Positions 1 through 64,000 of a stretch of DNA of 64,000 nt are shown here, piece by piece. The stretch is from the IMG/VR virus record IMGVR_UViG_3300020578_000008, positions 1 to 64,000 of that record; one strand, 5' to 3'. The DNA is from a virus. The position numbers and the translations under genes were made by a program. The notes beneath the pieces are model-generated. The model saw only the letters and a list, made by a program, of their open reading frames with translations. It made no database searches and was not told the origin of the DNA. How positions within the stretch are numbered: the stretch's first letter is position 1; each line of letters starts with the position of its first letter.

Positions 1-180
1 GATAGTTTGAAGGAAGCAGAGGCAAATTTGCGTAATGCACTTGCTTTCGCCGCTAGACAAGAACGACCGATTGTTTGTAGTCAAATTGCTAAGATGATTG
101 GCGAGATTGACCATATTGGTTCATTTGATGGTATACTAGATAAACTTGAGGAAATGAATAATGACAAAGAAAAGTTTTAA
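1..180 (+). CDS. Small conserved phage protein (5' truncated)
   Basis: The window opens inside this gene, so its start is missing; 59 residues are visible. They align closely with the protein at 46654-46857: both have LRNALA, then AARQERPIVC, and near the end SFDG followed by LDKL. Helical, charged, no membrane segment, function unknown. It is a paralog of that second gene, which lies 46 kb away. The next gene starts inside its last 20 bases. Confidence 0.8.
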   Translation, partial: DSLKEAEANLRNALAFAARQERPIVCSQIAKMIGEIDHIGSFDGILDKLEEMNNDKEKF

Positions 181-301
181 GCGTATCGATAGCAAGGGTC
201 ATGAGGAGATTTGGGAATGGGAAGAAACACCTGAACTCAAGGCATTTATCAAAGGTCAGACAATCACAAAACTGTCCACACCCCCCGCTCGTCCTAAATA
301 A
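161..301 (+). CDS. Small WEW-motif phage protein
   Basis: A 46-residue ORF starting inside the end of the previous gene (20-base overlap). Its core, WEW.ETPEL.A.I, recurs in the 50-residue ORF at 35035-35187, so the two are paralogs; a conserved core in two separate places supports both as real. C-terminus is proline-rich (TPPARPK). Function unknown; no recognised domain. Confidence 0.7.
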   Translation: MTKKSFKRIDSKGHEEIWEWEETPELKAFIKGQTITKLSTPPARPK

Positions 302-308
302 TTCATGC

Positions 309-314
309 TATAAT
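309..314 (+). promoter_or_regulatory. Extended -10 sigma70-type promoter
   Basis: A perfect TATAAT preceded by TGC, the extended -10 form, 24 bases upstream of the small basic gene at 338. No good -35 box is visible at the expected distance. Confidence 0.5.
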
Positions 315-337
315 TACTAGGTAATCAAGGCAAGACG

Positions 338-466
338 ATGACTACGTTTCCAAACTGGCAACACCACAGCAATAAAGAGCAGAAGCGTAGTCTGAAACCA
401 CAGGCATTACGCCAAGCTAAAAAGCGTAAGCAAGCACTCAAAGCGAAACTATTAGTGCGAATATGA
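338..466 (+). CDS. Small basic protein, unknown
   Basis: 42 residues, very rich in Lys, Arg and Gln, for example KKRKQALKAK near the C-terminus; the charge suggests nucleic-acid binding, but that is inference. It lies between an extended -10 box and the first tRNA and ends 8 bases before it, so it probably shares a transcript with the tRNAs. Confidence 0.5.
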   Translation: MTTFPNWQHHSNKEQKRSLKPQALRQAKKRKQALKAKLLVRI

Positions 467-473
467 ACCCCAT

Positions 474-545
474 GGGGGTGTAGCTTAATGGTTAGAGCGA
501 CCTGCTTATAACGGGTTAGTCTGGGTTCAACTCCCAGCATCCCTA
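474..545 (+). tRNA. tRNA-Ile(UAU)
   Basis: Cloverleaf: acceptor GGGGGTG/CATCCCT (two G-U pairs), D arm GCTTAATGGTTAGAGC, anticodon stem ACCTG/CGGGT with loop CTTATAA giving UAU, T arm CTGGG TTCAACT CCCAG, discriminator A. It would read AUA directly. Bacteria normally read AUA with a lysidine-modified CAU tRNA, so UAU is unusual. No CCA encoded. Confidence 0.85.
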
Positions 546-548
546 TTT

Positions 549-620
549 GGGAAATTAGCTTAGCGGTAGAGCACACGACTGATAATCGTGAGGTCGGTGG
601 TTCAAATCCACCATTTCCCA
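549..620 (+). tRNA. tRNA-Ile(GAU)
   Basis: Cloverleaf with acceptor GGGAAAT/ATTTCCC, anticodon stem CACGA/TCGTG, loop CTGATAA giving GAU, T arm GGTGG TTCAAAT CCACC, discriminator A. Three bases after the previous tRNA. Confidence 0.92.
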
Positions 621-622
621 TC

Positions 623-695
623 GCTCCTTTAGCTATCTGGTGAAAGCAATCGACTCATAATCGATGTGAGGTGGGTTCGATCCCCTCAAGGAGCA
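623..695 (+). tRNA. tRNA-Met(CAU)
   Basis: Acceptor GCTCCTT/AAGGAGC, anticodon stem ATCGA/TCGAT, loop CTCATAA giving CAU, T arm GTGGG TTCGATC CCCTC with one T-T mismatch. It could instead be a lysidine-type Ile2 tRNA; the sequence alone does not decide, but the separate UAU tRNA for Ile argues for Met. Confidence 0.85.
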
Positions 696-696
696 C

Positions 697-725
697 TTGA
701 CAATCTGAGCAGCATCTGCTATGAT
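697..725 (+). promoter_or_regulatory. Sigma70-type promoter within the tRNA cluster
   Basis: TTGACA at 697-702, exactly 17 bases, then TATGAT at 720-725 with an extended TGC before it. It would drive tRNA-Leu(UAA) and following genes independently of the first three tRNAs. Confidence 0.8.
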
Positions 726-739
726 TGTCCCATCACCAA

Positions 740-822
740 GGGAGCATGGTGGAATCGGTAGACACACCAGACTTAAAATCTGTTGGGCAGTGCCCGTGGG
801 AGTTCAAGTCTCCCTGCTCCTA
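740..822 (+). tRNA. tRNA-Leu(UAA)
   Basis: Class II tRNA with a long variable arm (GGGCA..TGCCC). Acceptor GGGAGCA/TGCTCCT, loop CTTAAAA giving UAA, T arm GGGAG TTCAAGT CTCCC. Confidence 0.92.
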
Positions 823-827
823 TTTCC

Positions 828-835
828 ACTAAATA
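828..835 (+). promoter_or_regulatory. Possible late promoter box (weak)
   Basis: ACTAAATA, close to the T4 late-promoter box, 20 bases upstream of the gene at 856. Two changes from TATAAATA, so tentative. Confidence 0.3.
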
Positions 836-855
836 CATTGTAGTGGAAATTTGTA

Positions 856-1122
856 ATGAAATACACACTCTCTCAAGCATATTGCTTTTATATGGGTGAA
901 ATAGTTCGTATGTATTTCATTCAAGGTGTTCCGTATACATTTGATGAACTTCCTCAAATTATACAAGATCACCCATCAGTCCAAACGGAAGCACTTCAAC
1001 ATCGTGATTATGATGATGAAGATCTGTATAAATGTTCTACCTATCTAATAATGGAAGAAATGCACCCTTTAATGTTTGAGATCCAGGTAGAAAATCCAGA
1101 CCTGCTTCCAAAAGACGATTGA
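856..1122 (+). CDS. Small acidic protein, unknown
   Basis: 88 residues, acidic, rich in Tyr and Met (MKYTLSQAYCFYMGEIVRMY at the start). No recognised domain or membrane segment. It sits alone between tRNA-Leu(UAA) and tRNA-Thr, which is common for small genes inside phage tRNA clusters. Function unknown. Confidence 0.75.
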   Translation: MKYTLSQAYCFYMGEIVRMYFIQGVPYTFDELPQIIQDHPSVQTEALQHRDYDDEDLYKCSTYLIMEEMHPLMFEIQVENPDLLPKDD

Positions 1123-1126
1123 TGTT

Positions 1127-1198
1127 GCCTAATTAGCTCAGTGGTAGAGCACTCGCCTTGTAAGCGAGCGGTCGTCAGTTCAAGTCTGACATTAGGCT
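1127..1198 (+). tRNA. tRNA-Thr(UGU)
   Basis: Acceptor GCCTAAT/ATTAGGC, anticodon stem CTCGC/GCGAG, loop CTTGTAA giving UGU, T arm GTCAG TTCAAGT CTGAC, discriminator T. Confidence 0.92.
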
Positions 1199-1253
1199 TT
1201 GGATGGACTTCGGTTCTTCCATACGAGTCGGGACCATCATATCCGACTCATCT

Positions 1254-1336
1254 GTCGATGTGGCGGAATTGGTAGACGCGCTGGGTTTAGGTTCCAGTGT
1301 CTTTATGACGTGGAGGTTCAAGTCCTCTCATCGACA
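1254..1336 (+). tRNA. tRNA-Leu(UAG)
   Basis: Class II tRNA with a long variable arm. Acceptor GTCGATG/CATCGAC, anticodon stem CTGGG/TCCAG, loop TTTAGGT giving UAG, T arm GGAGG TTCAAGT CCTCT. Confidence 0.9.
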
Positions 1337-1384
1337 TTTTGAATTTTCAAATTCAAAACTTAGATACATAAAAACAGGAAAAAA

Positions 1385-1413
1385 AATTCCGCCAAAAAAT
1401 CACTAAAAAAGTC
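1385..1413 (+). promoter_or_regulatory. Conserved leader motif, copy 1
   Basis: TTCCGCCA, an A run, ATCAC, another A run and AGTCG. The same order of blocks occurs at 56929-56960 just before another small gene's start. Role unknown; probably a 5' leader or regulatory element. Confidence 0.45.
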
Positions 1414-1423
1414 GAGGGTGAAA

Positions 1424-1585
1424 ATGTCGTTGCTTTCCCAACAAGACCGTAAAATGGTTGAAGACGCTTTACAATTTTATATTCTACATTTGAAATCTTA
1501 TTCAAAACACGATGAAAATAGACTTAACCAATATTACACTCTTCTTAATTGGATTAAATTAGAGCATTTTAAACATGAAAATTAA
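1424..1585 (+). CDS. Small protein, unknown
   Basis: 53 residues, start preceded by GAGGGTG. Predicted mostly helical (MVEDALQFYILHLK), with no recognised domain. Its stop lies inside the start of the oxygenase gene at 1575 (11-base overlap), suggesting translational coupling. The conserved leader motif at 1385-1413 lies directly upstream. Confidence 0.65.
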   Translation: MSLLSQQDRKMVEDALQFYILHLKSYSKHDENRLNQYYTLLNWIKLEHFKHEN

Positions 1586-2192
1586 TCATGTAAATTTTGA
1601 ATTTCCTGCTATAGTAATTGATGATTACTATGATGAAAAAGAATTAGATTTAATATGGGACGAGTTAAATTTTTTAACAAAGAAAAATGCTATGCATTTT
1701 GGGTCTCAAGTTGGATCTGGTGCGGCGGTAGATGAATTTGGAAATTCTTTAAAAAAAAGTAATTATTCTATATTTGTGGATGAGCTCTATACCGTTAGAG
1801 ATGCTTCTAATATTTTAACAGTGAACAGAAAGATATTTGATTATTGGGATTCTATTGTTAAAGATAGCAATCATTGGTTTTACCAAAACTTTAAATGTGA
1901 GAGTGATTTTACATTACTCTCTTATTATGAAAATAAAGATTATTACAACTTTCACTCTGATGAATCGTGTATAACGTCTTTGACTTGGTTTTATAAAGAA
2001 CCAAAAAAATTTAAAGGTGGAGATTTACATTTTTATAATAAAAACAAGATTAATGTGTTAAACAATAGAATGGTAATATTTCCTTCTATGATTTCTCATA
2101 AAGTTGATCCTGTTGTTATGAAAAAAAAGGATTTAGATCAAAAACTTGGTAGATTCTGTATTACTCAATTTTTACACCCTAGCTCTAATTAA
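1575..2192 (+). CDS. 2OG-Fe(II) oxygenase, prolyl-hydroxylase-like
   Basis: 205 residues. The metal-binding triad of 2-oxoglutarate/Fe(II) dioxygenases is visible: FHSDES (H127, D129) and SHKV (H175), with FKGGDL between, and a C-terminal Arg in LGRFCI that would bind 2OG. Such enzymes hydroxylate proteins or small molecules using O2 and 2OG. It is the first of seven such genes in the window. AT-rich codon use, overlapping a 53-residue gene upstream. Substrate unknown. Confidence 0.85.
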   Translation: MKINHVNFEFPAIVIDDYYDEKELDLIWDELNFLTKKNAMHFGSQVGSGAAVDEFGNSLKKSNYSIFVDELYTVRDASNILTVNRKIFDYWDSIVKDSNHWFYQNFKCESDFTLLSYYENKDYYNFHSDESCITSLTWFYKEPKKFKGGDLHFYNKNKINVLNNRMVIFPSMISHKVDPVVMKKKDLDQKLGRFCITQFLHPSSN

Positions 2193-2221
2193 TAAAAATT
2201 AACCTCTGGTACTGTGCTGAT

Positions 2222-2674
2222 ATGAAATTTGGAGAAATTATAGGACAATATTCTAATAAAAATCAAGCTTTTATGTATCCATTTGATTATGCTATGATCC
2301 GCTTGGTGTGGGATAGCATGGGATTTGGTAATAGAATTAGATCTCAAAGTTTCTATGAAATTGATCTGGTGGAAAAAGAAAATCCAGAACCTTATCGGGA
2401 ATCATTTCATACCTTTGAACAGGTGAATGATAACGAGGTTTTATTTTATACCTACGACAGTAGTTGGAACGAGTTGTGTGTACATACCATTTGTTGGGAT
2501 GGTGAGTTCTGGGTGTATCAACCCTGTGATACTTGTATTGTCAAAGATATCAAGATTATTAGTGAAATCAAGTTCAACGATAAGAAATACTATGGTAGAG
2601 ATGCTGGATATGATGCTGATGGTAATCTAGTATGGGGCAAAGAAACTGGTATGTTTGAATTTGATAAGTTATGA
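2222..2674 (+). CDS. Hypothetical protein
   Basis: 150 residues, soluble, rich in Trp and Tyr, with no motif I recognise. Its stop overlaps the ATG of the next gene (ATGA), so it is the first gene of a three-gene overlapping run, 2222-3461. Function unknown. Confidence 0.8.
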   Translation: MKFGEIIGQYSNKNQAFMYPFDYAMIRLVWDSMGFGNRIRSQSFYEIDLVEKENPEPYRESFHTFEQVNDNEVLFYTYDSSWNELCVHTICWDGEFWVYQPCDTCIVKDIKIISEIKFNDKKYYGRDAGYDADGNLVWGKETGMFEFDKL

Positions 2675-2904
2675 ACGATGATAAAGTAGCACTTAAAGAG
2701 TTTTTACGTGGTGCTGGTTCTATTGGTATTATTGTGGGAGGAGTTATTCTAATTATTTTTCTACTCTATCAGTCACAGAATCCTCCAGTTGAATCACAAT
2801 CTACCAAAGTGATTGGCACTTACAAAGAATGTGATATAATACAGTGGCATTACGGACCACTTGCTGAATACAAGTATTTTTTATATTGTCCTCCACCACG
2901 ATGA
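2671..2904 (+). CDS. Small membrane protein, unknown
   Basis: 77 residues. A single hydrophobic segment at about residues 16-32 (GIIVGGVILIIFLLY) follows a charged N-terminus; the rest is Cys/Pro-containing and polar. Likely single-pass inner-membrane protein. ATGA overlaps on both sides. Confidence 0.75.
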   Translation: MNDDKVALKEFLRGAGSIGIIVGGVILIIFLLYQSQNPPVESQSTKVIGTYKECDIIQWHYGPLAEYKYFLYCPPPR

Positions 2905-3461
2905 ACGATGATATGCCCTGGGTCAATCTGACTCAAAAAGAAGTTGAAGAACTTCGTAGTAAAAAACAAGAACTCACACAATACGGAAAGGAGAAAATCC
3001 GAGAACTTATGAACCACGAAGAAATGCTGGAAGAGGCAGCACGAAGAGAAAAAGAAAACAAAGTCCTAGACATCGCAAAGAACTTTATTGAGGAACATTC
3101 GGATGCAATGAAGGAACTTGCGAAGATTGAACATCAAGAACTCGCAACAGAACTTGCACTTGAACTTCGTTCTTGGGCTCAAAATGAAGAAATGATTGAC
3201 CAATACTTTACTAAACATGGTATAATCTGTAATCAAGCCGCAGACCTTCTTGATATGTTCTCTTCACTTTTATATTTTTCCAAAACTTCTTGCAAAATGA
3301 CTTACAAAGTTAGATTTATCAACATCAAATATACAGATGTCTTTGAGAAAGATCAAGTATTAACAGTCAAGGAGATGATATCCTATGCTTGGCACGAAAA
3401 CTTTACCTTTGAAGAAGTAGAAGGTGAATACCACACTATCTTTTTCGAGGATGTAGAATGA
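2901..3461 (+). CDS. Hypothetical coiled-coil protein
   Basis: 186 residues from the ATG at 2901, which overlaps the upstream stop (ATGA); an upstream TTG is less likely. The first 100 residues are a highly charged Glu/Lys helix typical of coiled coil; the second half is more globular, with several aromatic residues and Cys. Function unknown. Confidence 0.75.
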   Translation: MNDDMPWVNLTQKEVEELRSKKQELTQYGKEKIRELMNHEEMLEEAARREKENKVLDIAKNFIEEHSDAMKELAKIEHQELATELALELRSWAQNEEMIDQYFTKHGIICNQAADLLDMFSSLLYFSKTSCKMTYKVRFINIKYTDVFEKDQVLTVKEMISYAWHENFTFEEVEGEYHTIFFEDVE

Positions 3462-3486
3462 TGTATTGTAAGCAATCCTGACTCAT

Positions 3487-3558
3487 TGGAGTGTAGCTCA
3501 GTGGTAGAGCGGTCGGCTGTTAACCGATTGGTCGTAGGTTCGAATCCCACCACTCCAG
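3487..3558 (+). tRNA. tRNA-Asn(GUU)
   Basis: Acceptor TGGAGTG/CACTCCA, anticodon stem GTCGG/CCGAT, loop CTGTTAA giving GUU, T arm GTAGG TTCGAAT CCCAC (one mismatch), discriminator G. Last tRNA before the structural region. Confidence 0.92.
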
Positions 3559-3601
3559 TTGGCGATACTGCCATCAAACCAAACCCCTTCCGTGTGACTT
3601 T

Positions 3602-3625
3602 AAACCCCCCTTAAGGGGGTTTTAT
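3602..3625 (+). terminator. Rho-independent terminator before the fibre region
   Basis: AACCCCC / GGGGGTT stem with loop CTTAAG followed by TTTATT. It separates the tRNA and small-gene region from the late structural genes. Confidence 0.85.
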
Positions 3626-3629
3626 TGTT

Positions 3630-3637
3630 TATAAATA
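3630..3637 (+). promoter_or_regulatory. T4-type late promoter
   Basis: TATAAATA, an exact match to the T4 late-promoter box read by the gp55 sigma factor, 40 bases upstream of the 3660-residue structural gene and directly after the terminator. Confidence 0.85.
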
Positions 3638-3676
3638 TTCGTAAGAAGAACAACGTAAACCTAGGTTTGAGTAATT

Positions 3677-6600
3677 ATGGCTCTTACAAGACTTGATAAT
3701 CTCTATTCAAGCAAAACAGGAAAGTATCTGTATGTATCACCAGATGATTTCAACGCTACTGATGAACTTGATAATAGGGGTAATTCGCCCTTAAGACCGT
3801 TTAAAACAATTCAAAGGGCATTTATTGAAGTAGCTAGATACTCATATTTACCAGGAAAAGACAACGATAGATTTGACCAGTTCAGCATCATGTTGATGCC
3901 TGGTGATCACTATATTGATAACAGACCTGGATTAGTTGATTATAATGAGGGCGGAAGACAACGTTATTATGATTCTCAAAATTTAATTCTTGCTAATCGC
4001 CAAGAAATTATAGATCGTGCCGCTGCTGAAGTTGCTGTACAACATCCAGATTTTTATTTTCCTGGGGACAATCAAACAGATTCCAGTTCTAGATATGCGG
4101 ATGCTTATCGTTTTATCCAAAAAAATAGAACAGTTATTGTAGATACAGCATTAGCTGAAGTTGCTGTACAACATCCAGATTTTTATTTTCCTGGTGATAG
4201 TCAAACAGATACTGGATCTAGATATGCTGATTCTTATCGTTTAATTAAACTAAACAAAACACAAATTGTTAATACTGCCTGGGCAAATATGCTTGCTCAG
4301 TATCCATCTTCTGCTCCTACAGAAACAAAGTGTAAGAGAGATTTGGGCATCTTTGTTGATTCTATTTCTTTGGATGTATATACAAGAGGAAATAGATATT
4401 CTAAAGAATTTGCTCTTCAATATTTTAATAATGGAGTTCCAATTTCTAATGGTTTAGTTGGTGAAGAAGTACAGTCTGTCTATGCTTTTAACGAAGCAGC
4501 AGCATTAATGAAAACTGCTATTGTCAATGGATTAGCAGTAAACGATTTGACAATAACAGCTGATCCACTTACTGGTTTAAATACAAGCCCTAACTCATGT
4601 GCTGATGTTAGAGCTGCTATTGATACATTAAATACCATTGTAACTACAGCTATTTCTACTGGTTCTATCGCTGGATTACCAAATCCAGTTAATGATGGAG
4701 TATTTTCTTTGGTAGGTGAACCCAAATGTCGTAGAGACATTGGAATTTTTGTTGATGCTATTTCACTAGATATTTTTCAGGGTGGTGGAAATAGATATAC
4801 TCGTAAATTTATCAAAAATTATTTTAATGCTGCTGGAACATCTTGGGTAAATAACGGCTTGCAAGATGAGCAAGAACAATCAAATACCGCTTTTGCTAAG
4901 GCAAGAGATATGATGATTCAGGCAATCAATAATCAATTATATTATAAAGATCTCACTATTACAGCAGATCCTGCAACTGGATCAAATACAAGTGTTAGTT
5001 CTTGTGCTGATGTCGCTGCTGCCATAACATCTTTAACGGCTATTGTTACAACAACAGTTACCGCTGGTAATTTAACTAATTTGGTAGCAGAAACAGTTCC
5101 AAATATTACTCCAGGAGAAACAAAGTGTAAGCGTGACATTGGATATATTGTTGATGCAGTTTCTTCCGATTTGGCTAATGGCGGAAATGCTAATATTATT
5201 GCTGCTACAAAATCATATTTTTCTAAATCTGGTGTTCCAATTGCAAACGGATTAGTAGACGAAGAAGATCAATCTATCACAGCATTTAACATGGCTCGTG
5301 ATATGATGAAAAAAGCGGTAACAAATCAACTATCTACCAAAGATCTTACAATTTCTCCTGGACCAGCTGATTATGATTTGGGTGGGGTGGTTATCCCAAA
5401 TCTACCTTCAGGAAATGCCGCTACTTGTATTGATGTACAAACAAACATTGATACACTAATTGCCATTATTACAACAACAATTGATGCTGGTAATTTAAAC
5501 AATCTTGCTGATATTCAAGTTACTGGAACAATTCCTGTATTTAACTACAGCAAAGCTTTAGAAGAATGGCAAGATAATACTGTTTTAGATCTCAGCAATC
5601 CAGATAACGTACTTTACAAATTTAATGCTTCTACTGGTGGTGCTATCGTACCTAGAGGTTGTTCTCTTATTGGTTATGATCTTCGTAGAACTATTGTACG
5701 TCCTCTTTATGTTCCAGACCCTACAGATGGAACACAAGGAAGAACTTCCATTTTCAATCTAACTGGTGGATGCTATATTTGGCAATTTACTATTAAAGAT
5801 GGAGATCTTTCAAGCAATTCTCCATTATTTGACGAAACTGATAATGTAGGTAAAGTTTACTTCCAGAAGGGTAATGTTTCTCAACTTGCTGTTCCTGAGT
5901 ACTCACACCACAAAATCTGCATTATGGAGTATGCAGAAAACCAGGAATTAGACCTTTACTATCAAAAAGTTGCTAGAGCTTTTGCTTTATTCCAACCAAC
6001 AATTGATGATGGTGATTTTGAACCATTACCACAAGAAAATAGAATTGTTGGACCTCTTTCTGATACAAGAAGTATTGTTAATATCAAACTAGTTGCTAAT
6101 ACAAATACAGAAAAGACAACTGTACGTGTAACTACTAAAATTGCTCATGGATACTTTAAAGATCAATATATTGCCATTATTGATAATGGATTGAATGATC
6201 TTTTAAATGGAACATTTAAAGTAACTGCTACTAACGTTGGAAATAATCCAAAAGTATTTGAATATGAAGTAAATTCAACGATAGCAATTCTTGGGTTAGA
6301 TATTACACAAGATGGATATAGCACAGGAAGCACTCCAGCATTAAGTACAAACGCTCGTGGACAAGCAGAAATTGATTCTGTAGAATCTGCTTCTCCATAT
6401 GTGTTTAACTGCTCAATTAGATCCACATGGGGTATTTGTGGTATGTGGGCGGATGGCGCCAAAGCAACTGGTTTCCGCTCAATGGTTGTCGCTCAGTACA
6501 CTGGGGTTTCTCTACAGAAAGATGACAGAGCGTTTATTCGTTATGATGAATTTACAAACACTTGGAATCAGGCATCATTAACTGATGCTTTTGCTACTGT

Positions 6601-9600
6601 TCCTTATCACGCAAAAGGTGACGCTTATTGGAAAGATGATTGGAGAAACTTCCACATCCGTGCTTCTAATGATGCCTTCATCCAGTGTGTATCGGTATTC
6701 GCTGTAGGATTCCATGATCACTTCTTAATGGAATCTGGTGGTGATATGTCTATCACCAACTCCAACTCAAACTTCGGTAATACGTCACTACATGCTGCTG
6801 GATTTAAAGGATTTGCTTTTAATCAAGATAAAGGCGGATACATTACAGATATTATTCCAGTAAAAGAAATTGATTCTAGTTCTTTCAATGAAAATACTTT
6901 AAAATATTATTCAATTGCTCTACAACCAACAAAATTAGAATCTAACAATACAAAGCTATATTATGGTGCTGATAATGCTTATGATCCATTCACTAAACCA
7001 ACCACAACTATTGAAACATATAGATTAGGTGCTAAAAATGATGAGAAGATTTTTCTAAAGTTAAAATCAACTAGTGGGTCTACAGACGAATATAATTGTA
7101 CTTTATCACCATCAGGATTTAAGAGATATACCGTATCATTAGATACTTTAAATCCAGATGGAGTTTCTATTGATAGTGTAGCACAAGATGCTGCTAATAG
7201 AATTGAAGATAATAAAACGTTCATTCAACAGGAAGCATACGGATATATCATACAAAAATATCCAAATCTTCTTACAAATACTAATATTACCATCTCTAAA
7301 TGTCAAAGAGATATTGGTATCTTTGTTGATGCTGTTATTCAAGATTTAAGACTTGGTGGAAATATCAATACGATTCAAGCTGCTGAAGGATACTATGTTG
7401 GTGGACAACTTTCTTATATTACTAGTGAATTAAATGAAACCATTGAAGGACTTGATTATGTGAAGAATCTTTGTATCTCAGCAATGAGAAACTTTGATTA
7501 TCTAATTAGAAATTGTGCTACAACTACTGGGTCTCCAATTGTTGATATTGGTGATACTAGCGGTATTGTAATTGGAATGAAAGTAACTCAGTATGCTTAT
7601 AATACTACTAATTTTACTAATGGTAGATTGAATGCTAATGCTGTTCCTGTTACGGATTTCCCTGTTATTCCTTCAAATGTTTATGTAAAAAGAATTTTAG
7701 ATGCTACAAAAATTGAACTCGGTACACAAGGAAGCAAATTATCCACAGGAACAACTGTAGTTGCCAACACCACTACTGCTAGTGGTGCGTATTTGTATTT
7801 TGAACTTCCTCAAACTGCTTCTTTAACAGATAGCAATAACAATTTACAAGGTGCTTGGGCAGCACAATTTGCTACTAAAGATCCTACTATTCTCCAAGAT
7901 ACAAGTACTTGGACTGGAACTGAAAAAGGATATCCAGAATGTGTTGATATTGCTACCACTATTCAAGGATATTTTAGCAACGTTAATTTAATTTTAAATC
8001 AAGGATTATCTCCTTTAAATAGCACAGCAATTGATGCTTCTAATTTAATCAAGTCTAATAAACAGTTAATTGCTGAAGTTGCTGTTGATAGGATGTTAAC
8101 ATACTTCCCTGGATTTGTAATTCCTGGAGGTAATCAAGAGTGTATTGATGATGTTCTTAAAGTTATTGATGCTCTAACATTTAACGTTAAGTATGGATCT
8201 AATAGTAAAATTTATGAAGCTGGATTACTTTATGCTACTCAACCTGCTTTACTAGCAGGCGAAAGATCACAATCTACATACGTTTATCAGCAAGTAAGAG
8301 ACATGGCTATTCAAGCCATGAGAAATGAAACCATTACAATTACTGGATCTACTTTAACTCAATATAAAGATTTAACTATTCTACAAGATCCATTAAACCC
8401 AGCATGTGCTGGTGTTGCTACTGCCATCAATAATTTGATGGCTATTCTTATTCAATCGATTGGAACAGAAGACACTCCTGGTAATTTGAATGGTATTACA
8501 AAAACTACACCTGAGTTTACTAATATCACCAGAGTAGAATCTACATTAGATACTGCTAATCTTGCCACAAGAGCTACTTTATTTACTGTTAATACTGGTG
8601 GTGGAACATCGAATCCCCATAACTTTGAAACTGGTACGCCTGTTAGACTTGTTCCTAGAGCAAAAGATGGAACTTATCCAGATAAAAGAGTTATTAGACT
8701 TCCAAGAGGATTTGATACAAATACAATCTATTATGTAATTGCTCCTGGGCGTGGAACATACCCAGAAAATTATGCTGATGACGCTATATATCCAAATATT
8801 TTTGGACCTACCGCATCAACTAAACTGATGCTTGCTAGCACAAAAGAAAATGCTGCTGCTGGTATTTACATTTATTCTTCTGAAACTGATTCTGTTGATC
8901 AAAATGTTGAAATCGAATTACAGCAATATACTCTCGATGAAACTTATAATTTACACAAATACACCTGTAATTTTACCGCTGGGCAAACTGATGTAATTAA
9001 AACAGATATTCCTCATATCTTTGATACTCCTGGAAATATTAATCAAGTTCAGAAAATTTTCTTTAGAACATTTGGTGATCCAGCAGATTCTCAATTACCA
9101 CAAATCACAGTTAACGGTGTAAGTTCTCCAGTATCAACAACTGAATATTACTATGTAAGATATGTTTCTTCTAAGACATTTAGCGTACATACAACAGCTG
9201 CTGAAGCTCTTGCTGGAACACCTAGAGTAACATTTACTTCTGGATTTGGTAAAGATTTCTATGTATTTGCTGATAAAAGAGTAAGTCCAGTTAGATTTGA
9301 TGTTACTGCTCAAGTTATTGAAACTTCTACTAATATAACCAGAACTGGTTTGTGGTACATAAATGTTAAAGACGAAACTACAGAACAATATAATATTTTA
9401 AAAAGATTACATGAACTAGGTGCTACAGTAAAAGACGAAAGAAGTAAGAATACTTTCTATAAGAGACTTACTGATTCTAGAACAGCTGCTGATAGAATTT
9501 ATAGATTACGTTATGTAATCCCAGAATATGCTGAAGGAGTTAGAGATCCTTTAAGAGGATTTGTTATCAAAGCAAGAACTGACGAAACTAGAAAACTTCT

Positions 9601-12600
9601 ACCACAGAAAATTATTCTTAAGAAAGTTGCTAGTGGTAGTCCAAACGTTGCTTATTTTGAAACTGAAATTCCAAACCCAACGGGAGGAACAATTACCCAG
9701 CAATTAGGATTAACTTCATCAGAATTAAATGCTAATTTTGATTACGATCCTTATAACTCAGGTCAGTCTAAAGTAATTACCAGTGATAAAACAGCAAGTA
9801 AAATTGGATTTACGATCCAATCTGCTAGAAAAGTAAATATTAGCGGCACGGATTTACTAGAACTTACAGTATTTGATCACACAATTACTAATGATGCTCT
9901 TAAAAATGATAAATTTACTACAGTTGAGATTACCGCTCCACAGGGAGGAAGCTTCAGAATAAATGCTTCTACAACAACAGATCTAAGTAGAATCAATTGG
10001 AGCGGTTATTCAAGTGGTGGTGGATGGTTACAAGGATACTTTAATGTTCAGGAAACTGGTAAACATTATTTAATTATCAAAAATATTGACGATAATAAAA
10101 TTATTCCTTATAATTCTTTAATAACTACAAAATTCTCACAACCAGTATTAGATCAAAACGGAAATCCAACTTTTGATAGTAATAACAATCCAGTTTTAAT
10201 TTATGCTAATCTTGCTGCTAAAGAAAACAGTGTAGGCAGTACTGATAATTCTTTAAGTAAATCTGCTAAAGCAGATTACCTTTATAGCAATAAAGATGCT
10301 AACGTATTAACTGTTACACCTGGCGATATTATCGAGGATGATGATAGCGTACAATATCGTGTTCTTTCTGTAGAAGATGCTGGAGAAATTGAAGATACAT
10401 TCTATATTTTTGATATTAATGAGATTCAAAGAAGAATTCCAAATCAACAATCTGGAATTTACTATCTAACAGTAGTAAAAGGAAATATCAGTCCATATCC
10501 TACTGGTGCTGGAGTTGGGGAAAACTTTAGATATTATAAGTTCTCTCAACCAATTTCACAACTATACCCATTAAATTATAAGAATGATCCATTGTGGTTC
10601 CAAATTAAACAAGATGGATCTAGAGATACTTCTATTATAGATACTCCTCCTACTGTTTGTGCCGCCAATAATTATGTACATGGTCTAGTAACAACAAACG
10701 ATTACAAGAACAGTGAAACTAAAGAATCTGTATTAGATTTAATTGAAAATCCATCTTTATCTAGATATGATTATGTAACAAATGCAATCAAGGCACAGGA
10801 AGGTAACGCTGTATCTGGATCTGAAGATAGAAAAATTCCTATCTGTGGAGATTCACCATATCCAACAGAAGGAAAACTTTATGTAGAACTTCGTAGACCA
10901 TCGATTGCTCGTTCTGGTAACCACACGTTTGAATATCTTGGATTCGGTCCTGGTAACTACTCAACTGGTTTCCCACTACGCCAAGAAGTCGTTCTTTCTG
11001 ATATTCAAGATTTTTATGCTCAATCGAAGAAAGAAGATGGTGGTATTGTATTCTATACTGGTCTAAACTCTAATGGTGATCTCTATATTGGTAACCGTAA
11101 AATCAACGCCATTACGGGAGAAGAAACATATCTAGAAAGAGCTGTATTAGCAGATTCTGCTGATGAAACTGGCGATATTGGTGGTCTTGTAACCACTTTT
11201 GAACTTCCTGTAGTATTTGAAAAAGATATTACAGTTGATGGTAACGCTAATTTCAATAATCCAGTTACTATTAATGTTGAAGCAAACGAACCAAACGCTC
11301 TTACTGTCGTATCTAATGTTTCTTCAATTGCTGGGGATGATATATCCTTAGATGGACAAGCATTTGATCTAAGTTCAATACCTTCAGGTGGAGATATTGT
11401 CCTACATAAAAATCAAATTTGGGCTGGTGTTTACAATTTAAATCCTAGAGGCAATACTTTACTGAGTGGTCAAGATTACAGTATTAGAACTCATGTTGAC
11501 CAAACAAATGGTAATACACCTTCCAACCACACCCCAAATCAAGAACTAAGTACATTAGGTCTTGCTATACAGTTTGGAACAAGTGGACCTAAACCAGGCG
11601 ATATACTTCTGAAAGGTAAAGAAATTGGATCTACTGGATCATTAGCGTGGGTATTTAGTAATTTCTATAGCGATATCACAAGCAGTGTATTTACTGTAAC
11701 TGCTTTAGGAAATAACTTAGTTAGATTTAATCTTCAAGCTGGAGTCAGTACAACTGATGCTGCTGTAAATATTGTAGTCGGTTCTACTTTAAGAATTGGC
11801 GGATTAACTGGAAGATTTACTAATGTAAATGGAATTAGAACAGTAACTGACAAAACTGCTAGCACATTTACAGTAACAACTCCATTTGTTATTTCTACAA
11901 GTCCTAATGATCCTACTGTTATTACTGGATCTACAATTGAAATTTCTAGGAATTCTTGGAAAGAAGTTGGTGTTCTAGGAGCGGAAGCACTAAGAACAAA
12001 TACTGACAATTATGGTGATTTTAGATTGGGGATTAATACTCTTGCTAGAGCATCCCACGGTACTGGTGGAGATCAAATTAATGGATTTGTTTCTGAGGCT
12101 GTAAAACCAAGAGCCAATCTTGATATTGTTGGTACTGCTTTTATTAGTGGTAAAACTTTAGCAACGAGTCCAAATAATTTTACTGCTAATCCAACTCTTG
12201 CTGCTAGAACATTCTTAACTCAAAATAATGCTTTCTTAGTTGGTGGTGATAGTTCAGCACCAAATAATGCTTCCACGTTACGTGTGATGACCACAAATAA
12301 TGGTAGATTTGGTATTAACACAACATTTAATGGAACTGTATCAACAGATTTAGATAGAACATTTGTTGTTATTGGTAATGCTAGAATTACTCAAGATGTT
12401 AGATTACAAGCAAATCTTGAAGTAAATGGCGGATCTTTAACAACTACTTCGACATTCTTTAATCTTACTACAACACCAACTGATGTAAATGCTTTTGATG
12501 GTGCTAATAATCTTAATATTGCCAGCGTAACTACTGGTACACAAGTAGTGAATTTTGGTAATATTGCTTCTAATTCTACCTTTAACATTGGTGCCTTTAG

Positions 12601-14659
12601 TACTACTGGTGTATTAAACATCCATTCTTCAACAACAAGTTCTGTAATTTCCTTAGGAACTGCTAATAATACAAATACAAACAGTACTAGTGTTGTAAGA
12701 ATTGGTGGTGCTTATTCTAAGAATAGTGACAGCTTGATAAATGGTAGCATATTGAAAGTTTATAACAGATATGCTCATTTTGATGGCGATGTTTCTTTTG
12801 GTAAAGGTTTAGCTACTGCTACTGGTATTGCTAGATTACAATCAAATGCTCAGCAAGTAGATTTCTTAACTATTACCACATCAAAAGTTAATCTTGCTAC
12901 TGCTGCTTCTACTGTAAATATCGGTGCTCTAGGTGGCAATACAACAGTACAAAATTCATTAACTATTCTTGCTAATACCACAATGAATGGAGACACCACA
13001 TTATTGGGTGGTCTTAATTCTGGTTCATTCCAGTTAAGAAGAGGTTCTTTTAGTGTTCCAACACAAACACATACTGCTGGCAACAACACAACAATTTTCA
13101 ATATTGATCTCTATAAGAGACAGCCAATTAATAAAACAATTGATACTGAAGGAGCAGCTACATATGGAAATACTACATGGAAAGTATCTACTACTGATCC
13201 AGAAACTTATTTCTTACCCATAGGTGAAGTAGCAACTTCGTTAGAATATGAAGTTGGTGCTTACTTATTAATTGACAGATCAGTAGCAGTTACTGGTCAA
13301 AATACTACAGTGTCTCCAGTTGGAGAACAATATAGTGAGCTTCTTGAAATTGTTGAAATTACAAATATTAATAATATTACGTCTCCTCCATCCTTAAGAA
13401 TTACAGTTAAGAGAGCAAGAAACCAATTAACTTCTTCTGGTGGAATGGTTGTTGATAACAATGCTCCTAGCGGTTACAAGTTCTTAAGACATGATCACCC
13501 AGATAATGCTATTCTTGTTAGATATAACCTATCAAAAACTGTTAGTTTCCTGACAACAACTTTGAATGCTCCTACACCAGGAACTCTACAAAATGCTACC
13601 ACTGGAACGTTTAGCGGAACTGTTACTGTTGGTGATATCTTTAGACTTTCTGCTAATGCTGAAGGATACTTAGGTGAATTAACTTTTGTTAATGGTGTAA
13701 CGGAAACATCAGTACAAAAATTTGTTGTCAATGATGGTGGAACCCCAGCTACAGAATTGTTTGTTGTTGAATCTACTACTGGTAACACCAGCATCTATGG
13801 TAATACTACAGTATATAAAAATCTAACGCTTTCTGGATCAACTACAGCAAATACAGATAGACTTATCATCACTGATGGTACTACAGTTAATAATTTTGTA
13901 GTTGATAGTGCTAATGGCAATACATCTATTGCTGGCAATTTGGGTGTCGGTGGAACTCTCTATGATAAGTTTGTAGTTACTGGATCGTCAGGAAATACCT
14001 TGTTAAAAGGTGGCAATCTAACTATTACTGCTTCTGACGGAACAACTAATAGATTAACTCTACAAAATTCTAGTGGTAATTTAACAATCAGCGGGACACT
14101 TACTGCTAGCGGAACTGGTGAAAATGTATTCGTTGGCGACATTAAATTAACTGGTGGTGATCTAACAGTAAGTAAACTCGTCGGCAATGTCGAAACAAAT
14201 ATCTTTAAAATTAATAATACTGGATCTATTGACTATGCTAATCAGACTGGATTCTTTACTCCTTCTGGTGCTAGAAAGTGGATTTACGCTAGTGGAGGCG
14301 CCGAAATAATTGAGGTACAATCAAATATAAACTATTTTGTTGCTCCTTCTGCTAATACGGTCATCAAATTGCCATTAACTCCCACAACTGGTGACATGAT
14401 AAGAATTGTTGATGTCGGTGGTTTACTGACTTATAATGTTTCACTCAAATTTAGATGCCCAACAGGAACTAGAATACAAGGCGACGGAACTAATTCTGGT
14501 GGTACGCCAGATCCAGGATCTACATATAATGGTGGCGAACTAATTATCCAAACACCTAATGCTGCTCTTGGATTAATTTTCATTGGTTCTACTAATTATG
14601 ATGGAACAACCACAGGTGCTCCATCAACACAACAAGGTTGGTGGTTAATGGAAATCTAA
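3677..14659 (+). CDS. Giant virion structural / tail-fibre protein
   Basis: 3660 residues. The N-terminus (TRLDNLYSSKTGKYLYVSPD, then a block with FKTIQRAF) is of the type found in very large cyanophage virion proteins. Residues about 115-640 hold a 43-residue tandem duplication and three copies of a Cys-containing module (KC.RDIG at about 217, 349 and 480, each followed by a second Cys block such as SCADV); two diverged copies follow at about 1205 and 1485. A block near 1011 has GFHDHFLMESGGDMS. Residues about 2500-3560 are low-complexity Gly/Asn/Thr/Ser beta-repeats as in trimeric fibres. C-terminus ends GWWLMEI. Preceded by a late promoter. Probably a tail-associated fibre or spike; the exact position in the virion is not known. 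Confidence 0.85.
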   Translation: MALTRLDNLYSSKTGKYLYVSPDDFNATDELDNRGNSPLRPFKTIQRAFIEVARYSYLPGKDNDRFDQFSIMLMPGDHYIDNRPGLVDYNEGGRQRYYDSQNLILANRQEIIDRAAAEVAVQHPDFYFPGDNQTDSSSRYADAYRFIQKNRTVIVDTALAEVAVQHPDFYFPGDSQTDTGSRYADSYRLIKLNKTQIVNTAWANMLAQYPSSAPTETKCKRDLGIFVDSISLDVYTRGNRYSKEFALQYFNNGVPISNGLVGEEVQSVYAFNEAAALMKTAIVNGLAVNDLTITADPLTGLNTSPNSCADVRAAIDTLNTIVTTAISTGSIAGLPNPVNDGVFSLVGEPKCRRDIGIFVDAISLDIFQGGGNRYTRKFIKNYFNAAGTSWVNNGLQDEQEQSNTAFAKARDMMIQAINNQLYYKDLTITADPATGSNTSVSSCADVAAAITSLTAIVTTTVTAGNLTNLVAETVPNITPGETKCKRDIGYIVDAVSSDLANGGNANIIAATKSYFSKSGVPIANGLVDEEDQSITAFNMARDMMKKAVTNQLSTKDLTISPGPADYDLGGVVIPNLPSGNAATCIDVQTNIDTLIAIITTTIDAGNLNNLADIQVTGTIPVFNYSKALEEWQDNTVLDLSNPDNVLYKFNASTGGAIVPRGCSLIGYDLRRTIVRPLYVPDPTDGTQGRTSIFNLTGGCYIWQFTIKDGDLSSNSPLFDETDNVGKVYFQKGNVSQLAVPEYSHHKICIMEYAENQELDLYYQKVARAFALFQPTIDDGDFEPLPQENRIVGPLSDTRSIVNIKLVANTNTEKTTVRVTTKIAHGYFKDQYIAIIDNGLNDLLNGTFKVTATNVGNNPKVFEYEVNSTIAILGLDITQDGYSTGSTPALSTNARGQAEIDSVESASPYVFNCSIRSTWGICGMWADGAKATGFRSMVVAQYTGVSLQKDDRAFIRYDEFTNTWNQASLTDAFATVPYHAKGDAYWKDDWRNFHIRASNDAFIQCVSVFAVGFHDHFLMESGGDMSITNSNSNFGNTSLHAAGFKGFAFNQDKGGYITDIIPVKEIDSSSFNENTLKYYSIALQPTKLESNNTKLYYGADNAYDPFTKPTTTIETYRLGAKNDEKIFLKLKSTSGSTDEYNCTLSPSGFKRYTVSLDTLNPDGVSIDSVAQDAANRIEDNKTFIQQEAYGYIIQKYPNLLTNTNITISKCQRDIGIFVDAVIQDLRLGGNINTIQAAEGYYVGGQLSYITSELNETIEGLDYVKNLCISAMRNFDYLIRNCATTTGSPIVDIGDTSGIVIGMKVTQYAYNTTNFTNGRLNANAVPVTDFPVIPSNVYVKRILDATKIELGTQGSKLSTGTTVVANTTTASGAYLYFELPQTASLTDSNNNLQGAWAAQFATKDPTILQDTSTWTGTEKGYPECVDIATTIQGYFSNVNLILNQGLSPLNSTAIDASNLIKSNKQLIAEVAVDRMLTYFPGFVIPGGNQECIDDVLKVIDALTFNVKYGSNSKIYEAGLLYATQPALLAGERSQSTYVYQQVRDMAIQAMRNETITITGSTLTQYKDLTILQDPLNPACAGVATAINNLMAILIQSIGTEDTPGNLNGITKTTPEFTNITRVESTLDTANLATRATLFTVNTGGGTSNPHNFETGTPVRLVPRAKDGTYPDKRVIRLPRGFDTNTIYYVIAPGRGTYPENYADDAIYPNIFGPTASTKLMLASTKENAAAGIYIYSSETDSVDQNVEIELQQYTLDETYNLHKYTCNFTAGQTDVIKTDIPHIFDTPGNINQVQKIFFRTFGDPADSQLPQITVNGVSSPVSTTEYYYVRYVSSKTFSVHTTAAEALAGTPRVTFTSGFGKDFYVFADKRVSPVRFDVTAQVIETSTNITRTGLWYINVKDETTEQYNILKRLHELGATVKDERSKNTFYKRLTDSRTAADRIYRLRYVIPEYAEGVRDPLRGFVIKARTDETRKLLPQKIILKKVASGSPNVAYFETEIPNPTGGTITQQLGLTSSELNANFDYDPYNSGQSKVITSDKTASKIGFTIQSARKVNISGTDLLELTVFDHTITNDALKNDKFTTVEITAPQGGSFRINASTTTDLSRINWSGYSSGGGWLQGYFNVQETGKHYLIIKNIDDNKIIPYNSLITTKFSQPVLDQNGNPTFDSNNNPVLIYANLAAKENSVGSTDNSLSKSAKADYLYSNKDANVLTVTPGDIIEDDDSVQYRVLSVEDAGEIEDTFYIFDINEIQRRIPNQQSGIYYLTVVKGNISPYPTGAGVGENFRYYKFSQPISQLYPLNYKNDPLWFQIKQDGSRDTSIIDTPPTVCAANNYVHGLVTTNDYKNSETKESVLDLIENPSLSRYDYVTNAIKAQEGNAVSGSEDRKIPICGDSPYPTEGKLYVELRRPSIARSGNHTFEYLGFGPGNYSTGFPLRQEVVLSDIQDFYAQSKKEDGGIVFYTGLNSNGDLYIGNRKINAITGEETYLERAVLADSADETGDIGGLVTTFELPVVFEKDITVDGNANFNNPVTINVEANEPNALTVVSNVSSIAGDDISLDGQAFDLSSIPSGGDIVLHKNQIWAGVYNLNPRGNTLLSGQDYSIRTHVDQTNGNTPSNHTPNQELSTLGLAIQFGTSGPKPGDILLKGKEIGSTGSLAWVFSNFYSDITSSVFTVTALGNNLVRFNLQAGVSTTDAAVNIVVGSTLRIGGLTGRFTNVNGIRTVTDKTASTFTVTTPFVISTSPNDPTVITGSTIEISRNSWKEVGVLGAEALRTNTDNYGDFRLGINTLARASHGTGGDQINGFVSEAVKPRANLDIVGTAFISGKTLATSPNNFTANPTLAARTFLTQNNAFLVGGDSSAPNNASTLRVMTTNNGRFGINTTFNGTVSTDLDRTFVVIGNARITQDVRLQANLEVNGGSLTTTSTFFNLTTTPTDVNAFDGANNLNIASVTTGTQVVNFGNIASNSTFNIGAFSTTGVLNIHSSTTSSVISLGTANNTNTNSTSVVRIGGAYSKNSDSLINGSILKVYNRYAHFDGDVSFGKGLATATGIARLQSNAQQVDFLTITTSKVNLATAASTVNIGALGGNTTVQNSLTILANTTMNGDTTLLGGLNSGSFQLRRGSFSVPTQTHTAGNNTTIFNIDLYKRQPINKTIDTEGAATYGNTTWKVSTTDPETYFLPIGEVATSLEYEVGAYLLIDRSVAVTGQNTTVSPVGEQYSELLEIVEITNINNITSPPSLRITVKRARNQLTSSGGMVVDNNAPSGYKFLRHDHPDNAILVRYNLSKTVSFLTTTLNAPTPGTLQNATTGTFSGTVTVGDIFRLSANAEGYLGELTFVNGVTETSVQKFVVNDGGTPATELFVVESTTGNTSIYGNTTVYKNLTLSGSTTANTDRLIITDGTTVNNFVVDSANGNTSIAGNLGVGGTLYDKFVVTGSSGNTLLKGGNLTITASDGTTNRLTLQNSSGNLTISGTLTASGTGENVFVGDIKLTGGDLTVSKLVGNVETNIFKINNTGSIDYANQTGFFTPSGARKWIYASGGAEIIEVQSNINYFVAPSANTVIKLPLTPTTGDMIRIVDVGGLLTYNVSLKFRCPTGTRIQGDGTNSGGTPDPGSTYNGGELIIQTPNAALGLIFIGSTNYDGTTTGAPSTQQGWWLMEI
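4020..4278 (+). repeat. 129-base tandem duplication inside the giant fibre gene
   Basis: Two near-identical copies with a 129-base period (43 residues), marked by GAAGTTGCTGTACAACATCC at about 4028 and 4157 and by the protein block EVAVQHPDFYFPG. A weak third copy follows. In frame, so it lengthens the protein. Confidence 0.85.
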
Positions 14660-14660
14660 T

Positions 14661-16295
14661 ATGGCAAGTTATAACACAGTACGTACTGCTGAAGCTCAAC
14701 CCATAGGATCTTTAGTTCCTTGGGGTGGGTCATTAACTAGGATTCCGAAAGGTTGGCTTTTGTGTAATGGAGCGGAATTAAATGCATATGAATTCCCGCT
14801 TCTAGCAAGAGTATTAAAAGACACATATGGTGGACTAGGTTTTGGAGGTACATTTCCAAATTATACTGGTACATTTAAATTACCAACTGTAAACCAAAAA
14901 TCACTAGCAGATATTTCTGTTGCATATTTTTCAAGTAATACACTATCACAACCAACAATTAATGTAGATACTCCAACCGCTGCTAGTGTAGTGGCATCAT
15001 ATGTTGGAACTGAAGGAGATTTGGGACCACCACAAACAGTTTATGCCACAACTGATTTGAATTTTACTTATACCCCAGATCCAGATGGTATTATTAATAC
15101 TTTTACTTTCACTGGAACTGCTCCAACTAGTACGACTACAACTTTATTTTCTAATGTCCCTGCTACTACTACATCAGGAACTGGTACAGGAGCATTTTTT
15201 AATGTAGTAAAAAATACCAACCAAACATATACTGTCATTTTAAAACAAAAAGGATCTGGTTATGTCTCTGGAAATACTTTAACAATACCATTTAATTTGA
15301 TTGGTGGTAATTCAACTGCTAATAATGTCACAATTACTGTTACATCTGTTGGCAATGGATTTTTTCAGGGAACTATTAAAAATACTGATGGAAATAAATT
15401 AAAATTTACTCCAGGTTTTGATATTACACCAATCTATATTGTTCCTAGGAAGTTAGGAAGGCAACATATGCCTCAGCATCTTCACCCTGGATCATATTTA
15501 AGTATTAACAAAAATGATGTTTCTGATAATCCAGGACAAGGTGTTGGTGTTTTTGATAGTCCACAAATTGTGATTGGTGAACTTGCCCATTGTTTGTTTC
15601 CAGCTGTAGGTATTTTCTGTGCCAGAGAAGTACAAGCTTGTGGTCAAGGTGGTCGCCTTGAGGGATATAATGTTTGGGGAAGTTCACAAACAGATGGAAC
15701 AATTACAGTCAGTGCTCCATTTGAACCTGGGGTTGGTAGATATGCTCTAGCATCTATCGCTGGTACATTACCTGCTAGAACTCATACAGCTTTATTTACA
15801 TCTAGTGGTGCCCATGGCGTTGGTAAAGGATGGTTTACTGATGCTAAAAAATTAAGAGATGGAAATGGAAATGTCAGTTCTGCTGGTAATGCTTTGGAAC
15901 AACTAAGGCTCGATGGAAAAATTCGTGAAGGAACTTATATTCCTTTTAGTGATGATAAGTCAGTAAATTTCTATATAAACTATGATGATGGTTTAGCAGC
16001 TGGATTAGGTAGTGATAATACAGTAGCACCAACAACGGTCATGTTCAATAATGCTGCTACTAGTTTTACTAAAACAGTAAGAACAAATTTTACTGTTTTA
16101 GATGTTATTCAATGTCATGATCACCAAGGGAGTCTTAATGTTACATATGATAATGGTAATCTTTTTATTCCAGATTCGATAGCTGCTAATGTTGTACCTA
16201 ATGTAACTCCAGATAGTGTTCCTGGAGCATTTCAAATTATTTTTACTATACCTACAGCATCTTTAGCTATAACCAATTTAATTAGAGCATACTAA
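14661..16295 (+). CDS. Tail fibre with phage tail-collar domain
   Basis: 544 residues. Residues about 14-75 match the phage tail-collar pattern: PIGSLVPWGG, PKGWLLCNGAELN, FPLLARVL and FKLPTVN. The middle is Thr/Gly-rich beta sequence; a His-rich block (QHMPQHLHPGSYL) is near residue 270 and CHDHQG near 485, as in short-tail-fibre metal-binding regions. Begins one base after the previous stop and ends one base before the next start, so co-transcribed with the fibre genes. Confidence 0.85.
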   Translation: MASYNTVRTAEAQPIGSLVPWGGSLTRIPKGWLLCNGAELNAYEFPLLARVLKDTYGGLGFGGTFPNYTGTFKLPTVNQKSLADISVAYFSSNTLSQPTINVDTPTAASVVASYVGTEGDLGPPQTVYATTDLNFTYTPDPDGIINTFTFTGTAPTSTTTTLFSNVPATTTSGTGTGAFFNVVKNTNQTYTVILKQKGSGYVSGNTLTIPFNLIGGNSTANNVTITVTSVGNGFFQGTIKNTDGNKLKFTPGFDITPIYIVPRKLGRQHMPQHLHPGSYLSINKNDVSDNPGQGVGVFDSPQIVIGELAHCLFPAVGIFCAREVQACGQGGRLEGYNVWGSSQTDGTITVSAPFEPGVGRYALASIAGTLPARTHTALFTSSGAHGVGKGWFTDAKKLRDGNGNVSSAGNALEQLRLDGKIREGTYIPFSDDKSVNFYINYDDGLAAGLGSDNTVAPTTVMFNNAATSFTKTVRTNFTVLDVIQCHDHQGSLNVTYDNGNLFIPDSIAANVVPNVTPDSVPGAFQIIFTIPTASLAITNLIRAY

Positions 16296-16296
16296 A

Positions 16297-17190
16297 ATGG
16301 CAAAATATTATTCAGTAGAAAAGGCAAAATTTGGTGGTACAACTGGAACTATTATTCCATTTATGAGACAACTTCCATCAACAAATTTTCCAGATCAAGG
16401 AAACTGGAAAAACTATGTTCCCGCTGGATTTTTGAGATGTGATGGAACTATTTACAAAGCTGATTTGTTTCCTATATTAGCTTCTGTAATAGGAATTGGA
16501 ACCAGTTGTAGATTTGCTAAAGTGACTACTGGAGCAAACGCTATATCATCAGATTCTATTCAATTACCAGATTTAGGATCAAAATTTATTAGATGCTCAA
16601 ATGCTTCTGGTCAATATCTAAATCTAACAACAGCTCAAGATACTACACTATCAAAAGTTGGAGTAGAAACTGAAGTTAGTTCTCTAGTAGGAAGTTCAGC
16701 AACAATTACTTACGCTGGTACATTTAATCTTACTGGAGCCACTGATATAAACTTCAGTGGGAATCCTTTCTTTGTATCTGATAATGCTGGATATTCTCCA
16801 TTAGATTTTTTAACAGAAGATAATTTTCAAGCTCATGGTCATAATGCTGATGTTGGAGTTTTTACATATCTAGGAAAATGGAAAGATAGTAATTGGACCA
16901 GCAATGGTGGATCAGGATCTAATAGTGGAAAAACTGATGGATCTAACAATTTAGAGCAAATACAAGGAGCTAGTAATGCTGTTAACAATCCTAGTCATAA
17001 CCACCAAGTACTTTTTCCCACTTCCACTCAATTAAAAGCAGCCACAACATTTAAATTTAAGTATAATGATAATCAAACGATTTCTGCTGACGGATTAACT
17101 AGCACTATACAATTATCCACAGAGAATGTTAAAAAATTAGATAATGTTATTATGCCTTATGTTTTAGTAGAATATATTATTAAAATTTGA
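16297..17190 (+). CDS. Tail fibre with tail-collar domain
   Basis: 297 residues. Collar pattern at residues 16-100: GTIIPFM, VPAGFLRCDG, FPILASVIG, IQLPDLG and FIRCS. C-terminal part has NNPSHNHQV (possible His metal site) and ends VMPYVLVEYIIKI-like, comparable to the collar end of the 1950-residue fibre (PYIWVKWLIKAY). Shorter than its neighbour. Same operon. Confidence 0.85.
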   Translation: MAKYYSVEKAKFGGTTGTIIPFMRQLPSTNFPDQGNWKNYVPAGFLRCDGTIYKADLFPILASVIGIGTSCRFAKVTTGANAISSDSIQLPDLGSKFIRCSNASGQYLNLTTAQDTTLSKVGVETEVSSLVGSSATITYAGTFNLTGATDINFSGNPFFVSDNAGYSPLDFLTEDNFQAHGHNADVGVFTYLGKWKDSNWTSNGGSGSNSGKTDGSNNLEQIQGASNAVNNPSHNHQVLFPTSTQLKAATTFKFKYNDNQTISADGLTSTIQLSTENVKKLDNVIMPYVLVEYIIKI

Positions 17191-17191
17191 T

Positions 17192-18505
17192 ATGGGATTT
17201 AAAGCCGTACCTTATTCCACCGCAGTCTGTGGTACTAATTGTGAAGGATGTGGATCAATATCTTTAAGTGCCCCAAATAATGCTACATACTCAACAAAAT
17301 TTACTTCAGTTGTTTTTGCTAGCTATGGAACTCCTAATGGATCTTGTGGATCTTTTACTTACGGTGGATGTCATGCTGGATCTTCTTTTGGGGTCGTTTC
17401 TAATGCTTTTATCGGCAAGACTTCGGGATCTGTAAATCCTGTTAATGGTACATTTGGTGACCCTTGTCTAGGAACTTATAAGAGACTTTTTATTCAGTTA
17501 ACTGCTTCTGGCACACAGCAGGTATTTGTTCCAATTCCTGTAATAAATTCTTTTTCTGCTTCTCCAAATCCACAAATTAGCCCTAATGGCACACCTCAAT
17601 ATACAACTACTTTAACGTGGTCAACTACTAATGGCAGTGGTGGTAGTGCTACAATTACTAGTAGTGCTGGAGAAACGTGGAATGTTAGTTCTTTAGGTGG
17701 TAATTTAAATATTACAAATTTACCACAATCTTCGGTAGGTACTAATTCTCCTGCTACAAGAACATATACTTTAGTTGTAAAAAATGAACTTAATGAATCC
17801 GTATCCACTACCATAACTGTTTCTTCATATAGCGATAATGTTCCGAATGATTATACTGTTCCATCTAAAATTGACCAGGAACCTAACACTACAATCATTT
17901 GGTCATTTGGACCAATAACAGGTATTGATATGGGAACTACATCAACTGTTAGTTCGGGAGTTGAAATTTCTTTAAATGGAAATAATTGGACTAATTCTCT
18001 TTTAGTATCTTCTGGGCAATCGTTATTATTAAGAACAACCACTTTACCTTTTAACACAAGTCCTTTAGCATTAACAAATACAAAATCTTTGTATGTTGAT
18101 ATTGGACCACTAAGGAAGTATTTTTCTGTTATAACTAGAGCACCAAATCTAGAAGAATTATTTGATTTTGGCGATGCTATGACAGCATTTCCATTTCCTG
18201 ATATTGATCAAGTAACTAATACTCCAACTCAATATATAACCAGTCCATCAACTATAGTTGTAGACAATGTTGAATTATCTAATCCATATGGAACCGAGAT
18301 GCTTACCGATAACAGCGAAACTCAAGTTAGAATTAAAACAGCTGGAACTTCTACGTTTGGAAGCTGGAAATATTTAAGACAAGGATTGCTAAAAATTCCT
18401 TTCGGATCTATCACAACCAGAACATCAATTATTACAAATAGTACTCCTACACTATTTTCTACCAGATCTTCTGGAACATTGACAAGTTCTAATACTATTC
18501 CATAA
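17192..18505 (+). CDS. Fibre adhesin with SUEL-type lectin head
   Basis: 437 residues. Residues about 10-95 look like a galactose/rhamnose-binding (SUEL-type) lectin domain: SLSAPNNATY, then VFASYG, spaced Cys, GVVSNAFIGK, and the hallmark FGDPCLGTYKRLFI. Residues about 115-215 form an Ig-like beta domain, and about 225-400 a C-terminal module shared with the next three genes (ITGIDM, FDFGD, PDIDQVTNTPTQYI, STFGSW). Late-region tail protein; the lectin head suggests binding to a host surface glycan (inference). Its stop overlaps a late promoter. Confidence 0.8.
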   Translation: MGFKAVPYSTAVCGTNCEGCGSISLSAPNNATYSTKFTSVVFASYGTPNGSCGSFTYGGCHAGSSFGVVSNAFIGKTSGSVNPVNGTFGDPCLGTYKRLFIQLTASGTQQVFVPIPVINSFSASPNPQISPNGTPQYTTTLTWSTTNGSGGSATITSSAGETWNVSSLGGNLNITNLPQSSVGTNSPATRTYTLVVKNELNESVSTTITVSSYSDNVPNDYTVPSKIDQEPNTTIIWSFGPITGIDMGTTSTVSSGVEISLNGNNWTNSLLVSSGQSLLLRTTTLPFNTSPLALTNTKSLYVDIGPLRKYFSVITRAPNLEELFDFGDAMTAFPFPDIDQVTNTPTQYITSPSTIVVDNVELSNPYGTEMLTDNSETQVRIKTAGTSTFGSWKYLRQGLLKIPFGSITTRTSIITNSTPTLFSTRSSGTLTSSNTIP

Positions 18506-18508
18506 ATA
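18501..18508 (+). promoter_or_regulatory. Late promoter
   Basis: CATAAATA, one change from the T4 late box, overlapping the stop of the upstream fibre gene and 21 bases before the next start. Confidence 0.65.
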
Positions 18509-18529
18509 ATAAAAAAATATTGTGCTGTA

Positions 18530-20191
18530 ATGGCTCAAGTTAATTTTGATACAACCTATAATAGTGCTGGTGCCAGCGTAAATGTAACAATACCAGTAAA
18601 CGCTGTTAATATTCAATTAACAGTTCAAGGTGGTGAAGGTGGAAATGGAGGTACTGATGGTGGTCCCCCTGCGGGGAATGGGAAACCAGGGGGTGGTGCC
18701 AGAGTTGGTGTCTTTACTTTACCAGATTATACTACTAGAAATTTAAATCTTCTACCTGGCGGTGCAGGTCAAGCAAGACCTGCTCAATGTGGAGGATGTA
18801 GCTCGACAGGCGGCGCTAGTAATATTAATGCCAAGGGTGGCAATAGTGGTGTTACTGGCGGCACTGGAAGTTCTGGCGCTGGTGGTGGTGGAGGCGCTGC
18901 TAGTGTAGTTTTTGATTCCTTGTCGAATAGTTATATAATTGTTGCTGCTGGTGGAGGCGGTGGCGGTGGTGGCGGTATGGGATGTACTGCTGGATCGGGT
19001 GGGTCCGCTGGCGGCACTTTTACTGCAACAACTGGAACATTATCTATTGCTCCTGGTGGCGGTGGTGGTAATGCTGCGGCTGGTGATGGTGGATCTGGCG
19101 GCGGCGGTGGAGCTGGAACTAGTGGTGGCGGCGGAGGGCAAGGTGGTGGTGATTTTTGTAACCCTCGTTCAACTAGTGGCGGCGGCGGTGGCTCTAGTGG
19201 ATATCGTAGTAATGTCACCACATTAACTTCTCAAAGTAATACTGCTGGTGCTGGTAATACAACAGGATATATTAGGTTAAAGTATACTGCTATTACACCA
19301 GAATTAAATACTTTTTTTGCCAATCCAAATCCCCAAACTAGTGGCGTTGCTGGCGTTCCTAGTAATACCATTACTCTAACTTGGGATACAACAGATGCAA
19401 CAAAAGTTCAAATATTAGAAGGATCTACTGGATCTACATTTGTATTATACGATAACTTAAATCCAGACGGTAATGTTACTTTCAGTACAGGACTTCAATC
19501 TGTTGCTGGTTCCGTTTCTCCTGCTCAAAAAATTTATAGATTAAGACTTTTTGCTAATAGTTTTAGCGTGACAACAGCTCCAATAACAGTATCTGTATAT
19601 AATGATAATTCACCTAGTAGTTTTAGTATACCATCTACAACCACAAGTGGAATTTCTTTAAGTAGTTTAGAATCAGGAGTTCAATATCAAGTTCAAGTTG
19701 GACCAATAACAGGAATTGATATGATAACAAAAGTAGAAAGTAGTTCTCCTGGTGTAGATTTTTCTACTAATCAATCTAATTGGAGTAATCCAATTTATAT
19801 AACAAATAGTCAACCAGTTTATTTTAGATTTACGTCATTACCTTTCAATACTAGTCAATCTGGACTTACAAATCAAAAAACAATTAATTATACAGTGGGA
19901 ACTACTAGTGGTAGTTTTAATGTCACAACAAGAGCACCAAATATAAATGAAAAATTTGATTTTGGCAATAGTGAAGTAAATTATCCATATCCAGATATTG
20001 ACCAAGTAACTAATACTCCAACTCAATATATAGTTAGTCCAACAACTGTGACAATCGGCAATGAAGTCGGACCTTCTGGAGATGCTGAAATACCAGTTGA
20101 AGTAAAAGTAAATAATCAAAATGTTGAAGTAAGAATAAAACCACAAGGGACTTCTACATTTGGAAGCTGGCAAAATGTGAGGAGTATATAA
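18530..20191 (+). CDS. Glycine-rich fibre paralog 1
   Basis: 553 residues. Residues about 25-235 are a glycine-rich head (long GGGGG runs with conserved VVFDSLSNSYIIVAAGG), residues about 255-345 an Ig-like domain (FFANPNPQTSG), and about 360-553 the C-terminal module shared with its neighbours (ITGIDM, FDFGNSEVNYPYPDIDQ, TSTFGSW). Own late promoter upstream. Probably a host-recognition fibre; receptor unknown. Confidence 0.8.
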   Translation: MAQVNFDTTYNSAGASVNVTIPVNAVNIQLTVQGGEGGNGGTDGGPPAGNGKPGGGARVGVFTLPDYTTRNLNLLPGGAGQARPAQCGGCSSTGGASNINAKGGNSGVTGGTGSSGAGGGGGAASVVFDSLSNSYIIVAAGGGGGGGGGMGCTAGSGGSAGGTFTATTGTLSIAPGGGGGNAAAGDGGSGGGGGAGTSGGGGGQGGGDFCNPRSTSGGGGGSSGYRSNVTTLTSQSNTAGAGNTTGYIRLKYTAITPELNTFFANPNPQTSGVAGVPSNTITLTWDTTDATKVQILEGSTGSTFVLYDNLNPDGNVTFSTGLQSVAGSVSPAQKIYRLRLFANSFSVTTAPITVSVYNDNSPSSFSIPSTTTSGISLSSLESGVQYQVQVGPITGIDMITKVESSSPGVDFSTNQSNWSNPIYITNSQPVYFRFTSLPFNTSQSGLTNQKTINYTVGTTSGSFNVTTRAPNINEKFDFGNSEVNYPYPDIDQVTNTPTQYIVSPTTVTIGNEVGPSGDAEIPVEVKVNNQNVEVRIKPQGTSTFGSWQNVRSI

Positions 20192-21861
20192 TGGCTTCTA
20201 CTGTTGTTACCAATACATATACTTCTAATACTAGTATTAACATACCATCTGATGCTGGAAATGTTACTGTAGCAATTGTTGGTGCTAGAGGTGCTAGAGG
20301 AGGAAATGATGCTTCACAGCCAGGTGGTAATAGGGGAGATGGTAGAACAGGAACTTTTATTCTATCTAATTTTACTGCTAGAGATTTAACATTTAGTATT
20401 GGGGCTGCTCCAACCACAAATGGTCCATCTAATTGTGCTAATTGTAGAGGAATTTTTGGTATTGGTCTTGTAAATGGTGGATTTGGTGGACGCAGTGGGG
20501 GCAGTGGATCATCTGGTGGTGGCGGCGGCGGTGGTGGCGCCACTGGTGTCTATGACAGTATTGCTAATAAATGGATTATAGTCGCAGGTGGTGGCGGCGG
20601 TGGCGGTGGTGCTAGTCATCCTAGGTTGCCTGGGTTTGAAGGTAATGATGGTAGTAGTTGGAATACTGGTTTGATTGATAGTCTTATTGGAGCTGGATTA
20701 AATGGTGTAACTCAGGGCGGCGATGGAGGCGGTGGAGGCGGTGGCGGCGGGGGCGCTGGCGGAGGCGCTGGTGGAAATTCTGGTAGAGACCATCCACCAC
20801 CTGGGTTTAATACTGGTGGGAGGAATGCTGAAGGCGGGATGGGGGGAACTAGTAGATATGATTCGTCTTATGCTACACTTGTAAATGGATCTTCTAGTTT
20901 AAATACATCTGAGGCGAGTCCTAATGGATCTGTCGGGGTTTCGTATACATTATATACACCAGAAATAGTAAGTTTTATTGCCAATCCAAATCCTCAAAAT
21001 AGCGGTAATGCTGGAGTTCCACAAGATACTACTACTTTACAATGGAATTGTAAAGATGGAAATTTGTTGGAAATATATAAATTAGATCCTCTACCAAGTC
21101 TTATTTATACTGATAGTACTAGTAGTATCTTTGAGCAAACTACTGGAACTCTCAACGTTGACACTAATCTCCAATCTGTTGCTGGTACTAATTCTCCAGC
21201 AACAATCACCTATACTTTAAAGTTTTATGCTGGAAATGTTTCGACAACACAAAATCTTACTATTTCAGTTAGAAATGACAACACACCTAATAATTTTAAT
21301 TTACCGTCAACTACAACATCTGGCGTAAATATTAATAATTTAGAACCTAATACACAATACCAAATTCAATCCCCACCCATTACTGGAATTGATATGATAA
21401 CATCAGTAGTAACAACTAGTGCTGGATTAGAAGTTTCTACTAATGGTTCAAATTGGTCTTCGGTGGCTTACATTAGTAATAGTCAAACTTTTTTCTTGAG
21501 ATTTACTTCTCAACCATTTAATAGCGATCCTAATGGAGCAATTAATTCTAGAACATATAATTATACTGTAGGAACATTATCTAAATCATTTACAATATCT
21601 ACTAGAGCACCAGACGTTAGTGAAATATTTGATTTTGGTGACAGTTCAGTAAATTATCCATATCCAGATATTGATCAAATAACTAACACACCATCTCAAT
21701 ATATGACTAGTCCAACAGTAGTTGTTATGGGAGATTCTGGTACACCACCAGATGCTGAAATTCCTGTAGAGATAAAAGTAAATAATCCAAATGTTCAAAT
21801 TAGAATAAAACCACAAGGAAGTGCTGTATTTGGCAATTGGCAGACACCTAGGAGCACATAA
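20191..21861 (+). CDS. Glycine-rich fibre paralog 2
   Basis: 556 residues. The start codon overlaps the last base of the previous stop. Same three-part plan: glycine-rich head to about residue 240 (VYDSIANKWIIVAGGGG), Ig-like domain (FIANPNPQNSG), shared C-terminal module (ITGIDM, FDFGDSSVNYPYPDIDQ). About 100 bases of its C-terminal half are nearly identical in DNA to the next gene, showing recent duplication or gene conversion. Confidence 0.8.
   Translation: MASTVVTNTYTSNTSINIPSDAGNVTVAIVGARGARGGNDASQPGGNRGDGRTGTFILSNFTARDLTFSIGAAPTTNGPSNCANCRGIFGIGLVNGGFGGRSGGSGSSGGGGGGGGATGVYDSIANKWIIVAGGGGGGGGASHPRLPGFEGNDGSSWNTGLIDSLIGAGLNGVTQGGDGGGGGGGGGGAGGGAGGNSGRDHPPPGFNTGGRNAEGGMGGTSRYDSSYATLVNGSSSLNTSEASPNGSVGVSYTLYTPEIVSFIANPNPQNSGNAGVPQDTTTLQWNCKDGNLLEIYKLDPLPSLIYTDSTSSIFEQTTGTLNVDTNLQSVAGTNSPATITYTLKFYAGNVSTTQNLTISVRNDNTPNNFNLPSTTTSGVNINNLEPNTQYQIQSPPITGIDMITSVVTTSAGLEVSTNGSNWSSVAYISNSQTFFLRFTSQPFNSDPNGAINSRTYNYTVGTLSKSFTISTRAPDVSEIFDFGDSSVNYPYPDIDQITNTPSQYMTSPTVVVMGDSGTPPDAEIPVEIKVNNPNVQIRIKPQGSAVFGNWQTPRST
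21294..21396 (+). repeat. Near-identical DNA repeat in fibre paralogs, copy 1
   Basis: 103 bases from TTTTAATTTACCGTC to GGAATTGATATG, repeated at 22805-22907 with two mismatches. A further near-identical block lies at about 21520-21690 and 23030-23200. Confidence 0.85.
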
Positions 21862-21872
21862 GGAGATAAAAT

Positions 21873-23369
21873 ATGCCAACAAATGACTACACTAGTCCAG
21901 GAAATTATAGTTTTCAAACTCCATTTGCCACTAAAAATGTCACAGCTACTTGTATTGGCGGGGGCGGATCTGGTTATAAGGACGAGACCGCCGATGACAG
22001 GGGAGGAGGAGGCGGCGGCGGTGGATTTGCTAGATCCACTAGAACTGTTGGTGCTGGGATTACATTTTTAATTACTGTTGGAAGAGGGGGTCAGCGATTA
22101 GGAAATAATACCCGTACTGGTGGAGATGGTCAAGCTAGTATTTGCCGTGCAACTACGGGTATTCTGATTGTAGTTGCCGACGGTGGTGAAGCTGGGTTTG
22201 ATGATAATGGTGGCGGACAGGCTGGAGATGGAACTACTGGTGATATTCAAACATCTGGTCAAAATGGTGAAGATGACGATGATGGTGGTAAAGGTGGTGG
22301 AGCTGGAAATCAAAATGGAAATTCTGGTAGATGTAATTCACCTAGAGCTGGTGGTCGAGGAACTGCTTTAGATGGATCTGCTGCTGGTGGATCTTGTACT
22401 GGTGACCGAGATGGTGGTACATATGGCGGAGGTGGCGGGGGAAATAATAGTGGTTTTGGTGGAGTTGGTGCAGATGGAGCTGTTAGAATACAATGGGATT
22501 ATTATGCTCCTGTAATTACGTCATTTACTGGTAGTACACAAACTAGTATTAGTGGAACTCCTAGCGATACTGTTTCACTATCTTGGGCAACACAATATGC
22601 TAATAGTATTTCTATTAATAATGGTGTTGGATCTGTAATTGGAATTGGAAGCAGTGGCATCATTAATATTGATAGTAATTTACAATCTGTTGCTGGAAGC
22701 AACAGCCCAGCATCTAAAACTTATACAATGACTGCTAGTGGTCCTGGAGGAACTGTTACTGCTAATGCTACTGTTTTTGTTTTTAATGACAACACACCAA
22801 ATGATTTTAATTTACCGTCAACTACAACATCTGGCGTAAATATTAATAATTTACAACCTAATACACAATACCAAATTCAATCCCCATCCATTACTGGAAT
22901 TGATATGTTAACATCTGTTATTTGCCCTGCTGGACTGGAGGTATCAACTAATCAATCTAATTGGGCTTCATTTATTTACATTACTAATGGTCAATCCATA
23001 TTTTTTAGATTTACTTCTCAACCATTCAACACCGATCCTAATGGAGCAATTAATTCTAGAACATATAATTATACTGTAGGAACATTATCTAAATCATTTT
23101 CGATATCTACTAGAGCACCTGATGTAGGAGAATTGTTTGATTTTGGTGACAGTTCAGTAAATTATCCATATCCAGATATTGATCAAATAACTAATACTCC
23201 AACTCAATATATAGTTAGTCCAACAACAGTTGTTATGGCAGATTCTGGTACACCACCAGATGCTGAAATTCCTGTAGAGATAAAAGTAAATAATCCAAAT
23301 GTTCAAATTAGAATAAAACCTTCTGGAAATGCTACGTTTGGCAGTTGGCAAAGCGTTCGTCAAATTTAA
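21873..23369 (+). CDS. Glycine-rich fibre paralog 3
   Basis: 498 residues. Preceded by AAGGAGAT as ribosome-binding site. Head begins YTSPGNYSFQTPF and runs as glycine-rich sequence to about residue 205, the pattern seen in glycine-rich phage tail proteins. Then an Ig-like domain (ITSFTGSTQTSISG) and the shared C-terminal module (ITGIDML, FDFGDSSVNYPYPDIDQ, FGSWQSVRQI). Last of the four tandem paralogs. Confidence 0.8.
   Translation: MPTNDYTSPGNYSFQTPFATKNVTATCIGGGGSGYKDETADDRGGGGGGGGFARSTRTVGAGITFLITVGRGGQRLGNNTRTGGDGQASICRATTGILIVVADGGEAGFDDNGGGQAGDGTTGDIQTSGQNGEDDDDGGKGGGAGNQNGNSGRCNSPRAGGRGTALDGSAAGGSCTGDRDGGTYGGGGGGNNSGFGGVGADGAVRIQWDYYAPVITSFTGSTQTSISGTPSDTVSLSWATQYANSISINNGVGSVIGIGSSGIINIDSNLQSVAGSNSPASKTYTMTASGPGGTVTANATVFVFNDNTPNDFNLPSTTTSGVNINNLQPNTQYQIQSPSITGIDMLTSVICPAGLEVSTNQSNWASFIYITNGQSIFFRFTSQPFNTDPNGAINSRTYNYTVGTLSKSFSISTRAPDVGELFDFGDSSVNYPYPDIDQITNTPTQYIVSPTTVVMADSGTPPDAEIPVEIKVNNPNVQIRIKPSGNATFGSWQSVRQI
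22805..22907 (+). repeat. Near-identical DNA repeat in fibre paralogs, copy 2
   Basis: Second copy of the 103-base block at 21294-21396, two mismatches, 1511 bases downstream. Confidence 0.85.
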
Positions 23370-23375
23370 TAAATA
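23368..23375 (+). promoter_or_regulatory. Late promoter
   Basis: AATAAATA overlapping the upstream stop, 12 bases before the start at 23388. Confidence 0.5.
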
Positions 23376-23387
23376 GTTCAAAAAATT

Positions 23388-23687
23388 ATGAATATTCAGA
23401 CTATAAAATATACAAGTCATATAATTTTTTCCGCCATAAATTGCTGTGTAGATGTTTATACAACAGAAGAAACATTTTCTGTAGAAGATGATGTTGTTAA
23501 AACTCTTAATACGCTTACTGTAGGAAAAAAATATTCAAGACCTGGGAAAAGTTTAACAACAGATATTAATGGTAATGTTGTTGAGGTAGAGATACCAGAA
23601 CAAGATATTTCTGGTGAAGATGAATTCACTCAGAAAATGATTAGATTTTATTGGGATACTTATAAGGGAGATTTAAAATATGATTGA
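23388..23687 (+). CDS. Hypothetical protein in fibre region
   Basis: 99 residues, soluble, acidic, no recognised domain (C-terminal RFYWDTYKGDLKYD). Lies between the fibre paralogs and the 1950-residue fibre and overlaps the next small gene by 8 bases. Perhaps a chaperone or accessory of fibre assembly, but that is only context. Confidence 0.7.
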   Translation: MNIQTIKYTSHIIFSAINCCVDVYTTEETFSVEDDVVKTLNTLTVGKKYSRPGKSLTTDINGNVVEVEIPEQDISGEDEFTQKMIRFYWDTYKGDLKYD

Positions 23688-23859
23688 TTTTATAGACGAT
23701 AACAATTTATCAATTGATGATGATTACTATCAATCCGCTATTGTTAAGATGAAACACCTAAAAAAGAAAGAGCAGGCAGAAATTAAAGCTTCTGAACCAA
23801 TTCAAGTTAGAATTAATGGCGGTGAATGGATCGATGTAAGGTCTATTGAAGAAGCATAA
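23680..23859 (+). CDS. Small protein resembling a fibre C-terminus
   Basis: 59 residues; first half acidic, middle Lys-rich, last part IQVRINGGEWIDVRSI. That end resembles the last residues of the fibre paralogs (VQIRIKP, SW.SVRQI), so it could be a stand-alone relic or companion of that module. Its stop overlaps a late promoter. Confidence 0.65.
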   Translation: MIDFIDDNNLSIDDDYYQSAIVKMKHLKKKEQAEIKASEPIQVRINGGEWIDVRSIEEA

Positions 23860-23862
23860 ATA
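23855..23862 (+). promoter_or_regulatory. Late promoter
   Basis: CATAAATA, 25 bases upstream of the 1950-residue fibre gene. Confidence 0.65.
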
Positions 23863-23887
23863 TTAAAAAGTGTAGTGATTACTGTAA

Positions 23888-26800
23888 ATGCCATTTAGTA
23901 GTACGCCAGTATATGTTGGTGCTGGAGATCAAATAGAACTTAGATATCCTACGCCATCAACATGGAATACGACTGTAAATATTCAGGTACAAATTGGTAC
24001 TGGGGTTGATCCTACTGGGATTACGTTAGGAACTAGAGCGCCAGATTCTCAACCAACAACATTTAGTTTTACTGATAACTCAGGATCAATTAATGCTGCT
24101 GCTACTACTCCTGGTGAGTTTACTAGCACATTTCAAAAAAATACCACATATTATTCTAATCCTATCACAGTAAGTGGGTTAGAATTAAGAGTACCTATTT
24201 CTTTTTCTACTTCTGGTTCTGGACCAAAAGGGACATATCCAAATCTCTCAAACGCTGGATTTTCTATTAATGGTGGACCATATATCACAACTTCTACACA
24301 GTCTGTAGTCGTTACTGGTAATATTATTAATGGAAGCACAACTATCACTAATGTTTCTAATGCCGCTAGTTTAGTTGTCGGTAGATATATTTCTAGTACT
24401 AATATTTCTGGAGAAATTTTAAACATTAGTGGTACAAGTGTTACTGTAACGAATCCAGCAACTGCAACATCATCTGGAGTATCACTAACTCAGTATTATA
24501 CTGTCACTAATAATGATACTGTTAGATTAAGAATACGAACAGAAAATTGGTACACCACAAATAGCAATGTAACACTAACTATTTCTGATAATTATTGGGG
24601 TGCTGGTAATGCTGTTTCCGACACATGGAGTATTACAACTAGGGAACAATTACAAGCAATAACAACATTAAATACTGGAAGCGGTACTGGTACATTTATC
24701 GATTATGTTGATGTTGATGCTACAGAATTTGGAACTTATAAAACAGCTAATATTTTAATATCAGGAATTGATAATGATGTTGTTTTAAGAGCTACTTGTA
24801 CAGGGGATGGTCAAATATCAAAAAATGGTACATCTTGGTCACAATCTCTAACTCAATTAAAGTTAGGAGACACATTATTTACTAGATTATTGGTTGGAAA
24901 TGGATATACAACAAAAACCACAGGATCTTTTTCTGTTTTTGCTGTAGGTGGAGAAACTGCTACAATTAATTCACAGAGTTATGAAAATAATAATGCTGGT
25001 ACATATGGATCTGGATCTTTTGCTAGAACTCAAACAATAGGTTCAAAACAAGATGATTGGCAGGTATGGACTGAGGTTGATAGATATCCTACTGGAGTAA
25101 ACTTTGCTCCAATTTATATAAATACCGATTCTTTACCATTATCATCCGTAACTTCTGGTGGGTCTGGATATGTATTAAACAGTATATATACAACAACAAA
25201 TACTACTACTCCATCTGCTACTGGATTAACAGTTAAAGTTGCACAAGTTTCTGTAACAGGTGCTATTGAAGCGGTTCAAATTGTTGAGAGAGGAACTGGA
25301 CCATATTCAATTGATGATATTTTAACAGTAAATGGTGGAACTGTTAATGGTCAAGTAAGATTAATACAATACAGACTTGTAAATGTTTCTACAACATCAA
25401 CTTTAAATAATGCTGAAGTTGGATTAACGTATTATTCTGATATTGCTATCAGTGGATTGGGTACAGAATATACAACTGGAGCATATAGTAATCTAGAAGA
25501 ACCATTAATAACTAAAACACCTTCATATACTTTACCGTTCACAGTGCCTGCTGATCTTAGTGGTCAGCCTGTAAGTATTGGGTGTACTGTATCTCAAGGT
25601 GATGGATTAATCAGAAAAAATGGGACTGGTGTTTGGGGAACATCAGTAGTTGTTAAAAATGGTGATATAGTAACTATTAAACAAACTTCTTCTACAAGCT
25701 ACAACACTACAAAAACTAGTACTATTAGATTACAAGGTCCTCCTAATGGAAATCCTACTGGTGCTACAATTACCAACCCAACTGCTGGACCAAATCCACC
25801 TTCATTTGTAGATAAAGAAGCTACTATTACAATAAAAACTAGATCTGCTAGAACAAATCCATATCCTTTTAGAGCTCAACACGTTTATCAAACAGAGTTA
25901 GGTACACAATATGTGAGAACTGTTCCTATTAGTGGATTAGATTTGGATACAACTGCTACTATTGTATCACAAACACCTGGATCTAATGCTCAAATTAGTG
26001 TAGATGGAATTAATTATTTTACAACTATTTCTATTGTACCTGCCAGTACAACTACTTTGTATATAAGAGCAACTTCTGCTACCGCTTTTGCTACTACTCA
26101 AACAATTGTATATCAGTGTGGAACTACACAAGATACTTTTAGAATAACCACGAAGAGGAATCAATACACATACAATACATTTTCACCAGCAAATACTTTT
26201 TATGAATATGTAATACCACAATGGGCTGATACCATTGACTTTGTTTTAGTTGGAGGCGGTGGCGGTAATGGTGGAGATGATTATCCAAACAGTTTCGGTG
26301 GCAGGGGTGGAAATGGAAATGTGATGGTCGGATCTATAAATGTTGCTGCTATACCATGGACAGATCCTATCAACAAAGCAATTAAAATATTTGCTCCTCA
26401 AAGAGGTAATAATGGTGTAAATTTCTCTAAATCATCTGCTGGAGGAACTGGTGGTTTTGGATATGCTACTGGTGGTAATGGTGGCGCTACAGCATCTGGT
26501 GAATACTCTGGATCTGGTGGAGGTGGCGGCGGTGCCGCTGCTATAACACTTGCTGATGGAACTTTGATTGCTTTAGCTGGCGGTGGTGCTGGTGGAGGTG
26601 GTGCTGGTGATGATACTGTTATTCAAAAATTAACACAAAATGGTAATTATGCTGGTAATGGTCCAAATGCAATTGACAGTTTGGTTGGTTTAAATCTAAC
26701 GGGGTCGGCAGGAACTAGTGCTAGTTTATCTGGTGGCGGCGGCGGAGGTGGCGGTGGTGGATTTGGCACGGGTGGATCCACTAATGCTTCTTTAGTTGAT

Positions 26801-29740
26801 GAATTTGGTGGGACACTTGCTACGGTTGATTTAGACGCTAATGGTGGTATTGGCGGAGGATCTTATTATAAATCTGCTTGGGTTACAGTTGGATCAACTC
26901 CAGATAATTTTGGAGCAGGTACTAATGAAGACGGTATTGCATATCTCGGATATCCCCCCCAAGATTTTACTCCAGATCCTTTTACTTTTACTCCCGTAAC
27001 AAATGCTAGTCCAAATACTCAATATACTAGTGAAATTATACAAATAACTGGAATTACTGGAACTCTTCCTGTTTCTATTTCTAGTAATGGTTCCGCTCAA
27101 CAAGTTAGAGTATGTACTACTGGACAAAGTAGTAGTTGTGGACCATTCGGATTTAGTGCTACCATAAAAAATAACGAGTATCTTCAAGTAAGAATGACAA
27201 CTGGTGATCAATTTTTTACTGGATATACGATGACAATTACTGTAGGAACAGTAACTCAATTTTGGACTATTGATACTGGATCTCCTCCAGATAATCTTCC
27301 AAATGACTTTTCAGTACCAAACTTAACAAATCAGGAACCTAATACAGCAGTAGACAGTAGTATTGTACAAATTACTGGTATTAACAATCCTGTTACAATT
27401 ACAGCTAGTAATGGTGCTCTAATTTCTATATGTAATGGCACTACTTGTGATGCTTTTGCTGCTTCTCCGAGAACTATTGCAAATGGTCAAGGATTTAAAT
27501 TAAGAATTACTACGTCTTCATTATATTCCACCAGTGTAACTTCTCAAGTAGTAGTAGGTTCATCACCAGCTGTCACTTGGACTGTATCAACAGGTGTTGT
27601 TCCTGATAACACACCAACTAGTTTCGCATTTATTAGCCTATCTAATCAAAATTTAAATACTACAGTTACTAGTAATTCTGCTACAATTCAGGCTATTGAT
27701 AATACAATTCCTTTTTCAGTAACAAATAGTACTGGGCAGACTGGAACATTACCAACAATTGTAATTAATGATATCGATACTAATCTTTCATCTACAACTG
27801 TACAATTATTTGATGTTGTTAAATTAAGATATACTACATCTGGTATTGTTGGTGATTCAAAAACTTGGAATATAACAGCTGGAACTTTTACAACAACATG
27901 GACAGTAACAAATGCTGGTCAATTTGGAACATCACCAACTCCGTTTTTATTCCCAACTGTAATTGCTTCTGCCGTATCTACAAATACAAATAGCAATACA
28001 GTAACAATTGCTGGTTTAGGAACTTCTGTTGGAGCATATGCTACAAATGGTGCTAAGTTGAGTAAAAATGGAGCTGCTTTTAACACTTACACATCGACAA
28101 CTCCTTTACTAGTAGCTAACGGAGATACTTTAAGAGTTCAGATATTATCTAGTGGAATAGCAGGATTTTCTATAACAAGTGATGTTTTTGTTGGATCATA
28201 TACAACAACATTTACAGTTGTCAGTCCAGCTCCAACACCCGATCCTATTTTAGGTCAATGGTATAGTGGGATAAATATGATCCAAAATGTTTCTGGTAAT
28301 CAGATTAAATATGCTTCAAAATTTGATGGTTTACCTATCGGATCTATGATGCCTGTATTTAAAGATGCTTCCCAAACAGATGGTTGGGGGAATTTAAATG
28401 GTAAAGCAGATTCTAGATTCCCTGGGTGGATTCTTTGTGATGGATCATATGTAAGTCCAACAGATTTCCCCGCTTTATACTCTATTCTTGGTACAACTTA
28501 TGGTGCTTTAGGTGGTGGAGATTTTAGATTACCTGACATGAGAAATAAAAAACCAATGGGAACTGGTCCCGTTGATGGTAATGCTAGTTCTTCTCCTGCT
28601 TTAATTCCTGATTATGGACCAGCAAAAAATGCTACTAATAAATCTAATTTAATACCAGGGTCTCATGGTGGATTGTGGTATATCGATCAAATAGCGGTTC
28701 CTAGTGCCCAAAGTGTTCCTCAGGTAAAAACTCCTGGTACAGGATTAACTGCAACAGAAAGTGATTATTTCATCATTGGAACAATTTCCACAACTGGTTA
28801 TACTAATGTCGTTGGTCAGATTGACTTTACTACAACTGGTCAAATATCTGCTAATGTATCTTTAAAAGCAACTAAATTATACGAAACTCCAACTCACACA
28901 CACGTTATTTTATCAGGTCAACCAGACCCATCACTTGGAGGAAATGGATTTAAAGGTCTAGTGTACTGGAGCTCTAATGGTGGTAGACAATCTCCAGCAT
29001 CTTCGGGCATTGTGATTGGTAATCAACCTTCTGAATCAGTGGCTTCAGTTACAATTAACTTGTGGGGGTATATTATTAAACCGCCTGCTGGACACGTCCT
29101 ATTAACTAGTTCTAATACAGTTCCAACTGCTCAGGATGCTAATTCTGATACAGTATGGTTACAAAAGGCAGAACCATGGGAACCATCTACTGGCGGATGT
29201 CTTACCATTAGCGGTCCTGGATATACAGGAAATCGTATTACCCAGGTGAGAACTACTGTACAATATAAACAGCCAAATATTGGTAATATTGGAGACGCAA
29301 ATTATGATGAAATCAATCAATTTATTAATCTAACATCAGAACCTTTCCCAACTAACGCTAGTGTTGTTAATAGCGGTGATAATTATAAAATGGTAGGAGC
29401 AGTTGATATTCCAACGAAGAATGTTAGTGTCGCTAGTTTTAATCCAGTTACAAAAAACAATCACACTCATTATCTAAGTTTTTCTCCTATTGCCAACACA
29501 ACTACAACGTTTAGCTATGGTAACGAAGATAATCACGGAACTGCTGCTGGTGGAGCGCCAACAAATACTTCTGTTACTATTATCAGAACTGCTGCTCAAT
29601 TAGGATTAGAAGTACTACCAGGCAAATTTACTTTAAATGCCAATAAACAATTGATACCTACTCCATCTTTATCGCCACAAAGTAAAGTTCCATTGATTAC
29701 TCCATATATTTGGGTAAAATGGTTAATCAAAGCATATTAA
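23888..29740 (+). CDS. Large tail fibre with glycine-rich and tail-collar domains
   Basis: 1950 residues. Residues 1-770 are repeated Thr/Ser-rich beta domains; about 780-1010 a glycine-rich domain starting YNTFSPANTFYEYVIPQW; about 1020-1450 are Ig-like repeats with the pattern P..F..P...N..PNT, related to the C-terminal module of the four upstream paralogs. A tail-collar domain lies at about 1483-1550 (PIGSMMPVFK, FPGWILCDGSYV, FRLPDMRNKKP). The C-terminus has His-rich blocks (THTHVI, NNHTHY) and ends PYIWVKWLIKAY. Probably a receptor-binding fibre. Confidence 0.85.
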   Translation: MPFSSTPVYVGAGDQIELRYPTPSTWNTTVNIQVQIGTGVDPTGITLGTRAPDSQPTTFSFTDNSGSINAAATTPGEFTSTFQKNTTYYSNPITVSGLELRVPISFSTSGSGPKGTYPNLSNAGFSINGGPYITTSTQSVVVTGNIINGSTTITNVSNAASLVVGRYISSTNISGEILNISGTSVTVTNPATATSSGVSLTQYYTVTNNDTVRLRIRTENWYTTNSNVTLTISDNYWGAGNAVSDTWSITTREQLQAITTLNTGSGTGTFIDYVDVDATEFGTYKTANILISGIDNDVVLRATCTGDGQISKNGTSWSQSLTQLKLGDTLFTRLLVGNGYTTKTTGSFSVFAVGGETATINSQSYENNNAGTYGSGSFARTQTIGSKQDDWQVWTEVDRYPTGVNFAPIYINTDSLPLSSVTSGGSGYVLNSIYTTTNTTTPSATGLTVKVAQVSVTGAIEAVQIVERGTGPYSIDDILTVNGGTVNGQVRLIQYRLVNVSTTSTLNNAEVGLTYYSDIAISGLGTEYTTGAYSNLEEPLITKTPSYTLPFTVPADLSGQPVSIGCTVSQGDGLIRKNGTGVWGTSVVVKNGDIVTIKQTSSTSYNTTKTSTIRLQGPPNGNPTGATITNPTAGPNPPSFVDKEATITIKTRSARTNPYPFRAQHVYQTELGTQYVRTVPISGLDLDTTATIVSQTPGSNAQISVDGINYFTTISIVPASTTTLYIRATSATAFATTQTIVYQCGTTQDTFRITTKRNQYTYNTFSPANTFYEYVIPQWADTIDFVLVGGGGGNGGDDYPNSFGGRGGNGNVMVGSINVAAIPWTDPINKAIKIFAPQRGNNGVNFSKSSAGGTGGFGYATGGNGGATASGEYSGSGGGGGGAAAITLADGTLIALAGGGAGGGGAGDDTVIQKLTQNGNYAGNGPNAIDSLVGLNLTGSAGTSASLSGGGGGGGGGGFGTGGSTNASLVDEFGGTLATVDLDANGGIGGGSYYKSAWVTVGSTPDNFGAGTNEDGIAYLGYPPQDFTPDPFTFTPVTNASPNTQYTSEIIQITGITGTLPVSISSNGSAQQVRVCTTGQSSSCGPFGFSATIKNNEYLQVRMTTGDQFFTGYTMTITVGTVTQFWTIDTGSPPDNLPNDFSVPNLTNQEPNTAVDSSIVQITGINNPVTITASNGALISICNGTTCDAFAASPRTIANGQGFKLRITTSSLYSTSVTSQVVVGSSPAVTWTVSTGVVPDNTPTSFAFISLSNQNLNTTVTSNSATIQAIDNTIPFSVTNSTGQTGTLPTIVINDIDTNLSSTTVQLFDVVKLRYTTSGIVGDSKTWNITAGTFTTTWTVTNAGQFGTSPTPFLFPTVIASAVSTNTNSNTVTIAGLGTSVGAYATNGAKLSKNGAAFNTYTSTTPLLVANGDTLRVQILSSGIAGFSITSDVFVGSYTTTFTVVSPAPTPDPILGQWYSGINMIQNVSGNQIKYASKFDGLPIGSMMPVFKDASQTDGWGNLNGKADSRFPGWILCDGSYVSPTDFPALYSILGTTYGALGGGDFRLPDMRNKKPMGTGPVDGNASSSPALIPDYGPAKNATNKSNLIPGSHGGLWYIDQIAVPSAQSVPQVKTPGTGLTATESDYFIIGTISTTGYTNVVGQIDFTTTGQISANVSLKATKLYETPTHTHVILSGQPDPSLGGNGFKGLVYWSSNGGRQSPASSGIVIGNQPSESVASVTINLWGYIIKPPAGHVLLTSSNTVPTAQDANSDTVWLQKAEPWEPSTGGCLTISGPGYTGNRITQVRTTVQYKQPNIGNIGDANYDEINQFINLTSEPFPTNASVVNSGDNYKMVGAVDIPTKNVSVASFNPVTKNNHTHYLSFSPIANTTTTFSYGNEDNHGTAAGGAPTNTSVTIIRTAAQLGLEVLPGKFTLNANKQLIPTPSLSPQSKVPLITPYIWVKWLIKAY

Positions 29741-29748
29741 AATAAATA
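29741..29748 (+). promoter_or_regulatory. Late promoter
   Basis: AATAAATA directly after the stop of the large fibre gene, 17 bases before the chaperone-like gene. Confidence 0.5.
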
Positions 29749-29765
29749 ACAATAAAAGATTTAAA

Positions 29766-30707
29766 ATGTCAAAACCAGTTTTTAATCCAGATGATTTTGT
29801 TTTTCAAAAATTAGAATTGCCTGAGGATAATCCAACTTTAATAGAATATGACGCTAAAGCTAGATTAATTTACGTTAGAGTAAAGGATCCATCTACAAAA
29901 GAGTATGAGTATAATGCTGTCCATCTGTCAGAAGTCGTTAATAATAATTTGTTGACATATTTACCTGATGAATGGACGAATGAAAATGATAGAATATTGT
30001 TATTTGCTGTTCATGAAAATGGTAAATCTCTTTTGGAAAAAGAAAAATTAAAATATAATTTTGAAACAAAAGAAACATATTGGGTTAGATACGAATATAA
30101 AAATTTTAGTCAGTCTGATGCCAAAGAAATTTTTGATGCCTTAAAAGCAGCAGTCTTTTTACAAAATGCTAAGAATGAAAATGCTAGAAATAGTTCTCTA
30201 GTTTCTTTAGCTAAAAAAGATGTTTTTCTAGATCGTATGTACGTTCAAACTCTTCAAGAATCTGAACGAATGCTTAGAGAAACTGATTGGAGAATTTTGG
30301 ATGACGCCCCACAAAGGTTTGATGGTGAAAGAGAATTGTGGAAACAATGGAGGCAAAAAATTAGAAATTCTCCAAAGAAACCAGAAGAATTTGAAACTGA
30401 TTTAGATTTTCTTATCTATAAAGAAGAATTTAAATGGCCAATTAATCCAGAACAATACCATCAGATGTACCCAAATAATGATGTTGAATATCTTTCAACA
30501 TCAGAACAGTTTGTTTTTGCTGACACTTCAATGACTGAAGATAAAGTAAATATTTACGATGAGAAACTGAACTTGGCTATCAAAACATTTAAATACAATG
30601 AAGAAAACGGTATACCAATCAATAAAGAAATGTATGATATTATCAGAAGATATTCTTTGTTAGAAAATATTGATGATATCAAATTAAATGTAGGAGAAGA
30701 TCAATGA
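29766..30707 (+). CDS. Probable tail-fibre assembly chaperone
   Basis: 313 residues. Around residues 160-200 it has RMLRETDWRILDDAP, then W..WRQKIRN, which matches the core of phage tail assembly chaperones (R..L..TDW..L.D, W..YRQ.LR). The N-terminal part is a beta-rich domain and the C-terminal part is helical; both are extra compared with the short chaperones. It lies straight after the fibre genes, as such chaperones usually do. Overlaps the next gene by four bases. Confidence 0.6.
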   Translation: MSKPVFNPDDFVFQKLELPEDNPTLIEYDAKARLIYVRVKDPSTKEYEYNAVHLSEVVNNNLLTYLPDEWTNENDRILLFAVHENGKSLLEKEKLKYNFETKETYWVRYEYKNFSQSDAKEIFDALKAAVFLQNAKNENARNSSLVSLAKKDVFLDRMYVQTLQESERMLRETDWRILDDAPQRFDGERELWKQWRQKIRNSPKKPEEFETDLDFLIYKEEFKWPINPEQYHQMYPNNDVEYLSTSEQFVFADTSMTEDKVNIYDEKLNLAIKTFKYNEENGIPINKEMYDIIRRYSLLENIDDIKLNVGEDQ

Positions 30708-31084
30708 TAGCTAGGGATTTTGTAGAATTTATTATTGAATGGACTGAAGCATTAAATAAAACTTTAATGGTTATCAGAACAACAGGACCAGATAGTGCTA
30801 CTGATGTTGAAAAAGTAAATCACATTTATTCTGTTTATAAATCAAATTTTGAATCAGATCGAGTTGATTTCTTTAATAAATTTTTGTATAATGAATTTAC
30901 TTTCTTAGAATTTGATTCCGAAGAAGAAGCATATGACTTTGGAATTCAAAATTTTCCAATGAATAAAAATGGAGATATGGATTTCTTTGTTCAGTTTTTT
31001 ATATTCAGTAATGGCAATTTAGCTTATGCTAACGATTCATTATCTGGATTGTCTGACAGAATACCACCACCACGAACCAGTTGA
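30704..31084 (+). CDS. Hypothetical protein paired with fibre chaperone
   Basis: 126 residues, acidic, with a helical N-terminus (IIEWTEALNKTLMVI) and a C-terminal tail ending RIPPPRTS. ATGA overlap with the upstream chaperone-like gene suggests coupled expression. Followed by a terminator. Function unknown. Confidence 0.75.
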   Translation: MIARDFVEFIIEWTEALNKTLMVIRTTGPDSATDVEKVNHIYSVYKSNFESDRVDFFNKFLYNEFTFLEFDSEEEAYDFGIQNFPMNKNGDMDFFVQFFIFSNGNLAYANDSLSGLSDRIPPPRTS

Positions 31085-31090
31085 ATAATT

Positions 31091-31131
31091 GGCATAAGGG
31101 TCTTGACAGACCCCTTTTTTTATGCCATACT
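31091..31131 (+). promoter_or_regulatory. Combined terminator and promoter, -35 box in the hairpin loop
   Basis: AAGGGTC (31096-31102), loop TTGACA, GACCC (31109-31113), then a 7-base T run: a rho-independent terminator. The loop is itself a perfect -35 box; 17 bases later is CATACT (31126-31131) with the extended TGC. GGCATA and TATGCC flank the whole. So it ends the fibre transcript and starts the helicase cassette. Confidence 0.8.
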
Positions 31132-31156
31132 ATCTGTATTGACATTTCACCTCGTT

Positions 31157-32395
31157 ATGTTGCTTCGTCCTCACCAACAGAGTGGTTGTGCTGCTATGGA
31201 GCAGTATAACATCGGTCAACTGCTCATGCCTACGGGCGCTGGCAAGACCCCTACAATGATTCATGACTGTATTCGTGTGTTTGACACTGTAGACGCCGCT
31301 ACGGTCGTTGTGGTCGCTCCTAGGATCCTTCTGGCAGAGCAACTGTCTGCTGAGTTTCTTGAGCACATTACTAACGCTTCTGTACTTCATATTCATAGTG
31401 GTGAAACTCACCACTTCAAGACTACTAACCCCAATGTAATCAGTCAATGGGTGGAGAGTCATAAGTCCCACAACAAACTTATTTTCACAACCTATAACTC
31501 TCTTATTCGGGTTCAGCAGTCTGGCATTGATGTCCACACTGTCTATTGTGACGAGGCACATAATTCTATCAAGAAGAATTTCTTTCCTGCTATAGAATAT
31601 TTTTCTGGTGCTGCTGATCGTTGCTATTTCTTTACTGCCACTCCTAAGCATTCCAACACTATGTCTAAACCAGGCATGAATGATATTGATGTATACGGTA
31701 AGGTTATCTGTGATGTTCCTGCTACCGATATGGTCAAGCAAGGTTATATTCTTCCTCCTACCGTTGTTCCTTACGTTGTTGATTACGAACGTTTGAAAGG
31801 TGATCTTGCTGCTAGCAGCGATCATGTTACTCTCGTTAATATTATCGACGAACTGGATGAGGATGCTGCTTCTAAAATTCTGGTGGCAGTTCCTAGCAGC
31901 AAAGTGATGTGGAATCTGCTGTCTCAAACTACTATTCTCAATGACCTTGAAGATCGTGGTTATGATGTGCTTCATATCACTAGCAAGTATGGTGCTTGGG
32001 TTAACAAAACCAAAGTCAACCGTGAGGTATTCTTTGATACGTTCAATGCTTGGGGCAAAGATCCCAACCGTAAATTTGTAATTTTCCATTATAGCATTCT
32101 TGCTGAGGGTATCAACGTTCATGGTCTGACTCACACCATTCTGCTCCGTACTCTTGATGTCATCGAGATGGCACAGACTATCGGTAGGGTTATCCGTCTC
32201 AATAAAGACGATGCTGCTGACCTTTCTAGTGGTAGAATTGCTGTTGGTGACTATGCTATGTACCGTAAACCCACTGGTTTTGTGACTGTTCCTGTGTTCA
32301 AGAACTATGGTGATCGTACTATCAAACGTCTTCAGAACCTTGTCGATACTATTTTCGTTCAAGGCAAACCCGCTGTTTCTGTGGTCAACCGATGA
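31157..32395 (+). CDS. SF2 DNA helicase/ATPase (DEAH)
   Basis: 412 residues from the ATG at 31157; an earlier in-frame TTG lies within the -35 box and is unlikely. LRPHQ at the start is the Q-like region; Walker A PTGAGKT at 25-31, Walker B DEAH at 132-135, motif III TATP at about 160-163, and motif VI QTIGRVIR near 340-347. This is a restriction-type (ResIII/UvsW-like) superfamily II translocase using ATP. It is the first of three overlapping genes (helicase, HNH nuclease, adenine methyltransferase), with stop and next start sharing ATGA. Could be a recombination helicase, but the neighbours suggest a DNA-processing module. Confidence 0.85.
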   Translation: MLLRPHQQSGCAAMEQYNIGQLLMPTGAGKTPTMIHDCIRVFDTVDAATVVVVAPRILLAEQLSAEFLEHITNASVLHIHSGETHHFKTTNPNVISQWVESHKSHNKLIFTTYNSLIRVQQSGIDVHTVYCDEAHNSIKKNFFPAIEYFSGAADRCYFFTATPKHSNTMSKPGMNDIDVYGKVICDVPATDMVKQGYILPPTVVPYVVDYERLKGDLAASSDHVTLVNIIDELDEDAASKILVAVPSSKVMWNLLSQTTILNDLEDRGYDVLHITSKYGAWVNKTKVNREVFFDTFNAWGKDPNRKFVIFHYSILAEGINVHGLTHTILLRTLDVIEMAQTIGRVIRLNKDDAADLSSGRIAVGDYAMYRKPTGFVTVPVFKNYGDRTIKRLQNLVDTIFVQGKPAVSVVNR

Positions 32396-33390
32396 CTAAA
32401 CTTACTAAACTTACCCGTAAAATCGATTACAAAGACCAGTTGCTGACATACAAGCAACTGGAAGGTGTGGTTGCTCGTAAGCATATTCTTACTGGATCAG
32501 CTGCTGAGATTATCAACAATTCAAAAATCAACGATTTTGGATGGGAATCAGCAGCACTGGCATATTCTACCTTCACAACAGATGAGCGAGCAGATATTCG
32601 TAAATCTGGGCAGCAACTCGCTAAAGGTTACTACAATCCTACAACTGAGACAATTGATTCTCCTAATGTTCAACCTACGAATGATAGGGGTATTCTTGTA
32701 ACTCAAATGTATCTCAATCAGGATCGTTGCTGTGCTTACAGTGGTGATGGTCCTTACCATATTCTAGATTTTCAGGTAGAACATATTAATCCTAGTGGTG
32801 GCGACCACCCAGACAACATTGTACTTGTTCTCGCTAATGTAAATGAGAATAAAAAGCAATCTGTAGAGAGCTTCCTTGAACGTTGTGAACAGCGTTATAA
32901 CATGGGAGAACTTGAATATGCCAAATGGTATAAGGATATGAAAGATGCTGTCAAACGTGGGCAGAAAAAGAAATCTGAAATTCTCTCCATGAATGAGGAT
33001 GAGTTACGAACATACTGGTTGACACGTACAACACCAAAGTATGACAAATATGTGTGGCGTAATATTGGTATGTCATCTCTCAGTGAGTTTCGTATCCTGA
33101 AAAAAACAGGAGAGGAACGTAAAGGTGGTAGTCAAGGTAACTATGTGGACATTCTAAGCACTATTGCTGCTGAATATCTGTTTGGCGATCCTGATCTGGC
33201 ACGAGAAATTTATAAATCTGCTAGGTTATTTCGTAGTACTTATTTGAATGGAAAGATTCAAAACGATGTCTATGCTATTCTTACCACAGAAATCATAGAG
33301 TTGTCAAATCACATCTATCCAAGTTATAATAGAGACAAATTTATTGCTAACATCATCCGAAACAATTATACATGGCAACATCTAAACTGA
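32392..33390 (+). CDS. HNH endonuclease
   Basis: 332 residues. The HNH core is at about 110-157: DRCCAYSG, VEHINP (H131) and DNIVLVLANVNENK. HNH nucleases cut DNA with one metal ion in a beta-beta-alpha fold. The Cys pair is not the usual CxxC zinc knuckle. About 170 residues of unknown function follow, much longer than a homing endonuclease core. Overlaps the helicase by 4 bases and the methyltransferase by 19. Confidence 0.8.
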   Translation: MTKLTKLTRKIDYKDQLLTYKQLEGVVARKHILTGSAAEIINNSKINDFGWESAALAYSTFTTDERADIRKSGQQLAKGYYNPTTETIDSPNVQPTNDRGILVTQMYLNQDRCCAYSGDGPYHILDFQVEHINPSGGDHPDNIVLVLANVNENKKQSVESFLERCEQRYNMGELEYAKWYKDMKDAVKRGQKKKSEILSMNEDELRTYWLTRTTPKYDKYVWRNIGMSSLSEFRILKKTGEERKGGSQGNYVDILSTIAAEYLFGDPDLAREIYKSARLFRSTYLNGKIQNDVYAILTTEIIELSNHIYPSYNRDKFIANIIRNNYTWQHLN

Positions 33391-34211
33391 CTAACCATTC
33401 CCTGTATCGTTACGCTGGTGGTAAGAACAGGATGAAAAAAGATTTGATTCAGATTATCAAGGATGTAAATCCTGGTTTGACCAAGATTGTAGCGCCATTT
33501 ATGGGTGGAGGATCAACTGAGATTCTGATGGCAGCACAAGGTATCAAGGTGCAATCGTATGATATTTTTCGACCGCTAGCAGACTTCTGGGAGATCGTCA
33601 CGGCAGGTGGCGGCGGGCGAATCGCTGATGAAGTGACCAAGCATTACCCATTAATTGATAGCAATCACTATAAATCCTTCCTTCCGTTGTTGGATAGTGA
33701 GGATAAGTTCATCAGAGCGTGGGCATTTTACATTGCAATCAAGGGTTCGTACTCAGGTAAGATCGGATGTTCTACCGTTAAGTCTAGAGCAGAGTTCAGA
33801 CTTGTGGGAATTGATAAACTTAGGAATTTTTATAACCCGAACCTGTCGTTTGCCTACGGTAGTTGCTTCGACACGATTCCAAAGCACAAAAATGACTTCT
33901 TGTATCTGGATCCACCATATTACGAGACTGTTAGCCACTATTATGGTAAAGATGGTGCCCTTCACAAATCATTTGATCACGAAGCATTCTGTGATACTTT
34001 GAAGCAACACAAAGGTGGGTTCGTGATGTCTTATGACAACAGTGATGCTGTTCGTGAACTCTATCAAGGGTGGACAGAATTCAGGTATCTTACATTCCCT
34101 TATCAAATGTCGGGCACCAAACGTTACGATAAAACTGAATTGGTGATTGTCAAGCATCCAGAGCACTCTATACAAAAACCACAAACTGTGCTAGAATCTT
34201 TCATGGTATAA
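33372..34211 (+). CDS. dam: D12-class DNA adenine N6-methyltransferase
   Basis: 279 residues. AGGKNRM near the N-terminus, SAM-binding PFMGGGST at 42-49, and the catalytic DPPY at 180-183 (FLYLDPPYY) are all intact, in the order of Dam/D12 enzymes. It would transfer a methyl group from SAM to adenine N6 in DNA. Target site unknown. It starts inside the HNH gene, so the nuclease and methylase are probably made together. Confidence 0.88.
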   Translation: MATSKLTNHSLYRYAGGKNRMKKDLIQIIKDVNPGLTKIVAPFMGGGSTEILMAAQGIKVQSYDIFRPLADFWEIVTAGGGGRIADEVTKHYPLIDSNHYKSFLPLLDSEDKFIRAWAFYIAIKGSYSGKIGCSTVKSRAEFRLVGIDKLRNFYNPNLSFAYGSCFDTIPKHKNDFLYLDPPYYETVSHYYGKDGALHKSFDHEAFCDTLKQHKGGFVMSYDNSDAVRELYQGWTEFRYLTFPYQMSGTKRYDKTELVIVKHPEHSIQKPQTVLESFMV

Positions 34212-34212
34212 T
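34207..34212 (+). promoter_or_regulatory. Extended -10 promoter
   Basis: TGGTATAAT (extended -10) at the stop of the methyltransferase gene, 31 bases before the gene at 34244. No clear -35. Confidence 0.5.
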
Positions 34213-34243
34213 TCTCATATATAACGTGTAACGGAAAATAATT

Positions 34244-34504
34244 ATGCTTAATATTTACTACTATATTATCTTTACTATATTTGCTGTAATAGCATATATG
34301 ATGATTGTAGATGAAAATGTAGTTAGATATATTGAGATTATGTTTCAACTCTTCGTTATCAACTTGAAAAGATTATATTATATGGTTGTTTTTCATCCAG
34401 ATAATAAACTTACCACCTGGAGTATGAATTATAAATTCAATCGAATGACTCGTAAACTACAAAAAGAAATGGAACAAAATGACTCATCACGACCTATTGA
34501 TTGA
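34244..34504 (+). CDS. Small membrane protein, unknown
   Basis: 86 residues. A hydrophobic N-terminal helix (YYYIIFTIFAVIAYMMIV, residues about 5-22) and a second partly hydrophobic stretch (IMFQLFVINL) precede a basic tail (RMTRKLQKEMEQ). Probably membrane-anchored with a cytoplasmic tail. First of a chain of overlapping small genes. Confidence 0.7.
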   Translation: MLNIYYYIIFTIFAVIAYMMIVDENVVRYIEIMFQLFVINLKRLYYMVVFHPDNKLTTWSMNYKFNRMTRKLQKEMEQNDSSRPID

Positions 34505-34707
34505 TGATTAACATGACGCATTACGATAAATTAATTGACACGCTCATTATGCATCTCTATGATGCATGGGAGCACAAATATTGGGATGAGCAGCTAGCAA
34601 AAAGAAAAGCACATGAGATTCTAACAACTGTGGAAGCATTTCAACAAAACCGTGTCTTAACAACTACAGACACATCTGTATATGCACAATGGAGGGCAAG
34701 TGACTAA
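34501..34707 (+). CDS. Hypothetical protein
   Basis: 68 residues, helical, charged (LIMHLYDAWEHKYWDEQLA). ATGA overlap with the membrane protein upstream; a second ATG at 34513 is an alternative start. No recognised domain. Confidence 0.7.
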   Translation: MMINMTHYDKLIDTLIMHLYDAWEHKYWDEQLAKRKAHEILTTVEAFQQNRVLTTTDTSVYAQWRASD

Positions 34708-34918
34708 TTCTAAATTTCCATATGAAACGTTTCCATATCGTTTAGATATTAAAAAAGAAAATAGAGTTTGCTGGTTTATTCACGAAGAACATTTAAATAA
34801 ACTTATTGAACGAGAAAAATTAAATCCTAAAAATTATGAAGTATCCACGAATGGTGTGGCGTTGGTGGGCAAAGTCACTGGGTCAAAAAGCAAGCGACAA
34901 CGACAACGAAGCAGATAA
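34700..34918 (+). CDS. Hypothetical protein (GTG start)
   Basis: 72 residues from GTG at 34700, preceded by GGAGGG; the in-frame ATG at 34682 has no ribosome-binding site. The C-terminus is strongly basic (KSKRQRQRSR), but that part overlaps the next gene in another frame. Function unknown. Confidence 0.6.
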   Translation: MTNSKFPYETFPYRLDIKKENRVCWFIHEEHLNKLIEREKLNPKNYEVSTNGVALVGKVTGSKSKRQRQRSR

Positions 34919-35165
34919 GGTTGCTATCATTCGCACTCTTATGTTTGCTACATATCTTGTCACAAATGCTTTTATTATAGCAGGTGTGGTGAGACACTGG
35001 AATGACAATCAAATTAATGTTGAGGTAGAAGTCTATGAAAATTCAAACTATTCTGAAAAGTTACACTCAGAAAGACGGCACAACTTGGGAGTGGATGGAA
35101 ACACCAGAATTGAGGGCGTATATCGCTCAGGAGCAATCAAAAATCGCACTGGGGAATTTGAATGA
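34836..35165 (+). CDS. Small membrane protein, unknown
   Basis: Up to 109 residues. A membrane segment IIRTLMFATYLVTNAFIIAG at about residues 31-50 follows a basic Trp-rich N-terminus (RMVWRWWAKSLGQK); this type of sequence is familiar from cyanophage small membrane proteins. ATG at 34848 is an alternative start. The C-terminal 40 residues overlap another gene in a different frame and may be constrained by it. Confidence 0.65.
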   Translation: MKYPRMVWRWWAKSLGQKASDNDNEADKVAIIRTLMFATYLVTNAFIIAGVVRHWNDNQINVEVEVYENSNYSEKLHSERRHNLGVDGNTRIEGVYRSGAIKNRTGEFE

Positions 35166-35187
35166 GCGCCCAAAACGAGTATCCTAA
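35035..35187 (+). CDS. Small WEW-motif phage protein (paralog)
   Basis: 50 residues; TWEWMETPELRAYI is shared with the 46-residue protein at 161-301 (IWEWEETPELKAFI), which supports this frame. It overlaps the membrane-protein frame by 131 bases. Function unknown. Confidence 0.65.
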   Translation: MKIQTILKSYTQKDGTTWEWMETPELRAYIAQEQSKIALGNLNERPKRVS

Positions 35188-35210
35188 AATTATGGAATAG
35201 GAGAGAATAG

Positions 35211-35861
35211 TTGTATAAAGTATTTTATTCACCTATAAAACCACCAAATGCTGATGGACATGATATTTTATCCGAAAGAGATTTAGAACCATCTGAACAT
35301 CATCATTATCACAACTGTCCTGTTTGGAAACATAAACATAATAGAACGTTTGTGGCTGTATCACCAATAGATTTTGAAATAAAAATAAATGGTGAATATT
35401 TAGATTATGAGATGAATCCTCTTTATGGCAAAATGATTACGGATGCTGATGAATTAGATTCACAGCATCCTGTTTTACAATTATCATTTCCATTATATTA
35501 TTTTTGGACCGAAGAAAAAAATCTTTGGGTTGAAATGTTAGATCATCCAATGACTTCTTATAACAATAATATGATTGTTATTGGTGGATGGTGGAATCTT
35601 TTTAATCATCCGAGGTCAGTAAGCACAGCGGTCAAATATGTCAATAAAGATAATTCTATCATCATTAAAAAGGGAGATCCTTTATATAGAATCAGATTCT
35701 ATGGAGAAGATCTAAATTCAGGAGTGAAATTACTTCATTCTAAAGATGTCCCTAAACATATTATAGATCAACGTATCGTATCAAAACCATCAAATTCTAA
35801 TAGATCAACGTTACACAGACGGTTATTTTCCAAGCAATGTCCTTTTAAGAATTTTTTATGA
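35211..35861 (+). CDS. Hypothetical protein, possibly DUF6065-like (TTG start)
   Basis: 216 residues from a TTG preceded by GGAGAG. The middle and C-terminal parts (FPLYYFW, IGGWWNLFNHP, IKKGDPLYRIRFY) are reminiscent of DUF6065 proteins, which end in an IKRGDPLF.VRF-like block; tentative. Soluble, His-rich near residue 30 (EHHHYHNC). Coupled to the next gene by ATGA. Function unknown. Confidence 0.75.
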   Translation: MYKVFYSPIKPPNADGHDILSERDLEPSEHHHYHNCPVWKHKHNRTFVAVSPIDFEIKINGEYLDYEMNPLYGKMITDADELDSQHPVLQLSFPLYYFWTEEKNLWVEMLDHPMTSYNNNMIVIGGWWNLFNHPRSVSTAVKYVNKDNSIIIKKGDPLYRIRFYGEDLNSGVKLLHSKDVPKHIIDQRIVSKPSNSNRSTLHRRLFSKQCPFKNFL

Positions 35862-36211
35862 AAACTAAACTCAGCTGGTTTGAGTATTATATTGGTCATT
35901 GTTGGATGACTGGTTGGCAATCAATTCGTGGGTCGTTCCGTATCTGGGCAGACTTGATGACGGGAAACTATAAGGACTATGCCCTGATGTGGTATGATGA
36001 TCCTTATGAAGAATGTGTAGATTGGTTCTGGGGTTCTTTAGGTGATGATGATACCTTACCTAAAGAATTCCTTGAGCATTTACTGGAAATGTGTGATAGA
36101 ATAGATAAAGGTCAAGAAGAACTCATTCCTGCAGATGAAGATTTTTTTGATAGAATGAAAGACCTCCTAAAAGATGTAGAGCTAGAAAAATATGAAACTG
36201 ATACAATTTAA
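35858..36211 (+). CDS. Hypothetical protein
   Basis: 117 residues, Trp-rich N-terminal half (WFEYYIGHCWMTGWQ) and an acidic helical C-terminal half. No membrane span that is clearly hydrophobic enough. ATGA overlap upstream; 20-base overlap downstream. Confidence 0.75.
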   Translation: MKTKLSWFEYYIGHCWMTGWQSIRGSFRIWADLMTGNYKDYALMWYDDPYEECVDWFWGSLGDDDTLPKEFLEHLLEMCDRIDKGQEELIPADEDFFDRMKDLLKDVELEKYETDTI

Positions 36212-36476
36212 ACACTGGTATGATTATGGGCATGAATGGTGTGTCCAAATTTTCAATACATCTAAGCATTATCCAAAAAATTTAAAATTATTATCATTAC
36301 TACAGCTTTCTGTAGGATGGTGTGATTTTCCTTCTGGACCATATTTACAAATACATATGGGTCAGGGAAGATTGTTTGGTATGATATTTTTTGCCTATAA
36401 ATTTACATTTGATATTGACATCTTAGCACCAACATGGCATAGAAGCTATGACTCTTTCTTTGAGGATGAGAAATGA
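36192..36476 (+). CDS. Hypothetical protein
   Basis: 94 residues, aromatic- and His-rich, ending HRSYDSFFEDEK. No recognised motif. Starts inside the previous gene and overlaps the next by ATGA, so translationally coupled. Confidence 0.75.
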   Translation: MKLIQFKHWYDYGHEWCVQIFNTSKHYPKNLKLLSLLQLSVGWCDFPSGPYLQIHMGQGRLFGMIFFAYKFTFDIDILAPTWHRSYDSFFEDEK

Positions 36477-36919
36477 CAGATAAAATAACATCTGTTTTTT
36501 ACAGATACAAATTACAAGGAAGTAATTCATATGATTGTTTCTTTGTGCCAGGAGAACAAATTGATGATTTGATTGGTGGTGTGGCATCTGAAATTATAAA
36601 TGGAGAAGTTGTTTTTCACATTTATGATCTTTCCGATGAGACTATGTTAAATCATCCGTGGGTAACATGGTGGGATAAAAAAATTATTGAGAAAGAAGTT
36701 GTATTAACAAAACTCCCCACCAAAAAGGGTAACAAAATCAATTGGAAATCACGTAATCGTGGTGGTGGTGTCAAGCATAAAAATTTTGACAAAACTGATG
36801 CCAAGCTGTACTATAAAGAAACGGAAAGGGTAATCAATCCTAAAAGCAAACCACCTAAAAAAGTTGAAGAACCCCCCATGGGTATCATAAACATCATCAA
36901 AAAAGAGGAGGATTCCTAA
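36473..36919 (+). CDS. Hypothetical protein, basic C-terminus
   Basis: 148 residues. N-terminal ~75 residues look globular (FYRYKLQGSNSYDCFFVPG), the C-terminal half is lysine-rich (KLPTKKGNKINWKSRNRGG) and ends IINIIKKEEDS. The basic tail could bind nucleic acid. Unknown function. Confidence 0.75.
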   Translation: MTDKITSVFYRYKLQGSNSYDCFFVPGEQIDDLIGGVASEIINGEVVFHIYDLSDETMLNHPWVTWWDKKIIEKEVVLTKLPTKKGNKINWKSRNRGGGVKHKNFDKTDAKLYYKETERVINPKSKPPKKVEEPPMGIINIIKKEEDS

Positions 36920-37149
36920 TGACTCAACTTATTAACCCTTCCGACCCACGCTTTTTTCGACAAACATCTAACGAACCCTACCTTCGTCACGATTATAAAT
37001 TAGTATCGAGCACTGGCGAATTTGTTATCTTTGATAATTATGAAGATGTACAGCGTAGATGGTTTGAGCGTAGTGGTCATTTTTTAAGTCACATTGAGGT
37101 TCTAGATCATAAAGAACCGAAGAAAAGTAAAAAAACAAAGGGGTTTTGA
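36919..37149 (+). CDS. Hypothetical protein
   Basis: 76 residues, start overlapping the upstream stop (TAATG) after AGGAGGATT. Begins TQLINPSDPRFFRQTSNEPY and ends in a lysine tail (KKSKKTKGF). No recognised domain. Confidence 0.75.
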   Translation: MTQLINPSDPRFFRQTSNEPYLRHDYKLVSSTGEFVIFDNYEDVQRRWFERSGHFLSHIEVLDHKEPKKSKKTKGF

Positions 37150-37377
37150 ATGATTAAACTGACACCAACCTCCCTTAGAATTACGGGTAGTATTCTTCTT
37201 GTAATTGGCTATTTTATACTTCTTTATGGTGATATGAAAACTGGTTGCTGGTTTCGTTTAATCGGTGGATTAGTCATGGTTCCCTTCTCTATTCAAATCA
37301 AAACCTGGGATGTTCTAGTGCTACAAGCGTTTTTTTCTGTTATAGATATTTCAAAAATTATACAATTATCATCATGA
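37150..37377 (+). CDS. Small two-span membrane protein
   Basis: 75 residues starting immediately after the previous stop. Two hydrophobic segments, residues about 11-26 (GSILLVIGYFILLYG) and 36-50 (LIGGLVMVPFSIQI), joined by a short loop; likely an inner-membrane hairpin protein. Unknown role. Confidence 0.7.
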   Translation: MIKLTPTSLRITGSILLVIGYFILLYGDMKTGCWFRLIGGLVMVPFSIQIKTWDVLVLQAFFSVIDISKIIQLSS

Positions 37378-37402
37378 CTATCGATAAGCAATGCTTATGA
37401 AA

Positions 37403-37437
37403 CACCGCTTGACACCACCGTTGAGCGGTGCTATATT
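37403..37437 (+). promoter_or_regulatory. Sigma70-type promoter with -35 in a hairpin loop
   Basis: CACCGC (37403-37408) pairs with GCGGTG (37425-37430). The loop begins with TTGACA (37409-37414); 17 bases later is TATATT (37432-37437) with an extended TGC. Drives 37458 onward. Confidence 0.75.
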
Positions 37438-37457
37438 GTATTCAAATACATAAAACA

Positions 37458-37658
37458 ATGAGACGAGTCACTGTAAGACCTAAATCTAGCAAGGCGAAGA
37501 ATCGTCTTGCTAACTCTATGGATGGTAATCCTATCTGTGTTGTTGAGCAGGACAAAGGAGATGGTATGCTGTTTCTCGCTAGTGAGAACCAGAAATACTT
37601 CTTCTGGGTCAATGTAAGTGAAGATTGCCACTGGGAAACTGAATGGGAGGTTCTATGA
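37458..37658 (+). CDS. Hypothetical protein
   Basis: 66 residues from the ATG at 37458, the first ATG after the promoter; an earlier ATG at 37428 lies inside the promoter. Basic N-terminus (RRVTVRPKSSKAKNR), then NPICVVEQDKGDGMLFLA, then Trp/Cys-rich end. Function unknown. First gene of the 37.4-38.7 kb operon. Confidence 0.75.
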   Translation: MRRVTVRPKSSKAKNRLANSMDGNPICVVEQDKGDGMLFLASENQKYFFWVNVSEDCHWETEWEVL

Positions 37659-37840
37659 GCTACACTATCACCAAACACATCCAAATTCAACACGAAGAAG
37701 ATGATTGGAGTTTTGATTTTACTGCTGATGAGCATGGGACTGTGAGTGTAGAGGATGGTAATGGACAAGGATTTGAAACCATTCACATTCCCAAAGATTG
37801 TATTCAACACTTTATTGACGTTCTGGAGCAATACAAATGA
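37655..37840 (+). CDS. Hypothetical acidic protein
   Basis: 61 residues from ATG at 37655 (ATGA overlap). Beta-rich and acidic (QHEEDDWSFDFTADEHGTV), ending with a short helix (HFIDVLEQYK). No recognised motif. Confidence 0.75.
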   Translation: MSYTITKHIQIQHEEDDWSFDFTADEHGTVSVEDGNGQGFETIHIPKDCIQHFIDVLEQYK

Positions 37841-38019
37841 AACCTAAAATGTATCACATTCTCAGTCTTGCTGTAGAGCAAGGTGTACGTGATGGATGGC
37901 GTCGTGCTTATAAACATACTGATAACCCACACGAAGATAGTGTCCAAGAATATATTGAAGAAGCTGTAATGTCTTCCATTCACGATTATTTTGTATTTGA
38001 TGAGGATGAATACCAATGA
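37837..38019 (+). CDS. Hypothetical helical protein
   Basis: 60 residues, ATGA overlaps both ends; acidic and helical (AVEQGVRDGWRRAYKH). Function unknown. Confidence 0.7.
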   Translation: MKPKMYHILSLAVEQGVRDGWRRAYKHTDNPHEDSVQEYIEEAVMSSIHDYFVFDEDEYQ

Positions 38020-38249
38020 ATAACACTATGTATTTTGATGATATGGAACTGATGCAACTTCAGTTCTGTATGGAACAAACAAAAAAACAAATGTCGATGG
38101 GTGGAGAAATCCGTCGCCACGCTTCTATTACACAAAAGATTGAAGAAGAAATGGAGCGTCGTAAGCAAGAAACTGGTGCTTATACTACAGAAGGTTTGCT
38201 TCGTCGTCTAGAAGAAGAAATGGAACGTCTTGCAAATGATTACCAATGA
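38016..38249 (+). CDS. Hypothetical coiled-coil protein
   Basis: 77 residues, almost all charged helix (Met/Glu/Arg/Gln-rich), with repeated EEEMER blocks; coiled-coil likely. ATGA overlaps at both ends. Confidence 0.7.
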   Translation: MNNTMYFDDMELMQLQFCMEQTKKQMSMGGEIRRHASITQKIEEEMERRKQETGAYTTEGLLRRLEEEMERLANDYQ

Positions 38250-38551
38250 AAAAGTATAAAGAAGAGTATTTTTCAGTTCTTGATAAAAAGACTGGAAAAA
38301 AACTATTAGATTGTGGTGATGAACTTGATGCTTTAGCGATGGTTGCTATGGATTCACAGAACCGTACCTATATTAGCAATCAGTTTCTGATGGGTCGAGT
38401 GGTGGATGTTCAGATGCCCAAAGTACTACCAACCAATGAGATTGTTGTGAATATGAACGGTGGAGTTGGTGGGTCTTGGGAAGTTCGTGAACCACAACCA
38501 CTTCCACAAATCAAACTTCCAGAAAGACAAGCAGAACCTGTAAGAGTATAA
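38246..38551 (+). CDS. Hypothetical protein
   Basis: 101 residues; N-terminus basic, C-terminus Pro-rich (REPQPLPQIKLPERQAEP). No recognised domain. ATGA overlap upstream, two-base gap downstream. Confidence 0.7.
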   Translation: MKKYKEEYFSVLDKKTGKKLLDCGDELDALAMVAMDSQNRTYISNQFLMGRVVDVQMPKVLPTNEIVVNMNGGVGGSWEVREPQPLPQIKLPERQAEPVRV

Positions 38552-38553
38552 CT

Positions 38554-38685
38554 ATGACTAACGAACAAATTAAAAAACTAAAACTTATTGCTAAAGAAAA
38601 TACTATTGAGGAACGACTTACTCGTATTGAAGATAAAGTTGATTTACTCATTACTCAACTCAAAATAGAATTTTATAAGAAATAA
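38554..38685 (+). CDS. Small coiled-coil protein
   Basis: 43 residues. Begins MTNEQIKKLKLIAKEN, like the protein at 38979 (MTDEQIEMLRRLIQDE), so the two may be related. The rest is a heptad-like helix (ERLTRIEDKVDLLITQLK). Too short for a known domain. Confidence 0.6.
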   Translation: MTNEQIKKLKLIAKENTIEERLTRIEDKVDLLITQLKIEFYKK

Positions 38686-38737
38686 TCTAAGTCAAAATTC
38701 AACACAAACCATAGAATTTTTCATATAAGGTGGTAAA

Positions 38738-38977
38738 ATGAATCTCTATATTATCAGCAATGTTCTTTGGGATGCTACTCGTGGAATGTGTGTAATTGCT
38801 GCCGAATCTATGTCTCATTGTGAAGAGATTTATGTTAAAAAGTTTGAGCATTATGAGATGTGGTCAGGTGGTGAGATTATTGACGCACAAACAGATTTTA
38901 AGGATGGAACATTTCAGGTGATTGAAAATATCAATCATCCCGCAGGTGTTATTAATTATGTTTTTGGAGGAGGTTGA
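38738..38977 (+). CDS. Hypothetical protein
   Basis: 79 residues, preceded by AAGGTGG. Alternating beta/alpha, with MWSGGEIIDAQTDF in the middle. No recognised domain. Overlaps the purine-rich binding site of the next gene. Confidence 0.7.
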   Translation: MNLYIISNVLWDATRGMCVIAAESMSHCEEIYVKKFEHYEMWSGGEIIDAQTDFKDGTFQVIENINHPAGVINYVFGGG

Positions 38978-38978
38978 A

Positions 38979-39131
38979 ATGACTGACGAACAAATTGAGA
39001 TGCTGCGGCGTCTCATTCAAGATGAGATTGAAGTTGCTGGTGTTGATGGTATGGAACACGGTGTATGGGGCTGGATGGATAGTCAATTAGACAAACGATG
39101 GAAACAGTTTCAGGAGAGTTTCAATGATTGA
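38979..39131 (+). CDS. Small acidic helical protein
   Basis: 50 residues from the ATG at 38979, which has the strong site GGAGGAGG directly upstream; the longer in-frame start at 38922 lies inside the upstream gene. N-terminus resembles the protein at 38554. Unknown. Confidence 0.65.
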   Translation: MTDEQIEMLRRLIQDEIEVAGVDGMEHGVWGWMDSQLDKRWKQFQESFND

Positions 39132-39173
39132 ATATATAGAGATACGTGGCCAAATTTAGGGTGGGCAAAGCGT

Positions 39174-39404
39174 ATGAATATAAGAGCAGGCGATACAGTA
39201 AAGTTTGTAGGATGCTCACCAGAGCAGGTTAAATGGGGCAACAGCGATGATCCAACTGGTATTTTAATTGTAGGTGACAAATACTATGTAGAGCATGTAG
39301 AAGTGCATTCACAGCACACTAAGATTGAATTACGTGGTATACTAAAACAAAAGTTTAACTCAGTATGTTTTGAGGTAATCCGTGACAGACAAAGAACTTT
39401 ATAA
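39174..39404 (+). CDS. Hypothetical SH3-like small protein
   Basis: 76 residues, nearly all beta: MNIRAGDTVKFVG, GILIVGDKYYVEHV, TKIELRG. The GDTVKFVG start and beta pattern look like a small SH3-like barrel, an inference from pattern only. Confidence 0.65.
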   Translation: MNIRAGDTVKFVGCSPEQVKWGNSDDPTGILIVGDKYYVEHVEVHSQHTKIELRGILKQKFNSVCFEVIRDRQRTL

Positions 39405-39576
39405 TCCTGATGAATTTGTCCTAGATGACATCAAAATGTATCACTATGAAGTGATGGAGGAAGGTCGTCATGTATGGATGGCATTCTACTTGGAAAATGG
39501 TAGTGTAGGGCATTTGAATATTTTTCTAAATGATGGTAGAATTCAAACACGCTATGAAGAATGGAATGAGGTTTAA
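39382..39576 (+). CDS. Hypothetical acidic protein (GTG start)
   Basis: 64 residues from a GTG preceded by GAGGT, beginning 23 bases before the end of the previous gene. Acidic, with VWMAFYLENGSVGHLNIF as its core. Function unknown. Confidence 0.65.
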   Translation: MTDKELYNPDEFVLDDIKMYHYEVMEEGRHVWMAFYLENGSVGHLNIFLNDGRIQTRYEEWNEV

Positions 39577-39578
39577 TA

Positions 39579-39983
39579 ATGGGAATGTTTGATTATTTCC
39601 GCTCATCGTATGATTTGGGTGAGCAATTTACAAATACAGTGTGTCAAACCAAAGACATTGAAGAATATGGACTAGGTGGCACAATGACTGACTACTGGTT
39701 AGATCCCAGTGGTCAGTTGTGGTATCCAAGTTATCTTGGAACACATGACTTCTGTGAAATCACAGAGGATGATGACCGATATGATGAGAAGCGTAAGTTT
39801 CTCAATTATGAATGGATTTCTACTGGTGTTCATGGTAAGTATCAACCACATCTAATCACAAAGTATATTGAAATCTACCCTGCTGAATGGAAAGGAAAGT
39901 GGGAAGATTGGCCCCGTTGTCGATTACATTTCAGGTGTGGTATACTACAAGACTACATGGACATTACTGGAAGATTTTTATGA
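39579..39983 (+). CDS. Conserved phage protein, unknown
   Basis: 134 residues, starting MGMFDYFRSSYDLGEQFTN, followed by a Cys (TVCQTKDI). This start is familiar from small proteins of unknown function in cyanophages. Rich in Tyr, Trp and Asp; no membrane span. Overlaps the next gene by 4 bases. Confidence 0.75.
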   Translation: MGMFDYFRSSYDLGEQFTNTVCQTKDIEEYGLGGTMTDYWLDPSGQLWYPSYLGTHDFCEITEDDDRYDEKRKFLNYEWISTGVHGKYQPHLITKYIEIYPAEWKGKWEDWPRCRLHFRCGILQDYMDITGRFL

Positions 39984-40489
39984 ATATATTCGTTACATCT
40001 CCATGGCCAGCAGAATCAGCGATTGTACTGCCTGATAAACATATTGTCAAGATGCCACTAGAGTGTTGTCAGATGTTATCTATCATTGCTTCTAAATGGT
40101 ATCACAATTACGGCAAAATCAATAAAGTAAATGGTGTTCCCTATCGTACAGAAAAGGGAGCCTTTCGTAACCATCCATGTACACAGTGGGCAGCATCAAC
40201 TATTGACAATGCTTATTGGTTAATTAAGCATGGCATGAACTTATGTGATGAGTATGCCATTCGTTACAATAAAATCCATTCTTGTTATAATACTTTACTT
40301 GAAGCATATTATTTGTTTCCCAAAGGTAGAATAACTAATGTTACACCATTCGCTAGAGCAATGCCAAATGAATATAAATTTGACACAAGCATTGACACTT
40401 TTACTGCTTACAAAATGTATATTTCGTCCAAACCTTGGGTTGCATCTAATTATCTTCGTATGCCAGAAAGGAAACCAGAATGGGTATGA
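39980..40489 (+). CDS. Conserved phage protein, possibly pyrimidine-dimer glycosylase-like
   Basis: 169 residues from the ATG at 39980 (overlap with upstream stop). Blocks FVTSPWPAESA, LPDKHIVKMPLECCQMLS, HPCTQWAA and CDEYAIRYNKIHSC have the spacing of a phage family remotely like pyrimidine-dimer DNA glycosylases (conserved Lys/Glu helix, then N/RHPC..W). That link is tentative; a structure prediction would settle it. If right, it would repair UV-damaged DNA. Confidence 0.6.
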   Translation: MNIFVTSPWPAESAIVLPDKHIVKMPLECCQMLSIIASKWYHNYGKINKVNGVPYRTEKGAFRNHPCTQWAASTIDNAYWLIKHGMNLCDEYAIRYNKIHSCYNTLLEAYYLFPKGRITNVTPFARAMPNEYKFDTSIDTFTAYKMYISSKPWVASNYLRMPERKPEWV

Positions 40490-41055
40490 ATCAAGAGTTA
40501 ATTGATAATAATTATATTATATTACCAAATTTTTTACATGCCGATCAAACAGTTAAATTGGCAAATGAATTTAAAAGTTTTTGCCAAGAGAAAAATCTAA
40601 TAGGAGATTGGTTGGTAAAAGATTCATCTAGTTATCGTAATTATCTACCATTTCTAGAAATTTTATTAGATAAAACCCACGAAATATCTAGTATAGTCGG
40701 AGAACCTTTGTTGCCAACGTTTTCTTACTCTAGAATATATCATAATAAAAGTAATTTACCATTACACAGAGATCAACAAAATTGTGAAATAGCAGTTACT
40801 ATTAATCTTGATTGTGATTTGCTTTGGGATATATGGATTCGTACTCCAAAACCAGATAGTAAAAGTGTATCAATTACTATGAATAAAGGTGATGCTATGT
40901 TGTATTTGGGAACAGAAGCATTACATTGGAGAGAAGAATATCAAGGAACATATTATTGTGGATTATTTCTCTGTTATGTTAGAACTAGAGGAAATCTGTA
41001 TGTGCCTATTTACGATCAAATGTACACTCATGGACCAGGAGTATTTTATACATGA
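40480..41055 (+). CDS. 2OG-Fe(II) oxygenase
   Basis: 191 residues. HxD motif LHRDQQNCEIAVTINL (H96, D98), distal LHW (H149), and FSYSRIYHNKS before the HxD form a double-stranded beta-helix oxygenase core. It resembles the protein at 45590 (YSRLY, SHIDREACEVSVTL, LWHWR). Overlaps the previous gene by 10 bases. Substrate unknown. Confidence 0.8.
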   Translation: MGMNQELIDNNYIILPNFLHADQTVKLANEFKSFCQEKNLIGDWLVKDSSSYRNYLPFLEILLDKTHEISSIVGEPLLPTFSYSRIYHNKSNLPLHRDQQNCEIAVTINLDCDLLWDIWIRTPKPDSKSVSITMNKGDAMLYLGTEALHWREEYQGTYYCGLFLCYVRTRGNLYVPIYDQMYTHGPGVFYT

Positions 41056-41261
41056 CAACTACACATTCATATGATAAATGGGGATATGATGATCCAACAC
41101 CATATGATATATTAGTTCAAAAAATTGAAGAGCTAGATAAAAGAATTAAATATTTGGAGCAAGAAAACATAGAAACTACTAATGTGTTGTATGAGATCAT
41201 GAATAGCCTTGACAACCATCGAGAAGACCTGTACAATATGAAGACTCAATTTGGAGATTGA
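41052..41261 (+). CDS. Hypothetical coiled-coil protein
   Basis: 69 residues; ATGA overlap with the oxygenase. After a Tyr/Asp-rich start, residues 20-60 form a heptad-like coiled coil (IEELDKRIKYLEQENIET). Function unknown. Confidence 0.7.
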   Translation: MTTTHSYDKWGYDDPTPYDILVQKIEELDKRIKYLEQENIETTNVLYEIMNSLDNHREDLYNMKTQFGD

Positions 41262-41263
41262 TC

Positions 41264-41800
41264 ATGGCGGTTAATTATCAAAAAGCATGGGATGCCATGA
41301 ATGAACTTGAGATTTGTATCACTAAAGTTAATTCTGCTCGTGAAATTCTTGATGTAGCATCAGAAACTCTTGCTACACATAAATTTGATAAAACAGAGCA
41401 TTTGATTGATGCTGCTTATGAATTTCTTGGATTTTTTGTTGCTGAATTTGATTCTAAGTTCAGCAAAGCATGGCAGGCAACTGTAGTTGCTGCTCATGAA
41501 GATTACGAAGAACCTAAAACAATTAAGTATACTGATGAAGAACTTAATGCCATGTGTGATGCTGCTGAAGAAAAACACTCAGCATATTATTATGATTACA
41601 CACGTAATGATCCAAACAAACCTAACCCTTTTACTGCTGATTTAACAATTGGTGGTGACGGTACACTTGTTCTTCCTGATGAAGTAATGAGTAAATTGAA
41701 TATCAATCTTGGTGATTACATTCAGTGGACACCACTGGATGATAATACAATTCGTTTAGATAAAGTTGACAACGTTTCTATTGTACAAAAAATAGAATGA
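41264..41800 (+). CDS. AbrB/MazE-like protein with helical N-terminus
   Basis: 178 residues from the ATG at 41264, preceded by GGAG; the TTG at 41258 is less likely. Residues 1-110 are helical. Residues about 130-172 (LTIGGDGTLVLPDEVMSKLN, then GDYIQW, IRLDKV) match an AbrB/SpoVT swapped-hairpin fold, a DNA-binding domain of transition-state regulators and antitoxins. May be a phage regulator. Overlaps the next gene by ATGA. Confidence 0.65.
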   Translation: MAVNYQKAWDAMNELEICITKVNSAREILDVASETLATHKFDKTEHLIDAAYEFLGFFVAEFDSKFSKAWQATVVAAHEDYEEPKTIKYTDEELNAMCDAAEEKHSAYYYDYTRNDPNKPNPFTADLTIGGDGTLVLPDEVMSKLNINLGDYIQWTPLDDNTIRLDKVDNVSIVQKIE

Positions 41801-42321
41801 TTGAAAATTATGCTATCGATATGTTTACTATACCACTTTTACATTTAAAAGTAAAAAACTGGAATAGTAAAAAAATACTCTTGCTTGATATGATGAGTAA
41901 TGGTATGGATTATTTCACACAAAAAGATAGCATTGATCTTCATTTAAGTAATAATAAAATTCAATCAATATTAGAAGAAGAGCTTAATTTATTTGCTGAT
42001 CATTTTGGATTTACTGAATATAGAATATTAATATCTTGGTTTGCTACAGCAAAACGTGGAGATTATCATAGCGTACATAGTCATTCAAGTATAGGTTATA
42101 GTTCTGTGTGTTATGTCGATTATGATATAAATCATCACAAACCAACAGAATTTATTGCTCCTTTCAATAATTTTTTGACAGGTAACAATCTGTTTTACAT
42201 TCCAGAAGTTGAAGAAGGATCTATTATATTTTTTCCATCATCTATTTTACATTATGCTAATCCAAATCAATCTGAAAAAGAAAGAAGTATATTAGCTTTT
42301 AATCTTGATGTTAAAAACTAG
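41797..42321 (+). CDS. 2OG-Fe(II) oxygenase (HxH type)
   Basis: 174 residues. YHSVHSHSSIGYSSVCYVDY (H91, H94, H96) plus EEGSIIFFPSSILHYANP (H152) and a C-terminal Arg (KERSILAF) match the phage 2OG-FeII oxygenase family with HxH in place of HxD. The N-terminus (IDMFTIPLLHLKV) is also typical. Lies directly before a late promoter and a fibre-like gene. Confidence 0.8.
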   Translation: MIENYAIDMFTIPLLHLKVKNWNSKKILLLDMMSNGMDYFTQKDSIDLHLSNNKIQSILEEELNLFADHFGFTEYRILISWFATAKRGDYHSVHSHSSIGYSSVCYVDYDINHHKPTEFIAPFNNFLTGNNLFYIPEVEEGSIIFFPSSILHYANPNQSEKERSILAFNLDVKN

Positions 42322-42329
42322 ACAGAATG

Positions 42330-42337
42330 AATAAATA
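42330..42337 (+). promoter_or_regulatory. Late promoter
   Basis: AATAAATA, 27 bases upstream of the small fibre-like gene at 42365. Confidence 0.6.
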
Positions 42338-42364
42338 GTGACACAGGTATTGTACACATAAAAG

Positions 42365-42781
42365 ATGGCAGTCTTAACATCAACATCAGTAACTGGTGTG
42401 TCAGATTTAAATATAGCTGGTAATTTTGATGGTTATCTTAGAGATTATACTGAAAAACTAAATAATTTGGGTAATACTAGTGCTACAACAAATATTAATC
42501 TAGCACTTGGAACATTTGTTTCAGCAACATTAGCAACAAACACCACATTTACTTTTACTTTAGGAACTAAAACTACTACTTCTGCTACTTCTTTTACTCT
42601 TATTCTTAGAAATGATGGTACTTCTGGTAGATCAGTTACCTGGCCAGGTACTGTAAGATGGCCAGGCGGAACCGTTCCTACAAGAACAACAACAGCTAAT
42701 AGAGCTGATGTTTTTACTTTTTTTACTTTTGACGGTGGTGCTATTTGGTATGGTTCTTTATCATTAATTAATTACGCTTGA
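42365..42781 (+). CDS. Small virion/tail-fibre-like protein
   Basis: 138 residues, Thr-rich beta sequence with FTLILRNDGTSGRSVTWPG, RWPGGTVPTRTTTANRADVF and DGGAIWYGSLS. The WPGG..P..TTT and DGG..WYGS blocks match the C-terminal fibre motifs of cyanophage structural proteins. Late-promoter-driven, followed within 3 bases by an oxygenase. Confidence 0.7.
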   Translation: MAVLTSTSVTGVSDLNIAGNFDGYLRDYTEKLNNLGNTSATTNINLALGTFVSATLATNTTFTFTLGTKTTTSATSFTLILRNDGTSGRSVTWPGTVRWPGGTVPTRTTTANRADVFTFFTFDGGAIWYGSLSLINYA

Positions 42782-42784
42782 TTT

Positions 42785-43372
42785 ATGTCGGAAACTTATA
42801 CTGATTTTATTGGAATGTACACTGATGTGTATGAGGATGGTTATTGCTCTCATATGATCAATGAATTTGAGAGACTACATGACTCTAGAATAGTAAGAAA
42901 TAGAAGGGAATCTGAAAATGCTAAACAAATAGAAAAGAATGACTTTCATATTTCAGTTAATGTAAAAGCAACATCTTTTACTGAATTTAATGAAAGATGT
43001 GTTAATCAAATATTTGCTGAAGGATTACAATGTTGTTTCGACATGTATTGTGATCAATATGACGTTCTTAGAACCATAGATATAGTTGGTTCTGATTTTA
43101 AAATGCAAAAAACTCCACCTGGGGGTGGTTACCATGTTTGGCACGCTGAACAAGGAAACAATGATATGGCTAGTAGAGCTTTAGTTTATATGTTATATTT
43201 GAATGATATAAAACAAGCAGGAGAGACAGAATTTTTATATCAACAATTAAGAATTCCTCCTAAAGAAAATTGTATGGTTATATGGCCAGCATCATTTACT
43301 CATACTCATAGGGGCAACACAGTACATGGTAATACGTCTAAATATGTTATAACAGGCTGGTTTAACGTATAG
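42785..43372 (+). CDS. 2OG-Fe(II) oxygenase (HxE type)
   Basis: 195 residues. YHVWHAEQG (H120, E122) stands where HxD is usual; RALVYMLYLND, AGETEFLYQQLRIPP, WPASFTHTHRGN (H173/H175) and YVITGWF complete the oxygenase core. Fe-binding by Glu is an unusual but tolerated variant. Sits between a fibre-like and a glycine-rich adhesin-like gene, so a virion or surface substrate is plausible. Confidence 0.8.
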   Translation: MSETYTDFIGMYTDVYEDGYCSHMINEFERLHDSRIVRNRRESENAKQIEKNDFHISVNVKATSFTEFNERCVNQIFAEGLQCCFDMYCDQYDVLRTIDIVGSDFKMQKTPPGGGYHVWHAEQGNNDMASRALVYMLYLNDIKQAGETEFLYQQLRIPPKENCMVIWPASFTHTHRGNTVHGNTSKYVITGWFNV

Positions 43373-43382
43373 GTATAGAGAT

Positions 43383-44435
43383 ATGGCTGTATCAAGAGCA
43401 GTATATAGAGGAGGAATAACACCAGGGGGCAGTCAGGTATTTAATTCTCCTGGTACTTGGGTTGCTCCGCCTAAAATTGTAAATGTCTCTGCTTCTGGTA
43501 GGGGCGCAGTTGGTCAGCCTGGCGGCACAGGTAATGGTGGCAACCCTGGATTCAGAGGGCAGAGGGGCAATGGTGGTGTTGGTACAGCAGGAAATGCCAG
43601 TCATGGTGGCGGTGGCGGCGGTGGTGGAAATGCTGTGCCATTTCCTGTTAGAGCAAACCCTGGAAACAATGGGGGCGTCAGCGGTGGTGGCGGCGGGGCT
43701 CGAGGAAATCGCCCAGGGTTCCCTGGGCAAAGGGGCGGAAGTGGAAGTGCTGGTTCTGCTGGAACTAAAGGATCAGCCCCGCCTGGAAATAACGCCATCG
43801 CGCCAGGGGGAGGTGGTGGTGGTAACACAGGAGGGCAAGGACAGACGGGAGCAGCATCAATATTTGCTGGGTTAAATTTCCCTGGTGGTCCTGGCGGTAA
43901 TGGTGGAAAAGGAAATAATGGAGCAGCTGGAAATCCTGGAAATCCTGGTACTGCTGGTACTGCTGGTAATGGTAATCCTGGTGGAAACGGTGGAGGTGGT
44001 GGCACTGGTGGTAGCAACAGTGGCGGATTAAGACCTGGCGGTGGTGGCGGACAGCAAGGTGGCAATAATGGCCAGGCTGCTGCTGGTTCTGGAGGCGGCG
44101 GTGGCGGGTCTGGTGGAACTGGCGGCGCGCCAGGTAGAAATGGTGGTAATGGAGGATCTGGTGGTAATGCTAACCCTCCAAATCGCCCAGGTAGCCGAAG
44201 AGGTGGCGGCGGCGGTGGCGGCGGCGGGCGTGGAAATCCTGGAAACCAAGGAGCTACTGGAGGACAGGGAAATAATGGTAATCCTGGAGCTGCTGGAAAT
44301 CCTGTTGCTGGTAATCCTGGAAACCCAGCAAATACAACAATATACAATTCAATAACAGTTACCCCAGGGCAATCATATCCCGTAACTGTCAATAACCCTG
44401 GCGGATCTGTAACTGTTTCTTGGAATCCACAATAA
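43383..44435 (+). CDS. Poly-glycine adhesin-like protein
   Basis: 350 residues. N-terminus (VSRAVYRGGITPGGSQVFNS) and C-terminus (ITVTPGQSYPVTVNNPGGSV) are short beta caps; between is about 270 residues of Gly/Asn/Pro repeats (GNPGGNGG, GGGGGG, GAAGNPG). This is the composition of poly-glycine-II sandwich adhesins such as gp38 of T-even-like phage S16, at the fibre tip. Fibre-tip function is inferred. Confidence 0.7.
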   Translation: MAVSRAVYRGGITPGGSQVFNSPGTWVAPPKIVNVSASGRGAVGQPGGTGNGGNPGFRGQRGNGGVGTAGNASHGGGGGGGGNAVPFPVRANPGNNGGVSGGGGGARGNRPGFPGQRGGSGSAGSAGTKGSAPPGNNAIAPGGGGGGNTGGQGQTGAASIFAGLNFPGGPGGNGGKGNNGAAGNPGNPGTAGTAGNGNPGGNGGGGGTGGSNSGGLRPGGGGGQQGGNNGQAAAGSGGGGGGSGGTGGAPGRNGGNGGSGGNANPPNRPGSRRGGGGGGGGGRGNPGNQGATGGQGNNGNPGAAGNPVAGNPGNPANTTIYNSITVTPGQSYPVTVNNPGGSVTVSWNPQ

Positions 44436-44438
44436 ATA
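44431..44438 (+). promoter_or_regulatory. Late promoter
   Basis: AATAAATA at the end of the adhesin gene, 24 bases before the gene at 44463. Confidence 0.5.
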
Positions 44439-44462
44439 AATTTGAAGTTATAATTTCATACA

Positions 44463-44885
44463 ATGGCTAAAAGAGAAATTTCTGAAACAAGAAAAAAAAT
44501 TCGAGAAATATATGAACAAAATGAACTAGATGGTCTTGAAGCAAATAAAACTAGAGCAAGAGCTTTTAGTGTTGGTACGTGTGGTGGTGGATTAATTGAA
44601 GTTACTTTACGAGGAGATATTGGATTTTTATGGTATCAATTAGATGCCGTAGAAACTGTTGAGATTATACAACAGTTAGCTGCTGGTTGTGGTTTAGATA
44701 TAGCTTTGAGACCTAAAAATGATTTTGCTACTTGGAGATCTTGGGACGAAACATTACCAGGAGCTATTCATTGGGTTGGTGCAGCACCATGGCAAATGTC
44801 TGATGAGCAGAGAGAAGAAATAGCTGCTTTAAGAGCAAAAAATTTAAAATTGCTAAAACAACAAGAAGAACCAGCGGGCGAATAA
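44463..44885 (+). CDS. Hypothetical protein in fibre region
   Basis: 140 residues; charged N-terminal helix (RKKIREIYEQNELD), central CGGGLIEVTLRGDIGFLWY beta region, C-terminal acidic helix. Driven by a late-type box, so probably virion-associated or assembly; no recognised domain. Confidence 0.7.
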   Translation: MAKREISETRKKIREIYEQNELDGLEANKTRARAFSVGTCGGGLIEVTLRGDIGFLWYQLDAVETVEIIQQLAAGCGLDIALRPKNDFATWRSWDETLPGAIHWVGAAPWQMSDEQREEIAALRAKNLKLLKQQEEPAGE

Positions 44886-44903
44886 CCACAAATGTGGTAT
44901 AAT
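44886..44903 (+). promoter_or_regulatory. Hairpin plus extended -10 promoter
   Basis: CCACA/TGTGG small hairpin (44886-44897) directly followed by TATAAT (44898-44903) with TGG, the extended -10 form. 28 bases before the oxygenase at 44932. Confidence 0.55.
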
Positions 44904-44931
44904 TGAGAATAAAACCTAATCATTGTTTACG

Positions 44932-45582
44932 ATGTCTTTTAAGTATTTTACAAATAAAAATTCTTTTGATTCTATAGTAGATCCTTTGGAAACAAATTGG
45001 GCTGACTATTGGTATCTTCAAACAGAAGAATATTATCATGTTGCTTGGTCTTATGATATTTTTACAGATGCTGAACTAGATGATATTGTAACCACTGGTA
45101 GAAGAATGACTAGAGAACGAGCAGAAACTGGTGATCAGGGGTCAGAATGTTTAGATATCAGACGTTCTCATATATCATGGATTAATATTAATGAACATAC
45201 AAAAAAAATGTATTCTAAATTATCACAAGCAATATGTGACACAAATGAAAAATATTTTAAATATGATTTGACAATGATGGAGAAACTACAGTTTACTGAA
45301 TATTCGGCAGATGAACTTGGATGTTACCATCAGCATATAGATCCTTTGGTGTGGAATAACCCACATAATAGAAAATTGAGTTTTGTATTACAACTGTCAG
45401 ATCCAGATGATTATGAAGGTGGCGAGCTAAAATTATATACTTCAAAGGAACCACAGGTAATAACAAGACAAAAAGGATTAACAGTGTTTTTTCCTTCTTA
45501 TACATTACATGAAGTTACTCCAGTTACTAAAGGAATTAGAAATACTTTAGTTGGATGGGTTCATGGTCCATCTTTTAAATGA
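44932..45582 (+). CDS. 2OG-Fe(II) oxygenase, prolyl-hydroxylase-like
   Basis: 216 residues from the ATG at 44932. HQHIDP (H135, D137), NRKLSFVLQLSD, YEGGELKLY, LHEVTP (H193) and RNTLVGW (R203) form a complete PiuC/P4H-like catalytic core that hydroxylates using 2OG, Fe(II) and O2. Closest in the window to the protein at 51209 (same RKLSF.LQLSD, GG.L.L, LVGWV.GP). Substrate unknown. Confidence 0.85.
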   Translation: MSFKYFTNKNSFDSIVDPLETNWADYWYLQTEEYYHVAWSYDIFTDAELDDIVTTGRRMTRERAETGDQGSECLDIRRSHISWININEHTKKMYSKLSQAICDTNEKYFKYDLTMMEKLQFTEYSADELGCYHQHIDPLVWNNPHNRKLSFVLQLSDPDDYEGGELKLYTSKEPQVITRQKGLTVFFPSYTLHEVTPVTKGIRNTLVGWVHGPSFK

Positions 45583-45589
45583 GGTTGTT

Positions 45590-46192
45590 ATGAGTTTTAA
45601 ACAAGACGGTTATTTTGTCATTAGAGAATTTTTAAATCAAGATTTTGTTGAGTTTATCCAACAATATTTCTTTTTAAGAATACAATCTGGTGAAAAAGTT
45701 GACTATGGATCTCCTCAAGCTGCTAAGGCATTTGAAATATATAGTGATCCTTTAGTTGAAACTATTTTGAATTCTTCGTGTGATTATTTTAGTGAAGTAA
45801 CTGGAATTAATTTACTACCAACATATACTTACTCCAGATTATATCAAAAAGATGATGAATTAAAATCACATATAGATAGAGAAGCATGTGAAGTCTCAGT
45901 TACATTAGCATTAGGACTTCCCGAAGGTGAAGAAATAAACCCAATTTGTTTTAGTAAAACTAAAGATATGAAAAATGCTATTGAGATTATGTTAAATCCT
46001 GGTGATGTCTGCATATATAAAGGATGTGATCTGTGGCATTGGAGACCACCATTTACACAAAAATGGTATTTACAAGCATTTCTACATTATGTAAATGCTA
46101 ATGGTCCACATAAAAATTGTAAATATGATGAAAGAACTAATTTAAACATGGCTCCTGCACGTACAGCACGATCAGGACTGCTTTCACTTTAA
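45590..46192 (+). CDS. 2OG-Fe(II) oxygenase
   Basis: 200 residues from the ATG at 45590 behind GAGG. DGYFVIREFL at the start, SHIDREACEVSVTLAL (H94, D96) and LWHWRPP (H150) make the oxygenase core; related to the protein at 40480. Seven bases after the previous oxygenase, so co-transcribed with it. Confidence 0.82.
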   Translation: MSFKQDGYFVIREFLNQDFVEFIQQYFFLRIQSGEKVDYGSPQAAKAFEIYSDPLVETILNSSCDYFSEVTGINLLPTYTYSRLYQKDDELKSHIDREACEVSVTLALGLPEGEEINPICFSKTKDMKNAIEIMLNPGDVCIYKGCDLWHWRPPFTQKWYLQAFLHYVNANGPHKNCKYDERTNLNMAPARTARSGLLSL

Positions 46193-46209
46193 AAGTATAA
46201 AATAATTAT

Positions 46210-46617
46210 ATGGAAGAACAAATACAAGAACAAGAGCCTGAATTTAGATCTGTTGTTATCCTTGATAAAAAGAATATGGTTGTTGGTATCATGCCATGGC
46301 CACTCGATCAGCCCAAACAACAATTACTAGATGAATACTATAGTGATCTATATTATGTTTTAGACTATGAGAAGTTAGAAACTAAAACTGATGCTGCTCC
46401 TGGATGTTTTTGGGATGCTGAATTAAATGGTTTTGTAGAAAGAAGACCATTAAATGAACCAACATATGTGTTTAATAAAAATACTTTACGATGGGAACCA
46501 GATCCAAATTTAGAATATGATATTGATGGGGATGGTACATTAGACAAATGGGATCCTGAGACCGCAACATTTTATAGAGTATACACACCACCAGAACTTG
46601 ACACTTCTGAAGAATAA
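46210..46617 (+). CDS. Hypothetical protein with Ca-binding-like loop
   Basis: 135 residues, acidic. Residues about 113-124 (DIDGDGTLDKWD) fit a D.D.DG..D calcium loop as in dockerin or thrombospondin-type repeats. FVERRPLNEPTYVFNK precedes it. Possibly a small virion protein stabilised by calcium, inferred from motif and position. Confidence 0.7.
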   Translation: MEEQIQEQEPEFRSVVILDKKNMVVGIMPWPLDQPKQQLLDEYYSDLYYVLDYEKLETKTDAAPGCFWDAELNGFVERRPLNEPTYVFNKNTLRWEPDPNLEYDIDGDGTLDKWDPETATFYRVYTPPELDTSEE

Positions 46618-46653
46618 TGTTATATTGTGACAGTTATTAAATAAATTGAAAAA

Positions 46654-46857
46654 ATGGCATTGTCACAATCTGTAGATCAATCACTCGATGAAGCAGCAGC
46701 ATCACTTCGTAATGCTTTAGCGTATGCTGCTCGTCAAGAACGTCCGATTGTTTGTAATAGTATTTCAGAATTGTTGTGCCGTATCGAACAGATGAAATCA
46801 TTTGATGGTCTCTTGGATAAGCTAGATGAGTTCAAAATCAATTTTGGTGATAAATAG
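46654..46857 (+). CDS. Small conserved phage protein (paralog of window start)
   Basis: 67 residues, paralog of the truncated gene at 1-180: LRNALAYAARQERPIVC and SFDGLLDKLDEF. Helical; function unknown. A TTAAATA box lies about 12 bases upstream, too weak to call a promoter. Confidence 0.75.
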   Translation: MALSQSVDQSLDEAAASLRNALAYAARQERPIVCNSISELLCRIEQMKSFDGLLDKLDEFKINFGDK

Positions 46858-46930
46858 TTAAGATATATTACAGAAAATCACAGTTTTCAGTGAATACTGT
46901 TAGAATATCAACACAATATTGGAGCCAAGC

Positions 46931-47140
46931 ATGTCACAAACGAGATCTCAACAAACAGATCTTACCGAAGAAGAATGGAAAGAATTAGTCGCCCTTAAAA
47001 ATCAAATAAATCAAAATCCAGCAGCAGTACATCCAGAAAAAATGGAGTTATTTACTGAATTGTTAGTTAGATCTTGGAATGCCAAATGTGATCCGCCTGA
47101 TACTTCTACATGGAGAACTGGTCATCCGCTGGATGAATGA
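46931..47140 (+). CDS. Small acidic helical protein
   Basis: 69 residues from ATG at 46931, preceded by GGAG. Helical (LTEEEWKELVALKNQIN), C-terminal part WRTGHPLDE. Unknown. Confidence 0.65.
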   Translation: MSQTRSQQTDLTEEEWKELVALKNQINQNPAAVHPEKMELFTELLVRSWNAKCDPPDTSTWRTGHPLDE

Positions 47141-47165
47141 AACAGTTTAACAACTGGCACACACT

Positions 47166-47196
47166 ACCGCCACATGGCGGTTTTTTAATCTATACT
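47166..47196 (+). terminator. Terminator overlapping a promoter
   Basis: ACCGCC / GGCGGT stem with ACAT loop and a T6 run (47181-47186) ends the upstream genes; TATACT at 47191-47196 follows at once and may start the next transcript (ATG at 47219). The hairpin loop lies close to the -35 position. Confidence 0.7.
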
Positions 47197-47218
47197 AAAT
47201 GAGTTCAAGAGATTTCCT

Positions 47219-47395
47219 ATGAAACTTTACCCGCTTGGTCTTGACAACCCCTATGTGATCCGTGGTATGATTGGATCAAGTCGGTGGGGGTTGTATCGTC
47301 GAGACCCATTTGAAAAGGTAGCAGAATTTGCTACTCAGTTCCAAGCATATGATGCTCGCCGTGCTATTCTTAAATTTGAAGGTTACTCAGCATGA
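47219..47395 (+). CDS. Small hypothetical protein
   Basis: 58 residues; KLYPLGLDNPYVIRGMIGSS then a basic helix (FEKVAEFATQFQAYDARRA). ATGA overlap with the next gene. Function unknown. Confidence 0.65.
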   Translation: MKLYPLGLDNPYVIRGMIGSSRWGLYRRDPFEKVAEFATQFQAYDARRAILKFEGYSA

Positions 47396-47676
47396 AAACT
47401 TCCACTGTTATTGAATTTGGTCCCTATTCACAATATAAACCAGTTAAACCACCAAAAACTCCACGATACAGATATCCATATTTGGATATTAAACAAACTG
47501 GTCAAGATTATGGATTTTTTGTTGGTAGAAAGAAAAGACCTGAGATTCCAAAAACTATTAAAAATCGTGTTTGGGCAGTTCTTCCCGCCGAAAGAGAAGG
47601 ACAAAAGGGGTATTACATTTATGTTAAAAATTTCACCAATGGGTTTAATCCTTTTGCAGAAAATAATTATGACTGA
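47392..47676 (+). CDS. Hypothetical basic protein
   Basis: 94 residues, rich in Lys, Pro and Tyr in its first half (KPPKTPRYRYPY), then DYGFFVGRKKR. No recognised domain. Overlaps the next gene by 8 bases. Confidence 0.7.
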   Translation: MKTSTVIEFGPYSQYKPVKPPKTPRYRYPYLDIKQTGQDYGFFVGRKKRPEIPKTIKNRVWAVLPAEREGQKGYYIYVKNFTNGFNPFAENNYD

Positions 47677-47872
47677 AGATTCTGTACGTCTAAATGTCCA
47701 TGAGATTGGTATTCTTCTCTCAGCACTACAACAAGTAGATCTGAGAGAGGAAGTTCAAATTGCCAGACAATATGGCAGTGTGGCAGCACTGTATAACAAA
47801 CTATACAGTGTTTGGGAACAGATGGACACTTCCCAAACTGTCCTACAGAACGACGTAGTGCCGTCCTTCTGA
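47669..47872 (+). CDS. Small helical protein
   Basis: 67 residues from ATG at 47669, beginning before the previous stop. Helical (EIGILLSALQQVDLREEVQI), acidic. Unknown. Confidence 0.65.
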   Translation: MTEDSVRLNVHEIGILLSALQQVDLREEVQIARQYGSVAALYNKLYSVWEQMDTSQTVLQNDVVPSF

Positions 47873-47905
47873 CCCTATAATATCAAAGTATTCAACAGAA
47901 CTCCA

Positions 47906-48319
47906 ATGGCAACCCGCTCCCGTATCGGTATTCAACTCGCAGACGATTCTGTGCTCTCAGTGTATTGCCACTGGGATGGTTATCCTGCCTTCAATGGTGT
48001 CAAACTTCAACAACATTTCAACACTCGTGAGAAGGTTGCTGAGTTGATTGATGGTGGTGACATCAGTGCTCTCCACACCAACGTCGGTTGGGATAATGAG
48101 ACGCTACCTGAAACTGGTCCTCTCTACTATTCTTCTCGTGGTGAGGAGAATCGTGGTCCTCGTCATGACTGGCGCATCAGTGACTATCTCACTCAAGATG
48201 CAGAAGAGTATGCCTATCTCTTTACCACCGATGGAGAGTGGTTGTGCTACGATACTTGTAAGTGGCACGATGTAACTTATCTTGAACTTCAAGAAATTCC
48301 TCAACAGGTAGCAGCATGA
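47906..48319 (+). CDS. Conserved phage protein, unknown
   Basis: 137 residues. RSRIGIQLADDSVLSVYCHW, then DGYPAFNGVKL, is a block I have seen in small cyanophage proteins of unknown function. Mixed beta/alpha, soluble; C-terminus W(L)CYDTCKWHDV. Coupled to the next gene by ATGA. Confidence 0.75.
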   Translation: MATRSRIGIQLADDSVLSVYCHWDGYPAFNGVKLQQHFNTREKVAELIDGGDISALHTNVGWDNETLPETGPLYYSSRGEENRGPRHDWRISDYLTQDAEEYAYLFTTDGEWLCYDTCKWHDVTYLELQEIPQQVAA

Positions 48320-48477
48320 AATACTATCTCTTCTTTACCATTCTCTTTGGTTTGATAATCGGGTGGCAAGCATTCCTTGTCACCAGAGATAATAAAATGT
48401 TTGAAGGTTACAAGAACCGTCAACAACAAATTTGTGAACAAGTCAAAGAATTCCACCCTGATTGTCACATCGAATGA
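48316..48477 (+). CDS. Small membrane protein
   Basis: 53 residues; N-terminal hydrophobic segment (YYLFFTILFGLIIGWQAFLV) then a polar Cys-containing tail. Likely single-pass membrane protein. ATGA overlaps both ends. Confidence 0.65.
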   Translation: MKYYLFFTILFGLIIGWQAFLVTRDNKMFEGYKNRQQQICEQVKEFHPDCHIE

Positions 48478-48620
48478 TTAACGATATCCGTATTGACAAA
48501 TCATGGCGTTCTACTGATCCTGATGATCTCAACATTGATGATCTAATGCTCATGGCATTTGAAGAAAAAGCAGCAGAACTTGAAATCACTGTAGATTATT
48601 ATATGGCAGAGTTTATCTGA
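48474..48620 (+). CDS. Small acidic protein
   Basis: 48 residues, Asp-rich (WRSTDPDDLNIDDLMLM). ATGA overlap upstream; its stop base is the first base of the next ATG. Unknown. Confidence 0.6.
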   Translation: MINDIRIDKSWRSTDPDDLNIDDLMLMAFEEKAAELEITVDYYMAEFI

Positions 48621-48823
48621 TGAGATACAAAGATATTACAAAACTGAAGAATTGCCCAAAGTGTAACACAAATTGGGTAGCAGGTGAAATTCCCGAAGAA
48701 TATCGGGAAAATTATTCTGCTCCGTATTTTTACAGTCGTGTGATTGGTGTTGAATTTCTTGGTGAAGATCGTATCCATCATTGGATGTGCCCAGATTGTA
48801 AATACGAATTCCCACGAGGATAA
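48620..48823 (+). CDS. Small zinc-ribbon protein
   Basis: 67 residues with CPKC at about 12-15 and CPDC at about 57-60: two CxxC pairs that fit a zinc ribbon. May bind DNA or RNA or another protein; no partner visible. Confidence 0.7.
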   Translation: MRYKDITKLKNCPKCNTNWVAGEIPEEYRENYSAPYFYSRVIGVEFLGEDRIHHWMCPDCKYEFPRG

Positions 48824-48826
48824 TAA

Positions 48827-49111
48827 ATGCCTATTACAATTAGTAAAGCGGAAATTCTACGGAACTTTCCGCATACACCACCGACAGGATACTCTTATGA
48901 TGTCGAAGATCACAATACTCGTACTGTTCGTATTATTATGTGGCATCATTACGTCTACGACTTCAATCTCGGGAAACCAGTCAAAACCATCTGGGGTTTC
49001 TATAATCCGAAAAAGAAATTATATTATGCTCCGATCAACTATGATCGTGTAGGTGAACAAGTAGATATTAAAAATACTACTAAATATACAGCGATGCCAT
49101 TGTTGGTATAA
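48827..49111 (+). CDS. Hypothetical protein
   Basis: 94 residues; ITISKAEILRNFPHTPPTGY, then IIMWHHYVYDFN and IWGFYNPKKKLYYAP. Aromatic, beta-rich. No recognised domain. Confidence 0.7.
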   Translation: MPITISKAEILRNFPHTPPTGYSYDVEDHNTRTVRIIMWHHYVYDFNLGKPVKTIWGFYNPKKKLYYAPINYDRVGEQVDIKNTTKYTAMPLLV

Positions 49112-49115
49112 TTTT

Positions 49116-49283
49116 ATGACACCTGATCAATCAAATGCTCTATTGAAAGAATATGCTGACCTAATTAAAGATCTTCAAAATGAAAATGCTGATCTCTGTG
49201 ATAAGGTACAGATGCTAGAGAATTATATTCAAGAGCTAGAGTTTCAATTTAACACATCACACGATAAATCTTATGACTGCTGA
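49116..49283 (+). CDS. Small coiled-coil protein
   Basis: 55 residues of heptad-like helix (LLKEYADLIKDLQNENADL). A TGGTATAAT box (TATAAT at 49107-49112) lies only four bases before its ATG, too close to be its promoter unless leaderless. Function unknown. Confidence 0.6.
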   Translation: MTPDQSNALLKEYADLIKDLQNENADLCDKVQMLENYIQELEFQFNTSHDKSYDC

Positions 49284-49536
49284 TATAATCGTAGATTTCG
49301 ATACACATCTTCATAACGGTAGAGTTTATCTAGTAGAACTAGAATTACCTTATCAAGATGAGAATGAAGAAGAATCATCTGTAATGAAAGTTGATTACTA
49401 TGTCATCTCAAATAATTCCATTCAAGCAATGTATTTTGCTAATATTGACTATCCTGATGCTGTAGGAGTTTTTGTTCATGAAGATCCAATTACACCCGAA
49501 CAATATGCTACCAGAGGGAACAGAGGTATATTATAG
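49273..49536 (+). CDS. Hypothetical acidic protein
   Basis: 87 residues; begins before the previous stop. Beta-rich (RVYLVELELPYQDENEEES) with a C-terminal FVHEDPITPEQYATR. The next gene starts inside it in another frame. Confidence 0.65.
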   Translation: MTADIIVDFDTHLHNGRVYLVELELPYQDENEEESSVMKVDYYVISNNSIQAMYFANIDYPDAVGVFVHEDPITPEQYATRGNRGIL

Positions 49537-49696
49537 AGGCATGTTTGGTGTAGTCAAATTCACATGTGATGAATATATGACTGTATGTGTCCGCCATTTC
49601 CCTGATGATCCACGGCGAGATGTTTGTATGCTCGTCTATAAAAACCAATTAAATGAACTTGAACTTGTACGAGGTAACCATTCACACGAATCATGA
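49478..49696 (+). CDS. Hypothetical protein
   Basis: 72 residues from ATG at 49478, which has TAGGAG nine bases upstream; ATG at 49505 (MLPEGTEVYY) is an alternative. Beta-rich with Cys pairs (FTCDEYMTVCVRHF). Overlaps the previous gene by 59 bases. Confidence 0.6.
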   Translation: MKIQLHPNNMLPEGTEVYYRGMFGVVKFTCDEYMTVCVRHFPDDPRRDVCMLVYKNQLNELELVRGNHSHES

Positions 49697-49869
49697 TGTT
49701 AAACGATAAATTTGATAATATGAATAATTTTGTCCTTGATCAAGTTGATAATCTCATGGATTGCTATGATAATCCTGTAGTCCGTGAGCGTATCCTACGT
49801 GAGGCGGAAGATCAATTGTTTGAGGACAGTTTTGAAACTGTCCCCTGGGACCTCCTAGAGGACTTCTAA
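49693..49869 (+). CDS. Small acidic protein
   Basis: 58 residues, acidic, ending VPWDLLEDF. ATGA overlap upstream. Its 3' end contains a strong inverted repeat, GGACAGT/ACTGTCC (49824-49843), which may also act in the RNA. Confidence 0.65.
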   Translation: MMLNDKFDNMNNFVLDQVDNLMDCYDNPVVRERILREAEDQLFEDSFETVPWDLLEDF

Positions 49870-49874
49870 ACCTC

Positions 49875-49880
49875 TATACT
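49875..49880 (+). promoter_or_regulatory. Possible -10 box
   Basis: TATACT followed by AACTACATACCAAACAACC, like the boxes and purine-poor leaders of the 54.7-56.8 kb array. 25 bases before the gene at 49906; no -35 box. Confidence 0.4.
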
Positions 49881-49905
49881 AACTACATACCAAACAACCC
49901 CACCA

Positions 49906-50259
49906 ATGACTGCTACCTTCGCCCAGTTTCAAGCAGAACAAGACGCTCGTAACACCATCCATCTCAACATCGTCAAGTACGGTATGATGTTGTGTGATGC
50001 TCTCCAACAGACTGCTCCCGATGGTTATTTCTTCGCCCTTGAGTCTTCTGGTCGTAAGTATCATAAAGTCTTCATGTATATCGATGGTCGTCGTGACAGC
50101 ATCCATGCTTTCATTGACAAGAAGACTGGTGATGTGTTCAAACCTGCTAGCATCAAAGCTCCTGCTAAGCATGTTCGTTTCAATGTGCTCTCTATTCCTT
50201 CCCGTGAAGAGATGTTCCGTCGTGCTAACTGGGCGGGTGGTTATCTTTACCTTCGCTGA
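49906..50259 (+). CDS. Conserved phage protein, unknown
   Basis: 117 residues; helical N-terminus, then YFFALESSGRKYHKVFMYID and GDVFKPASIKAPAKHVRFNV, mixed beta. GC-richer than neighbours and with a leader lacking a Shine-Dalgarno site. No recognised domain. Confidence 0.75.
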   Translation: MTATFAQFQAEQDARNTIHLNIVKYGMMLCDALQQTAPDGYFFALESSGRKYHKVFMYIDGRRDSIHAFIDKKTGDVFKPASIKAPAKHVRFNVLSIPSREEMFRRANWAGGYLYLR

Positions 50260-50274
50260 TTTCTGTGCTACAAT
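50246..50274 (+). promoter_or_regulatory. Extended -10 promoter
   Basis: TTTACC at 50246-50251, 17 bases, then TACAAT (50269-50274) with extended TGC, 24 bases before the gene at 50299. Confidence 0.55.
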
Positions 50275-50298
50275 CTTACTAAACACACAAGGAGAATC

Positions 50299-50538
50299 AT
50301 GTCCTACAACTTGATGTATGTTGTTATTCAAGATAAAGCACTCAGTATTGATGACTTCGGTCAACCTATTATCTGTAATCTTGTTCGTGATGAGCATGAT
50401 TCTATGATTGAATGGGTTGATTGGGATTCTGCTGATGTCATTGATTGGTTAGATCTTTCCCCTACTACAAATAAAATCTATCGTCAATGTATTGATCTCC
50501 TTCAAACTACAGAAACTAAAGCGTACTACGTCAAATGA
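50299..50538 (+). CDS. Hypothetical acidic protein
   Basis: 79 residues with a clear AAGGAG site upstream. Acidic; contains IEWVDWDSADVIDWLDL. Overlaps the next gene by 4 bases. Confidence 0.7.
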   Translation: MSYNLMYVVIQDKALSIDDFGQPIICNLVRDEHDSMIEWVDWDSADVIDWLDLSPTTNKIYRQCIDLLQTTETKAYYVK

Positions 50539-50792
50539 CTAAACTCTCTAACCTCACAGTGTCTCATATTCAGACACTCATGGAATCATTTCCACAACTC
50601 CAACCAGGAACACATACACTCCGTGTATTCCCACATACTCAAATTTCAGAAGCAGAATTAGCACTGTTCTGGAAATATCATGGTAACTTCCCACAAGAAT
50701 TTACACAAGCAATTATTAATATCTTACCTAATAATGCTGAATTTATTTCCTATGATCATCTCCTGAATAATGTTACTGTTATTCAAAAATGA
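50535..50792 (+). CDS. Hypothetical protein
   Basis: 85 residues; helical, with LTVSHIQTLMESFPQLQPG near the start and FWKYHGNFP in the middle. ATGA overlaps at both ends. Confidence 0.7.
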   Translation: MTKLSNLTVSHIQTLMESFPQLQPGTHTLRVFPHTQISEAELALFWKYHGNFPQEFTQAIINILPNNAEFISYDHLLNNVTVIQK

Positions 50793-50986
50793 TACCAGCA
50801 GCTCTTACTATTCTTCAACTCTGCTTCAATCAATATTATATCTGTGAATCACCAGATCCTCCTCCAATTGCATACTATCAAGAAGGCTATGCCTGTTATA
50901 TCAATGGCACCTTTCATCAATCCTGTCCTAAACCAGATTACTTGACAAAACCTACCACAAAATCCTATAATAGGAACAACTACTAA
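50789..50986 (+). CDS. Hypothetical Cys-rich secreted-like protein
   Basis: 65 residues; hydrophobic start (IPAALTILQLCF) then Cys, Pro and Tyr-rich sequence (CESPDPPPIAYY). The start could be a weak signal sequence, but the evidence is thin. Confidence 0.6.
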   Translation: MIPAALTILQLCFNQYYICESPDPPPIAYYQEGYACYINGTFHQSCPKPDYLTKPTTKSYNRNNY

Positions 50987-51216
50987 TGTACACCATGACC
51001 GAAGAGCAATCAGTATCAAAACAAGTGGATCATATCCTAGAAACTTATTTTGAACAGTTCTCTCATCTCGTATCTAAAAATCGTAATGATGATGCTATTG
51101 CTATCGGTGATGAGGTACGTGAGTGGATGCGTAGTATTGAAACAGAAACTATTCTATACTTTAATATTAAAGAACTACGCCAACAATATAGACAATTAAA
51201 AAAAGAAAATGGCTGA
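50986..51216 (+). CDS. Hypothetical helical protein
   Basis: 76 residues, start overlapping the upstream stop (TAATG); a second ATG nine bases on is possible. Helical, Glu/Gln-rich, ending RQQYRQLKKENG. Overlaps the next oxygenase by 8 bases. Confidence 0.65.
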   Translation: MYTMTEEQSVSKQVDHILETYFEQFSHLVSKNRNDDAIAIGDEVREWMRSIETETILYFNIKELRQQYRQLKKENG

Positions 51217-51829
51217 TCCAGCAGCATTATACAATACTAAATTACCAAAAGATATTACTGACCTTATCTCTATTCATTGTCAGTCATATCATAATCAATT
51301 AGAAGCATCAACAATTAAATCTAGTGGTGTAGTACATTCAAAAAGAGATTCTCTTAATGCTTGGATTCCAGATGAAGATTGGATAGCAGGTTTTCTTTGG
51401 TATTATATCCAAAAAGCAAATTTTGCTAATTGGAGATTTGATATTACATCTATTGATAATTCCTCCTTACAATATACAGTCTATAATCCTGGTCAATTCT
51501 ATCATTGGCATACTGATTCAGGATTACGTCGATTGTATCAATCAGAAAGATATCCTACTTCTCAATCAGTTAATCTAAAAGATTACGTTATGCCATTAGC
51601 AGAATATACTCGTAAATTATCTTTCTCTCTTCAACTATCAGACTCAGATGAATATACAGGAGGACAATTACAACTCATTGCTAATGATGATCTAAACCTT
51701 AATATAGCACCAGTAGAAAGAGGTACATTAATTATCTTTGATTCTCATCTACGTCATCGTGTTACTAAAGTTAAATCAGGTCAACGTAAATCTTTAGTCG
51801 GTTGGGTAGTAGGTCCAAGATGGAAATAG
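51209..51829 (+). CDS. 2OG-Fe(II) oxygenase, prolyl-hydroxylase-like
   Basis: 206 residues. YHWHTD (H101, D103), RKLSFSLQLSD, YTGGQLQL, HLRHRVT (H183) and RKSLVGW form a complete PiuC/P4H-like core, close to the protein at 44932. Its stop codon abuts the DnaA-box-like repeats. Substrate unknown. Confidence 0.85.
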   Translation: MADPAALYNTKLPKDITDLISIHCQSYHNQLEASTIKSSGVVHSKRDSLNAWIPDEDWIAGFLWYYIQKANFANWRFDITSIDNSSLQYTVYNPGQFYHWHTDSGLRRLYQSERYPTSQSVNLKDYVMPLAEYTRKLSFSLQLSDSDEYTGGQLQLIANDDLNLNIAPVERGTLIIFDSHLRHRVTKVKSGQRKSLVGWVVGPRWK

Positions 51830-51865
51830 TTTTCCACAATTTCCACAGTTTCCGCAATTTCCACA
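51830..51865 (+). repeat. Four tandem DnaA-box-like 9-mers
   Basis: Consecutive TTTTCCACA, ATTTCCACA, GTTTCCGCA, ATTTCCACA without gaps. TTTTCCACA is the box reported for cyanobacterial DnaA. The block begins immediately after the oxygenase stop codon and is followed by an AT-rich tract. Confidence 0.7.
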
Positions 51866-52022
51866 GGTATTTAAAAATATATTAAAAAATATAGGTAGTG
51901 TGATCTATTGTATGGTAGAGTATCTAAATGGGCGGAGGTCTTGTTGTCTTAGCGCCCAACCCATCGAAAGTCAAGGAAGTATATGACAGTCCTCAAAGTG
52001 GCACAGAGACCCTCCGAGACCC
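51866..52022 (+). other. AT-rich tract and noncoding region (origin-like)
   Basis: 51868-51893 is nearly pure A/T (TATTTAAAAATATATTAAAA and on), next to the DnaA-box-like repeats, as in a DNA unwinding element. Further on is GGGCG...CGCCC (51930-51957), resembling a degenerate copy of the hairpin before 53056, and an AAGTGGCACA block at 51997. No ORF supported here. Confidence 0.45.
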
Positions 52023-52051
52023 TTGACAGACGCCTCTAAATGTCCTATACT
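52023..52051 (+). promoter_or_regulatory. Strong sigma70-type promoter
   Basis: TTGACA (52023-52028), 17 bases, TATACT (52046-52051). It would produce a leader of about 160 bases before the gene at 52215. Confidence 0.75.
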
Positions 52052-52155
52052 GTATTTGTGATTGGTCATCACGAAATTAAATGGAAGCGAGATTGAGGGA
52101 TTTCGAGGTTTTCCAAAATCTTCGAAATCTCAAAAATCTCAAAATCTCAAAAACT

Positions 52156-52185
52156 TAAAAAACTTACTTTTTTAGTTTTTTAAGA
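52156..52185 (+). other. AT-rich inverted repeat in long leader
   Basis: The leader 52060-52214 has repeated ATCTCAAAA units and the inverted repeat CTTAAAAAACT / AGTTTTTTAAG around TACTTTTTT. It may fold in the mRNA; no known riboswitch recognised. Confidence 0.45.
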
Positions 52186-52214
52186 TTTTCAAAAAACTCA
52201 ATTTTTAAATTTTA

Positions 52215-52487
52215 ATGATTTTACTGAATTCAATGATTACTAAAGAAGATCAAGGAGTAGTATATCAAGGATTTAATAGTACTGCTATTAAATCAGTTGG
52301 TATTATTGAGAATACTTGTACTGTAGTATTTAATTCTAGTGATAAAGAATATAATTACACAGTAATTGATAATAATTTTGAAGAAAACCTTCAAAATACT
52401 ATCAAAAATGGTGAAAGTGTTGGTAAATTTATCACTTCAGCAATCAAAAGTGAAAATATCCAACAAATAAATACGATTGTACAGTAA
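52215..52487 (+). CDS. KTSC-domain protein
   Basis: 90 residues. FNSTAIKSVGI, TVVFNSSDKEYNYTVID, and NGESVGKFI match the KTSC fold (S.I..V.Y, L.V.F..G..Y.Y..V, S.G..). KTSC domains occur with lysyl-tRNA synthetase and other RNA-related proteins, and alone; function here unknown. A second ATG at 52233 is possible. Transcribed from the strong promoter at 52023 with a long AT-rich leader. Confidence 0.7.
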   Translation: MILLNSMITKEDQGVVYQGFNSTAIKSVGIIENTCTVVFNSSDKEYNYTVIDNNFEENLQNTIKNGESVGKFITSAIKSENIQQINTIVQ

Positions 52488-52519
52488 TTCTTAACAATTA
52501 TCACTGTTTTATTCAAACA

Positions 52520-52684
52520 ATGACAAAAAACAACCGAAAGTATACCGAATCCTTCAAAGAAGTGAGCTTTGAAGATGAATATGAAGATTATGGTTATGAA
52601 GTTCAGAATGCCAAACGTTACTCAAGTCGAAGTAAACGTCAAGCAAAATTCAAAGACCACGATGATACATACGTAGACTATTGA
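52520..52684 (+). CDS. Small charged protein
   Basis: 54 residues, first half acidic (FEDEYEDYGYEV), second half basic (RYSSRSKRQAKFK). No recognised domain. Followed by a strong terminator, so it closes the 52.0-52.7 kb unit. Confidence 0.7.
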   Translation: MTKNNRKYTESFKEVSFEDEYEDYGYEVQNAKRYSSRSKRQAKFKDHDDTYVDY

Positions 52685-52696
52685 ATGTAAACTTTA

Positions 52697-52722
52697 CCAC
52701 CCATCTTCGGATGGGTTTTTTC
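52697..52722 (+). terminator. Rho-independent terminator with TTCG tetraloop
   Basis: CCCATC / GATGGG stem with a TTCG loop and a run of six T. Confidence 0.9.
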
Positions 52723-52781
52723 ATAGCATCAAATATCCCCTCGGTGGTATCACCCTAGGACAGTTTAAGAAGTGGCACAGA

Positions 52782-52814
52782 AGACCTCCCAGGGGTGTCT
52801 GGTGGTGATATATT
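52782..52814 (+). promoter_or_regulatory. Hairpin-associated promoter
   Basis: AGACC / GGTGTCT hairpin (imperfect) over the -35 position, then TATATT (52809-52814) with extended TGA, preceded by an AAGTGGCACA block. 24 bases before the TTG start at 52839. Confidence 0.5.
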
Positions 52815-52838
52815 ACATGAGTCGTCAGGAATTGACCT

Positions 52839-53015
52839 TTGAAAGACATTCGAATTCAAGTTGAAACTTTCGACGGTTGTATCACTATTTGGTACGAACG
52901 TTCTAAGTTAAAGAATGCCTGTGATGTTATCTCCAAACGTGTATACAATCAGCTGTGTGGTTTGAATATTAAAGAGATCGACGTGAGCGTTATCGGTGAT
53001 CCTGTGACAGTCTGA
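52839..53015 (+). CDS. Small hypothetical protein (TTG start)
   Basis: 58 residues. The only possible upstream start is TTG at 52839, because an in-frame stop precedes it; AGGA is upstream. DIRIQVETFDGCITIWYE then a helix; ends VSVIGDPVTV. Unknown. Confidence 0.6.
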   Translation: MKDIRIQVETFDGCITIWYERSKLKNACDVISKRVYNQLCGLNIKEIDVSVIGDPVTV

Positions 53016-53027
53016 CAAGTGTCCACA

Positions 53028-53061
53028 GGGCATTGACTTCGCCCCCAACCCATGCCATACT
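53028..53061 (+). promoter_or_regulatory. Promoter with -35 in a hairpin loop
   Basis: GGGC (53028-53031) / GCCC (53041-53044) enclose TTGACT (53033-53038); 17 bases later is CATACT (53056-53061) with extended TGC. Drives 53088. Confidence 0.7.
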
Positions 53062-53087
53062 ATGTACATCACTGAGGGATTCACCCC

Positions 53088-53414
53088 ATGAGAAAGATCG
53101 AACGTCTGATGAACGCTGCCATCACCGAGCAACGTGACTGGAAACTTGATAACACTGAAGTTGTCACTATTGATGGTGTCAGTTCTGTATTTCTTCACGG
53201 CAATTGTATTGCTGAGGTTGGTGATACTTTTGTCCGACTGTTTGATGGTGGTTGGCAATCCAATACCACCAAATCTCGTCTCAATGCTATCCTTCGGGAG
53301 CATGGTCGTGATGGTGAGTGTGTGTTTCAAAAGCAGTGGCATTGGTTCATTAATCTGAACACTGACCGAGGTATTGAAACTGTGCCTTTCCGTTCTTCTA
53401 TGAAACTTGCTTGA
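53088..53414 (+). CDS. Conserved phage protein, unknown
   Basis: 108 residues; RKIERLMNAAI, then TEVVTIDGVSSVFLHGNCIA and FINLNTDRG. This MRKIE...LHGN.IA pattern is familiar from small cyanophage proteins. Mixed alpha/beta, soluble. Confidence 0.78.
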   Translation: MRKIERLMNAAITEQRDWKLDNTEVVTIDGVSSVFLHGNCIAEVGDTFVRLFDGGWQSNTTKSRLNAILREHGRDGECVFQKQWHWFINLNTDRGIETVPFRSSMKLA

Positions 53415-53529
53415 GTATGTCACATTACTCAACTCCTTACATTCCCAGTTTTATTGAATATTCAAATTTTACAAAAATATGGATTTTTTGGATTTTCAAA
53501 ATTTTAAAAACTATTAAATCTCAATAATT

Positions 53530-53646
53530 ATGACTTTTACTGATTATCTAATTGAAGAGATTAACGATGAAGAATTCTATGAAGATATAGAATTCGATGA
53601 TAGTAGTGCTAACTACTATGATATAGATTATACTACTCAAGAGTAG
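53530..53646 (+). CDS. Small acidic protein
   Basis: 38 residues, almost entirely Asp, Glu and Tyr after FTDYLIEE. An AT-rich leader (53440-53529) similar to the one before 52215 precedes it. The acidic, host-mimic-like composition is a guess only. Unknown. Confidence 0.5.
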   Translation: MTFTDYLIEEINDEEFYEDIEFDDSSANYYDIDYTTQE

Positions 53647-53684
53647 TATATACAAACCCCACTGTTCTTTTGCTTTCTTTTACT

Positions 53685-53861
53685 ATGTCTACTTCACTGA
53701 TGATTAAACTGCTGGATCGTACCGCTAATGGTAACGAACTGTTGAAAGTTCTTGATAGTTTTGTCGAGCAAGATCCTGTCGATCAGCATATGGAACTGAT
53801 GACTGAAATGTATGACAAAATGAAGTCTAATCAGCCTACACTAGAAACCATCGATTTCTGA
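53685..53861 (+). CDS. Small helical protein
   Basis: 58 residues from ATG at 53685; helical (LMIKLLDRTANGNELLKVLD), acidic. Function unknown. Confidence 0.65.
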   Translation: MSTSLMIKLLDRTANGNELLKVLDSFVEQDPVDQHMELMTEMYDKMKSNQPTLETIDF

Positions 53862-53875
53862 TATTAATGTGCCAG

Positions 53876-53926
53876 ATCAACAAGTGTCCACTGATTCCCC
53901 CATTGGTCACTTGTTGATGCCATACT
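53876..53926 (+). promoter_or_regulatory. Promoter with an 11-bp hairpin
   Basis: ATCAACAAGTG (53876-53886) pairs with CACTTGTTGAT (53908-53918); CATACT (53921-53926) with TGC follows, putting the -35 position in the loop, where the sequence is CCCCAT, not a -35 consensus. 22 bases before 53948. Confidence 0.55.
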
Positions 53927-53947
53927 ACATCTGTTCCAAACGAAATC

Positions 53948-54073
53948 ATGCCTGACTTCTACACATTCACTGGTGACGGTATTACCATTCTTGGTTTGGT
54001 TGGTATTATCTCAACTGGTATCATTGTTGCCACAGCGTTCACTCGTTATTTCAATTCACCCCTGAGAAAGTGA
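53948..54073 (+). CDS. Small membrane protein
   Basis: 41 residues; one hydrophobic helix (ILGLVGIISTGIIVATAF) then a basic tail. Likely single-pass membrane peptide. TGATG overlap with the next gene. Confidence 0.6.
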   Translation: MPDFYTFTGDGITILGLVGIISTGIIVATAFTRYFNSPLRK

Positions 54074-54249
54074 TGACGTACAACGAACTCCTGCAACAGT
54101 TGCAACAACTCAACGAAGATCAACTCAATTCTGATGTTGCCGTCTACGATGAAGGCACCGATGAGTATTATCAACTCAAAGTTGAGTTAGTGTTTGCAAC
54201 TGATGAATGTCAGGTGCTTGATGTAGACCACCCTATCATTCGTTTCTGA
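54073..54249 (+). CDS. Small acidic protein
   Basis: 58 residues; TYNELLQQLQQLNEDQLNSD then beta. TGATG overlaps at both ends, so it is part of a coupled run 53948-54449. Confidence 0.65.
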   Translation: MTYNELLQQLQQLNEDQLNSDVAVYDEGTDEYYQLKVELVFATDECQVLDVDHPIIRF

Positions 54250-54449
54250 TGCAATTCCAAGTTACTTCCATTGAGTATGATTTCACTGGATCTGAGGATG
54301 AGATTACAGATGCTGAGATGAATGACATCATCGACGATACAGTAGGACACATCTGGGAGGCAGATGATGAAGATGATCTCATTGAAGAGATCACTTCGTG
54401 GACAGGTTGGTGCATCAAATCCATTGATTATCGTCACATTCTGAACTGA
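54249..54449 (+). CDS. Small acidic protein
   Basis: 66 residues, strongly acidic (GSEDEITDAEMNDIIDD) then WTGWCIKSIDY. TGATG overlap upstream. Unknown. Confidence 0.65.
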   Translation: MQFQVTSIEYDFTGSEDEITDAEMNDIIDDTVGHIWEADDEDDLIEEITSWTGWCIKSIDYRHILN

Positions 54450-54453
54450 AACC

Positions 54454-54702
54454 ATGACCAACAACGCTTACACTTGGACTGACAACTTCTCCGAACTTTG
54501 TGAGAAGTATGCTGAACATGTGATGGACAGCATGGACATGAAGACGATGGAACAATTCGTCTTCGATACACTTTACGAGTGCTATTCTGCCTATGATGAA
54601 GAACAGTTGATCAATGAGATTCGTGAGTTGTATGGTGACGAAGTGCTGGAAGATTTTGGCATTGAACTTAAAGAAGGTCCAGATGATGTGACAGTTGACT
54701 AA
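54454..54702 (+). CDS. Hypothetical acidic helical protein
   Basis: 82 residues; helical, Glu/Asp-rich (FSELCEKYAEHVMDSM, MKTMEQFVFDTLYECY). No recognised domain. Ends just before the hairpin promoter at 54711. Confidence 0.7.
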   Translation: MTNNAYTWTDNFSELCEKYAEHVMDSMDMKTMEQFVFDTLYECYSAYDEEQLINEIRELYGDEVLEDFGIELKEGPDDVTVD

Positions 54703-54710
54703 GTGGTACA

Positions 54711-54746
54711 CAGGGGGTTGAAATGCCCCCTGATCGATGCCATACT
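54711..54746 (+). promoter_or_regulatory. Promoter with -35 in hairpin loop
   Basis: CAGGGGG (54711-54717) / CCCCCTG (54726-54732) with TTGAAA as the loop start, 17 bases, then CATACT (54741-54746) with extended TGC. Preceded by AAGTGGTACA. Drives 54770. Confidence 0.75.
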
Positions 54747-54769
54747 AACCACATCAACCACAAACACAG

Positions 54770-54943
54770 ATGTACTACAACCGCTACGACATGCTGACCG
54801 CCTTTACCACTGACGAGATGGCAGTGCTCTATGATCTGGTCTGCTCCCATCAGGGCTGCCAGATCCTCCCCGACTGGATGGATCAAAAGGTCTTCGACAG
54901 TGTACAGGAAAAAGTCAGCGACGCCTACCATGAGACCACATGA
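54770..54943 (+). CDS. Small acidic protein (GC-rich array 1)
   Basis: 57 residues; YYNRYDMLTAFTTDEMAVLY, Cys pair, helical end. GC-rich codons unlike the genes before 54.7 kb. The leader is ACATCAACCACAAACACAG, without a Shine-Dalgarno site. Overlaps the next gene by 4 bases. Confidence 0.65.
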   Translation: MYYNRYDMLTAFTTDEMAVLYDLVCSHQGCQILPDWMDQKVFDSVQEKVSDAYHETT

Positions 54944-55050
54944 ATCACTACCTTGCCGCCGCTCTCCTGATGATCGTCGCCATCGGTTTCCCCATGATGT
55001 GTGCCGCCTTGGGCATGAAGGTCAACACCCGCAACGGATGGTGGGACTGA
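54940..55050 (+). CDS. Small membrane peptide
   Basis: 36 residues; hydrophobic helix (LAAALLMIVAIGFPMMCAAL), then RNGWWD. ATGA overlap with the previous gene. Confidence 0.5.
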   Translation: MNHYLAAALLMIVAIGFPMMCAALGMKVNTRNGWWD

Positions 55051-55071
55051 CCACCTGACTAAGTGGCACAA

Positions 55072-55106
55072 GGGGTCACAGTGACCCCATCCTGACCCTG
55101 TAGACT
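55072..55106 (+). promoter_or_regulatory. Hairpin-associated -10 box
   Basis: GGGGTCA / TGACCCC (7 bp, loop CAG 55079-55081), with the -35 position at the loop, then TAGACT (55101-55106). AAGTGGCACA precedes it. No -35 consensus, so the promoter is weak or needs an activator. Confidence 0.45.
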
Positions 55107-55112
55107 GACAGC

Positions 55113-55301
55113 ATGAACAACCTTAACCCCTCACTGATGGAACGCCGCTTCACCGTCTACGTTCCGTCTGACCCCTGGGAATCCATCGACTGCCAGACCT
55201 GGGCAGAGGCGCAGCGCCTGCTCGCCATCAAAGCAGACGAGTTCGTCTACGCTGAGATTCGGAAGGATGGGGTGATCCTTGACGATCTCCAGATCCTGTG
55301 A
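55113..55301 (+). CDS. Small hypothetical protein (GC-rich array)
   Basis: 62 residues; RRFTVYVPSDPWESIDCQTW, then a helix. GC-rich. TAGACT box upstream. Unknown. Confidence 0.65.
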   Translation: MNNLNPSLMERRFTVYVPSDPWESIDCQTWAEAQRLLAIKADEFVYAEIRKDGVILDDLQIL

Positions 55302-55349
55302 CAGTAGAGGCACTGTCCACCAACTACCCCAAACCCCATCAGGGGCTGC

Positions 55350-55355
55350 CATACT
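55350..55355 (+). promoter_or_regulatory. -10 box with shared leader
   Basis: CATACT with extended TGC, preceded by CCCCATCAGGGG, and followed by CATCAACCAAACGAACC before the ATG at 55384. No -35 consensus. Confidence 0.45.
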
Positions 55356-55383
55356 AAGAGCATCAACCAAACGAACCAAACCT

Positions 55384-55581
55384 ATGTGGGATGAGATCCA
55401 AGACATGCCTGGCGAGATCTACGACGTGAACCCCTACGTCGCTCAGATCCTCTCCCAAGGCAAAGAGCCCAGCAAGGCACCCGCCCCCACGGCGACCTAC
55501 CCTCGGGAAATCCACGGTCGAGTCTACCAGACCGAGGCAGAATACCGTGAGGACCTCCATGACTTTCTGAACGGTATGTGA
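55384..55581 (+). CDS. Small hypothetical protein (GC-rich array)
   Basis: 65 residues from ATG at 55384, the first after the leader. Pro-rich middle (EPSKAPAPTATYPREIHG), acidic helix at the end. Unknown. Confidence 0.65.
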   Translation: MWDEIQDMPGEIYDVNPYVAQILSQGKEPSKAPAPTATYPREIHGRVYQTEAEYREDLHDFLNGM

Positions 55582-55629
55582 CAGTGTAGGGGGTGTCCAC
55601 AGATGCCCCCAAACCCCACCAGGGGCTGC

Positions 55630-55635
55630 CATACT
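55630..55635 (+). promoter_or_regulatory. -10 box with shared leader
   Basis: CATACT with TGC; the 28 bases before it nearly repeat those at 55322-55349 (CCCCAAACCCCACCAGGGG). A GGGGG/CCCCC stem lies upstream. Leader CATCAACCAAACCAAACC before 55660. Confidence 0.45.
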
Positions 55636-55659
55636 ATCAGCATCAACCAAACCAAACCA

Positions 55660-55833
55660 ATGAAGATCGAAGTTCGTTACCAGACCCCCTACAGCAGCCA
55701 GGAGTGGCGGTCACAGTGGTTCCCCACGCTGGCAGAGGCTGAGCGGATGGTGGACTTCTACCGCTCCTGTGGATCACCCGCCCATGTGGCACCTAGCAGT
55801 CTGGCACAGTTCGAGCACCTCGGGCGCTCCTGA
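55660..55833 (+). CDS. Small hypothetical protein (GC-rich array)
   Basis: 57 residues; KIEVRYQTPYSSQEWRSQWF, then a helix. Start chosen at the ATG that ends the shared leader. Unknown. Confidence 0.62.
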   Translation: MKIEVRYQTPYSSQEWRSQWFPTLAEAERMVDFYRSCGSPAHVAPSSLAQFEHLGRS

Positions 55834-55838
55834 CCCTG

Positions 55839-55844
55839 TAGACT
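55839..55844 (+). promoter_or_regulatory. -10 box with shared leader
   Basis: TAGACT after CCTGACCCTG, then AACCACATCAACCAAACGAC and the ATG at 55872. The same CCTGACCCTG-TAGACT occurs before 55113 and 56579. Confidence 0.4.
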
Positions 55845-55871
55845 AACCACATCAACCAAACGACTCAAACC

Positions 55872-56093
55872 ATGACGACCTACAACGGATGGGCAAACTG
55901 GGAGACCTGGAACGTCGCCCTGTGGATTCAGAACGATGAGCGGACCTACAACCTCGCTCAAAAGTTCACCCGCTACAACGCTCTCATTCCCCACCTTGAG
56001 ATGCTGTGGGGGCAGATGACCCCAGACGGTGCCCGTTGGATGGACGCTAAGATCGACACCGACGAACTGGACGAGATGCTGGACGATTTCTGA
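55872..56093 (+). CDS. GW.N.ETWNVALW phage protein
   Basis: 73 residues; YNGWANWETWNVALWIQNDE near the start is a block shared by many phage proteins of unknown function (probably DUF7249). Acidic C-terminus (TDELDEMLDDF). GC-rich array, shared leader upstream. Confidence 0.75.
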   Translation: MTTYNGWANWETWNVALWIQNDERTYNLAQKFTRYNALIPHLEMLWGQMTPDGARWMDAKIDTDELDEMLDDF

Positions 56094-56103
56094 ACTGTCC
56101 ACA

Positions 56104-56138
56104 GGGGGGCGCCTTCCCCCCTCCCCCGCCTCTATACT
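56104..56138 (+). promoter_or_regulatory. Hairpin-associated promoter
   Basis: GGGGGG / CCCCCC with loop CGCCTT (56110-56115) at the -35 position, then TATACT (56133-56138) and the leader AAACACATCAACCAAACGA before 56166. Confidence 0.5.
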
Positions 56139-56165
56139 AAACACATCAACCAAACGAACCAGACC

Positions 56166-56342
56166 ATGCTCAAGACTCTCGCCATCCTCGCCCTCGGCGC
56201 CGCCTTCTATGCCCCCATCGCTACCGTGGGTGCTGCTGCCATCGACTTCGCTGCTGACACCGTTCAGGCAGTCAACCAACAGACCGCCGCCCGCTGTGCC
56301 ACCTACAACAGTGTCCTCCCTGGCGCCTGTGAGATGCCCTGA
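56166..56342 (+). CDS. Small secreted-like protein
   Basis: 58 residues; hydrophobic, Ala-rich N-terminus (LKTLAILALGAAFYAPIATV) like a signal peptide or membrane anchor, then AADTVQAVNQQTAARC and a Cys pair, which could form a disulfide outside the cytoplasm. GC-rich array. Confidence 0.6.
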   Translation: MLKTLAILALGAAFYAPIATVGAAAIDFAADTVQAVNQQTAARCATYNSVLPGACEMP

Positions 56343-56347
56343 GCGTC

Positions 56348-56353
56348 TAGACT
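56348..56353 (+). promoter_or_regulatory. -10 box with shared leader
   Basis: TAGACT then AACCACATCAACCAAACGAC, before the ATG at 56381. Confidence 0.4.
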
Positions 56354-56380
56354 AACCACATCAACCAAACGACTTCAACC

Positions 56381-56536
56381 ATGGCAACCACTTCCTTCGC
56401 TTACGGCAACTCCTACTCCCAGTCCGACCGCTTCTATGAGGACTGTGAGCACGACGACCTGATGGACGCCGACGATTACGATGCCCGCCGCTTCCAGCGT
56501 GACGGTTGGGAAAGCGCCTGCTGGGATGGTCGCTGA
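56381..56536 (+). CDS. Small acidic protein (GC-rich array)
   Basis: 51 residues; ATTSFAYGNSYSQSDRFYED, then DDLMDADDYDARRFQRDGWE. Acidic, Tyr-rich. Unknown. Confidence 0.55.
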   Translation: MATTSFAYGNSYSQSDRFYEDCEHDDLMDADDYDARRFQRDGWESACWDGR

Positions 56537-56549
56537 CCCCCTGACCCTG

Positions 56550-56555
56550 TAGACT
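56550..56555 (+). promoter_or_regulatory. -10 box with variant leader
   Basis: CCTGACCCTG then TAGACT, leader AACCACACACACACAGACACC and the ATG at 56579. Confidence 0.4.
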
Positions 56556-56578
56556 AACCACACACACACAGACACCAC

Positions 56579-56779
56579 ATGAATTTCGCAACCGCCACCC
56601 CCGAGCAACTCACCGCCGCTGGGTTCAAGTTCAAGACCGTCCGCCCCCGCCGCCCACGTAAGGGTGAGTTGATCTGTGAGATGGTCAAGTTCAGCACCAA
56701 GCGAGGCAGTCAGCAGTGGCGAGATCGTGCTCACATCGCCTCTCCCAGCGCCTACGCTGTTGTGATGGGCAACGGTTGA
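56579..56779 (+). CDS. Small basic protein (GC-rich array)
   Basis: 66 residues; FKTVRPRRPRKGELICEMVK and FSTKRGSQQWRDR are strongly basic, suggesting nucleic-acid binding. Last gene of the GC-rich array; the DNA changes abruptly to AT-rich after about 56.87 kb. Confidence 0.65.
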   Translation: MNFATATPEQLTAAGFKFKTVRPRRPRKGELICEMVKFSTKRGSQQWRDRAHIASPSAYAVVMGNG

Positions 56780-56894
56780 TCCTAGCACACCCCCAGGGGG
56801 GGCAGTGGTTTGCCCCCGCCCCCTAGGTGGGCGGCGCGCCGAGCGGGTCCCATATTTGACCCTCTCTAACCTACAAAAGTATCCAGACGACCGA

Positions 56895-56902
56895 AATAAA
56901 TA
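56895..56902 (+). promoter_or_regulatory. Late promoter
   Basis: AATAAATA in the 180-base gap between the GC-rich array and the structural genes; the rest of the gap holds a GC-rich inverted-repeat-like stretch (56785-56860). Confidence 0.5.
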
Positions 56903-56928
56903 ACGATAGGATCCCTAATCCAAAAAAT

Positions 56929-56960
56929 TTCCGCCACAAAAAAATCACCCCAAAAGTCGC
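56929..56960 (+). promoter_or_regulatory. Conserved leader motif, copy 2
   Basis: TTCCGCCAC, A run, ATCACC, CAAAAGTCG: same blocks as 1385-1413, ending two bases before the ATG at 56962. No Shine-Dalgarno site is visible here. Confidence 0.45.
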
Positions 56961-56961
56961 C

Positions 56962-57210
56962 ATGAAACAGAAAGTAACTTATAAGACTTCAGATGGTACT
57001 CTAAAGGAACAATTCTTTGATAACTTCAATGAGTTTGCCGATAGCATGGAGTCCATTGCTGATCAATATTATACTGGGTTAAACGCCCCTCAAGTCAATG
57101 TAGACACCATCTACGATGATGGTCTCATTAAAAAGGAGAATGTAACAAATGTGGAATTACGAGATGGAGGAGCGCCTGAACTCCTTAACGAGATTGGTCA
57201 ACAGTTTTAA
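56962..57210 (+). CDS. Hypothetical late protein
   Basis: 82 residues; KQKVTYKTSDGTLKEQFFDN then a helix; acidic. Starts the late structural run. Overlaps the next gene by 62 bases. Confidence 0.65.
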   Translation: MKQKVTYKTSDGTLKEQFFDNFNEFADSMESIADQYYTGLNAPQVNVDTIYDDGLIKKENVTNVELRDGGAPELLNEIGQQF

Positions 57211-57352
57211 AGAAAAACTCGACCAAATACCAATGCCTTTTAAATTTATGTACAAACCACCTAATCGAGAAGAGCATATAAATCTTGTAGAATATTTAAA
57301 CGAAATTGATAAACGATTAAAAGAGGTAGAAGATAAATGCCGCTCCTTGTAG
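57149..57352 (+). CDS. Small coiled-coil protein
   Basis: 67 residues; start has AAGGAGAATG upstream. Helical heptads (LTRLVNSFKEKLDQIP, YLNEIDKRLKEVEDKC). Overlaps the upstream and downstream genes. Possibly a tail-assembly helper; unknown. Confidence 0.6.
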   Translation: MWNYEMEERLNSLTRLVNSFKEKLDQIPMPFKFMYKPPNREEHINLVEYLNEIDKRLKEVEDKCRSL

Positions 57353-57711
57353 GTCCAACCACTCCAGATACAACATCAATCAATGGACCGTGTACATATC
57401 CAGCAAAACCTGTAACGTCACCTTACCAATCACCAAATGTGTATATTAACAAAACACAGGTAAAGTTTATACATGCAGCGTTACCACCAGATACTGTTAA
57501 TGGAACACCAAACAATCCATTAATTCCCTGTGTGGTGCCTGTAGCAGGCAGGAAGGTAGTTACGACTGTTAATACGAATGTATACATCAATAAACTTTTA
57601 CCAGCGGTACAAGGCGATGCTACAGAATTAACATCATTTCCAGGTACTAAGAGATTATTTGTTGCTCCTTTTCAGTACCCTACCGTAATTATTGCTAATC
57701 AAAAAAAATAG
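57337..57711 (+). CDS. Virion-associated protein, possibly PAAR-like
   Basis: 124 residues, rich in Pro, Val and Thr. Two related beta blocks, NVYINKTQVKFIHAALPPDT and NVYINKLLPAVQGDATE, look like degenerate PAAR-type hairpins (VYINGK..A..GD), as in spike-tip proteins near baseplate genes. The call is tentative; position beside gp25/gp6 supports a structural role. Confidence 0.6.
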   Translation: MPLLVGPTTPDTTSINGPCTYPAKPVTSPYQSPNVYINKTQVKFIHAALPPDTVNGTPNNPLIPCVVPVAGRKVVTTVNTNVYINKLLPAVQGDATELTSFPGTKRLFVAPFQYPTVIIANQKK

Positions 57712-57714
57712 TGG

Positions 57715-57720
57715 TATAAT
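57715..57720 (+). promoter_or_regulatory. Extended -10 promoter
   Basis: TGGTATAAT just after the stop at 57711, 24 bases before 57745, with ACGAGG as ribosome-binding site. Confidence 0.5.
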
Positions 57721-57744
57721 TAGAAAGTCTTAACGAGGTAAATA

Positions 57745-57888
57745 ATGGCAAAGCGTCCGTCATTCACAACTAAGGTTGTTATCGAATCCAAACCCAAGTG
57801 TACTCGTCAGGGTATGGGGAAACATACGAAATATGCTGCTACGTCCCGTAATGGCGCTAGAAAGAGGTATCGTGGGCAGGGTCGCTGA
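57745..57888 (+). CDS. Small basic conserved protein
   Basis: 47 residues, extremely basic (KRPSFTTKVV, KHTKYAATSRNGARKRYRG). This type of sequence is familiar from cyanophages. Charge suggests binding to nucleic acid. The next gene starts inside it in another frame (38-base overlap). Confidence 0.68.
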   Translation: MAKRPSFTTKVVIESKPKCTRQGMGKHTKYAATSRNGARKRYRGQGR

Positions 57889-58300
57889 AGATATTAATGA
57901 ATGGATAAATAACGTTACAAGACCACAGGAGGCGCTTGGAGGGTTTCCTGTATGTCCATATGCTGCTAAAGCGACTTATTGTATTAAAGAATGTACTTTG
58001 AGCGATGTCGGTCCTGTTGAAGGGGTTGATATCGCTATTTTTGTAGTTGGGGATTGTGAAGTTTGTCAGATGATGCAGCGTTGCTCTGAACTCAACATGA
58101 TTTATAGAGACTATATATTTTTAGACGACCATAGCTCTGAACCATCCTACATTAATGGGGTTCAGACAAACTGTGCAAAGCATAACGTAATTATAGTTCA
58201 GCGACGTGATGACCTTTTGGATGCTAGAAGTCATTTAAGCAAAACAGAATATTATCAGTATTGGTCAAAAGAGATGTATAATAGAATAGTCAAGGGATAG
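57851..58300 (+). CDS. Hypothetical protein near baseplate genes
   Basis: 149 residues from ATG at 57851; the frame is open further upstream, but those codons overlap the previous gene. Contains PQEALGGFPVCPYAAKA, then CIKECTL and GDCEVCQMMQRC: several Cys, possibly metal-binding or redox. Not recognised. Next to gp25 and gp6, so possibly baseplate-related. Confidence 0.65.
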   Translation: MALERGIVGRVAEDINEWINNVTRPQEALGGFPVCPYAAKATYCIKECTLSDVGPVEGVDIAIFVVGDCEVCQMMQRCSELNMIYRDYIFLDDHSSEPSYINGVQTNCAKHNVIIVQRRDDLLDARSHLSKTEYYQYWSKEMYNRIVKG

Positions 58301-58341
58301 TAACCCCTTTAAAAGTTCTGTTTACTTTACGGAGAAAACAG

Positions 58342-58521
58342 ATGGCAAAGTATCAAGTAGATCGTGATGTTGAGTTTATGAAACAAAATTGGGGTACAAA
58401 TCGGTTAATTACCGATTATGTGTTAGATTCAAAGGTCAACACACCTCCAACTGATAGGTATTCTAGACCTTGTGGAGGTAGAGGCGGATTTGATGATTAT
58501 GTGGAAAGATGGCATCAATGA
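58342..58521 (+). CDS. Small hypothetical protein
   Basis: 59 residues; KYQVDRDVEFMKQNWGTNRL, then SRPCGGRGGFDDYVERWHQ. GGAG upstream. Unknown. Confidence 0.65.
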   Translation: MAKYQVDRDVEFMKQNWGTNRLITDYVLDSKVNTPPTDRYSRPCGGRGGFDDYVERWHQ

Positions 58522-58522
58522 C

Positions 58523-58530
58523 CATAAATA
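58523..58530 (+). promoter_or_regulatory. Late promoter
   Basis: CATAAATA, 17 bases before the gp25 gene. Confidence 0.65.
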
Positions 58531-58547
58531 AATAAAAAACTCCCATA

Positions 58548-58943
58548 ATGCCTGAGTTCCAGACTTTTAAAGATCTGAATATCACATTTAAGCCCCATCC
58601 TGTAACTGGTGATCTCACCATTAAAAAGGATGAGGCTGATATTAAGCAGGCAATTACAAATTTGTTATTGACAATTAGGGGAGAAAGAGTTTTCAATCCA
58701 GATATAGGATCGGACTTATCTAGATTATTATTTGAACCATTAGATGCAGCAACAATAACATCAGTTCAAACTGAGATTGCTAGTACGATTAGTAATTTTG
58801 AACCTAGAGTACAAATTGACGAAATCACTGCAGATATTGATTATGATAATGATGGGTATAATATAGATCTTATTATGAGTATTATTGGCAGAGAAGATGA
58901 TCCCCCAATTCAAATACAATTTTTCTTAGAGAGAAGTCGATAA
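58548..58943 (+). CDS. 25: Baseplate wedge subunit gp25
   Basis: 131 residues, almost the same length as T4 gp25. FKDLNITFKPHPVTGDLTIK, DIKQAITNLLLTIRGERVFN (the typical gp25 core with R.ER.F.P), NPDIGSDLSRLLFEP and a C-terminal beta part are as in the gp25/T6SS-TssE family. It is a lysozyme-like-fold baseplate wedge protein next to gp6. Ends exactly where gp6 begins. Confidence 0.92.
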   Translation: MPEFQTFKDLNITFKPHPVTGDLTIKKDEADIKQAITNLLLTIRGERVFNPDIGSDLSRLLFEPLDAATITSVQTEIASTISNFEPRVQIDEITADIDYDNDGYNIDLIMSIIGREDDPPIQIQFFLERSR

Positions 58944-60743
58944 ATGCCATACACTCAGGTTTCTAATCTAGACTTTAATGATATTAAAGTAGCGTTAAAA
59001 GATTATTTAAAGACACAATCTGATTTTACTGGTTATGATTTTGAGGGTTCTGTATGGAACACTCTTCTTGATGTGTTGGCATATAACACATACTACACGG
59101 CATTCAATACCAACATGGTAGTGAATGAACTATTTTTAGATTCTGCCACATTAAGAGATAATGTTGTAGCAATTGCTAAGCAGTTAGGATACACACCAAA
59201 GTCTGCTATTGCTCCAGAAGCAAGAGTTAATTTCCAGATTAATTTTACAGGTACAATTCCAACTACAATCACCTTAAAGAAAGGAACTGGATTTACAACC
59301 ATTTATGATGGTGATTTATATGAGTATGTTACCGTTGATAATATAACCGCTCCAGTTGTAGCTGGGGTTGCCAATTTTACAAATGTTCCAATTTACGAAG
59401 GAACTATTGTCACAAATTCATATACTATTAACACATCACTAAAAAGTCAAAGATTTATTATTCAGAATGTGGGATTAGATGTATCATCTATTCGTGTCAA
59501 AGTTTTCGATACAGTTTCTTCGACAGCATATAAAACTTTTGAATATTCAAATAATATCCTTGATGTCAATTCACAATCACTTGTTTTCTTTGTAGAAGAA
59601 ATTGAAGACGAGAATTATGAAATTTTCTTTGGTGATGGTGTAATTGGAAAGAAATTACTTAATGGTAATTTTGTTGAGGTTACATATTTACTCACAAATG
59701 GTTCCGCCACAAATGGTTCTAGACAATTTACATTTGCTGGCGTGTTACAAGATATTGATGGACTAACTAATTATCCATTTACAGTGACAAATGTAACTAC
59801 AGCATCGATTGCTTCTGGCGGAGAAGAAGTTGAAAGTATTTCTAAAATCAAATTTAATGCTCCAAAATATTTTGGTACACAAGATAGAGCAGTTACGGCA
59901 CAAGATTATGCTGCTATTGTAAGAAATATATACCCATCTATTTCTGATATTATCACTTATGGCGGAGAAAACGAAGTACCACCAGAATATGGAAAAGTTA
60001 AAATTGTTATTAAACCAAAAAATACCGCTTCACTATCGGTTCTAACAAAAAGAGATCTTACAGAAAAATTAAAATCTTACATGGTAGGATCTGTGATTCC
60101 AGAAATTGTAGACCCATCTATTCTTTATCTAGAATTAATCAGTGATATATCTTTCAGTAAATCAAGAACAACTCTTTCTGCAGCAGAAATTAAGAAAAAA
60201 GTTATTCAAACTATAGAAAAATATCTTGCTCAATCTGAAGTAGAAAAATTCAATGGTAAATTTAGATTAAGTAAAATTATTGGAACGATTGATAATACTG
60301 ACCAATCAATTAATTCTAATAATACTAGAGTCATAATGAGGAAGGATTTTTATCCTGCTCTCAATTCAACATTTTATTATGAGTTATGCTATCAGAATGA
60401 ATTTGATTATGATTGTGATAGTCCTGCTGTACAATCAACTGGATTTGTTGTTAGTGAGTATCCCAACTTCACTTGCTATGTTGAAGATATGGATGGTGTG
60501 ATTGTCCTATATAGATTGGATTCTCTAACTGGCGAAAAGATTGTTTTGAATGATTCTTTAGGTAAAGTTGATTATATTAAAGGTGAGGTGATGATGTACA
60601 ATTTAACTATCATTAAAGGGTCTTTTGATGACAATAGAATTGAATTGAGAGTTAGACCAAAAAATGGTGATATTAATGTTTTAAGAGAAGCTTATATTGA
60701 TGTAGATATTGCTCAAAGTAAATTTACGGTATATCCAGAATAA
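58944..60743 (+). CDS. 6: Baseplate wedge subunit gp6
   Basis: 599 residues (T4 gp6 is about 660). DFNDIKVALKDYLKTQSDF, then FEGSVWNTLLDVLAYNTYY and NELFLDSATLRDNVVAIAKQ are the N-terminal baseplate J-like pattern; FFGDGVIGKKLLNGNFVEV and APKYFGTQDRAVTAQDYAAI are the hallmark middle blocks. Forms the inner ring of the baseplate wedge with gp25, gp53 and gp7. No gap to gp25. Confidence 0.93.
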   Translation: MPYTQVSNLDFNDIKVALKDYLKTQSDFTGYDFEGSVWNTLLDVLAYNTYYTAFNTNMVVNELFLDSATLRDNVVAIAKQLGYTPKSAIAPEARVNFQINFTGTIPTTITLKKGTGFTTIYDGDLYEYVTVDNITAPVVAGVANFTNVPIYEGTIVTNSYTINTSLKSQRFIIQNVGLDVSSIRVKVFDTVSSTAYKTFEYSNNILDVNSQSLVFFVEEIEDENYEIFFGDGVIGKKLLNGNFVEVTYLLTNGSATNGSRQFTFAGVLQDIDGLTNYPFTVTNVTTASIASGGEEVESISKIKFNAPKYFGTQDRAVTAQDYAAIVRNIYPSISDIITYGGENEVPPEYGKVKIVIKPKNTASLSVLTKRDLTEKLKSYMVGSVIPEIVDPSILYLELISDISFSKSRTTLSAAEIKKKVIQTIEKYLAQSEVEKFNGKFRLSKIIGTIDNTDQSINSNNTRVIMRKDFYPALNSTFYYELCYQNEFDYDCDSPAVQSTGFVVSEYPNFTCYVEDMDGVIVLYRLDSLTGEKIVLNDSLGKVDYIKGEVMMYNLTIIKGSFDDNRIELRVRPKNGDINVLREAYIDVDIAQSKFTVYPE

Positions 60744-60749
60744 ACTAGA

Positions 60750-63700
60750 TGTCTGCTAGAACAAGAACAATCTCGACTCTAGTTGAGTCACAGTTACCAT
60801 CATTTATAGCAAATGATTACACACAATTTTCTAAGATCGTAGAAAAATACTACGAGCAGTTAGAAATAAAAGGTCAGCCTTTAGATATTATAAACAATAT
60901 CACTAAGTATCGTGATATTAATTCTTACGAGAACGACTTACTACAGCAAAATACTACTCTTCTATCCAGTATTGTAAGTACGGATACAACTATTAATGTT
61001 GTTTCAACCAAATCTTTTCCCGATAAGAATGGTTATATTCAAATTGCTGGAGAAATTTGTTTCTACAAAGAAAAAACTGATACTGCCTTTTTAGAAGTCT
61101 CTAGAGGTGTTAGTGGAAATACTACTTTAGGTGATCTGTATAGAGAATCAGAATTTGTAACTACACAAGCTGCTCCCCACTATCAAGGAGATGTAGTACA
61201 TAACATTAGTAATTTATTTTTATATGCTTTAGTAAAAAGTTTTGAAAGTCAATATCTAGGAGCATTTCCAGAAAAATATTTAAAGCAAGAAGTAGATAAA
61301 AGAACTTTAATAAAGAATATTGGTAAATTTTATAAGTCTAAAGGCACAGAAAAATCTATAAAATTTATTTTTAATTCAATTATATCTCATGATATAAACG
61401 AAAAGGTTTCTGTTTATAACCCAAAAGATTTTACTCTCAAGGGATCTACATCAGATTGGACTTCAGTATACTCAATTAAAGTAAAAGTATTATCTGGGGA
61501 TATTCAAAAATTAATTGGCAATAAGATTAATCAATTACTAGATGATTTTGATAAATCCATTTCATATGCTTCTGCTGTTGTAGATAATGTGATTTATGCT
61601 GGTAAATCTGACAATGATGATATATACGAATTAATTTTACAACCATTATCAGTAAATGGAAATTTCAATGTATTTTCTAAAACTACATTAAGATCTAATC
61701 TAAGTGCTTCTTCTACAACTGGAGATAGAGTCGATGTATACTCAACAAGGGGTTGGGGCAAGCAAGGAAAATTATTAATTGGATCTGAAGTCATCACATT
61801 TACACAAAAAAATGTAAATCAATTTGTTATTAACAGTAGAATTAATCCACAAAATCATAATATTAATAAAGTAGTTTATAATTATTCGACGTTAGTTGGT
61901 ACACATGATTCTGGTATTGTAAATTTAATTTCAGTTGGTATTGTATATAATTTACTACCAAAAGAAGGATATCCATATTCTGAAACTGGAGATCAGTTAC
62001 AAATTTCTGATCCTGGATTTACAACAAGAGATACTGTTATTTTTGATGCTCTACAAAATTCTATTAGGTGGAAAGTAAATGATACTGCTACGAAATTTAT
62101 ATCTGCTTACCCATCTATCAATTCTCAAGTCAATGATTTAATTTCTGATGTTTCTGCTGTTTATGAAGATGATCAGTATTATTACATATGCTCATCTAGT
62201 TTTCCATCTTACACAAACATCTTAAGGAACGATTTAAATCTTGTTTTAGAAGATCAAAAATTATTAAAATTAATTAGAAAACGTCCTATTATAACAACAG
62301 AAGTATATTCAACTGGAAATAGAGATGTTGGTATTCTTATTGATGGTACACCAGCGTTTGGATATAGAGATGAGGAGTTTATCAAATATGGAAAAATTGT
62401 CAATGTTAATCTAGATTTCAAGGGTAATGCTTATAAGGCAGCACCATTTGTTTTAGTAAATGGATTGCCAAATAAAGCAAGATCAGTTTTGTCTGGCGAA
62501 ACAGTTGATTCTATCATTATTGATACCGAAGAAAATTTTACCAAAGATCCTGTAATTACTATTACTTCAGGTAGAAAAGCAAAATTATCTGCTGTTGTCA
62601 CCAACGGAAAAATTACTAGTATTAATATTGATGATCCTGGTGAATATTATTCTTCTCCACCAATTATAAAAATATCTGACGATCTAGGTAAAGGAAACTT
62701 TGCCGAATATGAAGCTATATTATCTCCTGATGGCAAAATTGAATCTTGTAAGTCAATTAATAATGGAAGATTTTATACAAGAGAAAATACTAGGGTAACA
62801 GTTGAACCTGTTGGTACTGGAGCTCAAGCAACAGCTTTAATCAAAAAATGGGTTAAAAATAGATATAAAAAAATTTATGATTCTTTGGATGTTAACAATG
62901 GATACGCTTTTATAAATTATGATCCAACAAAAAATTATGGATATGGATCTATTGCTAATCCCAAATTATTGAGATATAGAGTTAATGATAATATAACTGC
63001 TGGATTTGATCAAACAAATACTCTAGTACATTCACCTATTTTAGGATATGCTTATGACGGGAATCCAATATATGGACCATACGGATATTCAAATCCAACT
63101 GATTCTGGATCATCTGTAACACGTTTATCTAGCGGATATCAATTAATTGCTAGTAGAGAAAATGGTCCTAGCATTACAGATTATGAAATGGGAACATTTA
63201 TTGATGATTATGTTTGGTTTCCTAGTGTAAATTCTGGAAAAACAGAATTAGATCAAAATAATGGAAGATTTTGTGTCACACCAGAATATCCAAAAGGTGT
63301 TTATGCTTACTTTATCACAATCGATTCACAAAATACTCCAGTTTTTCCTTATATTTTAGGTGATAATTTTTACTCATTACCTGTAGATTCTAACTACAAT
63401 TCAAAGATTTTACAAGATGATTTACCATTAAATGTCAAGAGATTAAAAACAAATTATTTTGAGAGCAATGGAGAAAATTTATATACTTTTATACAAGATG
63501 TAAAAAGTGGAAATATTTCTTCTGTTCTTATAGAAAATTCTATTCCAAATTTTTCCGTCAACAATTCTTTGATTATTGACAATAATTTTACTGAAGGATT
63601 TGGTGCCACTGCTAGTGTTTCTTCTGTAAAGGGAAAAAATGTTTTATCTATAGAATCAACCGAAACTAAAGCGGTACAAATAAACATTAAAGGAAATGCT

Positions 63701-64000
63701 TATTTGTTTAATGGTGATACTATAGAGCAAAGAGATAGCACTGGTGAAGTTTTAGCAGCAGGAACTTTAATTGGAGATGTATTCAATGATAAAGCTTTTG
63801 TATTAAGAGACTGTGAATTTGCTGTCACTAATACTTTAAAATCATTTAATACTACAAACAAACTATTTTCTGAAACTAAAGTCATTAATATAATCTTAGA
63901 TAAAAATGCTAGTTTTACTAAGGGTTCTATAATTACATTAACAGATGGCGAAGATAAAGAAGATTCTAATATTGCTACTGGAGAAGTTTTAGAAGGAACA
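60750..64000 (+). CDS. Large baseplate/virion protein with YHYH-like domain (3' truncated)
   Basis: 1083 codons visible and the frame runs off the window. Start ATG at 60750, six bases after gp6. N-terminus (RTRTISTLVESQLPSFIAND) and the FESQYLGAFPEKYLKQEVDK and KFYKSKGTEKSI blocks suit the gp7 position after gp6 in cyanophages. At residues about 764-777, LGYAYDGNPIYGPYGY matches the YHYH domain pattern. Middle and C-terminal parts are beta-rich. Likely baseplate wedge; gp7 identity is by position. Confidence 0.8.

Follow-up and report, generated by a model that had tools for sequence, protein, structure and literature searches.

Gene-joint cassettes of a dyad, a hairpin terminator and a sigma-70 -10 box predicted in the hypervariable small-gene region of a T4-like cyanophage

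We report that the hypervariable small-gene region of a T4-like cyanophage probably carries gene-joint cassettes, each made up of an upstream dyad, a hairpin terminator and a sigma-70 -10 box. The window, i.e. the whole stretch of DNA that was analysed, comprises 64,000 nucleotides of the IMG/VR record IMGVR_UViG_3300020578_000008. Directly observed are the dyad, its fixed spacing, the enrichment of hairpins, promoters having the -35 in a hairpin loop, the T-runs, and a cassette that precedes different genes in relatives; judged from the sequence, each site is most likely a fused terminator-promoter cassette together with an operator for a putative factor. Specifically, the predicted cassette is about 75 bp long and has the order dyad, hairpin, -10. 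The 24-bp dyad would usually overlap the stop codon of the upstream gene, a short hairpin rich in GC, in many cases followed by a T-run, would end the upstream transcript, and a host sigma-70 -10 box, sometimes accompanied by a -35, would sit 28-30 nt past the dyad. In a putative sub-type the terminator loop is the -35 (TTGACA), and terminator and promoter would therefore use the same bases. A dimeric factor, either phage-encoded or carried in, would bind the dyad and activate promoters that mostly lack a good -35, and the joint would both insulate neighbouring genes and act as a gene-swap point.

All eight sites named in the first-pass annotation of this DNA (31091, 37403, 52782, 53028, 53876, 54711, 55072 and 56104) were found. 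These and the other predicted cassettes are as follows, "operator" referring to the dyad:

31098..31131 (+): putative fused terminator-promoter, GGGTC-TTGACA-GACCC, T7, ATGC and the -10 CATACT (31126-31131); the loop is the -35 TTGACA (31103-31108); weak operator upstream (31073-31096).
37403..37437 (+): hairpin CACCGC..GCGGTG, loop -35 TTGACA, -10 TATATT (37432-37437); operator absent.
47138..47196 (+): operator 47138-47161, putative terminator hairpin ACCGCC-ACAT-GGCGGT with T6, -10 TATACT (47191-47196); newly found.
47822..47881 (+): operator 47822-47845, -10 TATAAT (47876); spacer inside the upstream ORF.
49822..49880 (+): operator with a perfect core GGACAGTTTTGAAACTGTCC, -10 TATACT (49875); spacer inside the upstream ORF; precedes a DUF7717 gene (49906-50259).
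51982..52051 (+): operator 51982-52005, -35 TTGACA, -10 TATACT (52046); hairpin absent; operator-to-(-10) distance 40 nt, compared with the usual 28-30.
52756..52814 (+): operator 52756-52779, -10 TATATT (52809); the hairpin noted at 52782 is at shuffle level.
53003..53061 (+): operator 53003-53026, weak 4-bp stem at the -35 TTGACT (53033-53038), -10 CATACT (53056); precedes a Kyano_Gp96 gene (53088-53414).
53868..53926 (+): operator 53868-53891, its right half being one arm of an 11-bp stem, ATCAACAAGTG (53876) / CACTTGTTGAT; -10 CATACT (53921); -35 absent.
54687..54746 (+): operator 54687-54710, hairpin CAGGGGG-TTGAAATG-CCCCCTG, loop -35 TTGAAA, -10 CATACT (54741).
55047..55106 (+): operator 55047-55070, hairpin GGGGTCACAGTGACCCC (55072-55088), -10 TAGACT (55101); -35 absent.
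55297..55355 (+): operator 55297-55320, hairpin CCCC-ATCA-GGGG adjoining the -10 CATACT (55350); newly found.
55577..55635 (+): operator 55577-55600, spacer hairpin, -10 CATACT (55630); newly found.
55785..55844 (+): operator 55785-55808, -10 TAGACT (55839); spacer inside the upstream ORF, hairpin not significant.
56079..56138 (+): operator 56079-56102, hairpin GGGGGG-CGCCTT-CCCCCC, -10 TATACT (56133); -35 absent.
56295..56353 (+): operator 56295-56318, -10 TAGACT (56348); spacer inside the upstream ORF, hairpin absent.

The AAGTGGCACA-like sequence, which the first-pass annotation had correctly seen to be frequent upstream of its sites, forms the right-hand half of an imperfect 24-bp dyad (TGTGMCASTT-N4-AASTGKCACA) that had escaped notice, and this dyad is a more important signal than the hairpin. 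Nine dyad cores are present in the window where 1.6 are expected (0/100 shuffles), and the distance from the dyad end to the -10 is 28-30 nt. This distance is also the most frequent one for -10 boxes in 80 cyanophage loci (17+113+52 among 655 sites, compared with 2+0+5 among 161 in the shuffled control), and of 195 exact dyads from IMG/VR, 100 have a -10 at 29-30 nt. Dyads with a -10 at 28-31 nt number 13 in the phage's own genome, 13 in S-PM2, 5 in Syn9, 7 in S-CRM01 and 18 in P-SSM2; T4 has none and the reversed controls gave 0-1. In Syn9, -10 boxes come after the dyads at 44774, 47204 and 49078, among others. Moreover, the dyad recurs in all ten T4-like Synechococcus/Prochlorococcus phages tested. 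Dyad sites as such number four in Syn9 and six in P-TIM40 (with a cluster at 50-55 kb), S-SM2 has a single site with three mismatches, and searches of T4, RB49, phi1, KVP40, Ma-LMM01 and P-SSP7 returned none. The dyad is located at approximately -64 to -41, centred near -52, and in 9/13 cases the upstream stop codon is at or inside it. A DnaA-box reading of TGTCCACA at the promoters was ruled out, the GGCACA variants not fitting it; it is retained for 51831-51866 only.

Early promoters must act before phage proteins exist, and the dyad could thus be the site of a host transcription factor borrowed by the phage. Exact dyads, few across 257 Gb of genomes, do include matches in a few cyanobacterial genomes, and one MAG has nine dyads (≤3 mismatches) compared with two reversed. 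However, 101 Cyanobiaceae genomes (≈215 Mb) hold only 11 sites in seven genomes (≤2 mismatches), a density hundreds of times below that of the phages, without regulon density before host genes. We therefore consider a borrowed site unlikely, and the rarity in Cyanobiaceae together with the few matches in 257 Gb rules out that the dyad marks a host regulon.

Sigma-70 -35/-10 pairs at 16-18 nt spacing are present at 31091, 37403, 52046, 53028 and 54711. Most other dyad promoters are without a good -35; a match of at least 4/6 is found in 26/80 (chance expectation 10%), and this generally poor -35 suggests a need for activation. A fixed-spacing dyad would suit either sign of control, and the consensus -35 at 31091 and 52046 would need no activator, as expected if the dyad were a repressor operator for later shut-off. 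This we find rather doubtful given the poor -35 in most dyad promoters and the position of the dyad upstream of the -35, which is less usual for repressors.

A putative activator site at a fixed distance from the -10 has known counterparts. NtcA promoters of cyanobacteria carry GTA-N8-TAC before the -10, and the dyad promoters resemble them in having a palindromic site at fixed distance to the -10, but the dyad lacks the GTA-N8-TAC core and lies further upstream. T4 middle promoters consist of a MotA box near -30 and a sigma-70 -10, with no -35. The dyad promoters likewise have a -10 and a putative factor site instead of a good -35, whereas the dyad, with its 24 bp and its centre near -52, does not match a MotA box. 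NtcA-dependent promoters have been reported from cyanophages (PMC3037559), and T4-like cyanophages are reported to be without motA/asiA and T4 middle promoters (PMC5780444). PHROG_385, the sole regulator-like shared family examined, occurs in seven T4-like cyanophages but is missing from T4; it has no recognisable DNA-binding domain (the S-RSM4 member is without a Pfam match) and is, by sequence, unconvincing as a DNA-binding protein. The family is not in the covered part of this incomplete genome.

To evaluate the hairpins claimed for the eight sites, the 42 bases before the -10 were folded and compared with 200 dinucleotide-type shuffles, giving P values of 0.015 (31091), <0.005 (37403), 0.005 (53876) and 0.01 (54711); folding was no better than in the shuffles at 55072 (0.14), 52782 (0.59) and 53028 (0.55). 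Spacer folding against mononucleotide shuffles gave P = 0.003 for 56104 and P = 0.007 for 55072. Based on these two tests about six of the eight hairpins are real, and those at 52782 and 53028 are at chance level. Four promoters said to have a good -35 at a hairpin loop do show 17-nt spacing, i.e. TTGACA-17-CATACT (31091), TTGACA-17-TATATT (37403), TTGACT-17-CATACT (53028) and TTGAAA-17-CATACT (54711), but the stem at 53028 is only 4 bp. The geometry is also less constant than claimed: loop centres range from approximately 13 to 24 nt before the -10, and at 55350 and 55630, which have the same -10 context, the hairpin adjoins the -10.

Among promoters chosen by their dyad, 20% have a spacer hairpin with MFE ≤ -10 compared with 1.9% of shuffles, and a strong hairpin is missing from about 80%. 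In the phage's own genome the numbers are 6/17 compared with 0.75, and the summed MFE is 7 s.d. below the shuffles. Dyad and -10 flank the hairpin, which in most cases comes directly past the upstream stop codon and often has a T-run; these features and the recurrence in relatives lend good support to the overlap of terminator and promoter that had been suggested. The sites 31091, 47138 and 132096 combine a sigma-70 -10 with hairpin and T-run, 31091 having a -35 in addition, and S-CRM01 has the order dyad, predicted terminator, -10 without a -35. The hairpins at 54711, 55072, 56104 and 53876 lack a T-run and may therefore be weak terminators or none. Of the four promoters whose spacer is part of the upstream ORF, three lack a significant hairpin, and the fourth, 47822, has a modest one (P = 0.03). 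An Rfam search of the window returned tRNAs only.

The -35-in-loop class was defined by a -35 of at least 5/6, a -10 at 16-18 nt and a -35 inside the loop of a strong stem. Shuffling, proposed in the first-pass annotation as the control, places this class well above expectation, with 3/35 in the phage's own genome (0.30 expected) and 15/110 in the 80 cyanophage loci (0.65 expected). P-SSM2 has 4/61 (0.48 expected) and S-PM2 2/34 (0.23 expected); S-RSM4 is not above chance, and T4, Syn9 and S-CRM01 have none. Of these stems, 11/24 carry a T-rich tail. Candidate fused sites with T-runs in relatives include S-PM2 124331 and P-SSM2 66963 and 68556. Ordinary sigma-70 early promoters beside ordinary terminators, brought together by small-gene packing and not functionally fused, would fit the high gene density, the many dyad promoters without a hairpin and the merely adjacent terminators and promoters of RB49. 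This is nonetheless improbable: stems with the -35 in their loop, in which 17-nt spacing and T-runs are kept, outnumber those given by flank shuffles 10- to 20-fold, and packing alone does not force the geometry, because RB49 has no hairpins in the -30..-11 bins.

Arbiol et al. 2010 (Genome Biol Evol evq006) and Comeau et al. 2014 (evu129), both cited in PMC4503421, reportedly describe the PeSL ("promoter early stem loop") as a strong sigma-70 early promoter plus a stem-loop terminator; PeSLs are said to lie between small genes in hypervariable regions, where gene modules are swapped. The cyanophage cassettes, as at 31091, 47138 and 132096, likewise pair a sigma-70-like promoter with a predicted stem-loop terminator in the joint between two genes. 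In RB49, 8/65 promoters have a T-tailed hairpin, which precedes the -10 by 40-70 nt and so lies upstream of the -35, and none has one over the -35, whereas the cyanophage hairpins are 11-30 nt before the -10 and their loop can be the -35; RB49, phi1, T4 and KVP40 also lack the dyad that the cyanophage cassettes have. Given this difference in hairpin position (-30..-11 compared with -70..-40), the cyanophage cassette is a PeSL variant and not a plain member. A new regulatory element reportedly controls early genes of Syn9/P-TIM40 and is conserved in T4-like cyanophages (Doron et al. 2016, ISME J, 10.1038/ismej.2015.210; a study in which we know of no fused terminators). The dyad likewise occurs in Syn9 and P-TIM40, and widely in T4-like cyanophages, and the dyad operator may be that element. 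A literature search, with Doron et al. 2016 and the PeSL papers outside it, found no description of the dyad sequence. The first-pass annotation knew of no description of such a family in cyanophages, but PeSL cassettes are known in T4-like phages and are discussed in one cyanophage paper.

The first-pass annotation had also considered a factor site or a supercoil-sensed cruciform. A factor site is supported, at the upstream dyad rather than at the hairpin. For the hairpins as DNA cruciforms, or as a structural element for RNA polymerase, speaks that stem sequences vary at a roughly constant position; against it, loop centres spread over about 10 nt, the short stems, 4-6 nt loops and T-runs fit the classic terminator form, and the hairpin is mostly missing in coding spacers. 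Dyad positions 8/17 avoid complementarity (GG 57, CC 28, GC 12, CG 2; chi-square 50), and the dyad is therefore not maintained as a cruciform or RNA stem. Taken together, a structural role of this kind is highly improbable.

With regard to gene swapping, a module has clearly moved in one instance: the promoter cassette of 37403 precedes a DUF7717 gene, and then the window's own next gene, in two related loci (L131/L552), and another gene in the window.

First-phase genes of T4-like cyanophages are mostly small and of unknown function, and the joints show how separate expression and exchange of small early genes may be achieved. The dyad provides a simple sequence rule by which thousands of metagenomic phage contigs can be searched for such promoters, and it opens the question of a MotA replacement in cyanophages to a direct test. 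The fused terminator with its loop -35 is an economical part, and a single reporter would suffice to test both its functions. Only tentatively do we suggest a promoter class of the cyanophages' own, with the dyad at about -52, a putative phage- or virion-borne activator replacing -35 and MotA, and a terminator in the same bases; if so, the -35 of one promoter would be the terminator loop of another gene, and their occupancies could interfere. Finally, the compact joint probably allows cyanobacterial viruses, marine as well as freshwater, to keep small takeover genes insulated from one another and to exchange them as cassettes.

The full virus record comprises 156,598 bases (the window being bases 1-64000) and belongs to a T4-like cyanophage with S-PM2 among its distant relatives. 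Between 47 and 57 kb the window holds a succession of very small genes, and those that can be named belong to cyanophage families without known function (Kyano_Gp96, DUF7326, DUF7249 and DUF7717). All eight sites at which the first-pass annotation had placed a hairpin loop at or near the -35 position were found in the sequence, and at four of them the -35 is consensus-like with a spacing of exactly 17 nt to the -10. The 42 bases preceding each -10 were folded and compared with shuffles; for two sites the spacer (the stretch between the upstream dyad described below and the -10) was also assessed:

31091, 37403, 53876 and 54711: hairpin backed by folding
55072: hairpin marginal over 42 bases; spacer in the correct register folds better than mononucleotide shuffles
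56104: spacer in the correct register folds better than mononucleotide shuffles
52782 and 53028: hairpin unsupported by folding of the 42 bases

The hairpin family is real, and the number of good hairpins had been overcounted (52782 and 53028). The AAGTGGCACA-like sequence said to precede many sites is also present, albeit as the right half of a 24-bp imperfect dyad (TGTGMCASTT-N4-AASTGKCACA), the main signal, which had been missed. Its core, GGACAGT-N6-ACTGTCC, occurs nine times in the window against 1.6 expected, a number equalled in 0/100 shuffles, and the dyad before the same gene in relatives is more distinct and keeps a constant distance to the -10. Across 80 related cyanophage loci, -10 boxes cluster 28-30 nt past the dyad (182/655 sites; shuffled control 7/161), and exact dyads in a viral contig scan gave the same peak at 29-30 nt (100/195). 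A dyad logo was built from 100 dyad promoters with the -10 at the peak spacing. Under looser scoring, 5 to 18 such promoters were counted in each of S-PM2, Syn9, S-CRM01, P-SSM2 and this phage, against none in T4 (reversed controls, 0 or 1). At ≤3 mismatches the dyad was also matched in S-RSM4, S-SM2 (one site), P-SSM4, P-TIM40 and P-HM2, and not in T4, RB49, phi1, KVP40, Ma-LMM01 or P-SSP7.

Some dyads are arranged differently. At 51982-52051 of the window the distance to the -10 is 40 nt instead of 28-30, about one helical turn longer, with a full TTGACA. This promoter follows a cluster of TTTCCACA-type boxes (51831-51866), resembling the cyanobacterial DnaA box, and, after it, AT-rich DNA and a conserved block of non-coding sequence (~51925-52022; 75-83% identical in the related loci L144, L132, L163 and L200). 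The same order of elements is seen in S-PM2 (19232-19420), and the region is a possible replication origin. The P-SSM2 dyads at 55757 and 58535 are flanked on both sides by -10-like boxes at 29-31 nt, possibly representing divergent promoters with one common dyad. Tandem dyad arrays with units of ~58 bp, in most of which TTGACA and T-rich sequence come after the dyad, are present in L443 (1-420), L400 (89-420) and L405 (779-1900), derived from viral contig 3300008113_001711 and a relative; in L405 a gene resembling an XRE/HigA-type antitoxin adjoins one array.

The suggestion of a supercoil-sensed cruciform was not borne out. Coupling without complementarity was seen at dyad positions 8 and 17 (GG 57, CC 28, GC 12, CG 2; chi-square 50), whereas the bases at 5 and 20 vary almost independently of each other; a need for self-pairing would give the opposite pattern, and the dyad as a cruciform was rejected. 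Hairpin centres, moreover, range over ~10 nt within the spacer. The position coupling fits a putative protein-bound pseudo-dyad with unlike halves, and since it is centred near -52 beside promoters mostly lacking a good -35, it is a putative activator site. The dyads are unlikely to belong to a host regulon of similar density, because the Cyanobiaceae, the hosts' family, are nearly devoid of sites (11 at ≤2 mismatches in 101 genomes); an alternative is that the dyad is bound by a host factor with very few targets of its own. The exact dyad is also present on six contigs of the Pyrinomonadaceae MAG SSF56 (L330, L337, L341, L347, L359 and L362) without the phage-type spacing to a -10, perhaps as the site of an unrelated regulator with similar sequence.

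When promoters were picked by the dyad alone, disregarding hairpins, the spacers of 80 non-redundant cases reached a minimum free energy of ≤-10 in 20% (shuffles, 1.9%) and stems of ≥6 in 16% (shuffles, 2%). In the phage's own genome 9/17 spacers reach -8 (2.1 expected), with a summed energy ~7 standard deviations below shuffles. Because spacers fold beyond shuffles in a fraction only, the hairpin is a real yet optional part of dyad promoters. That the -35 lies in the loop more often than by chance was confirmed by shuffling flanks with hexamers kept and calculating Poisson values: 3/35 promoters in the own genome (0.30 expected), 15/110 in the 80 related loci (0.65 expected), 4/61 in P-SSM2 and 2/34 in S-PM2, with zero in T4, Syn9 and S-CRM01. 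A separate viral contig sample, selected solely by TTGAC and GCCATACTA, gave 11/61 (0.75 expected), a frequent form being AGCACCC-TTGACA-GGGTGCT-TTTTTT-ATGC-CATACT. Beyond the window, a promoter at genome base 126239 (L008, ~2239) has its -35 TTGACA within the stem of the inverted repeat TGTCAAG-CCCC-CTTGACA instead of in its loop.

Among the three mechanisms proposed, overlapping terminator and promoter is best supported, by T-rich tails and hairpins just past stop codons. Such tails follow 11/24 of the stems whose loop holds the -35, and in S-CRM01 three dyad promoters have a hairpin plus T5-T6 without a -35. The upstream stop codon lies at or within the dyad in 9/13 cases in the window, and the hairpin therefore directly follows the end of translation; where the upstream frame continues through the spacer (four cases), three lack a significant hairpin. 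Loop and -35 coincide because the 17-nt spacer accommodates the stem's 3' arm together with the T-run.

The nearest known kind is the promoter early stem loop (PeSL) cassette, described in the T4-like phage RB49. In the same test the T-tailed hairpins of RB49 fall 40-70 nt ahead of the -10, with none in the -30..-11 interval where the cyanophage hairpins lie; because of this difference the cyanophage form is best read, from sequence, as a fused PeSL variant with an extra, putative operator. The cyanophage cassettes also appear to move. An 89% identical copy of the 37403 promoter and hairpin (37380-37444) precedes a DUF7717 gene in L131/L552, where the gene downstream of the cassette in the window comes next, and a DUF7717 gene of L130 (protein 99% identical over 114 residues to that in the window) has a quite unlike promoter, in which TTGACA sits within the loop of AGAGGC..GCCTCT-T6. 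This agrees with the role reported for PeSLs of T4-like phages. PeSLs were judged sparse in S-PM2 (Puxty et al. 2015, PMC4503421), by a criterion that probably missed fused forms.

The dyad occurs in both phages used by Doron et al. 2016, and may for that reason be their early-gene element, reportedly novel and conserved in T4-like cyanophages. The novelty is moderate: a fused variant of a PeSL-like cassette, whose operator may already be in the literature.

Follow-up and report, generated by a model that had tools for sequence, protein, structure and literature searches.

An HNH nuclease gene and a D12 methyltransferase gene, carried behind a common helicase gene, probably constitute a type II-like restriction-modification pair of a T4-like cyanophage. 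This reading is drawn from the strict pairing of the two genes, their insertion as a two-gene unit, their presence in an unrelated phage context and the loss of the degenerate palindrome YGCR. According to the proposed mechanism, both enzymes would recognise YGCR, the nuclease would cut unmodified YGCR in the DNA of the host and of co-infecting phages, and the methyltransferase would protect the roughly 200 YGCR sites remaining in the phage genome, imperfect self-protection having possibly driven the loss of the others. A restriction-modification system had already been proposed in a sequence-only reading of this DNA. The same four lines of evidence favour it for the nuclease and the methyltransferase, whereas the helicase is best described as a neighbour rather than a shown member.

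Organization of the locus and its enzymes

The window, i.e., the whole stretch of 64,000 nucleotides analysed here, belongs to a virus record of 156.6 kb with the gene order of a cyanomyovirus. Three intact ORFs follow one another on its + strand at 31157-34211 (Table 1), and since they are kept in many further contigs, chance is excluded. The earlier description of three intact enzymes with overlapping ends was borne out by the ORFs and their domains, the helicase and HNH genes overlapping by 4 bp and the HNH and methyltransferase genes by 19 bp. The helicase ORF opens with a TTG at 31103, and the ATG chosen as start in that reading is the one used in relatives. As for the insulated promoter that it also assigned to the locus, the support stays at the consensus level, with a terminator-like hairpin followed by a T run (31098-31113) overlapping a TTGACA-17-CATACT site (31103-31131) in a scanned region that holds 44 promoter-like sites for 33.7 expected and 9 terminator-like sites for 3.9 expected.

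Table 1. Coordinates of the locus and of related features (window positions unless a record or locus is named).
Feature	Position	Strand	Basis or remark
Terminator-like hairpin with T run and overlapping sigma-70-like promoter match	31098..31131	+	Consensus scan only
SF2 helicase, 412 aa, common cyanomyovirus gene	31157..32395	+	Pfam ResIII E 3.5e-18, above the Pfam cut-off; 418 isolate records; start from relatives
HNH nuclease, 332 aa, proposed restriction endonuclease	32392..33390	+	HNH_4, phrog_1035, invariant active-site residues, structure model
HNH core, residues 114-151 with H131, N142 and N151	32731..32844	+	Invariant in 21/21 rows; strand-loop-strand-helix in model
D12-class DNA methyltransferase, 279 aa, DPPY motif	33372..34211	+	Pfam MethyltransfD12 E 1.4e-15, above the Pfam cut-off; motif invariant in alignment
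Putative recognition stretch GSYSGKIGCSTVKSRA of the methyltransferase	33744..33791	+	Our assignment from sequence comparison
Seven phage tRNA genes, including tRNA-Ile(tat) and two tRNA-Leu	473-1337 and 3486-3559		
Second D12 methyltransferase	Source record 135771-136529		32% identical to the cassette enzyme
HNH module inside large cyanophage proteins	L084 3314-4972 (S-TIM5); L083 2831-4909 (S-CRM01); L335; L336		Two annotated as virion proteins
HNH homologue and methyltransferase in a second context, with MvaI/BcnI-family nuclease and N6/N4 methyltransferase in tandem	G001 (L198 2928-6643)		
170-aa ORF between helicase and related methyltransferase subtype	L213 3310-3822; L206 2201-2713		Present in 10 contigs
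Stretch with MutH-like nuclease between methyltransferase and helicase	S-RIM8 (L338, 28466-39047); WH25-B (L332, 161104-169706)		
GIY-YIG and D12 methyltransferase pair	L160 6317-7796; L330 6001-7463; L339 4001-5424		Adjacency

The HNH protein matched HNH_4 with an E value of 0.0053, below the Pfam cut-off, and phrog_1035 (endonuclease VII) with an E value of 8.7e-7. Its residues H131, N142 and N151 were invariant in the 21 aligned family members, and the DPPY and glycine motifs of the methyltransferase were invariant as well, so that the intact nuclease site and the methyltransferase motifs characteristic of a type II system are both present. In the AlphaFold2 model (mean pLDDT 87.9, pTM 0.57), the three residues are borne by a strand-loop-strand-helix at residues 127-154. 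A Foldseek search of the PDB with this model returned no match under 0.001; the sensible matches were HNH cores, the best being 4h9d (Z 5.1, 2.9 A over 76 residues), and none of the solved restriction enzymes emerged from these searches as a clear relative of the family. Among viral models, the matches were parts of large cyanophage proteins, with S-TIM5 "virion structural protein and packaging" as the best (E 4.5e-9). A cytosine methylase adjoins the HNH-module protein in S-TIM5 and Dam genes lie nearby in ACG-2014f, while no methyltransferase was seen near the HNH-module relative within the stretch viewed in S-CRM01, S-B05, S-CBWM1 and RN05-S. Hence, the module exists outside the pairing too. 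Isolate records gave six weak matches to the HNH protein. Cellular homologues were found neither in strict-pattern scans of genome contigs nor in plasmids.

The methyltransferase also matched TIGR00571 (E 1.1e-14, below its cut-off), its closest solved structures being 7m6b and the DpnII methyltransferase 2dpm, and its D12 domain with DPPY is that of the Dam family. No methyltransferase match above about 33% was obtained in isolate records among the matches listed. The putative recognition stretch is common to cassette-type methyltransferases and differs in the enzymes devoid of an HNH gene; it was also present in L198 and L221.

Pairing and joint insertion of the nuclease and methyltransferase genes

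Among uncultured cyanophage contigs, alignment scans recovered 36 with the HNH gene and 66 with the methyltransferase. The methyltransferase directly followed the HNH gene in 34 of the 36, the other two ending at the contig edge. Reciprocally, 34 of the 39 methyltransferases with at least 70% identity had at least 1.1 kb of upstream sequence, and the HNH gene was found there in each case. The two genes are therefore separate and linked, as in type II systems, in 34/34 testable contigs in each direction, counts behind which, as for the YGCR counts below, stand many related contigs of shared ancestry. Conserved synteny in other genomes, whose absence would have spoken against the sequence-only reading, was thus observed for the nuclease and the methyltransferase. 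In the related methyltransferase subtype below 70% identity (27 contigs), the recognition stretch was mostly different and the HNH gene was absent from 19 of 20 testable cases, L198 being the sole exception. Conversely, L221 carries the cassette-type recognition stretch with no adjoining HNH gene and constitutes a counterexample to the pairing. Beside this subtype, the 170-aa ORF that separates it from the helicase in 10 contigs gave nothing useful against Pfam and looks PD-ExK-like to our eye only.

Comparison of a contig with the cassette (L053) and one without it (L087) suggests that the nuclease and methyltransferase genes insert cleanly, as a two-gene unit, behind the helicase: the two contigs aligned at 81% up to the base preceding the HNH start, and the alignment resumed at the gene following the methyltransferase. 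In a helicase tree of 91 rows, the cassette label fell into three supported clades and needed 3 changes, compared with 19.1 for shuffled labels; these may correspond to one gain and two losses. The nuclease itself is apparently replaceable. L008 and L012 have helicases that are 91% and methyltransferases that are 96% identical, but their HNH proteins share only 23% identity, and DNA similarity breaks off at the HNH gene ends (L008, 8006-8984; L012, 6991-8001) while the three catalytic positions are retained, as though one lineage had exchanged its nuclease and kept its methyltransferase.

The second context is that of L198, which lies in a 49 kb record (G001) of a T4-like phage, by our reading of its ORFs. 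It carries an HNH homologue (29% identity over 331 aa) and the methyltransferase, with no helicase nearby. Behind this pair come two overlapping genes, which encode a nuclease of the MvaI/BcnI family (E 4.5e-17) and an N6/N4 methyltransferase (E 5.7e-32). Alongside these two tandem nuclease-methyltransferase pairs, GGCC was counted 0 times for 154 expected in the 49 kb.

Loss of YGCR and alternative explanations

Expected word counts were computed from trinucleotides and the central dinucleotide, and 21 cassette loci (330 kb) were compared with 62 helicase loci devoid of any nuclease or methyltransferase match (524 kb). Among the 16 palindromes, TGCA was an outlier, with an observed/expected ratio of 0.13 in cassette loci and 0.62 in the background. 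TGCA as the sole site was superseded by YGCR once the 136 tetramer classes were ranked: CGCG (0.09), CGCA/TGCG (0.13) and TGCA (0.13), with background values of 0.69, 0.79 and 0.62, respectively, were the only classes depleted more than twofold beyond background, the next one reaching about 1.4-fold. At the level of single loci, the YGCR ratio was at most 0.26 in 26/26 cassette loci, a set including near copies (L012/L013) and one locus covering only the end of its HNH gene (L011), and at least 0.41 in 70/70 helicase loci without an HNH or methyltransferase match.

The depletion occurs in three separate helicase clades, with ratios of 0.20 in the window record and 0.23 in its sisters, 0.06 in the L050 clade, of which one record (G003) gave 0.09 over 100 kb, and 0.10 in the L014 clade, while the cassette-free neighbours L086, L087, L123 and L115/L117 ranged from 0.58 to 0.71. 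The pair found away from the helicase (G001) was associated with a ratio of 0.21. YGCR loss thus tracks the HNH-methyltransferase pair, although this tracking alone does not show recognition by either enzyme. About 206 YGCR sites are left in the window record, so that protection would still be needed. In PMC4687349, about half of 1774 cases of orthodox type II systems are reported to avoid their own site, a pattern that earlier work, according to this source, ascribed to incomplete methylation. Several observations count against the pair reading, namely the YGCR loss of G002 without adjacent HNH gene, the 23% identity of the L012 nuclease, an HNH protein in L020 shortened by about 45 conserved C-terminal residues, in a locus that is still YGCR-depleted, the HNH relatives partly without a methyltransferase nearby, and the shared ancestry of the contigs. 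Regarding the methylated base, Dam-family (D12) enzymes methylate adenine, classically in GATC, a word whose ratio is normal in the cassette class (0.99). CGCG, adenine-free yet depleted like TGCA, sits badly with an adenine methyltransferase, and this loss suggests that the methylated base could be cytosine N4.

Other words are also scarce in these genomes. In the window record, CCGG (0 for 95 expected) and GGCC (0.11) were both lower than YGCR, and they are low in other cyanophages too; CCGG and the RGCY words are widely avoided in cyanophages, with or without the cassette. Since RGCY words are generally low, AGCT (0.02) was not claimed as the site of the related methyltransferase subtype. 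Besides, TGCA fell below 0.3 in 6 of the 70 cassette-free loci (L158, L150, L119, L155, L109 and L095), where TGCG was between 0.78 and 1.08. This normal TGCG makes them a different case from YGCR loss, possibly another, TGCA-specific system; a search of their records, run without a positive control, retrieved no HNH relative.

Two further nuclease types of cyanophages, encountered in a survey of other genes behind the helicase, provided a comparison. The MutH-like nuclease was found in 108 IMG/VR stretches (80 kept) and 25 isolate records. It had no convincing match in the PDB by sequence, while a fold search with its model retrieved MutH (Foldseek E 3.6e-6, Z 11.3) and Sau3AI (Z 10.0), both of which act at GATC. 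In the S-RIM8 and WH25-B stretches, where this gene lies between the methyltransferase and the helicase, GATC was counted 0 times for 44 and 35 expected, respectively. The ratio was 0.28 over ten MutH loci hand-picked for a nearby methyltransferase, 0.41 in a further 25 MutH loci and 0.79 in the set of loci with the helicase alone, and S-CAM7, whose MutH-like gene has no annotated methyltransferase in view, retained 24 for 41 expected. The pairing is looser here, with a methyltransferase directly downstream in 5 of the 80 loci kept out of 108. In 19 of 22 contigs, a D12 methyltransferase came directly after the GIY-YIG nuclease (in two others it lay about 1.1 kb off, and one was at the record end), and this pair also occurs in the isolates S-SCSM2R and Sf-CH11. 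The nuclease profile matched Hpy188I, a restriction enzyme (E 0.0033), with a weak second match to endonuclease II of T4 (E 0.16). ACNGT was the strongest depletion among the 5- and 6-letter words tested in this class (0.26, compared with 0.89). All 12 loci showed low values for it (from 2/14 to 7/13), as did three gene-bearing stretches of isolates (8/50, 2/14 and 4/33), whereas six stretches of isolates lacking the gene gave ratios close to 1. Hpy188I recognises TCNGA, which has the same interrupted form as ACNGT. These pairs act as controls, and the site lost in each agrees with its nuclease fold.

The main rival explanation is host-driven avoidance, in which hosts bear a YGCR restriction, the phage methyltransferase is a counter-defence and the HNH protein serves some other function, for instance homing or DNA processing. 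In PMC7230728, site avoidance by viruses is interpreted as an answer to restriction by the host, and the gain of a cognate methylase by a phage is described in PMC4987407. This would account for G002, where a cassette-type methyltransferase with no HNH gene found beside it goes with a YGCR ratio of 0.29 and the three YGCR words are the most depleted of the 136 classes; it also agrees with the avoidance of RGCY and CCGG in cyanophages without a known system of their own, and with the existence of HNH relatives without methyltransferase. Nevertheless, it leaves the constant adjacency and joint insertion of the two genes unexplained, as well as three unrelated nuclease types each with a different site loss, two of them as the nuclease fold predicts, and we consider it rather unlikely. 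A free-standing homing endonuclease beside an unrelated methyltransferase is far less credible: HNH proteins of phages are often homing enzymes, a cassette-free allele exists (L087) and the distribution is patchy, but the inserted unit comprises both genes, their pairing is strict, and a 4-bp word would not become scarce genome-wide through an enzyme whose site is long and unique.

Among 50,697 isolate records, 418 matched the helicase, and each of these carries Synechococcus, Prochlorococcus, cyanophage or marine virus in its name. In the four isolates examined first, the helicase lies downstream of tail genes, without HNH gene and methyltransferase. Within the best 80 of 591 matching IMG/VR loci, taken by similarity, the cassette was present in 6 and absent from 74; with any nuclease or methyltransferase type considered, 11 had both, 3 a methyltransferase only, 2 a nuclease only and 64 neither. 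A three-protein machine, as read from the sequence at first, in which the helicase would translocate for a nuclease-methyltransferase complex in the manner of type I or III systems, is the least probable explanation and membership of the helicase was rejected, because, even if it adjoins the HNH gene in all 36 contigs with overlapping or close ends and MutH and GIY-YIG pairs are often near the same helicase, it is frequent without the pair, the pair stands without it in G001, and own-site avoidance is practically unreported for type I/III systems in PMC4687349.

Significance and comparison with known systems

Phage methyltransferases are usually taken as orphan shields against the host. Here, the putative shield is accompanied by a cutter in cyanophages from many metagenomes, with recognition sites predicted from sequence alone. 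No description of these cyanophage pairs was found in the titles and abstract openings listed by searches of the open-licence literature. The chances seem about even that cyanophages repeatedly built type II pairs of their own by joining nucleases of three or more unrelated folds (HNH, MutH/Sau3AI and GIY-YIG) to D12 methyltransferases, often near one helicase gene, that they use them to break both host and rival DNA, and that they shed the matching site (YGCR, GATC or ACNGT). If true, this would explain how cyanophages could selectively break host DNA or exclude rivals, and the missing sites would offer a readout of the specificity of phage restriction systems. Isolated phages exist with other pair types (S-RIM8, S-PM2 and Sf-CH11).

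The cyanophage pair resembles orthodox type II systems in its adjacent nuclease and DNA methyltransferase and in the avoidance of a short palindromic site in the carrier genome. It differs in its T4-like phage carrier, in an HNH family without clear solved restriction-enzyme relative in the searches made, and in the putative nature of its activity. The chlorella-virus enzymes CviRI and CviJI recognise TGCA and RGCY, respectively. According to PMC7253447, giant viruses (marseilleviruses and chloroviruses) encode a nuclease and a methyltransferase, which were proposed to exclude rivals, host DNA not being degraded, and the site of the melbournevirus system is GATC. As in the cyanophage pair, both enzymes are encoded by the virus, although those are viruses of eukaryotes. 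The role proposed for the HNH protein is also reminiscent of the T4-type endonucleases that degrade host DNA (EndoII), in which a phage nuclease attacks unmodified host DNA; T4 protects itself by hydroxymethylcytosine, whereas a site-specific methyltransferase would ensure protection in the cyanophage. Closest at hand, the MutH-like/Dam and GIY-YIG/D12 pairs of cyanophages (S-RIM8, WH25-B, S-SCSM2R and Sf-CH11) share with the HNH pair a nuclease joined to a D12 methyltransferase, often near the same helicase, and a class-specific site loss, and differ from it by their unrelated nuclease folds and by their sites, GATC and ACNGT.

Follow-up and report, generated by a model that had tools for sequence, protein, structure and literature searches.

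Many of the T4-type cyanophages (Kyanoviridae) studied here carry, in an intergenic module of conserved order, a cluster of cyanobacterial DnaA boxes linked to an AT tract. From the boxes beside an AT-rich stretch in the DNA analyzed and the exact copies in many relatives, these phages probably start DNA copying with the starter protein of their host. T4-type cyanophages are among the most abundant ocean viruses, and to our knowledge the mode in which they start replication is not known. DnaA-box origins, and the use of DnaA by phages lambda and P1, are already known (PMC3985674, PMC4980987). The open-access papers searched (subscription papers lay outside the search) describe neither these boxes nor a host-DnaA origin module in T4-type phages, and Sullivan et al. 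2010 (PMC3037559) do not mention DnaA.

The window is a stretch of 64,000 nt from a 156,598-bp virus record, a T4-type cyanophage with Kyano_Gp96, gp25 and gp6 baseplate genes downstream of the module. The first-pass annotation had pointed to four gapless 9-mers, and these are found exactly at 51830-51865 (TTTTCCACA-ATTTCCACA-GTTTCCGCA-ATTTCCACA). The first was said to be the cyanobacterial DnaA box and matches the published box perfectly (PMC4674748, PMC6323995). Of the four units, one is perfect, two differ from the box at a single base and the last at two; the cluster in the window is thus host-type in part, and that of the module is fully so in 11 isolates and at 21 of 61 sampled loci. The features are as follows, in window coordinates.

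51209..51829, + strand: 2OG-Fe(II) oxygenase gene, flanking the module upstream, also in several relatives
51830..51838, + strand: DnaA box 1, TTTTCCACA, perfect cyanobacterial consensus, common to the nearest relative (L420)
51839..51865, + strand: three more gapless 9-mers (ATTTCCACA, GTTTCCGCA, ATTTCCACA) in the slot that holds TGTGGAAAA-ACC-TGTGGAAAA in relatives
51868..51893, no strand: AT tract, presumed DNA-unwinding element; relatives keep AAATGGTTTAAAAAACATAGGTA
51943..51953, + strand: GTTGTCTTAGC motif, near-invariant among 25 aligned divergent relatives
51982..52005, no strand: operator-like dyad TATGACA-N10-TGGCACA (TGTGaCA-N10-TGgCACA in relatives)
52023..52051, + strand: sigma-70-type promoter TTGACA-17-TATACT, 11/12 match, pointing at ORF 52215-52487
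52109..52117, + strand: degenerate box TTTTCCAAA in a second box slot, where the nearest relative has three perfect boxes
52115..52214, no strand: second AT-rich tract, 3′ of the promoter, containing repeats of TTTTTAAGTTTTTT type, both direct and inverted
52215..52487, + strand: small protein gene (T4-GC 805 / KTSC-like), which also follows the module in relatives

The array had been described as abutting a 26-base A/T tract in the largest noncoding region. The tract has that length, but two bases (GG) separate it from the end of the array. The gap that holds the array (385 nt, 51830-52214) is the second largest in the window, after one of 403 nt (52685-53087), and becomes the largest only if a 58-aa TTG-start ORF in the latter is counted as coding. 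The tract is the longest A/T-only run of the record (next longest, 21 nt) and occupies, at a conserved position, the place of the adjoining AT-rich unwinding element of an oriC-type origin. The window has no excess of single DnaA-like boxes (25, against 30.8 expected), and three consecutive NTTTCCNCA units at up to two mismatches gave no match in 100 dinucleotide shuffles, so the signal lies in the clustering. When the whole record was scanned for boxes allowing up to one mismatch, the array was the sole tight cluster; the only other close set is a loose pair of one-mismatch sites 35 bp apart (154912/154947).

We took the homologous intergenic region from 22 relatives chosen by nucleotide similarity. 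They have the same succession of elements: first the box slot, then the AT tract (in relatives AAATGGTTTAAAAAACATAGGTAA), GTTGTCTTAGC motif, ATCGAAAGTCAA, dyad, sigma-70 promoter and second AT tract, followed by the small ORF (T4-GC 805). Written as GTTGtCTTAGC, the motif at 51943-51953 is near-invariant across 25 divergent modules. We dropped an RNA-element reading because an Rfam search returned no relevant match and there was no covariation in the GTGC..GCAC stem around the GTTGTCTTAGC motif and none of RNA type in the dyad. No relatives were found through the oxygenase protein of the window, and alignment of the downstream ORF across relatives gave no usable pattern.

Two further observations concern the neighbouring DNA. 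A dyad-type motif (GACAG..AAGTGGCACAGA) occurs again in the next intergenic gap at about 52771 (52760-52790), as if marking several early promoters. At 54940-56800 lies a GC-rich island (up to 58% versus about 36%) made up of small ORFs. Each ORF follows a leader, CCTGTAGACTAACCACATCAACCAAACGA-CAAACCATG, that hardly varies; these are repeated early promoter/leader cassettes whose composition is apparently foreign.

When the array was sought at the same place in related phages, 11 isolates were found to carry two or three perfect TTTTCCACA boxes in the module beside the same AT tract (S-PM2, S-RIM32, S-CAM1, S-CAM3, Syn1, Syn9, S-H25, S-RIM2, Sf-FR1, Sf-CH3 and Sf-CH11). The slot holds three perfect copies in S-PM2, S-RIM32, Sf-FR1, Sf-CH11, Sf-CH3, Syn1, S-RIM44 and S-CAM3 and two in S-CAM1, and the freshwater phages DSL-LC02 and DSL-LC03 have further box sets there. 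The Syn9 module, at about 52.55-52.75 kb and absent from the blastn matches listed, reads TTTTTCACA, TTTTCCACA, TGTGGAAAA in the slot, followed by an AT-rich stretch and TCTTAGCACG. In the nearest relative (L417/L420) both slots are filled, each with three perfect boxes before an AT-rich tract, and L002 and L454 have tandem-type boxes in the second slot only. In S-H25, S-M1 (a partial stretch) and S-RIM2 the box-bearing module lies downstream, not upstream, of gp96; in S-H25 and S-RIM2 the boxes move together with the AT tract and the GTTGTNNCTTAGC motif.

The 9-base period fared less uniformly. Gapless tandems recur in DSL-LC02 (TTTTCCACA-GTTTCCACA, as in the window), L002, L454/L023, L001 and L026, the last two being IMG/VR contigs that also match cyanomyoviruses, but the exact gapless period is one variant among several and most spacings in relatives are 12 bp. 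Alignment shows box 1 of the window to be inherited, whereas gapless direct copies have taken the place of the two inverted boxes seen in relatives.

To gauge specificity we sampled 61 loci through the neighbouring gp96 protein, not through boxes. At least two perfect boxes within 60 bp occur at 21 of the 61, whereas 300 anagrams of the motif gave a mean of 0.01 and a maximum of 1 of the same loci. In whole-record scans of the 11 isolates, all pairs of perfect boxes within 60 bp fall in the module save one, a pair in S-RIM32 located 1 kb away. A 24-base pattern built from the two-box arrangement matched 86 stretches in IMG/VR, a set selected by boxes. E. coli-type boxes (TTATCCACA) do not cluster in these cyanophages, and the T4 genome has no cluster of either cyanobacterial or E. 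coli-type boxes. Six cyanophage-type contigs (L160, L186, L191, L203, L208, L218) have TGTGGAAAA boxes, four or five each, in different surroundings (CCTGTGGAAAACTATTACAAACC...) and may represent a second family of arrays.

The slot is without boxes in 11 of the 22 compared relatives. In box-less modules (L040, L254, L255, L256, L454, L002) the slot before the AT tract holds an inverted repeat, TTCTCAATAA..TTATTGAGAA(TCAAT), where another initiator might bind. No perfect TTTTCCACA occurs in the whole genomes (186-214 kb) of the box-less phages S-B43, S-RSM4, S-H9-1 and S-WAM2, against 4-12 in box-bearing relatives, a possible case of avoidance. Mapped on the gp96 tree, which is poorly resolved, box presence needs 16 changes and is more clustered than in shuffles (4 of 500 as low); the tree suggests that boxes were gained or lost repeatedly.

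On the host side, DnaA(IV) of Cyanothece binds box-containing oriC fragments and oligonucleotides in vitro, including tests of an oriC box pair at 11-bp spacing, and its oriC consists of three boxes and an AT stretch (PMC4674748); TTTTCCACA is the box concerned (PMC4674748, PMC6323995). Upstream of dnaN, Synechococcus WH7803, a host of S-PM2, has TTTTCCACG-TTTTCCCCA with no gap and SynAce01 has TTTTCCACC-g-GTTTCCACA, pairs at 9-10 nt spacing that are near-consensus, not perfect; RCC307 has weaker matches there. As these host boxes are near-gapless, the gapless array of the window resembles the host arrangement. Perfect boxes in the same orientation 0-6 nt apart were absent from ten cyanobacterial genomes.

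We lean towards the module being a replication origin that borrows the host initiator DnaA. Host DnaA would bind the box cluster and melt the adjoining AT tract, where the T4-type replisome (gp32, gp59, gp41/gp61, gp43) would load; the first, origin-dependent round may thus fire at the module, with recombination-dependent replication afterwards. The replisome genes are conserved in cyanomyoviruses (PMC2984593), and gp59 is annotated in Syn9. Several lines argue for such an origin: perfect boxes in the same module of 11 isolates with pairs nearly absent elsewhere, the contrast with the anagrams (21/61 against at most 1/61), boxes that travel with the AT tract and the GTTGTNNCTTAGC motif, perfect boxes before an AT-rich tract at both slots of the nearest relative, and an AT tract that is the longest A/T run of its record. 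The binding of such pairs by DnaA domain IV, the three boxes and AT stretch of oriC (PMC4674748) and the paired boxes upstream of dnaN in WH7803 and SynAce01 point the same way. So does the lack of DnaA domain IV in six phage records (that of the window and five relatives), on which we dropped a phage-encoded DnaA. Counting against it are the 11 of 22 relatives without slot boxes and the phages S-B43, S-RSM4 and S-H9-1 without any perfect box, the imperfection of three of the four boxes in the window, and T4 itself, for which DnaA-independent origins are known (PMC3016281) and which has no box clusters. Six genomes also showed no consistent GC-skew switch at the site; a weak skew is expected because the genomes are circularly permuted and mostly co-oriented, and we dropped skew as a test that speaks neither for nor against an origin.

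Host DnaA might instead act at the boxes on transcription, activating or repressing the early sigma-70 promoter at 52023-52051, with replication not started there or started by a T4 oriF-like R-loop running from the promoter into the second AT tract. Between the two AT tracts there are indeed a strong promoter and a dyad, a promoter followed by an AT-rich element is the layout of T4 oriF/oriG (PMC3016281), and DnaA footprints near the lambda pO promoter and stimulates transcription (PMC3985674). This is nevertheless unlikely: cluster 1 is about 160 bp upstream of the promoter and directly adjoined by an AT tract, box-less relatives keep the promoter, and of the two slots in which boxes can be found one precedes the promoter and the other follows it. 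Titration, in which multiplying phage genomes would absorb host DnaA in the manner of datA and stop host replication, we judge very unlikely; the perfect phage boxes equal or exceed the near-consensus host sites upstream of dnaN, but two to four boxes per genome are few for a sink, which would need neither a strict link to an AT tract nor a fixed module order.

The array might also be a set of iterons for a phage-encoded protein, an initiator or regulator, whose recognition sequence happens to be TTTTCCACA, a reading the first-pass annotation had set beside that of a DnaA-borrowing phage origin. The different inverted repeat in the slot of box-less relatives implies some other binding protein, and T4 oriE has 12-nt iterons (PMC3016281). 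The oriE region shows no resemblance, however, and its repeats are coding. As the motif is exactly the cyanobacterial DnaA box, no phage domain IV was found in the six records and E. coli-type boxes are unclustered, iterons of this kind appear quite unlikely and borrowing of host DnaA is favoured on the sequence evidence. A functionless chance tandem duplication of one 9-mer through replication slippage is hardly credible. The three extra units in the window do look like copies of box 1, and this AT-rich noncoding DNA commonly contains short tandem repeats, yet both box 1 and the slot are kept in relatives whose boxes are perfect, inverted and non-tandem, a form that cannot come from slippage. 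For the family as a whole, these inverted boxes and the anagram control (21/61 loci against a maximum of 1) already largely refute slippage.

A broader proposal has, in our view, a little under an even chance of being right: that much of the Kyanoviridae replicates from a dedicated, movable module capturing host DnaA instead of from T4-style R-loops, and that the slot has repeatedly swapped DnaA boxes (tandem or inverted) and the TTCTCAATAA inverted repeat, an exchange of initiator specificity between phage lineages. For well-studied phage-host pairs (S-PM2 with Synechococcus WH7803; Syn9), the conserved module marks out a precise candidate for the origin. If host DnaA does start replication there, phage replication would be tied to the cell-cycle initiator of the host, the module would be a point where a bacterial initiator recruits a T4 replisome, and the link might matter for host range and for the dependence of infection on light or growth.

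Among known systems, T4 oriF and oriG share with the module a T4-type phage and a promoter followed by an A+T-rich unwinding element (PMC3016281), here 52115-52214 after the promoter at 52023-52051. They differ in needing a MotA middle promoter and in having no DnaA boxes, whereas in the module a sigma-70-type promoter follows the box cluster and AT tract. The oriE of T4, too, belongs to a T4-type phage and has short repeated sites that lie upstream of PAAR/gp6 genes, but we rejected its repeats as a counterpart, since they are coding and unrelated in sequence. A single theta origin is predicted for Syn9 (as cited in PMC2984593, and taken here without a map position); the same genome carries the module at about 52.55-52.75 kb. 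P1 oriR and lambda pO/ori are phage replicons that likewise make use of the DnaA boxes of the host. In P1 these form two arrays, of which one lies upstream of the DUE (PMC4980987), and lambda has DnaA-protected boxes near pO (PMC3985674). Both phages differ in adding their own initiators (RepA, O) to DnaA and in being temperate and not T4-type. The dnaN-adjacent oriC of cyanobacteria (Cyanothece 51142, Synechococcus elongatus) resembles the module in its small TTTTCCACA cluster adjoining an AT-rich stretch, and the near-gapless pairs at 9-10 bp spacing upstream of dnaN in WH7803 and SynAce01 resemble the window. Unlike that oriC, the module stands on a T4-type phage genome without a neighbouring dnaN or dnaA and without a consistent GC-skew shift, and it includes an early promoter and a GTTGTNNCTTAGC motif specific to the phages.
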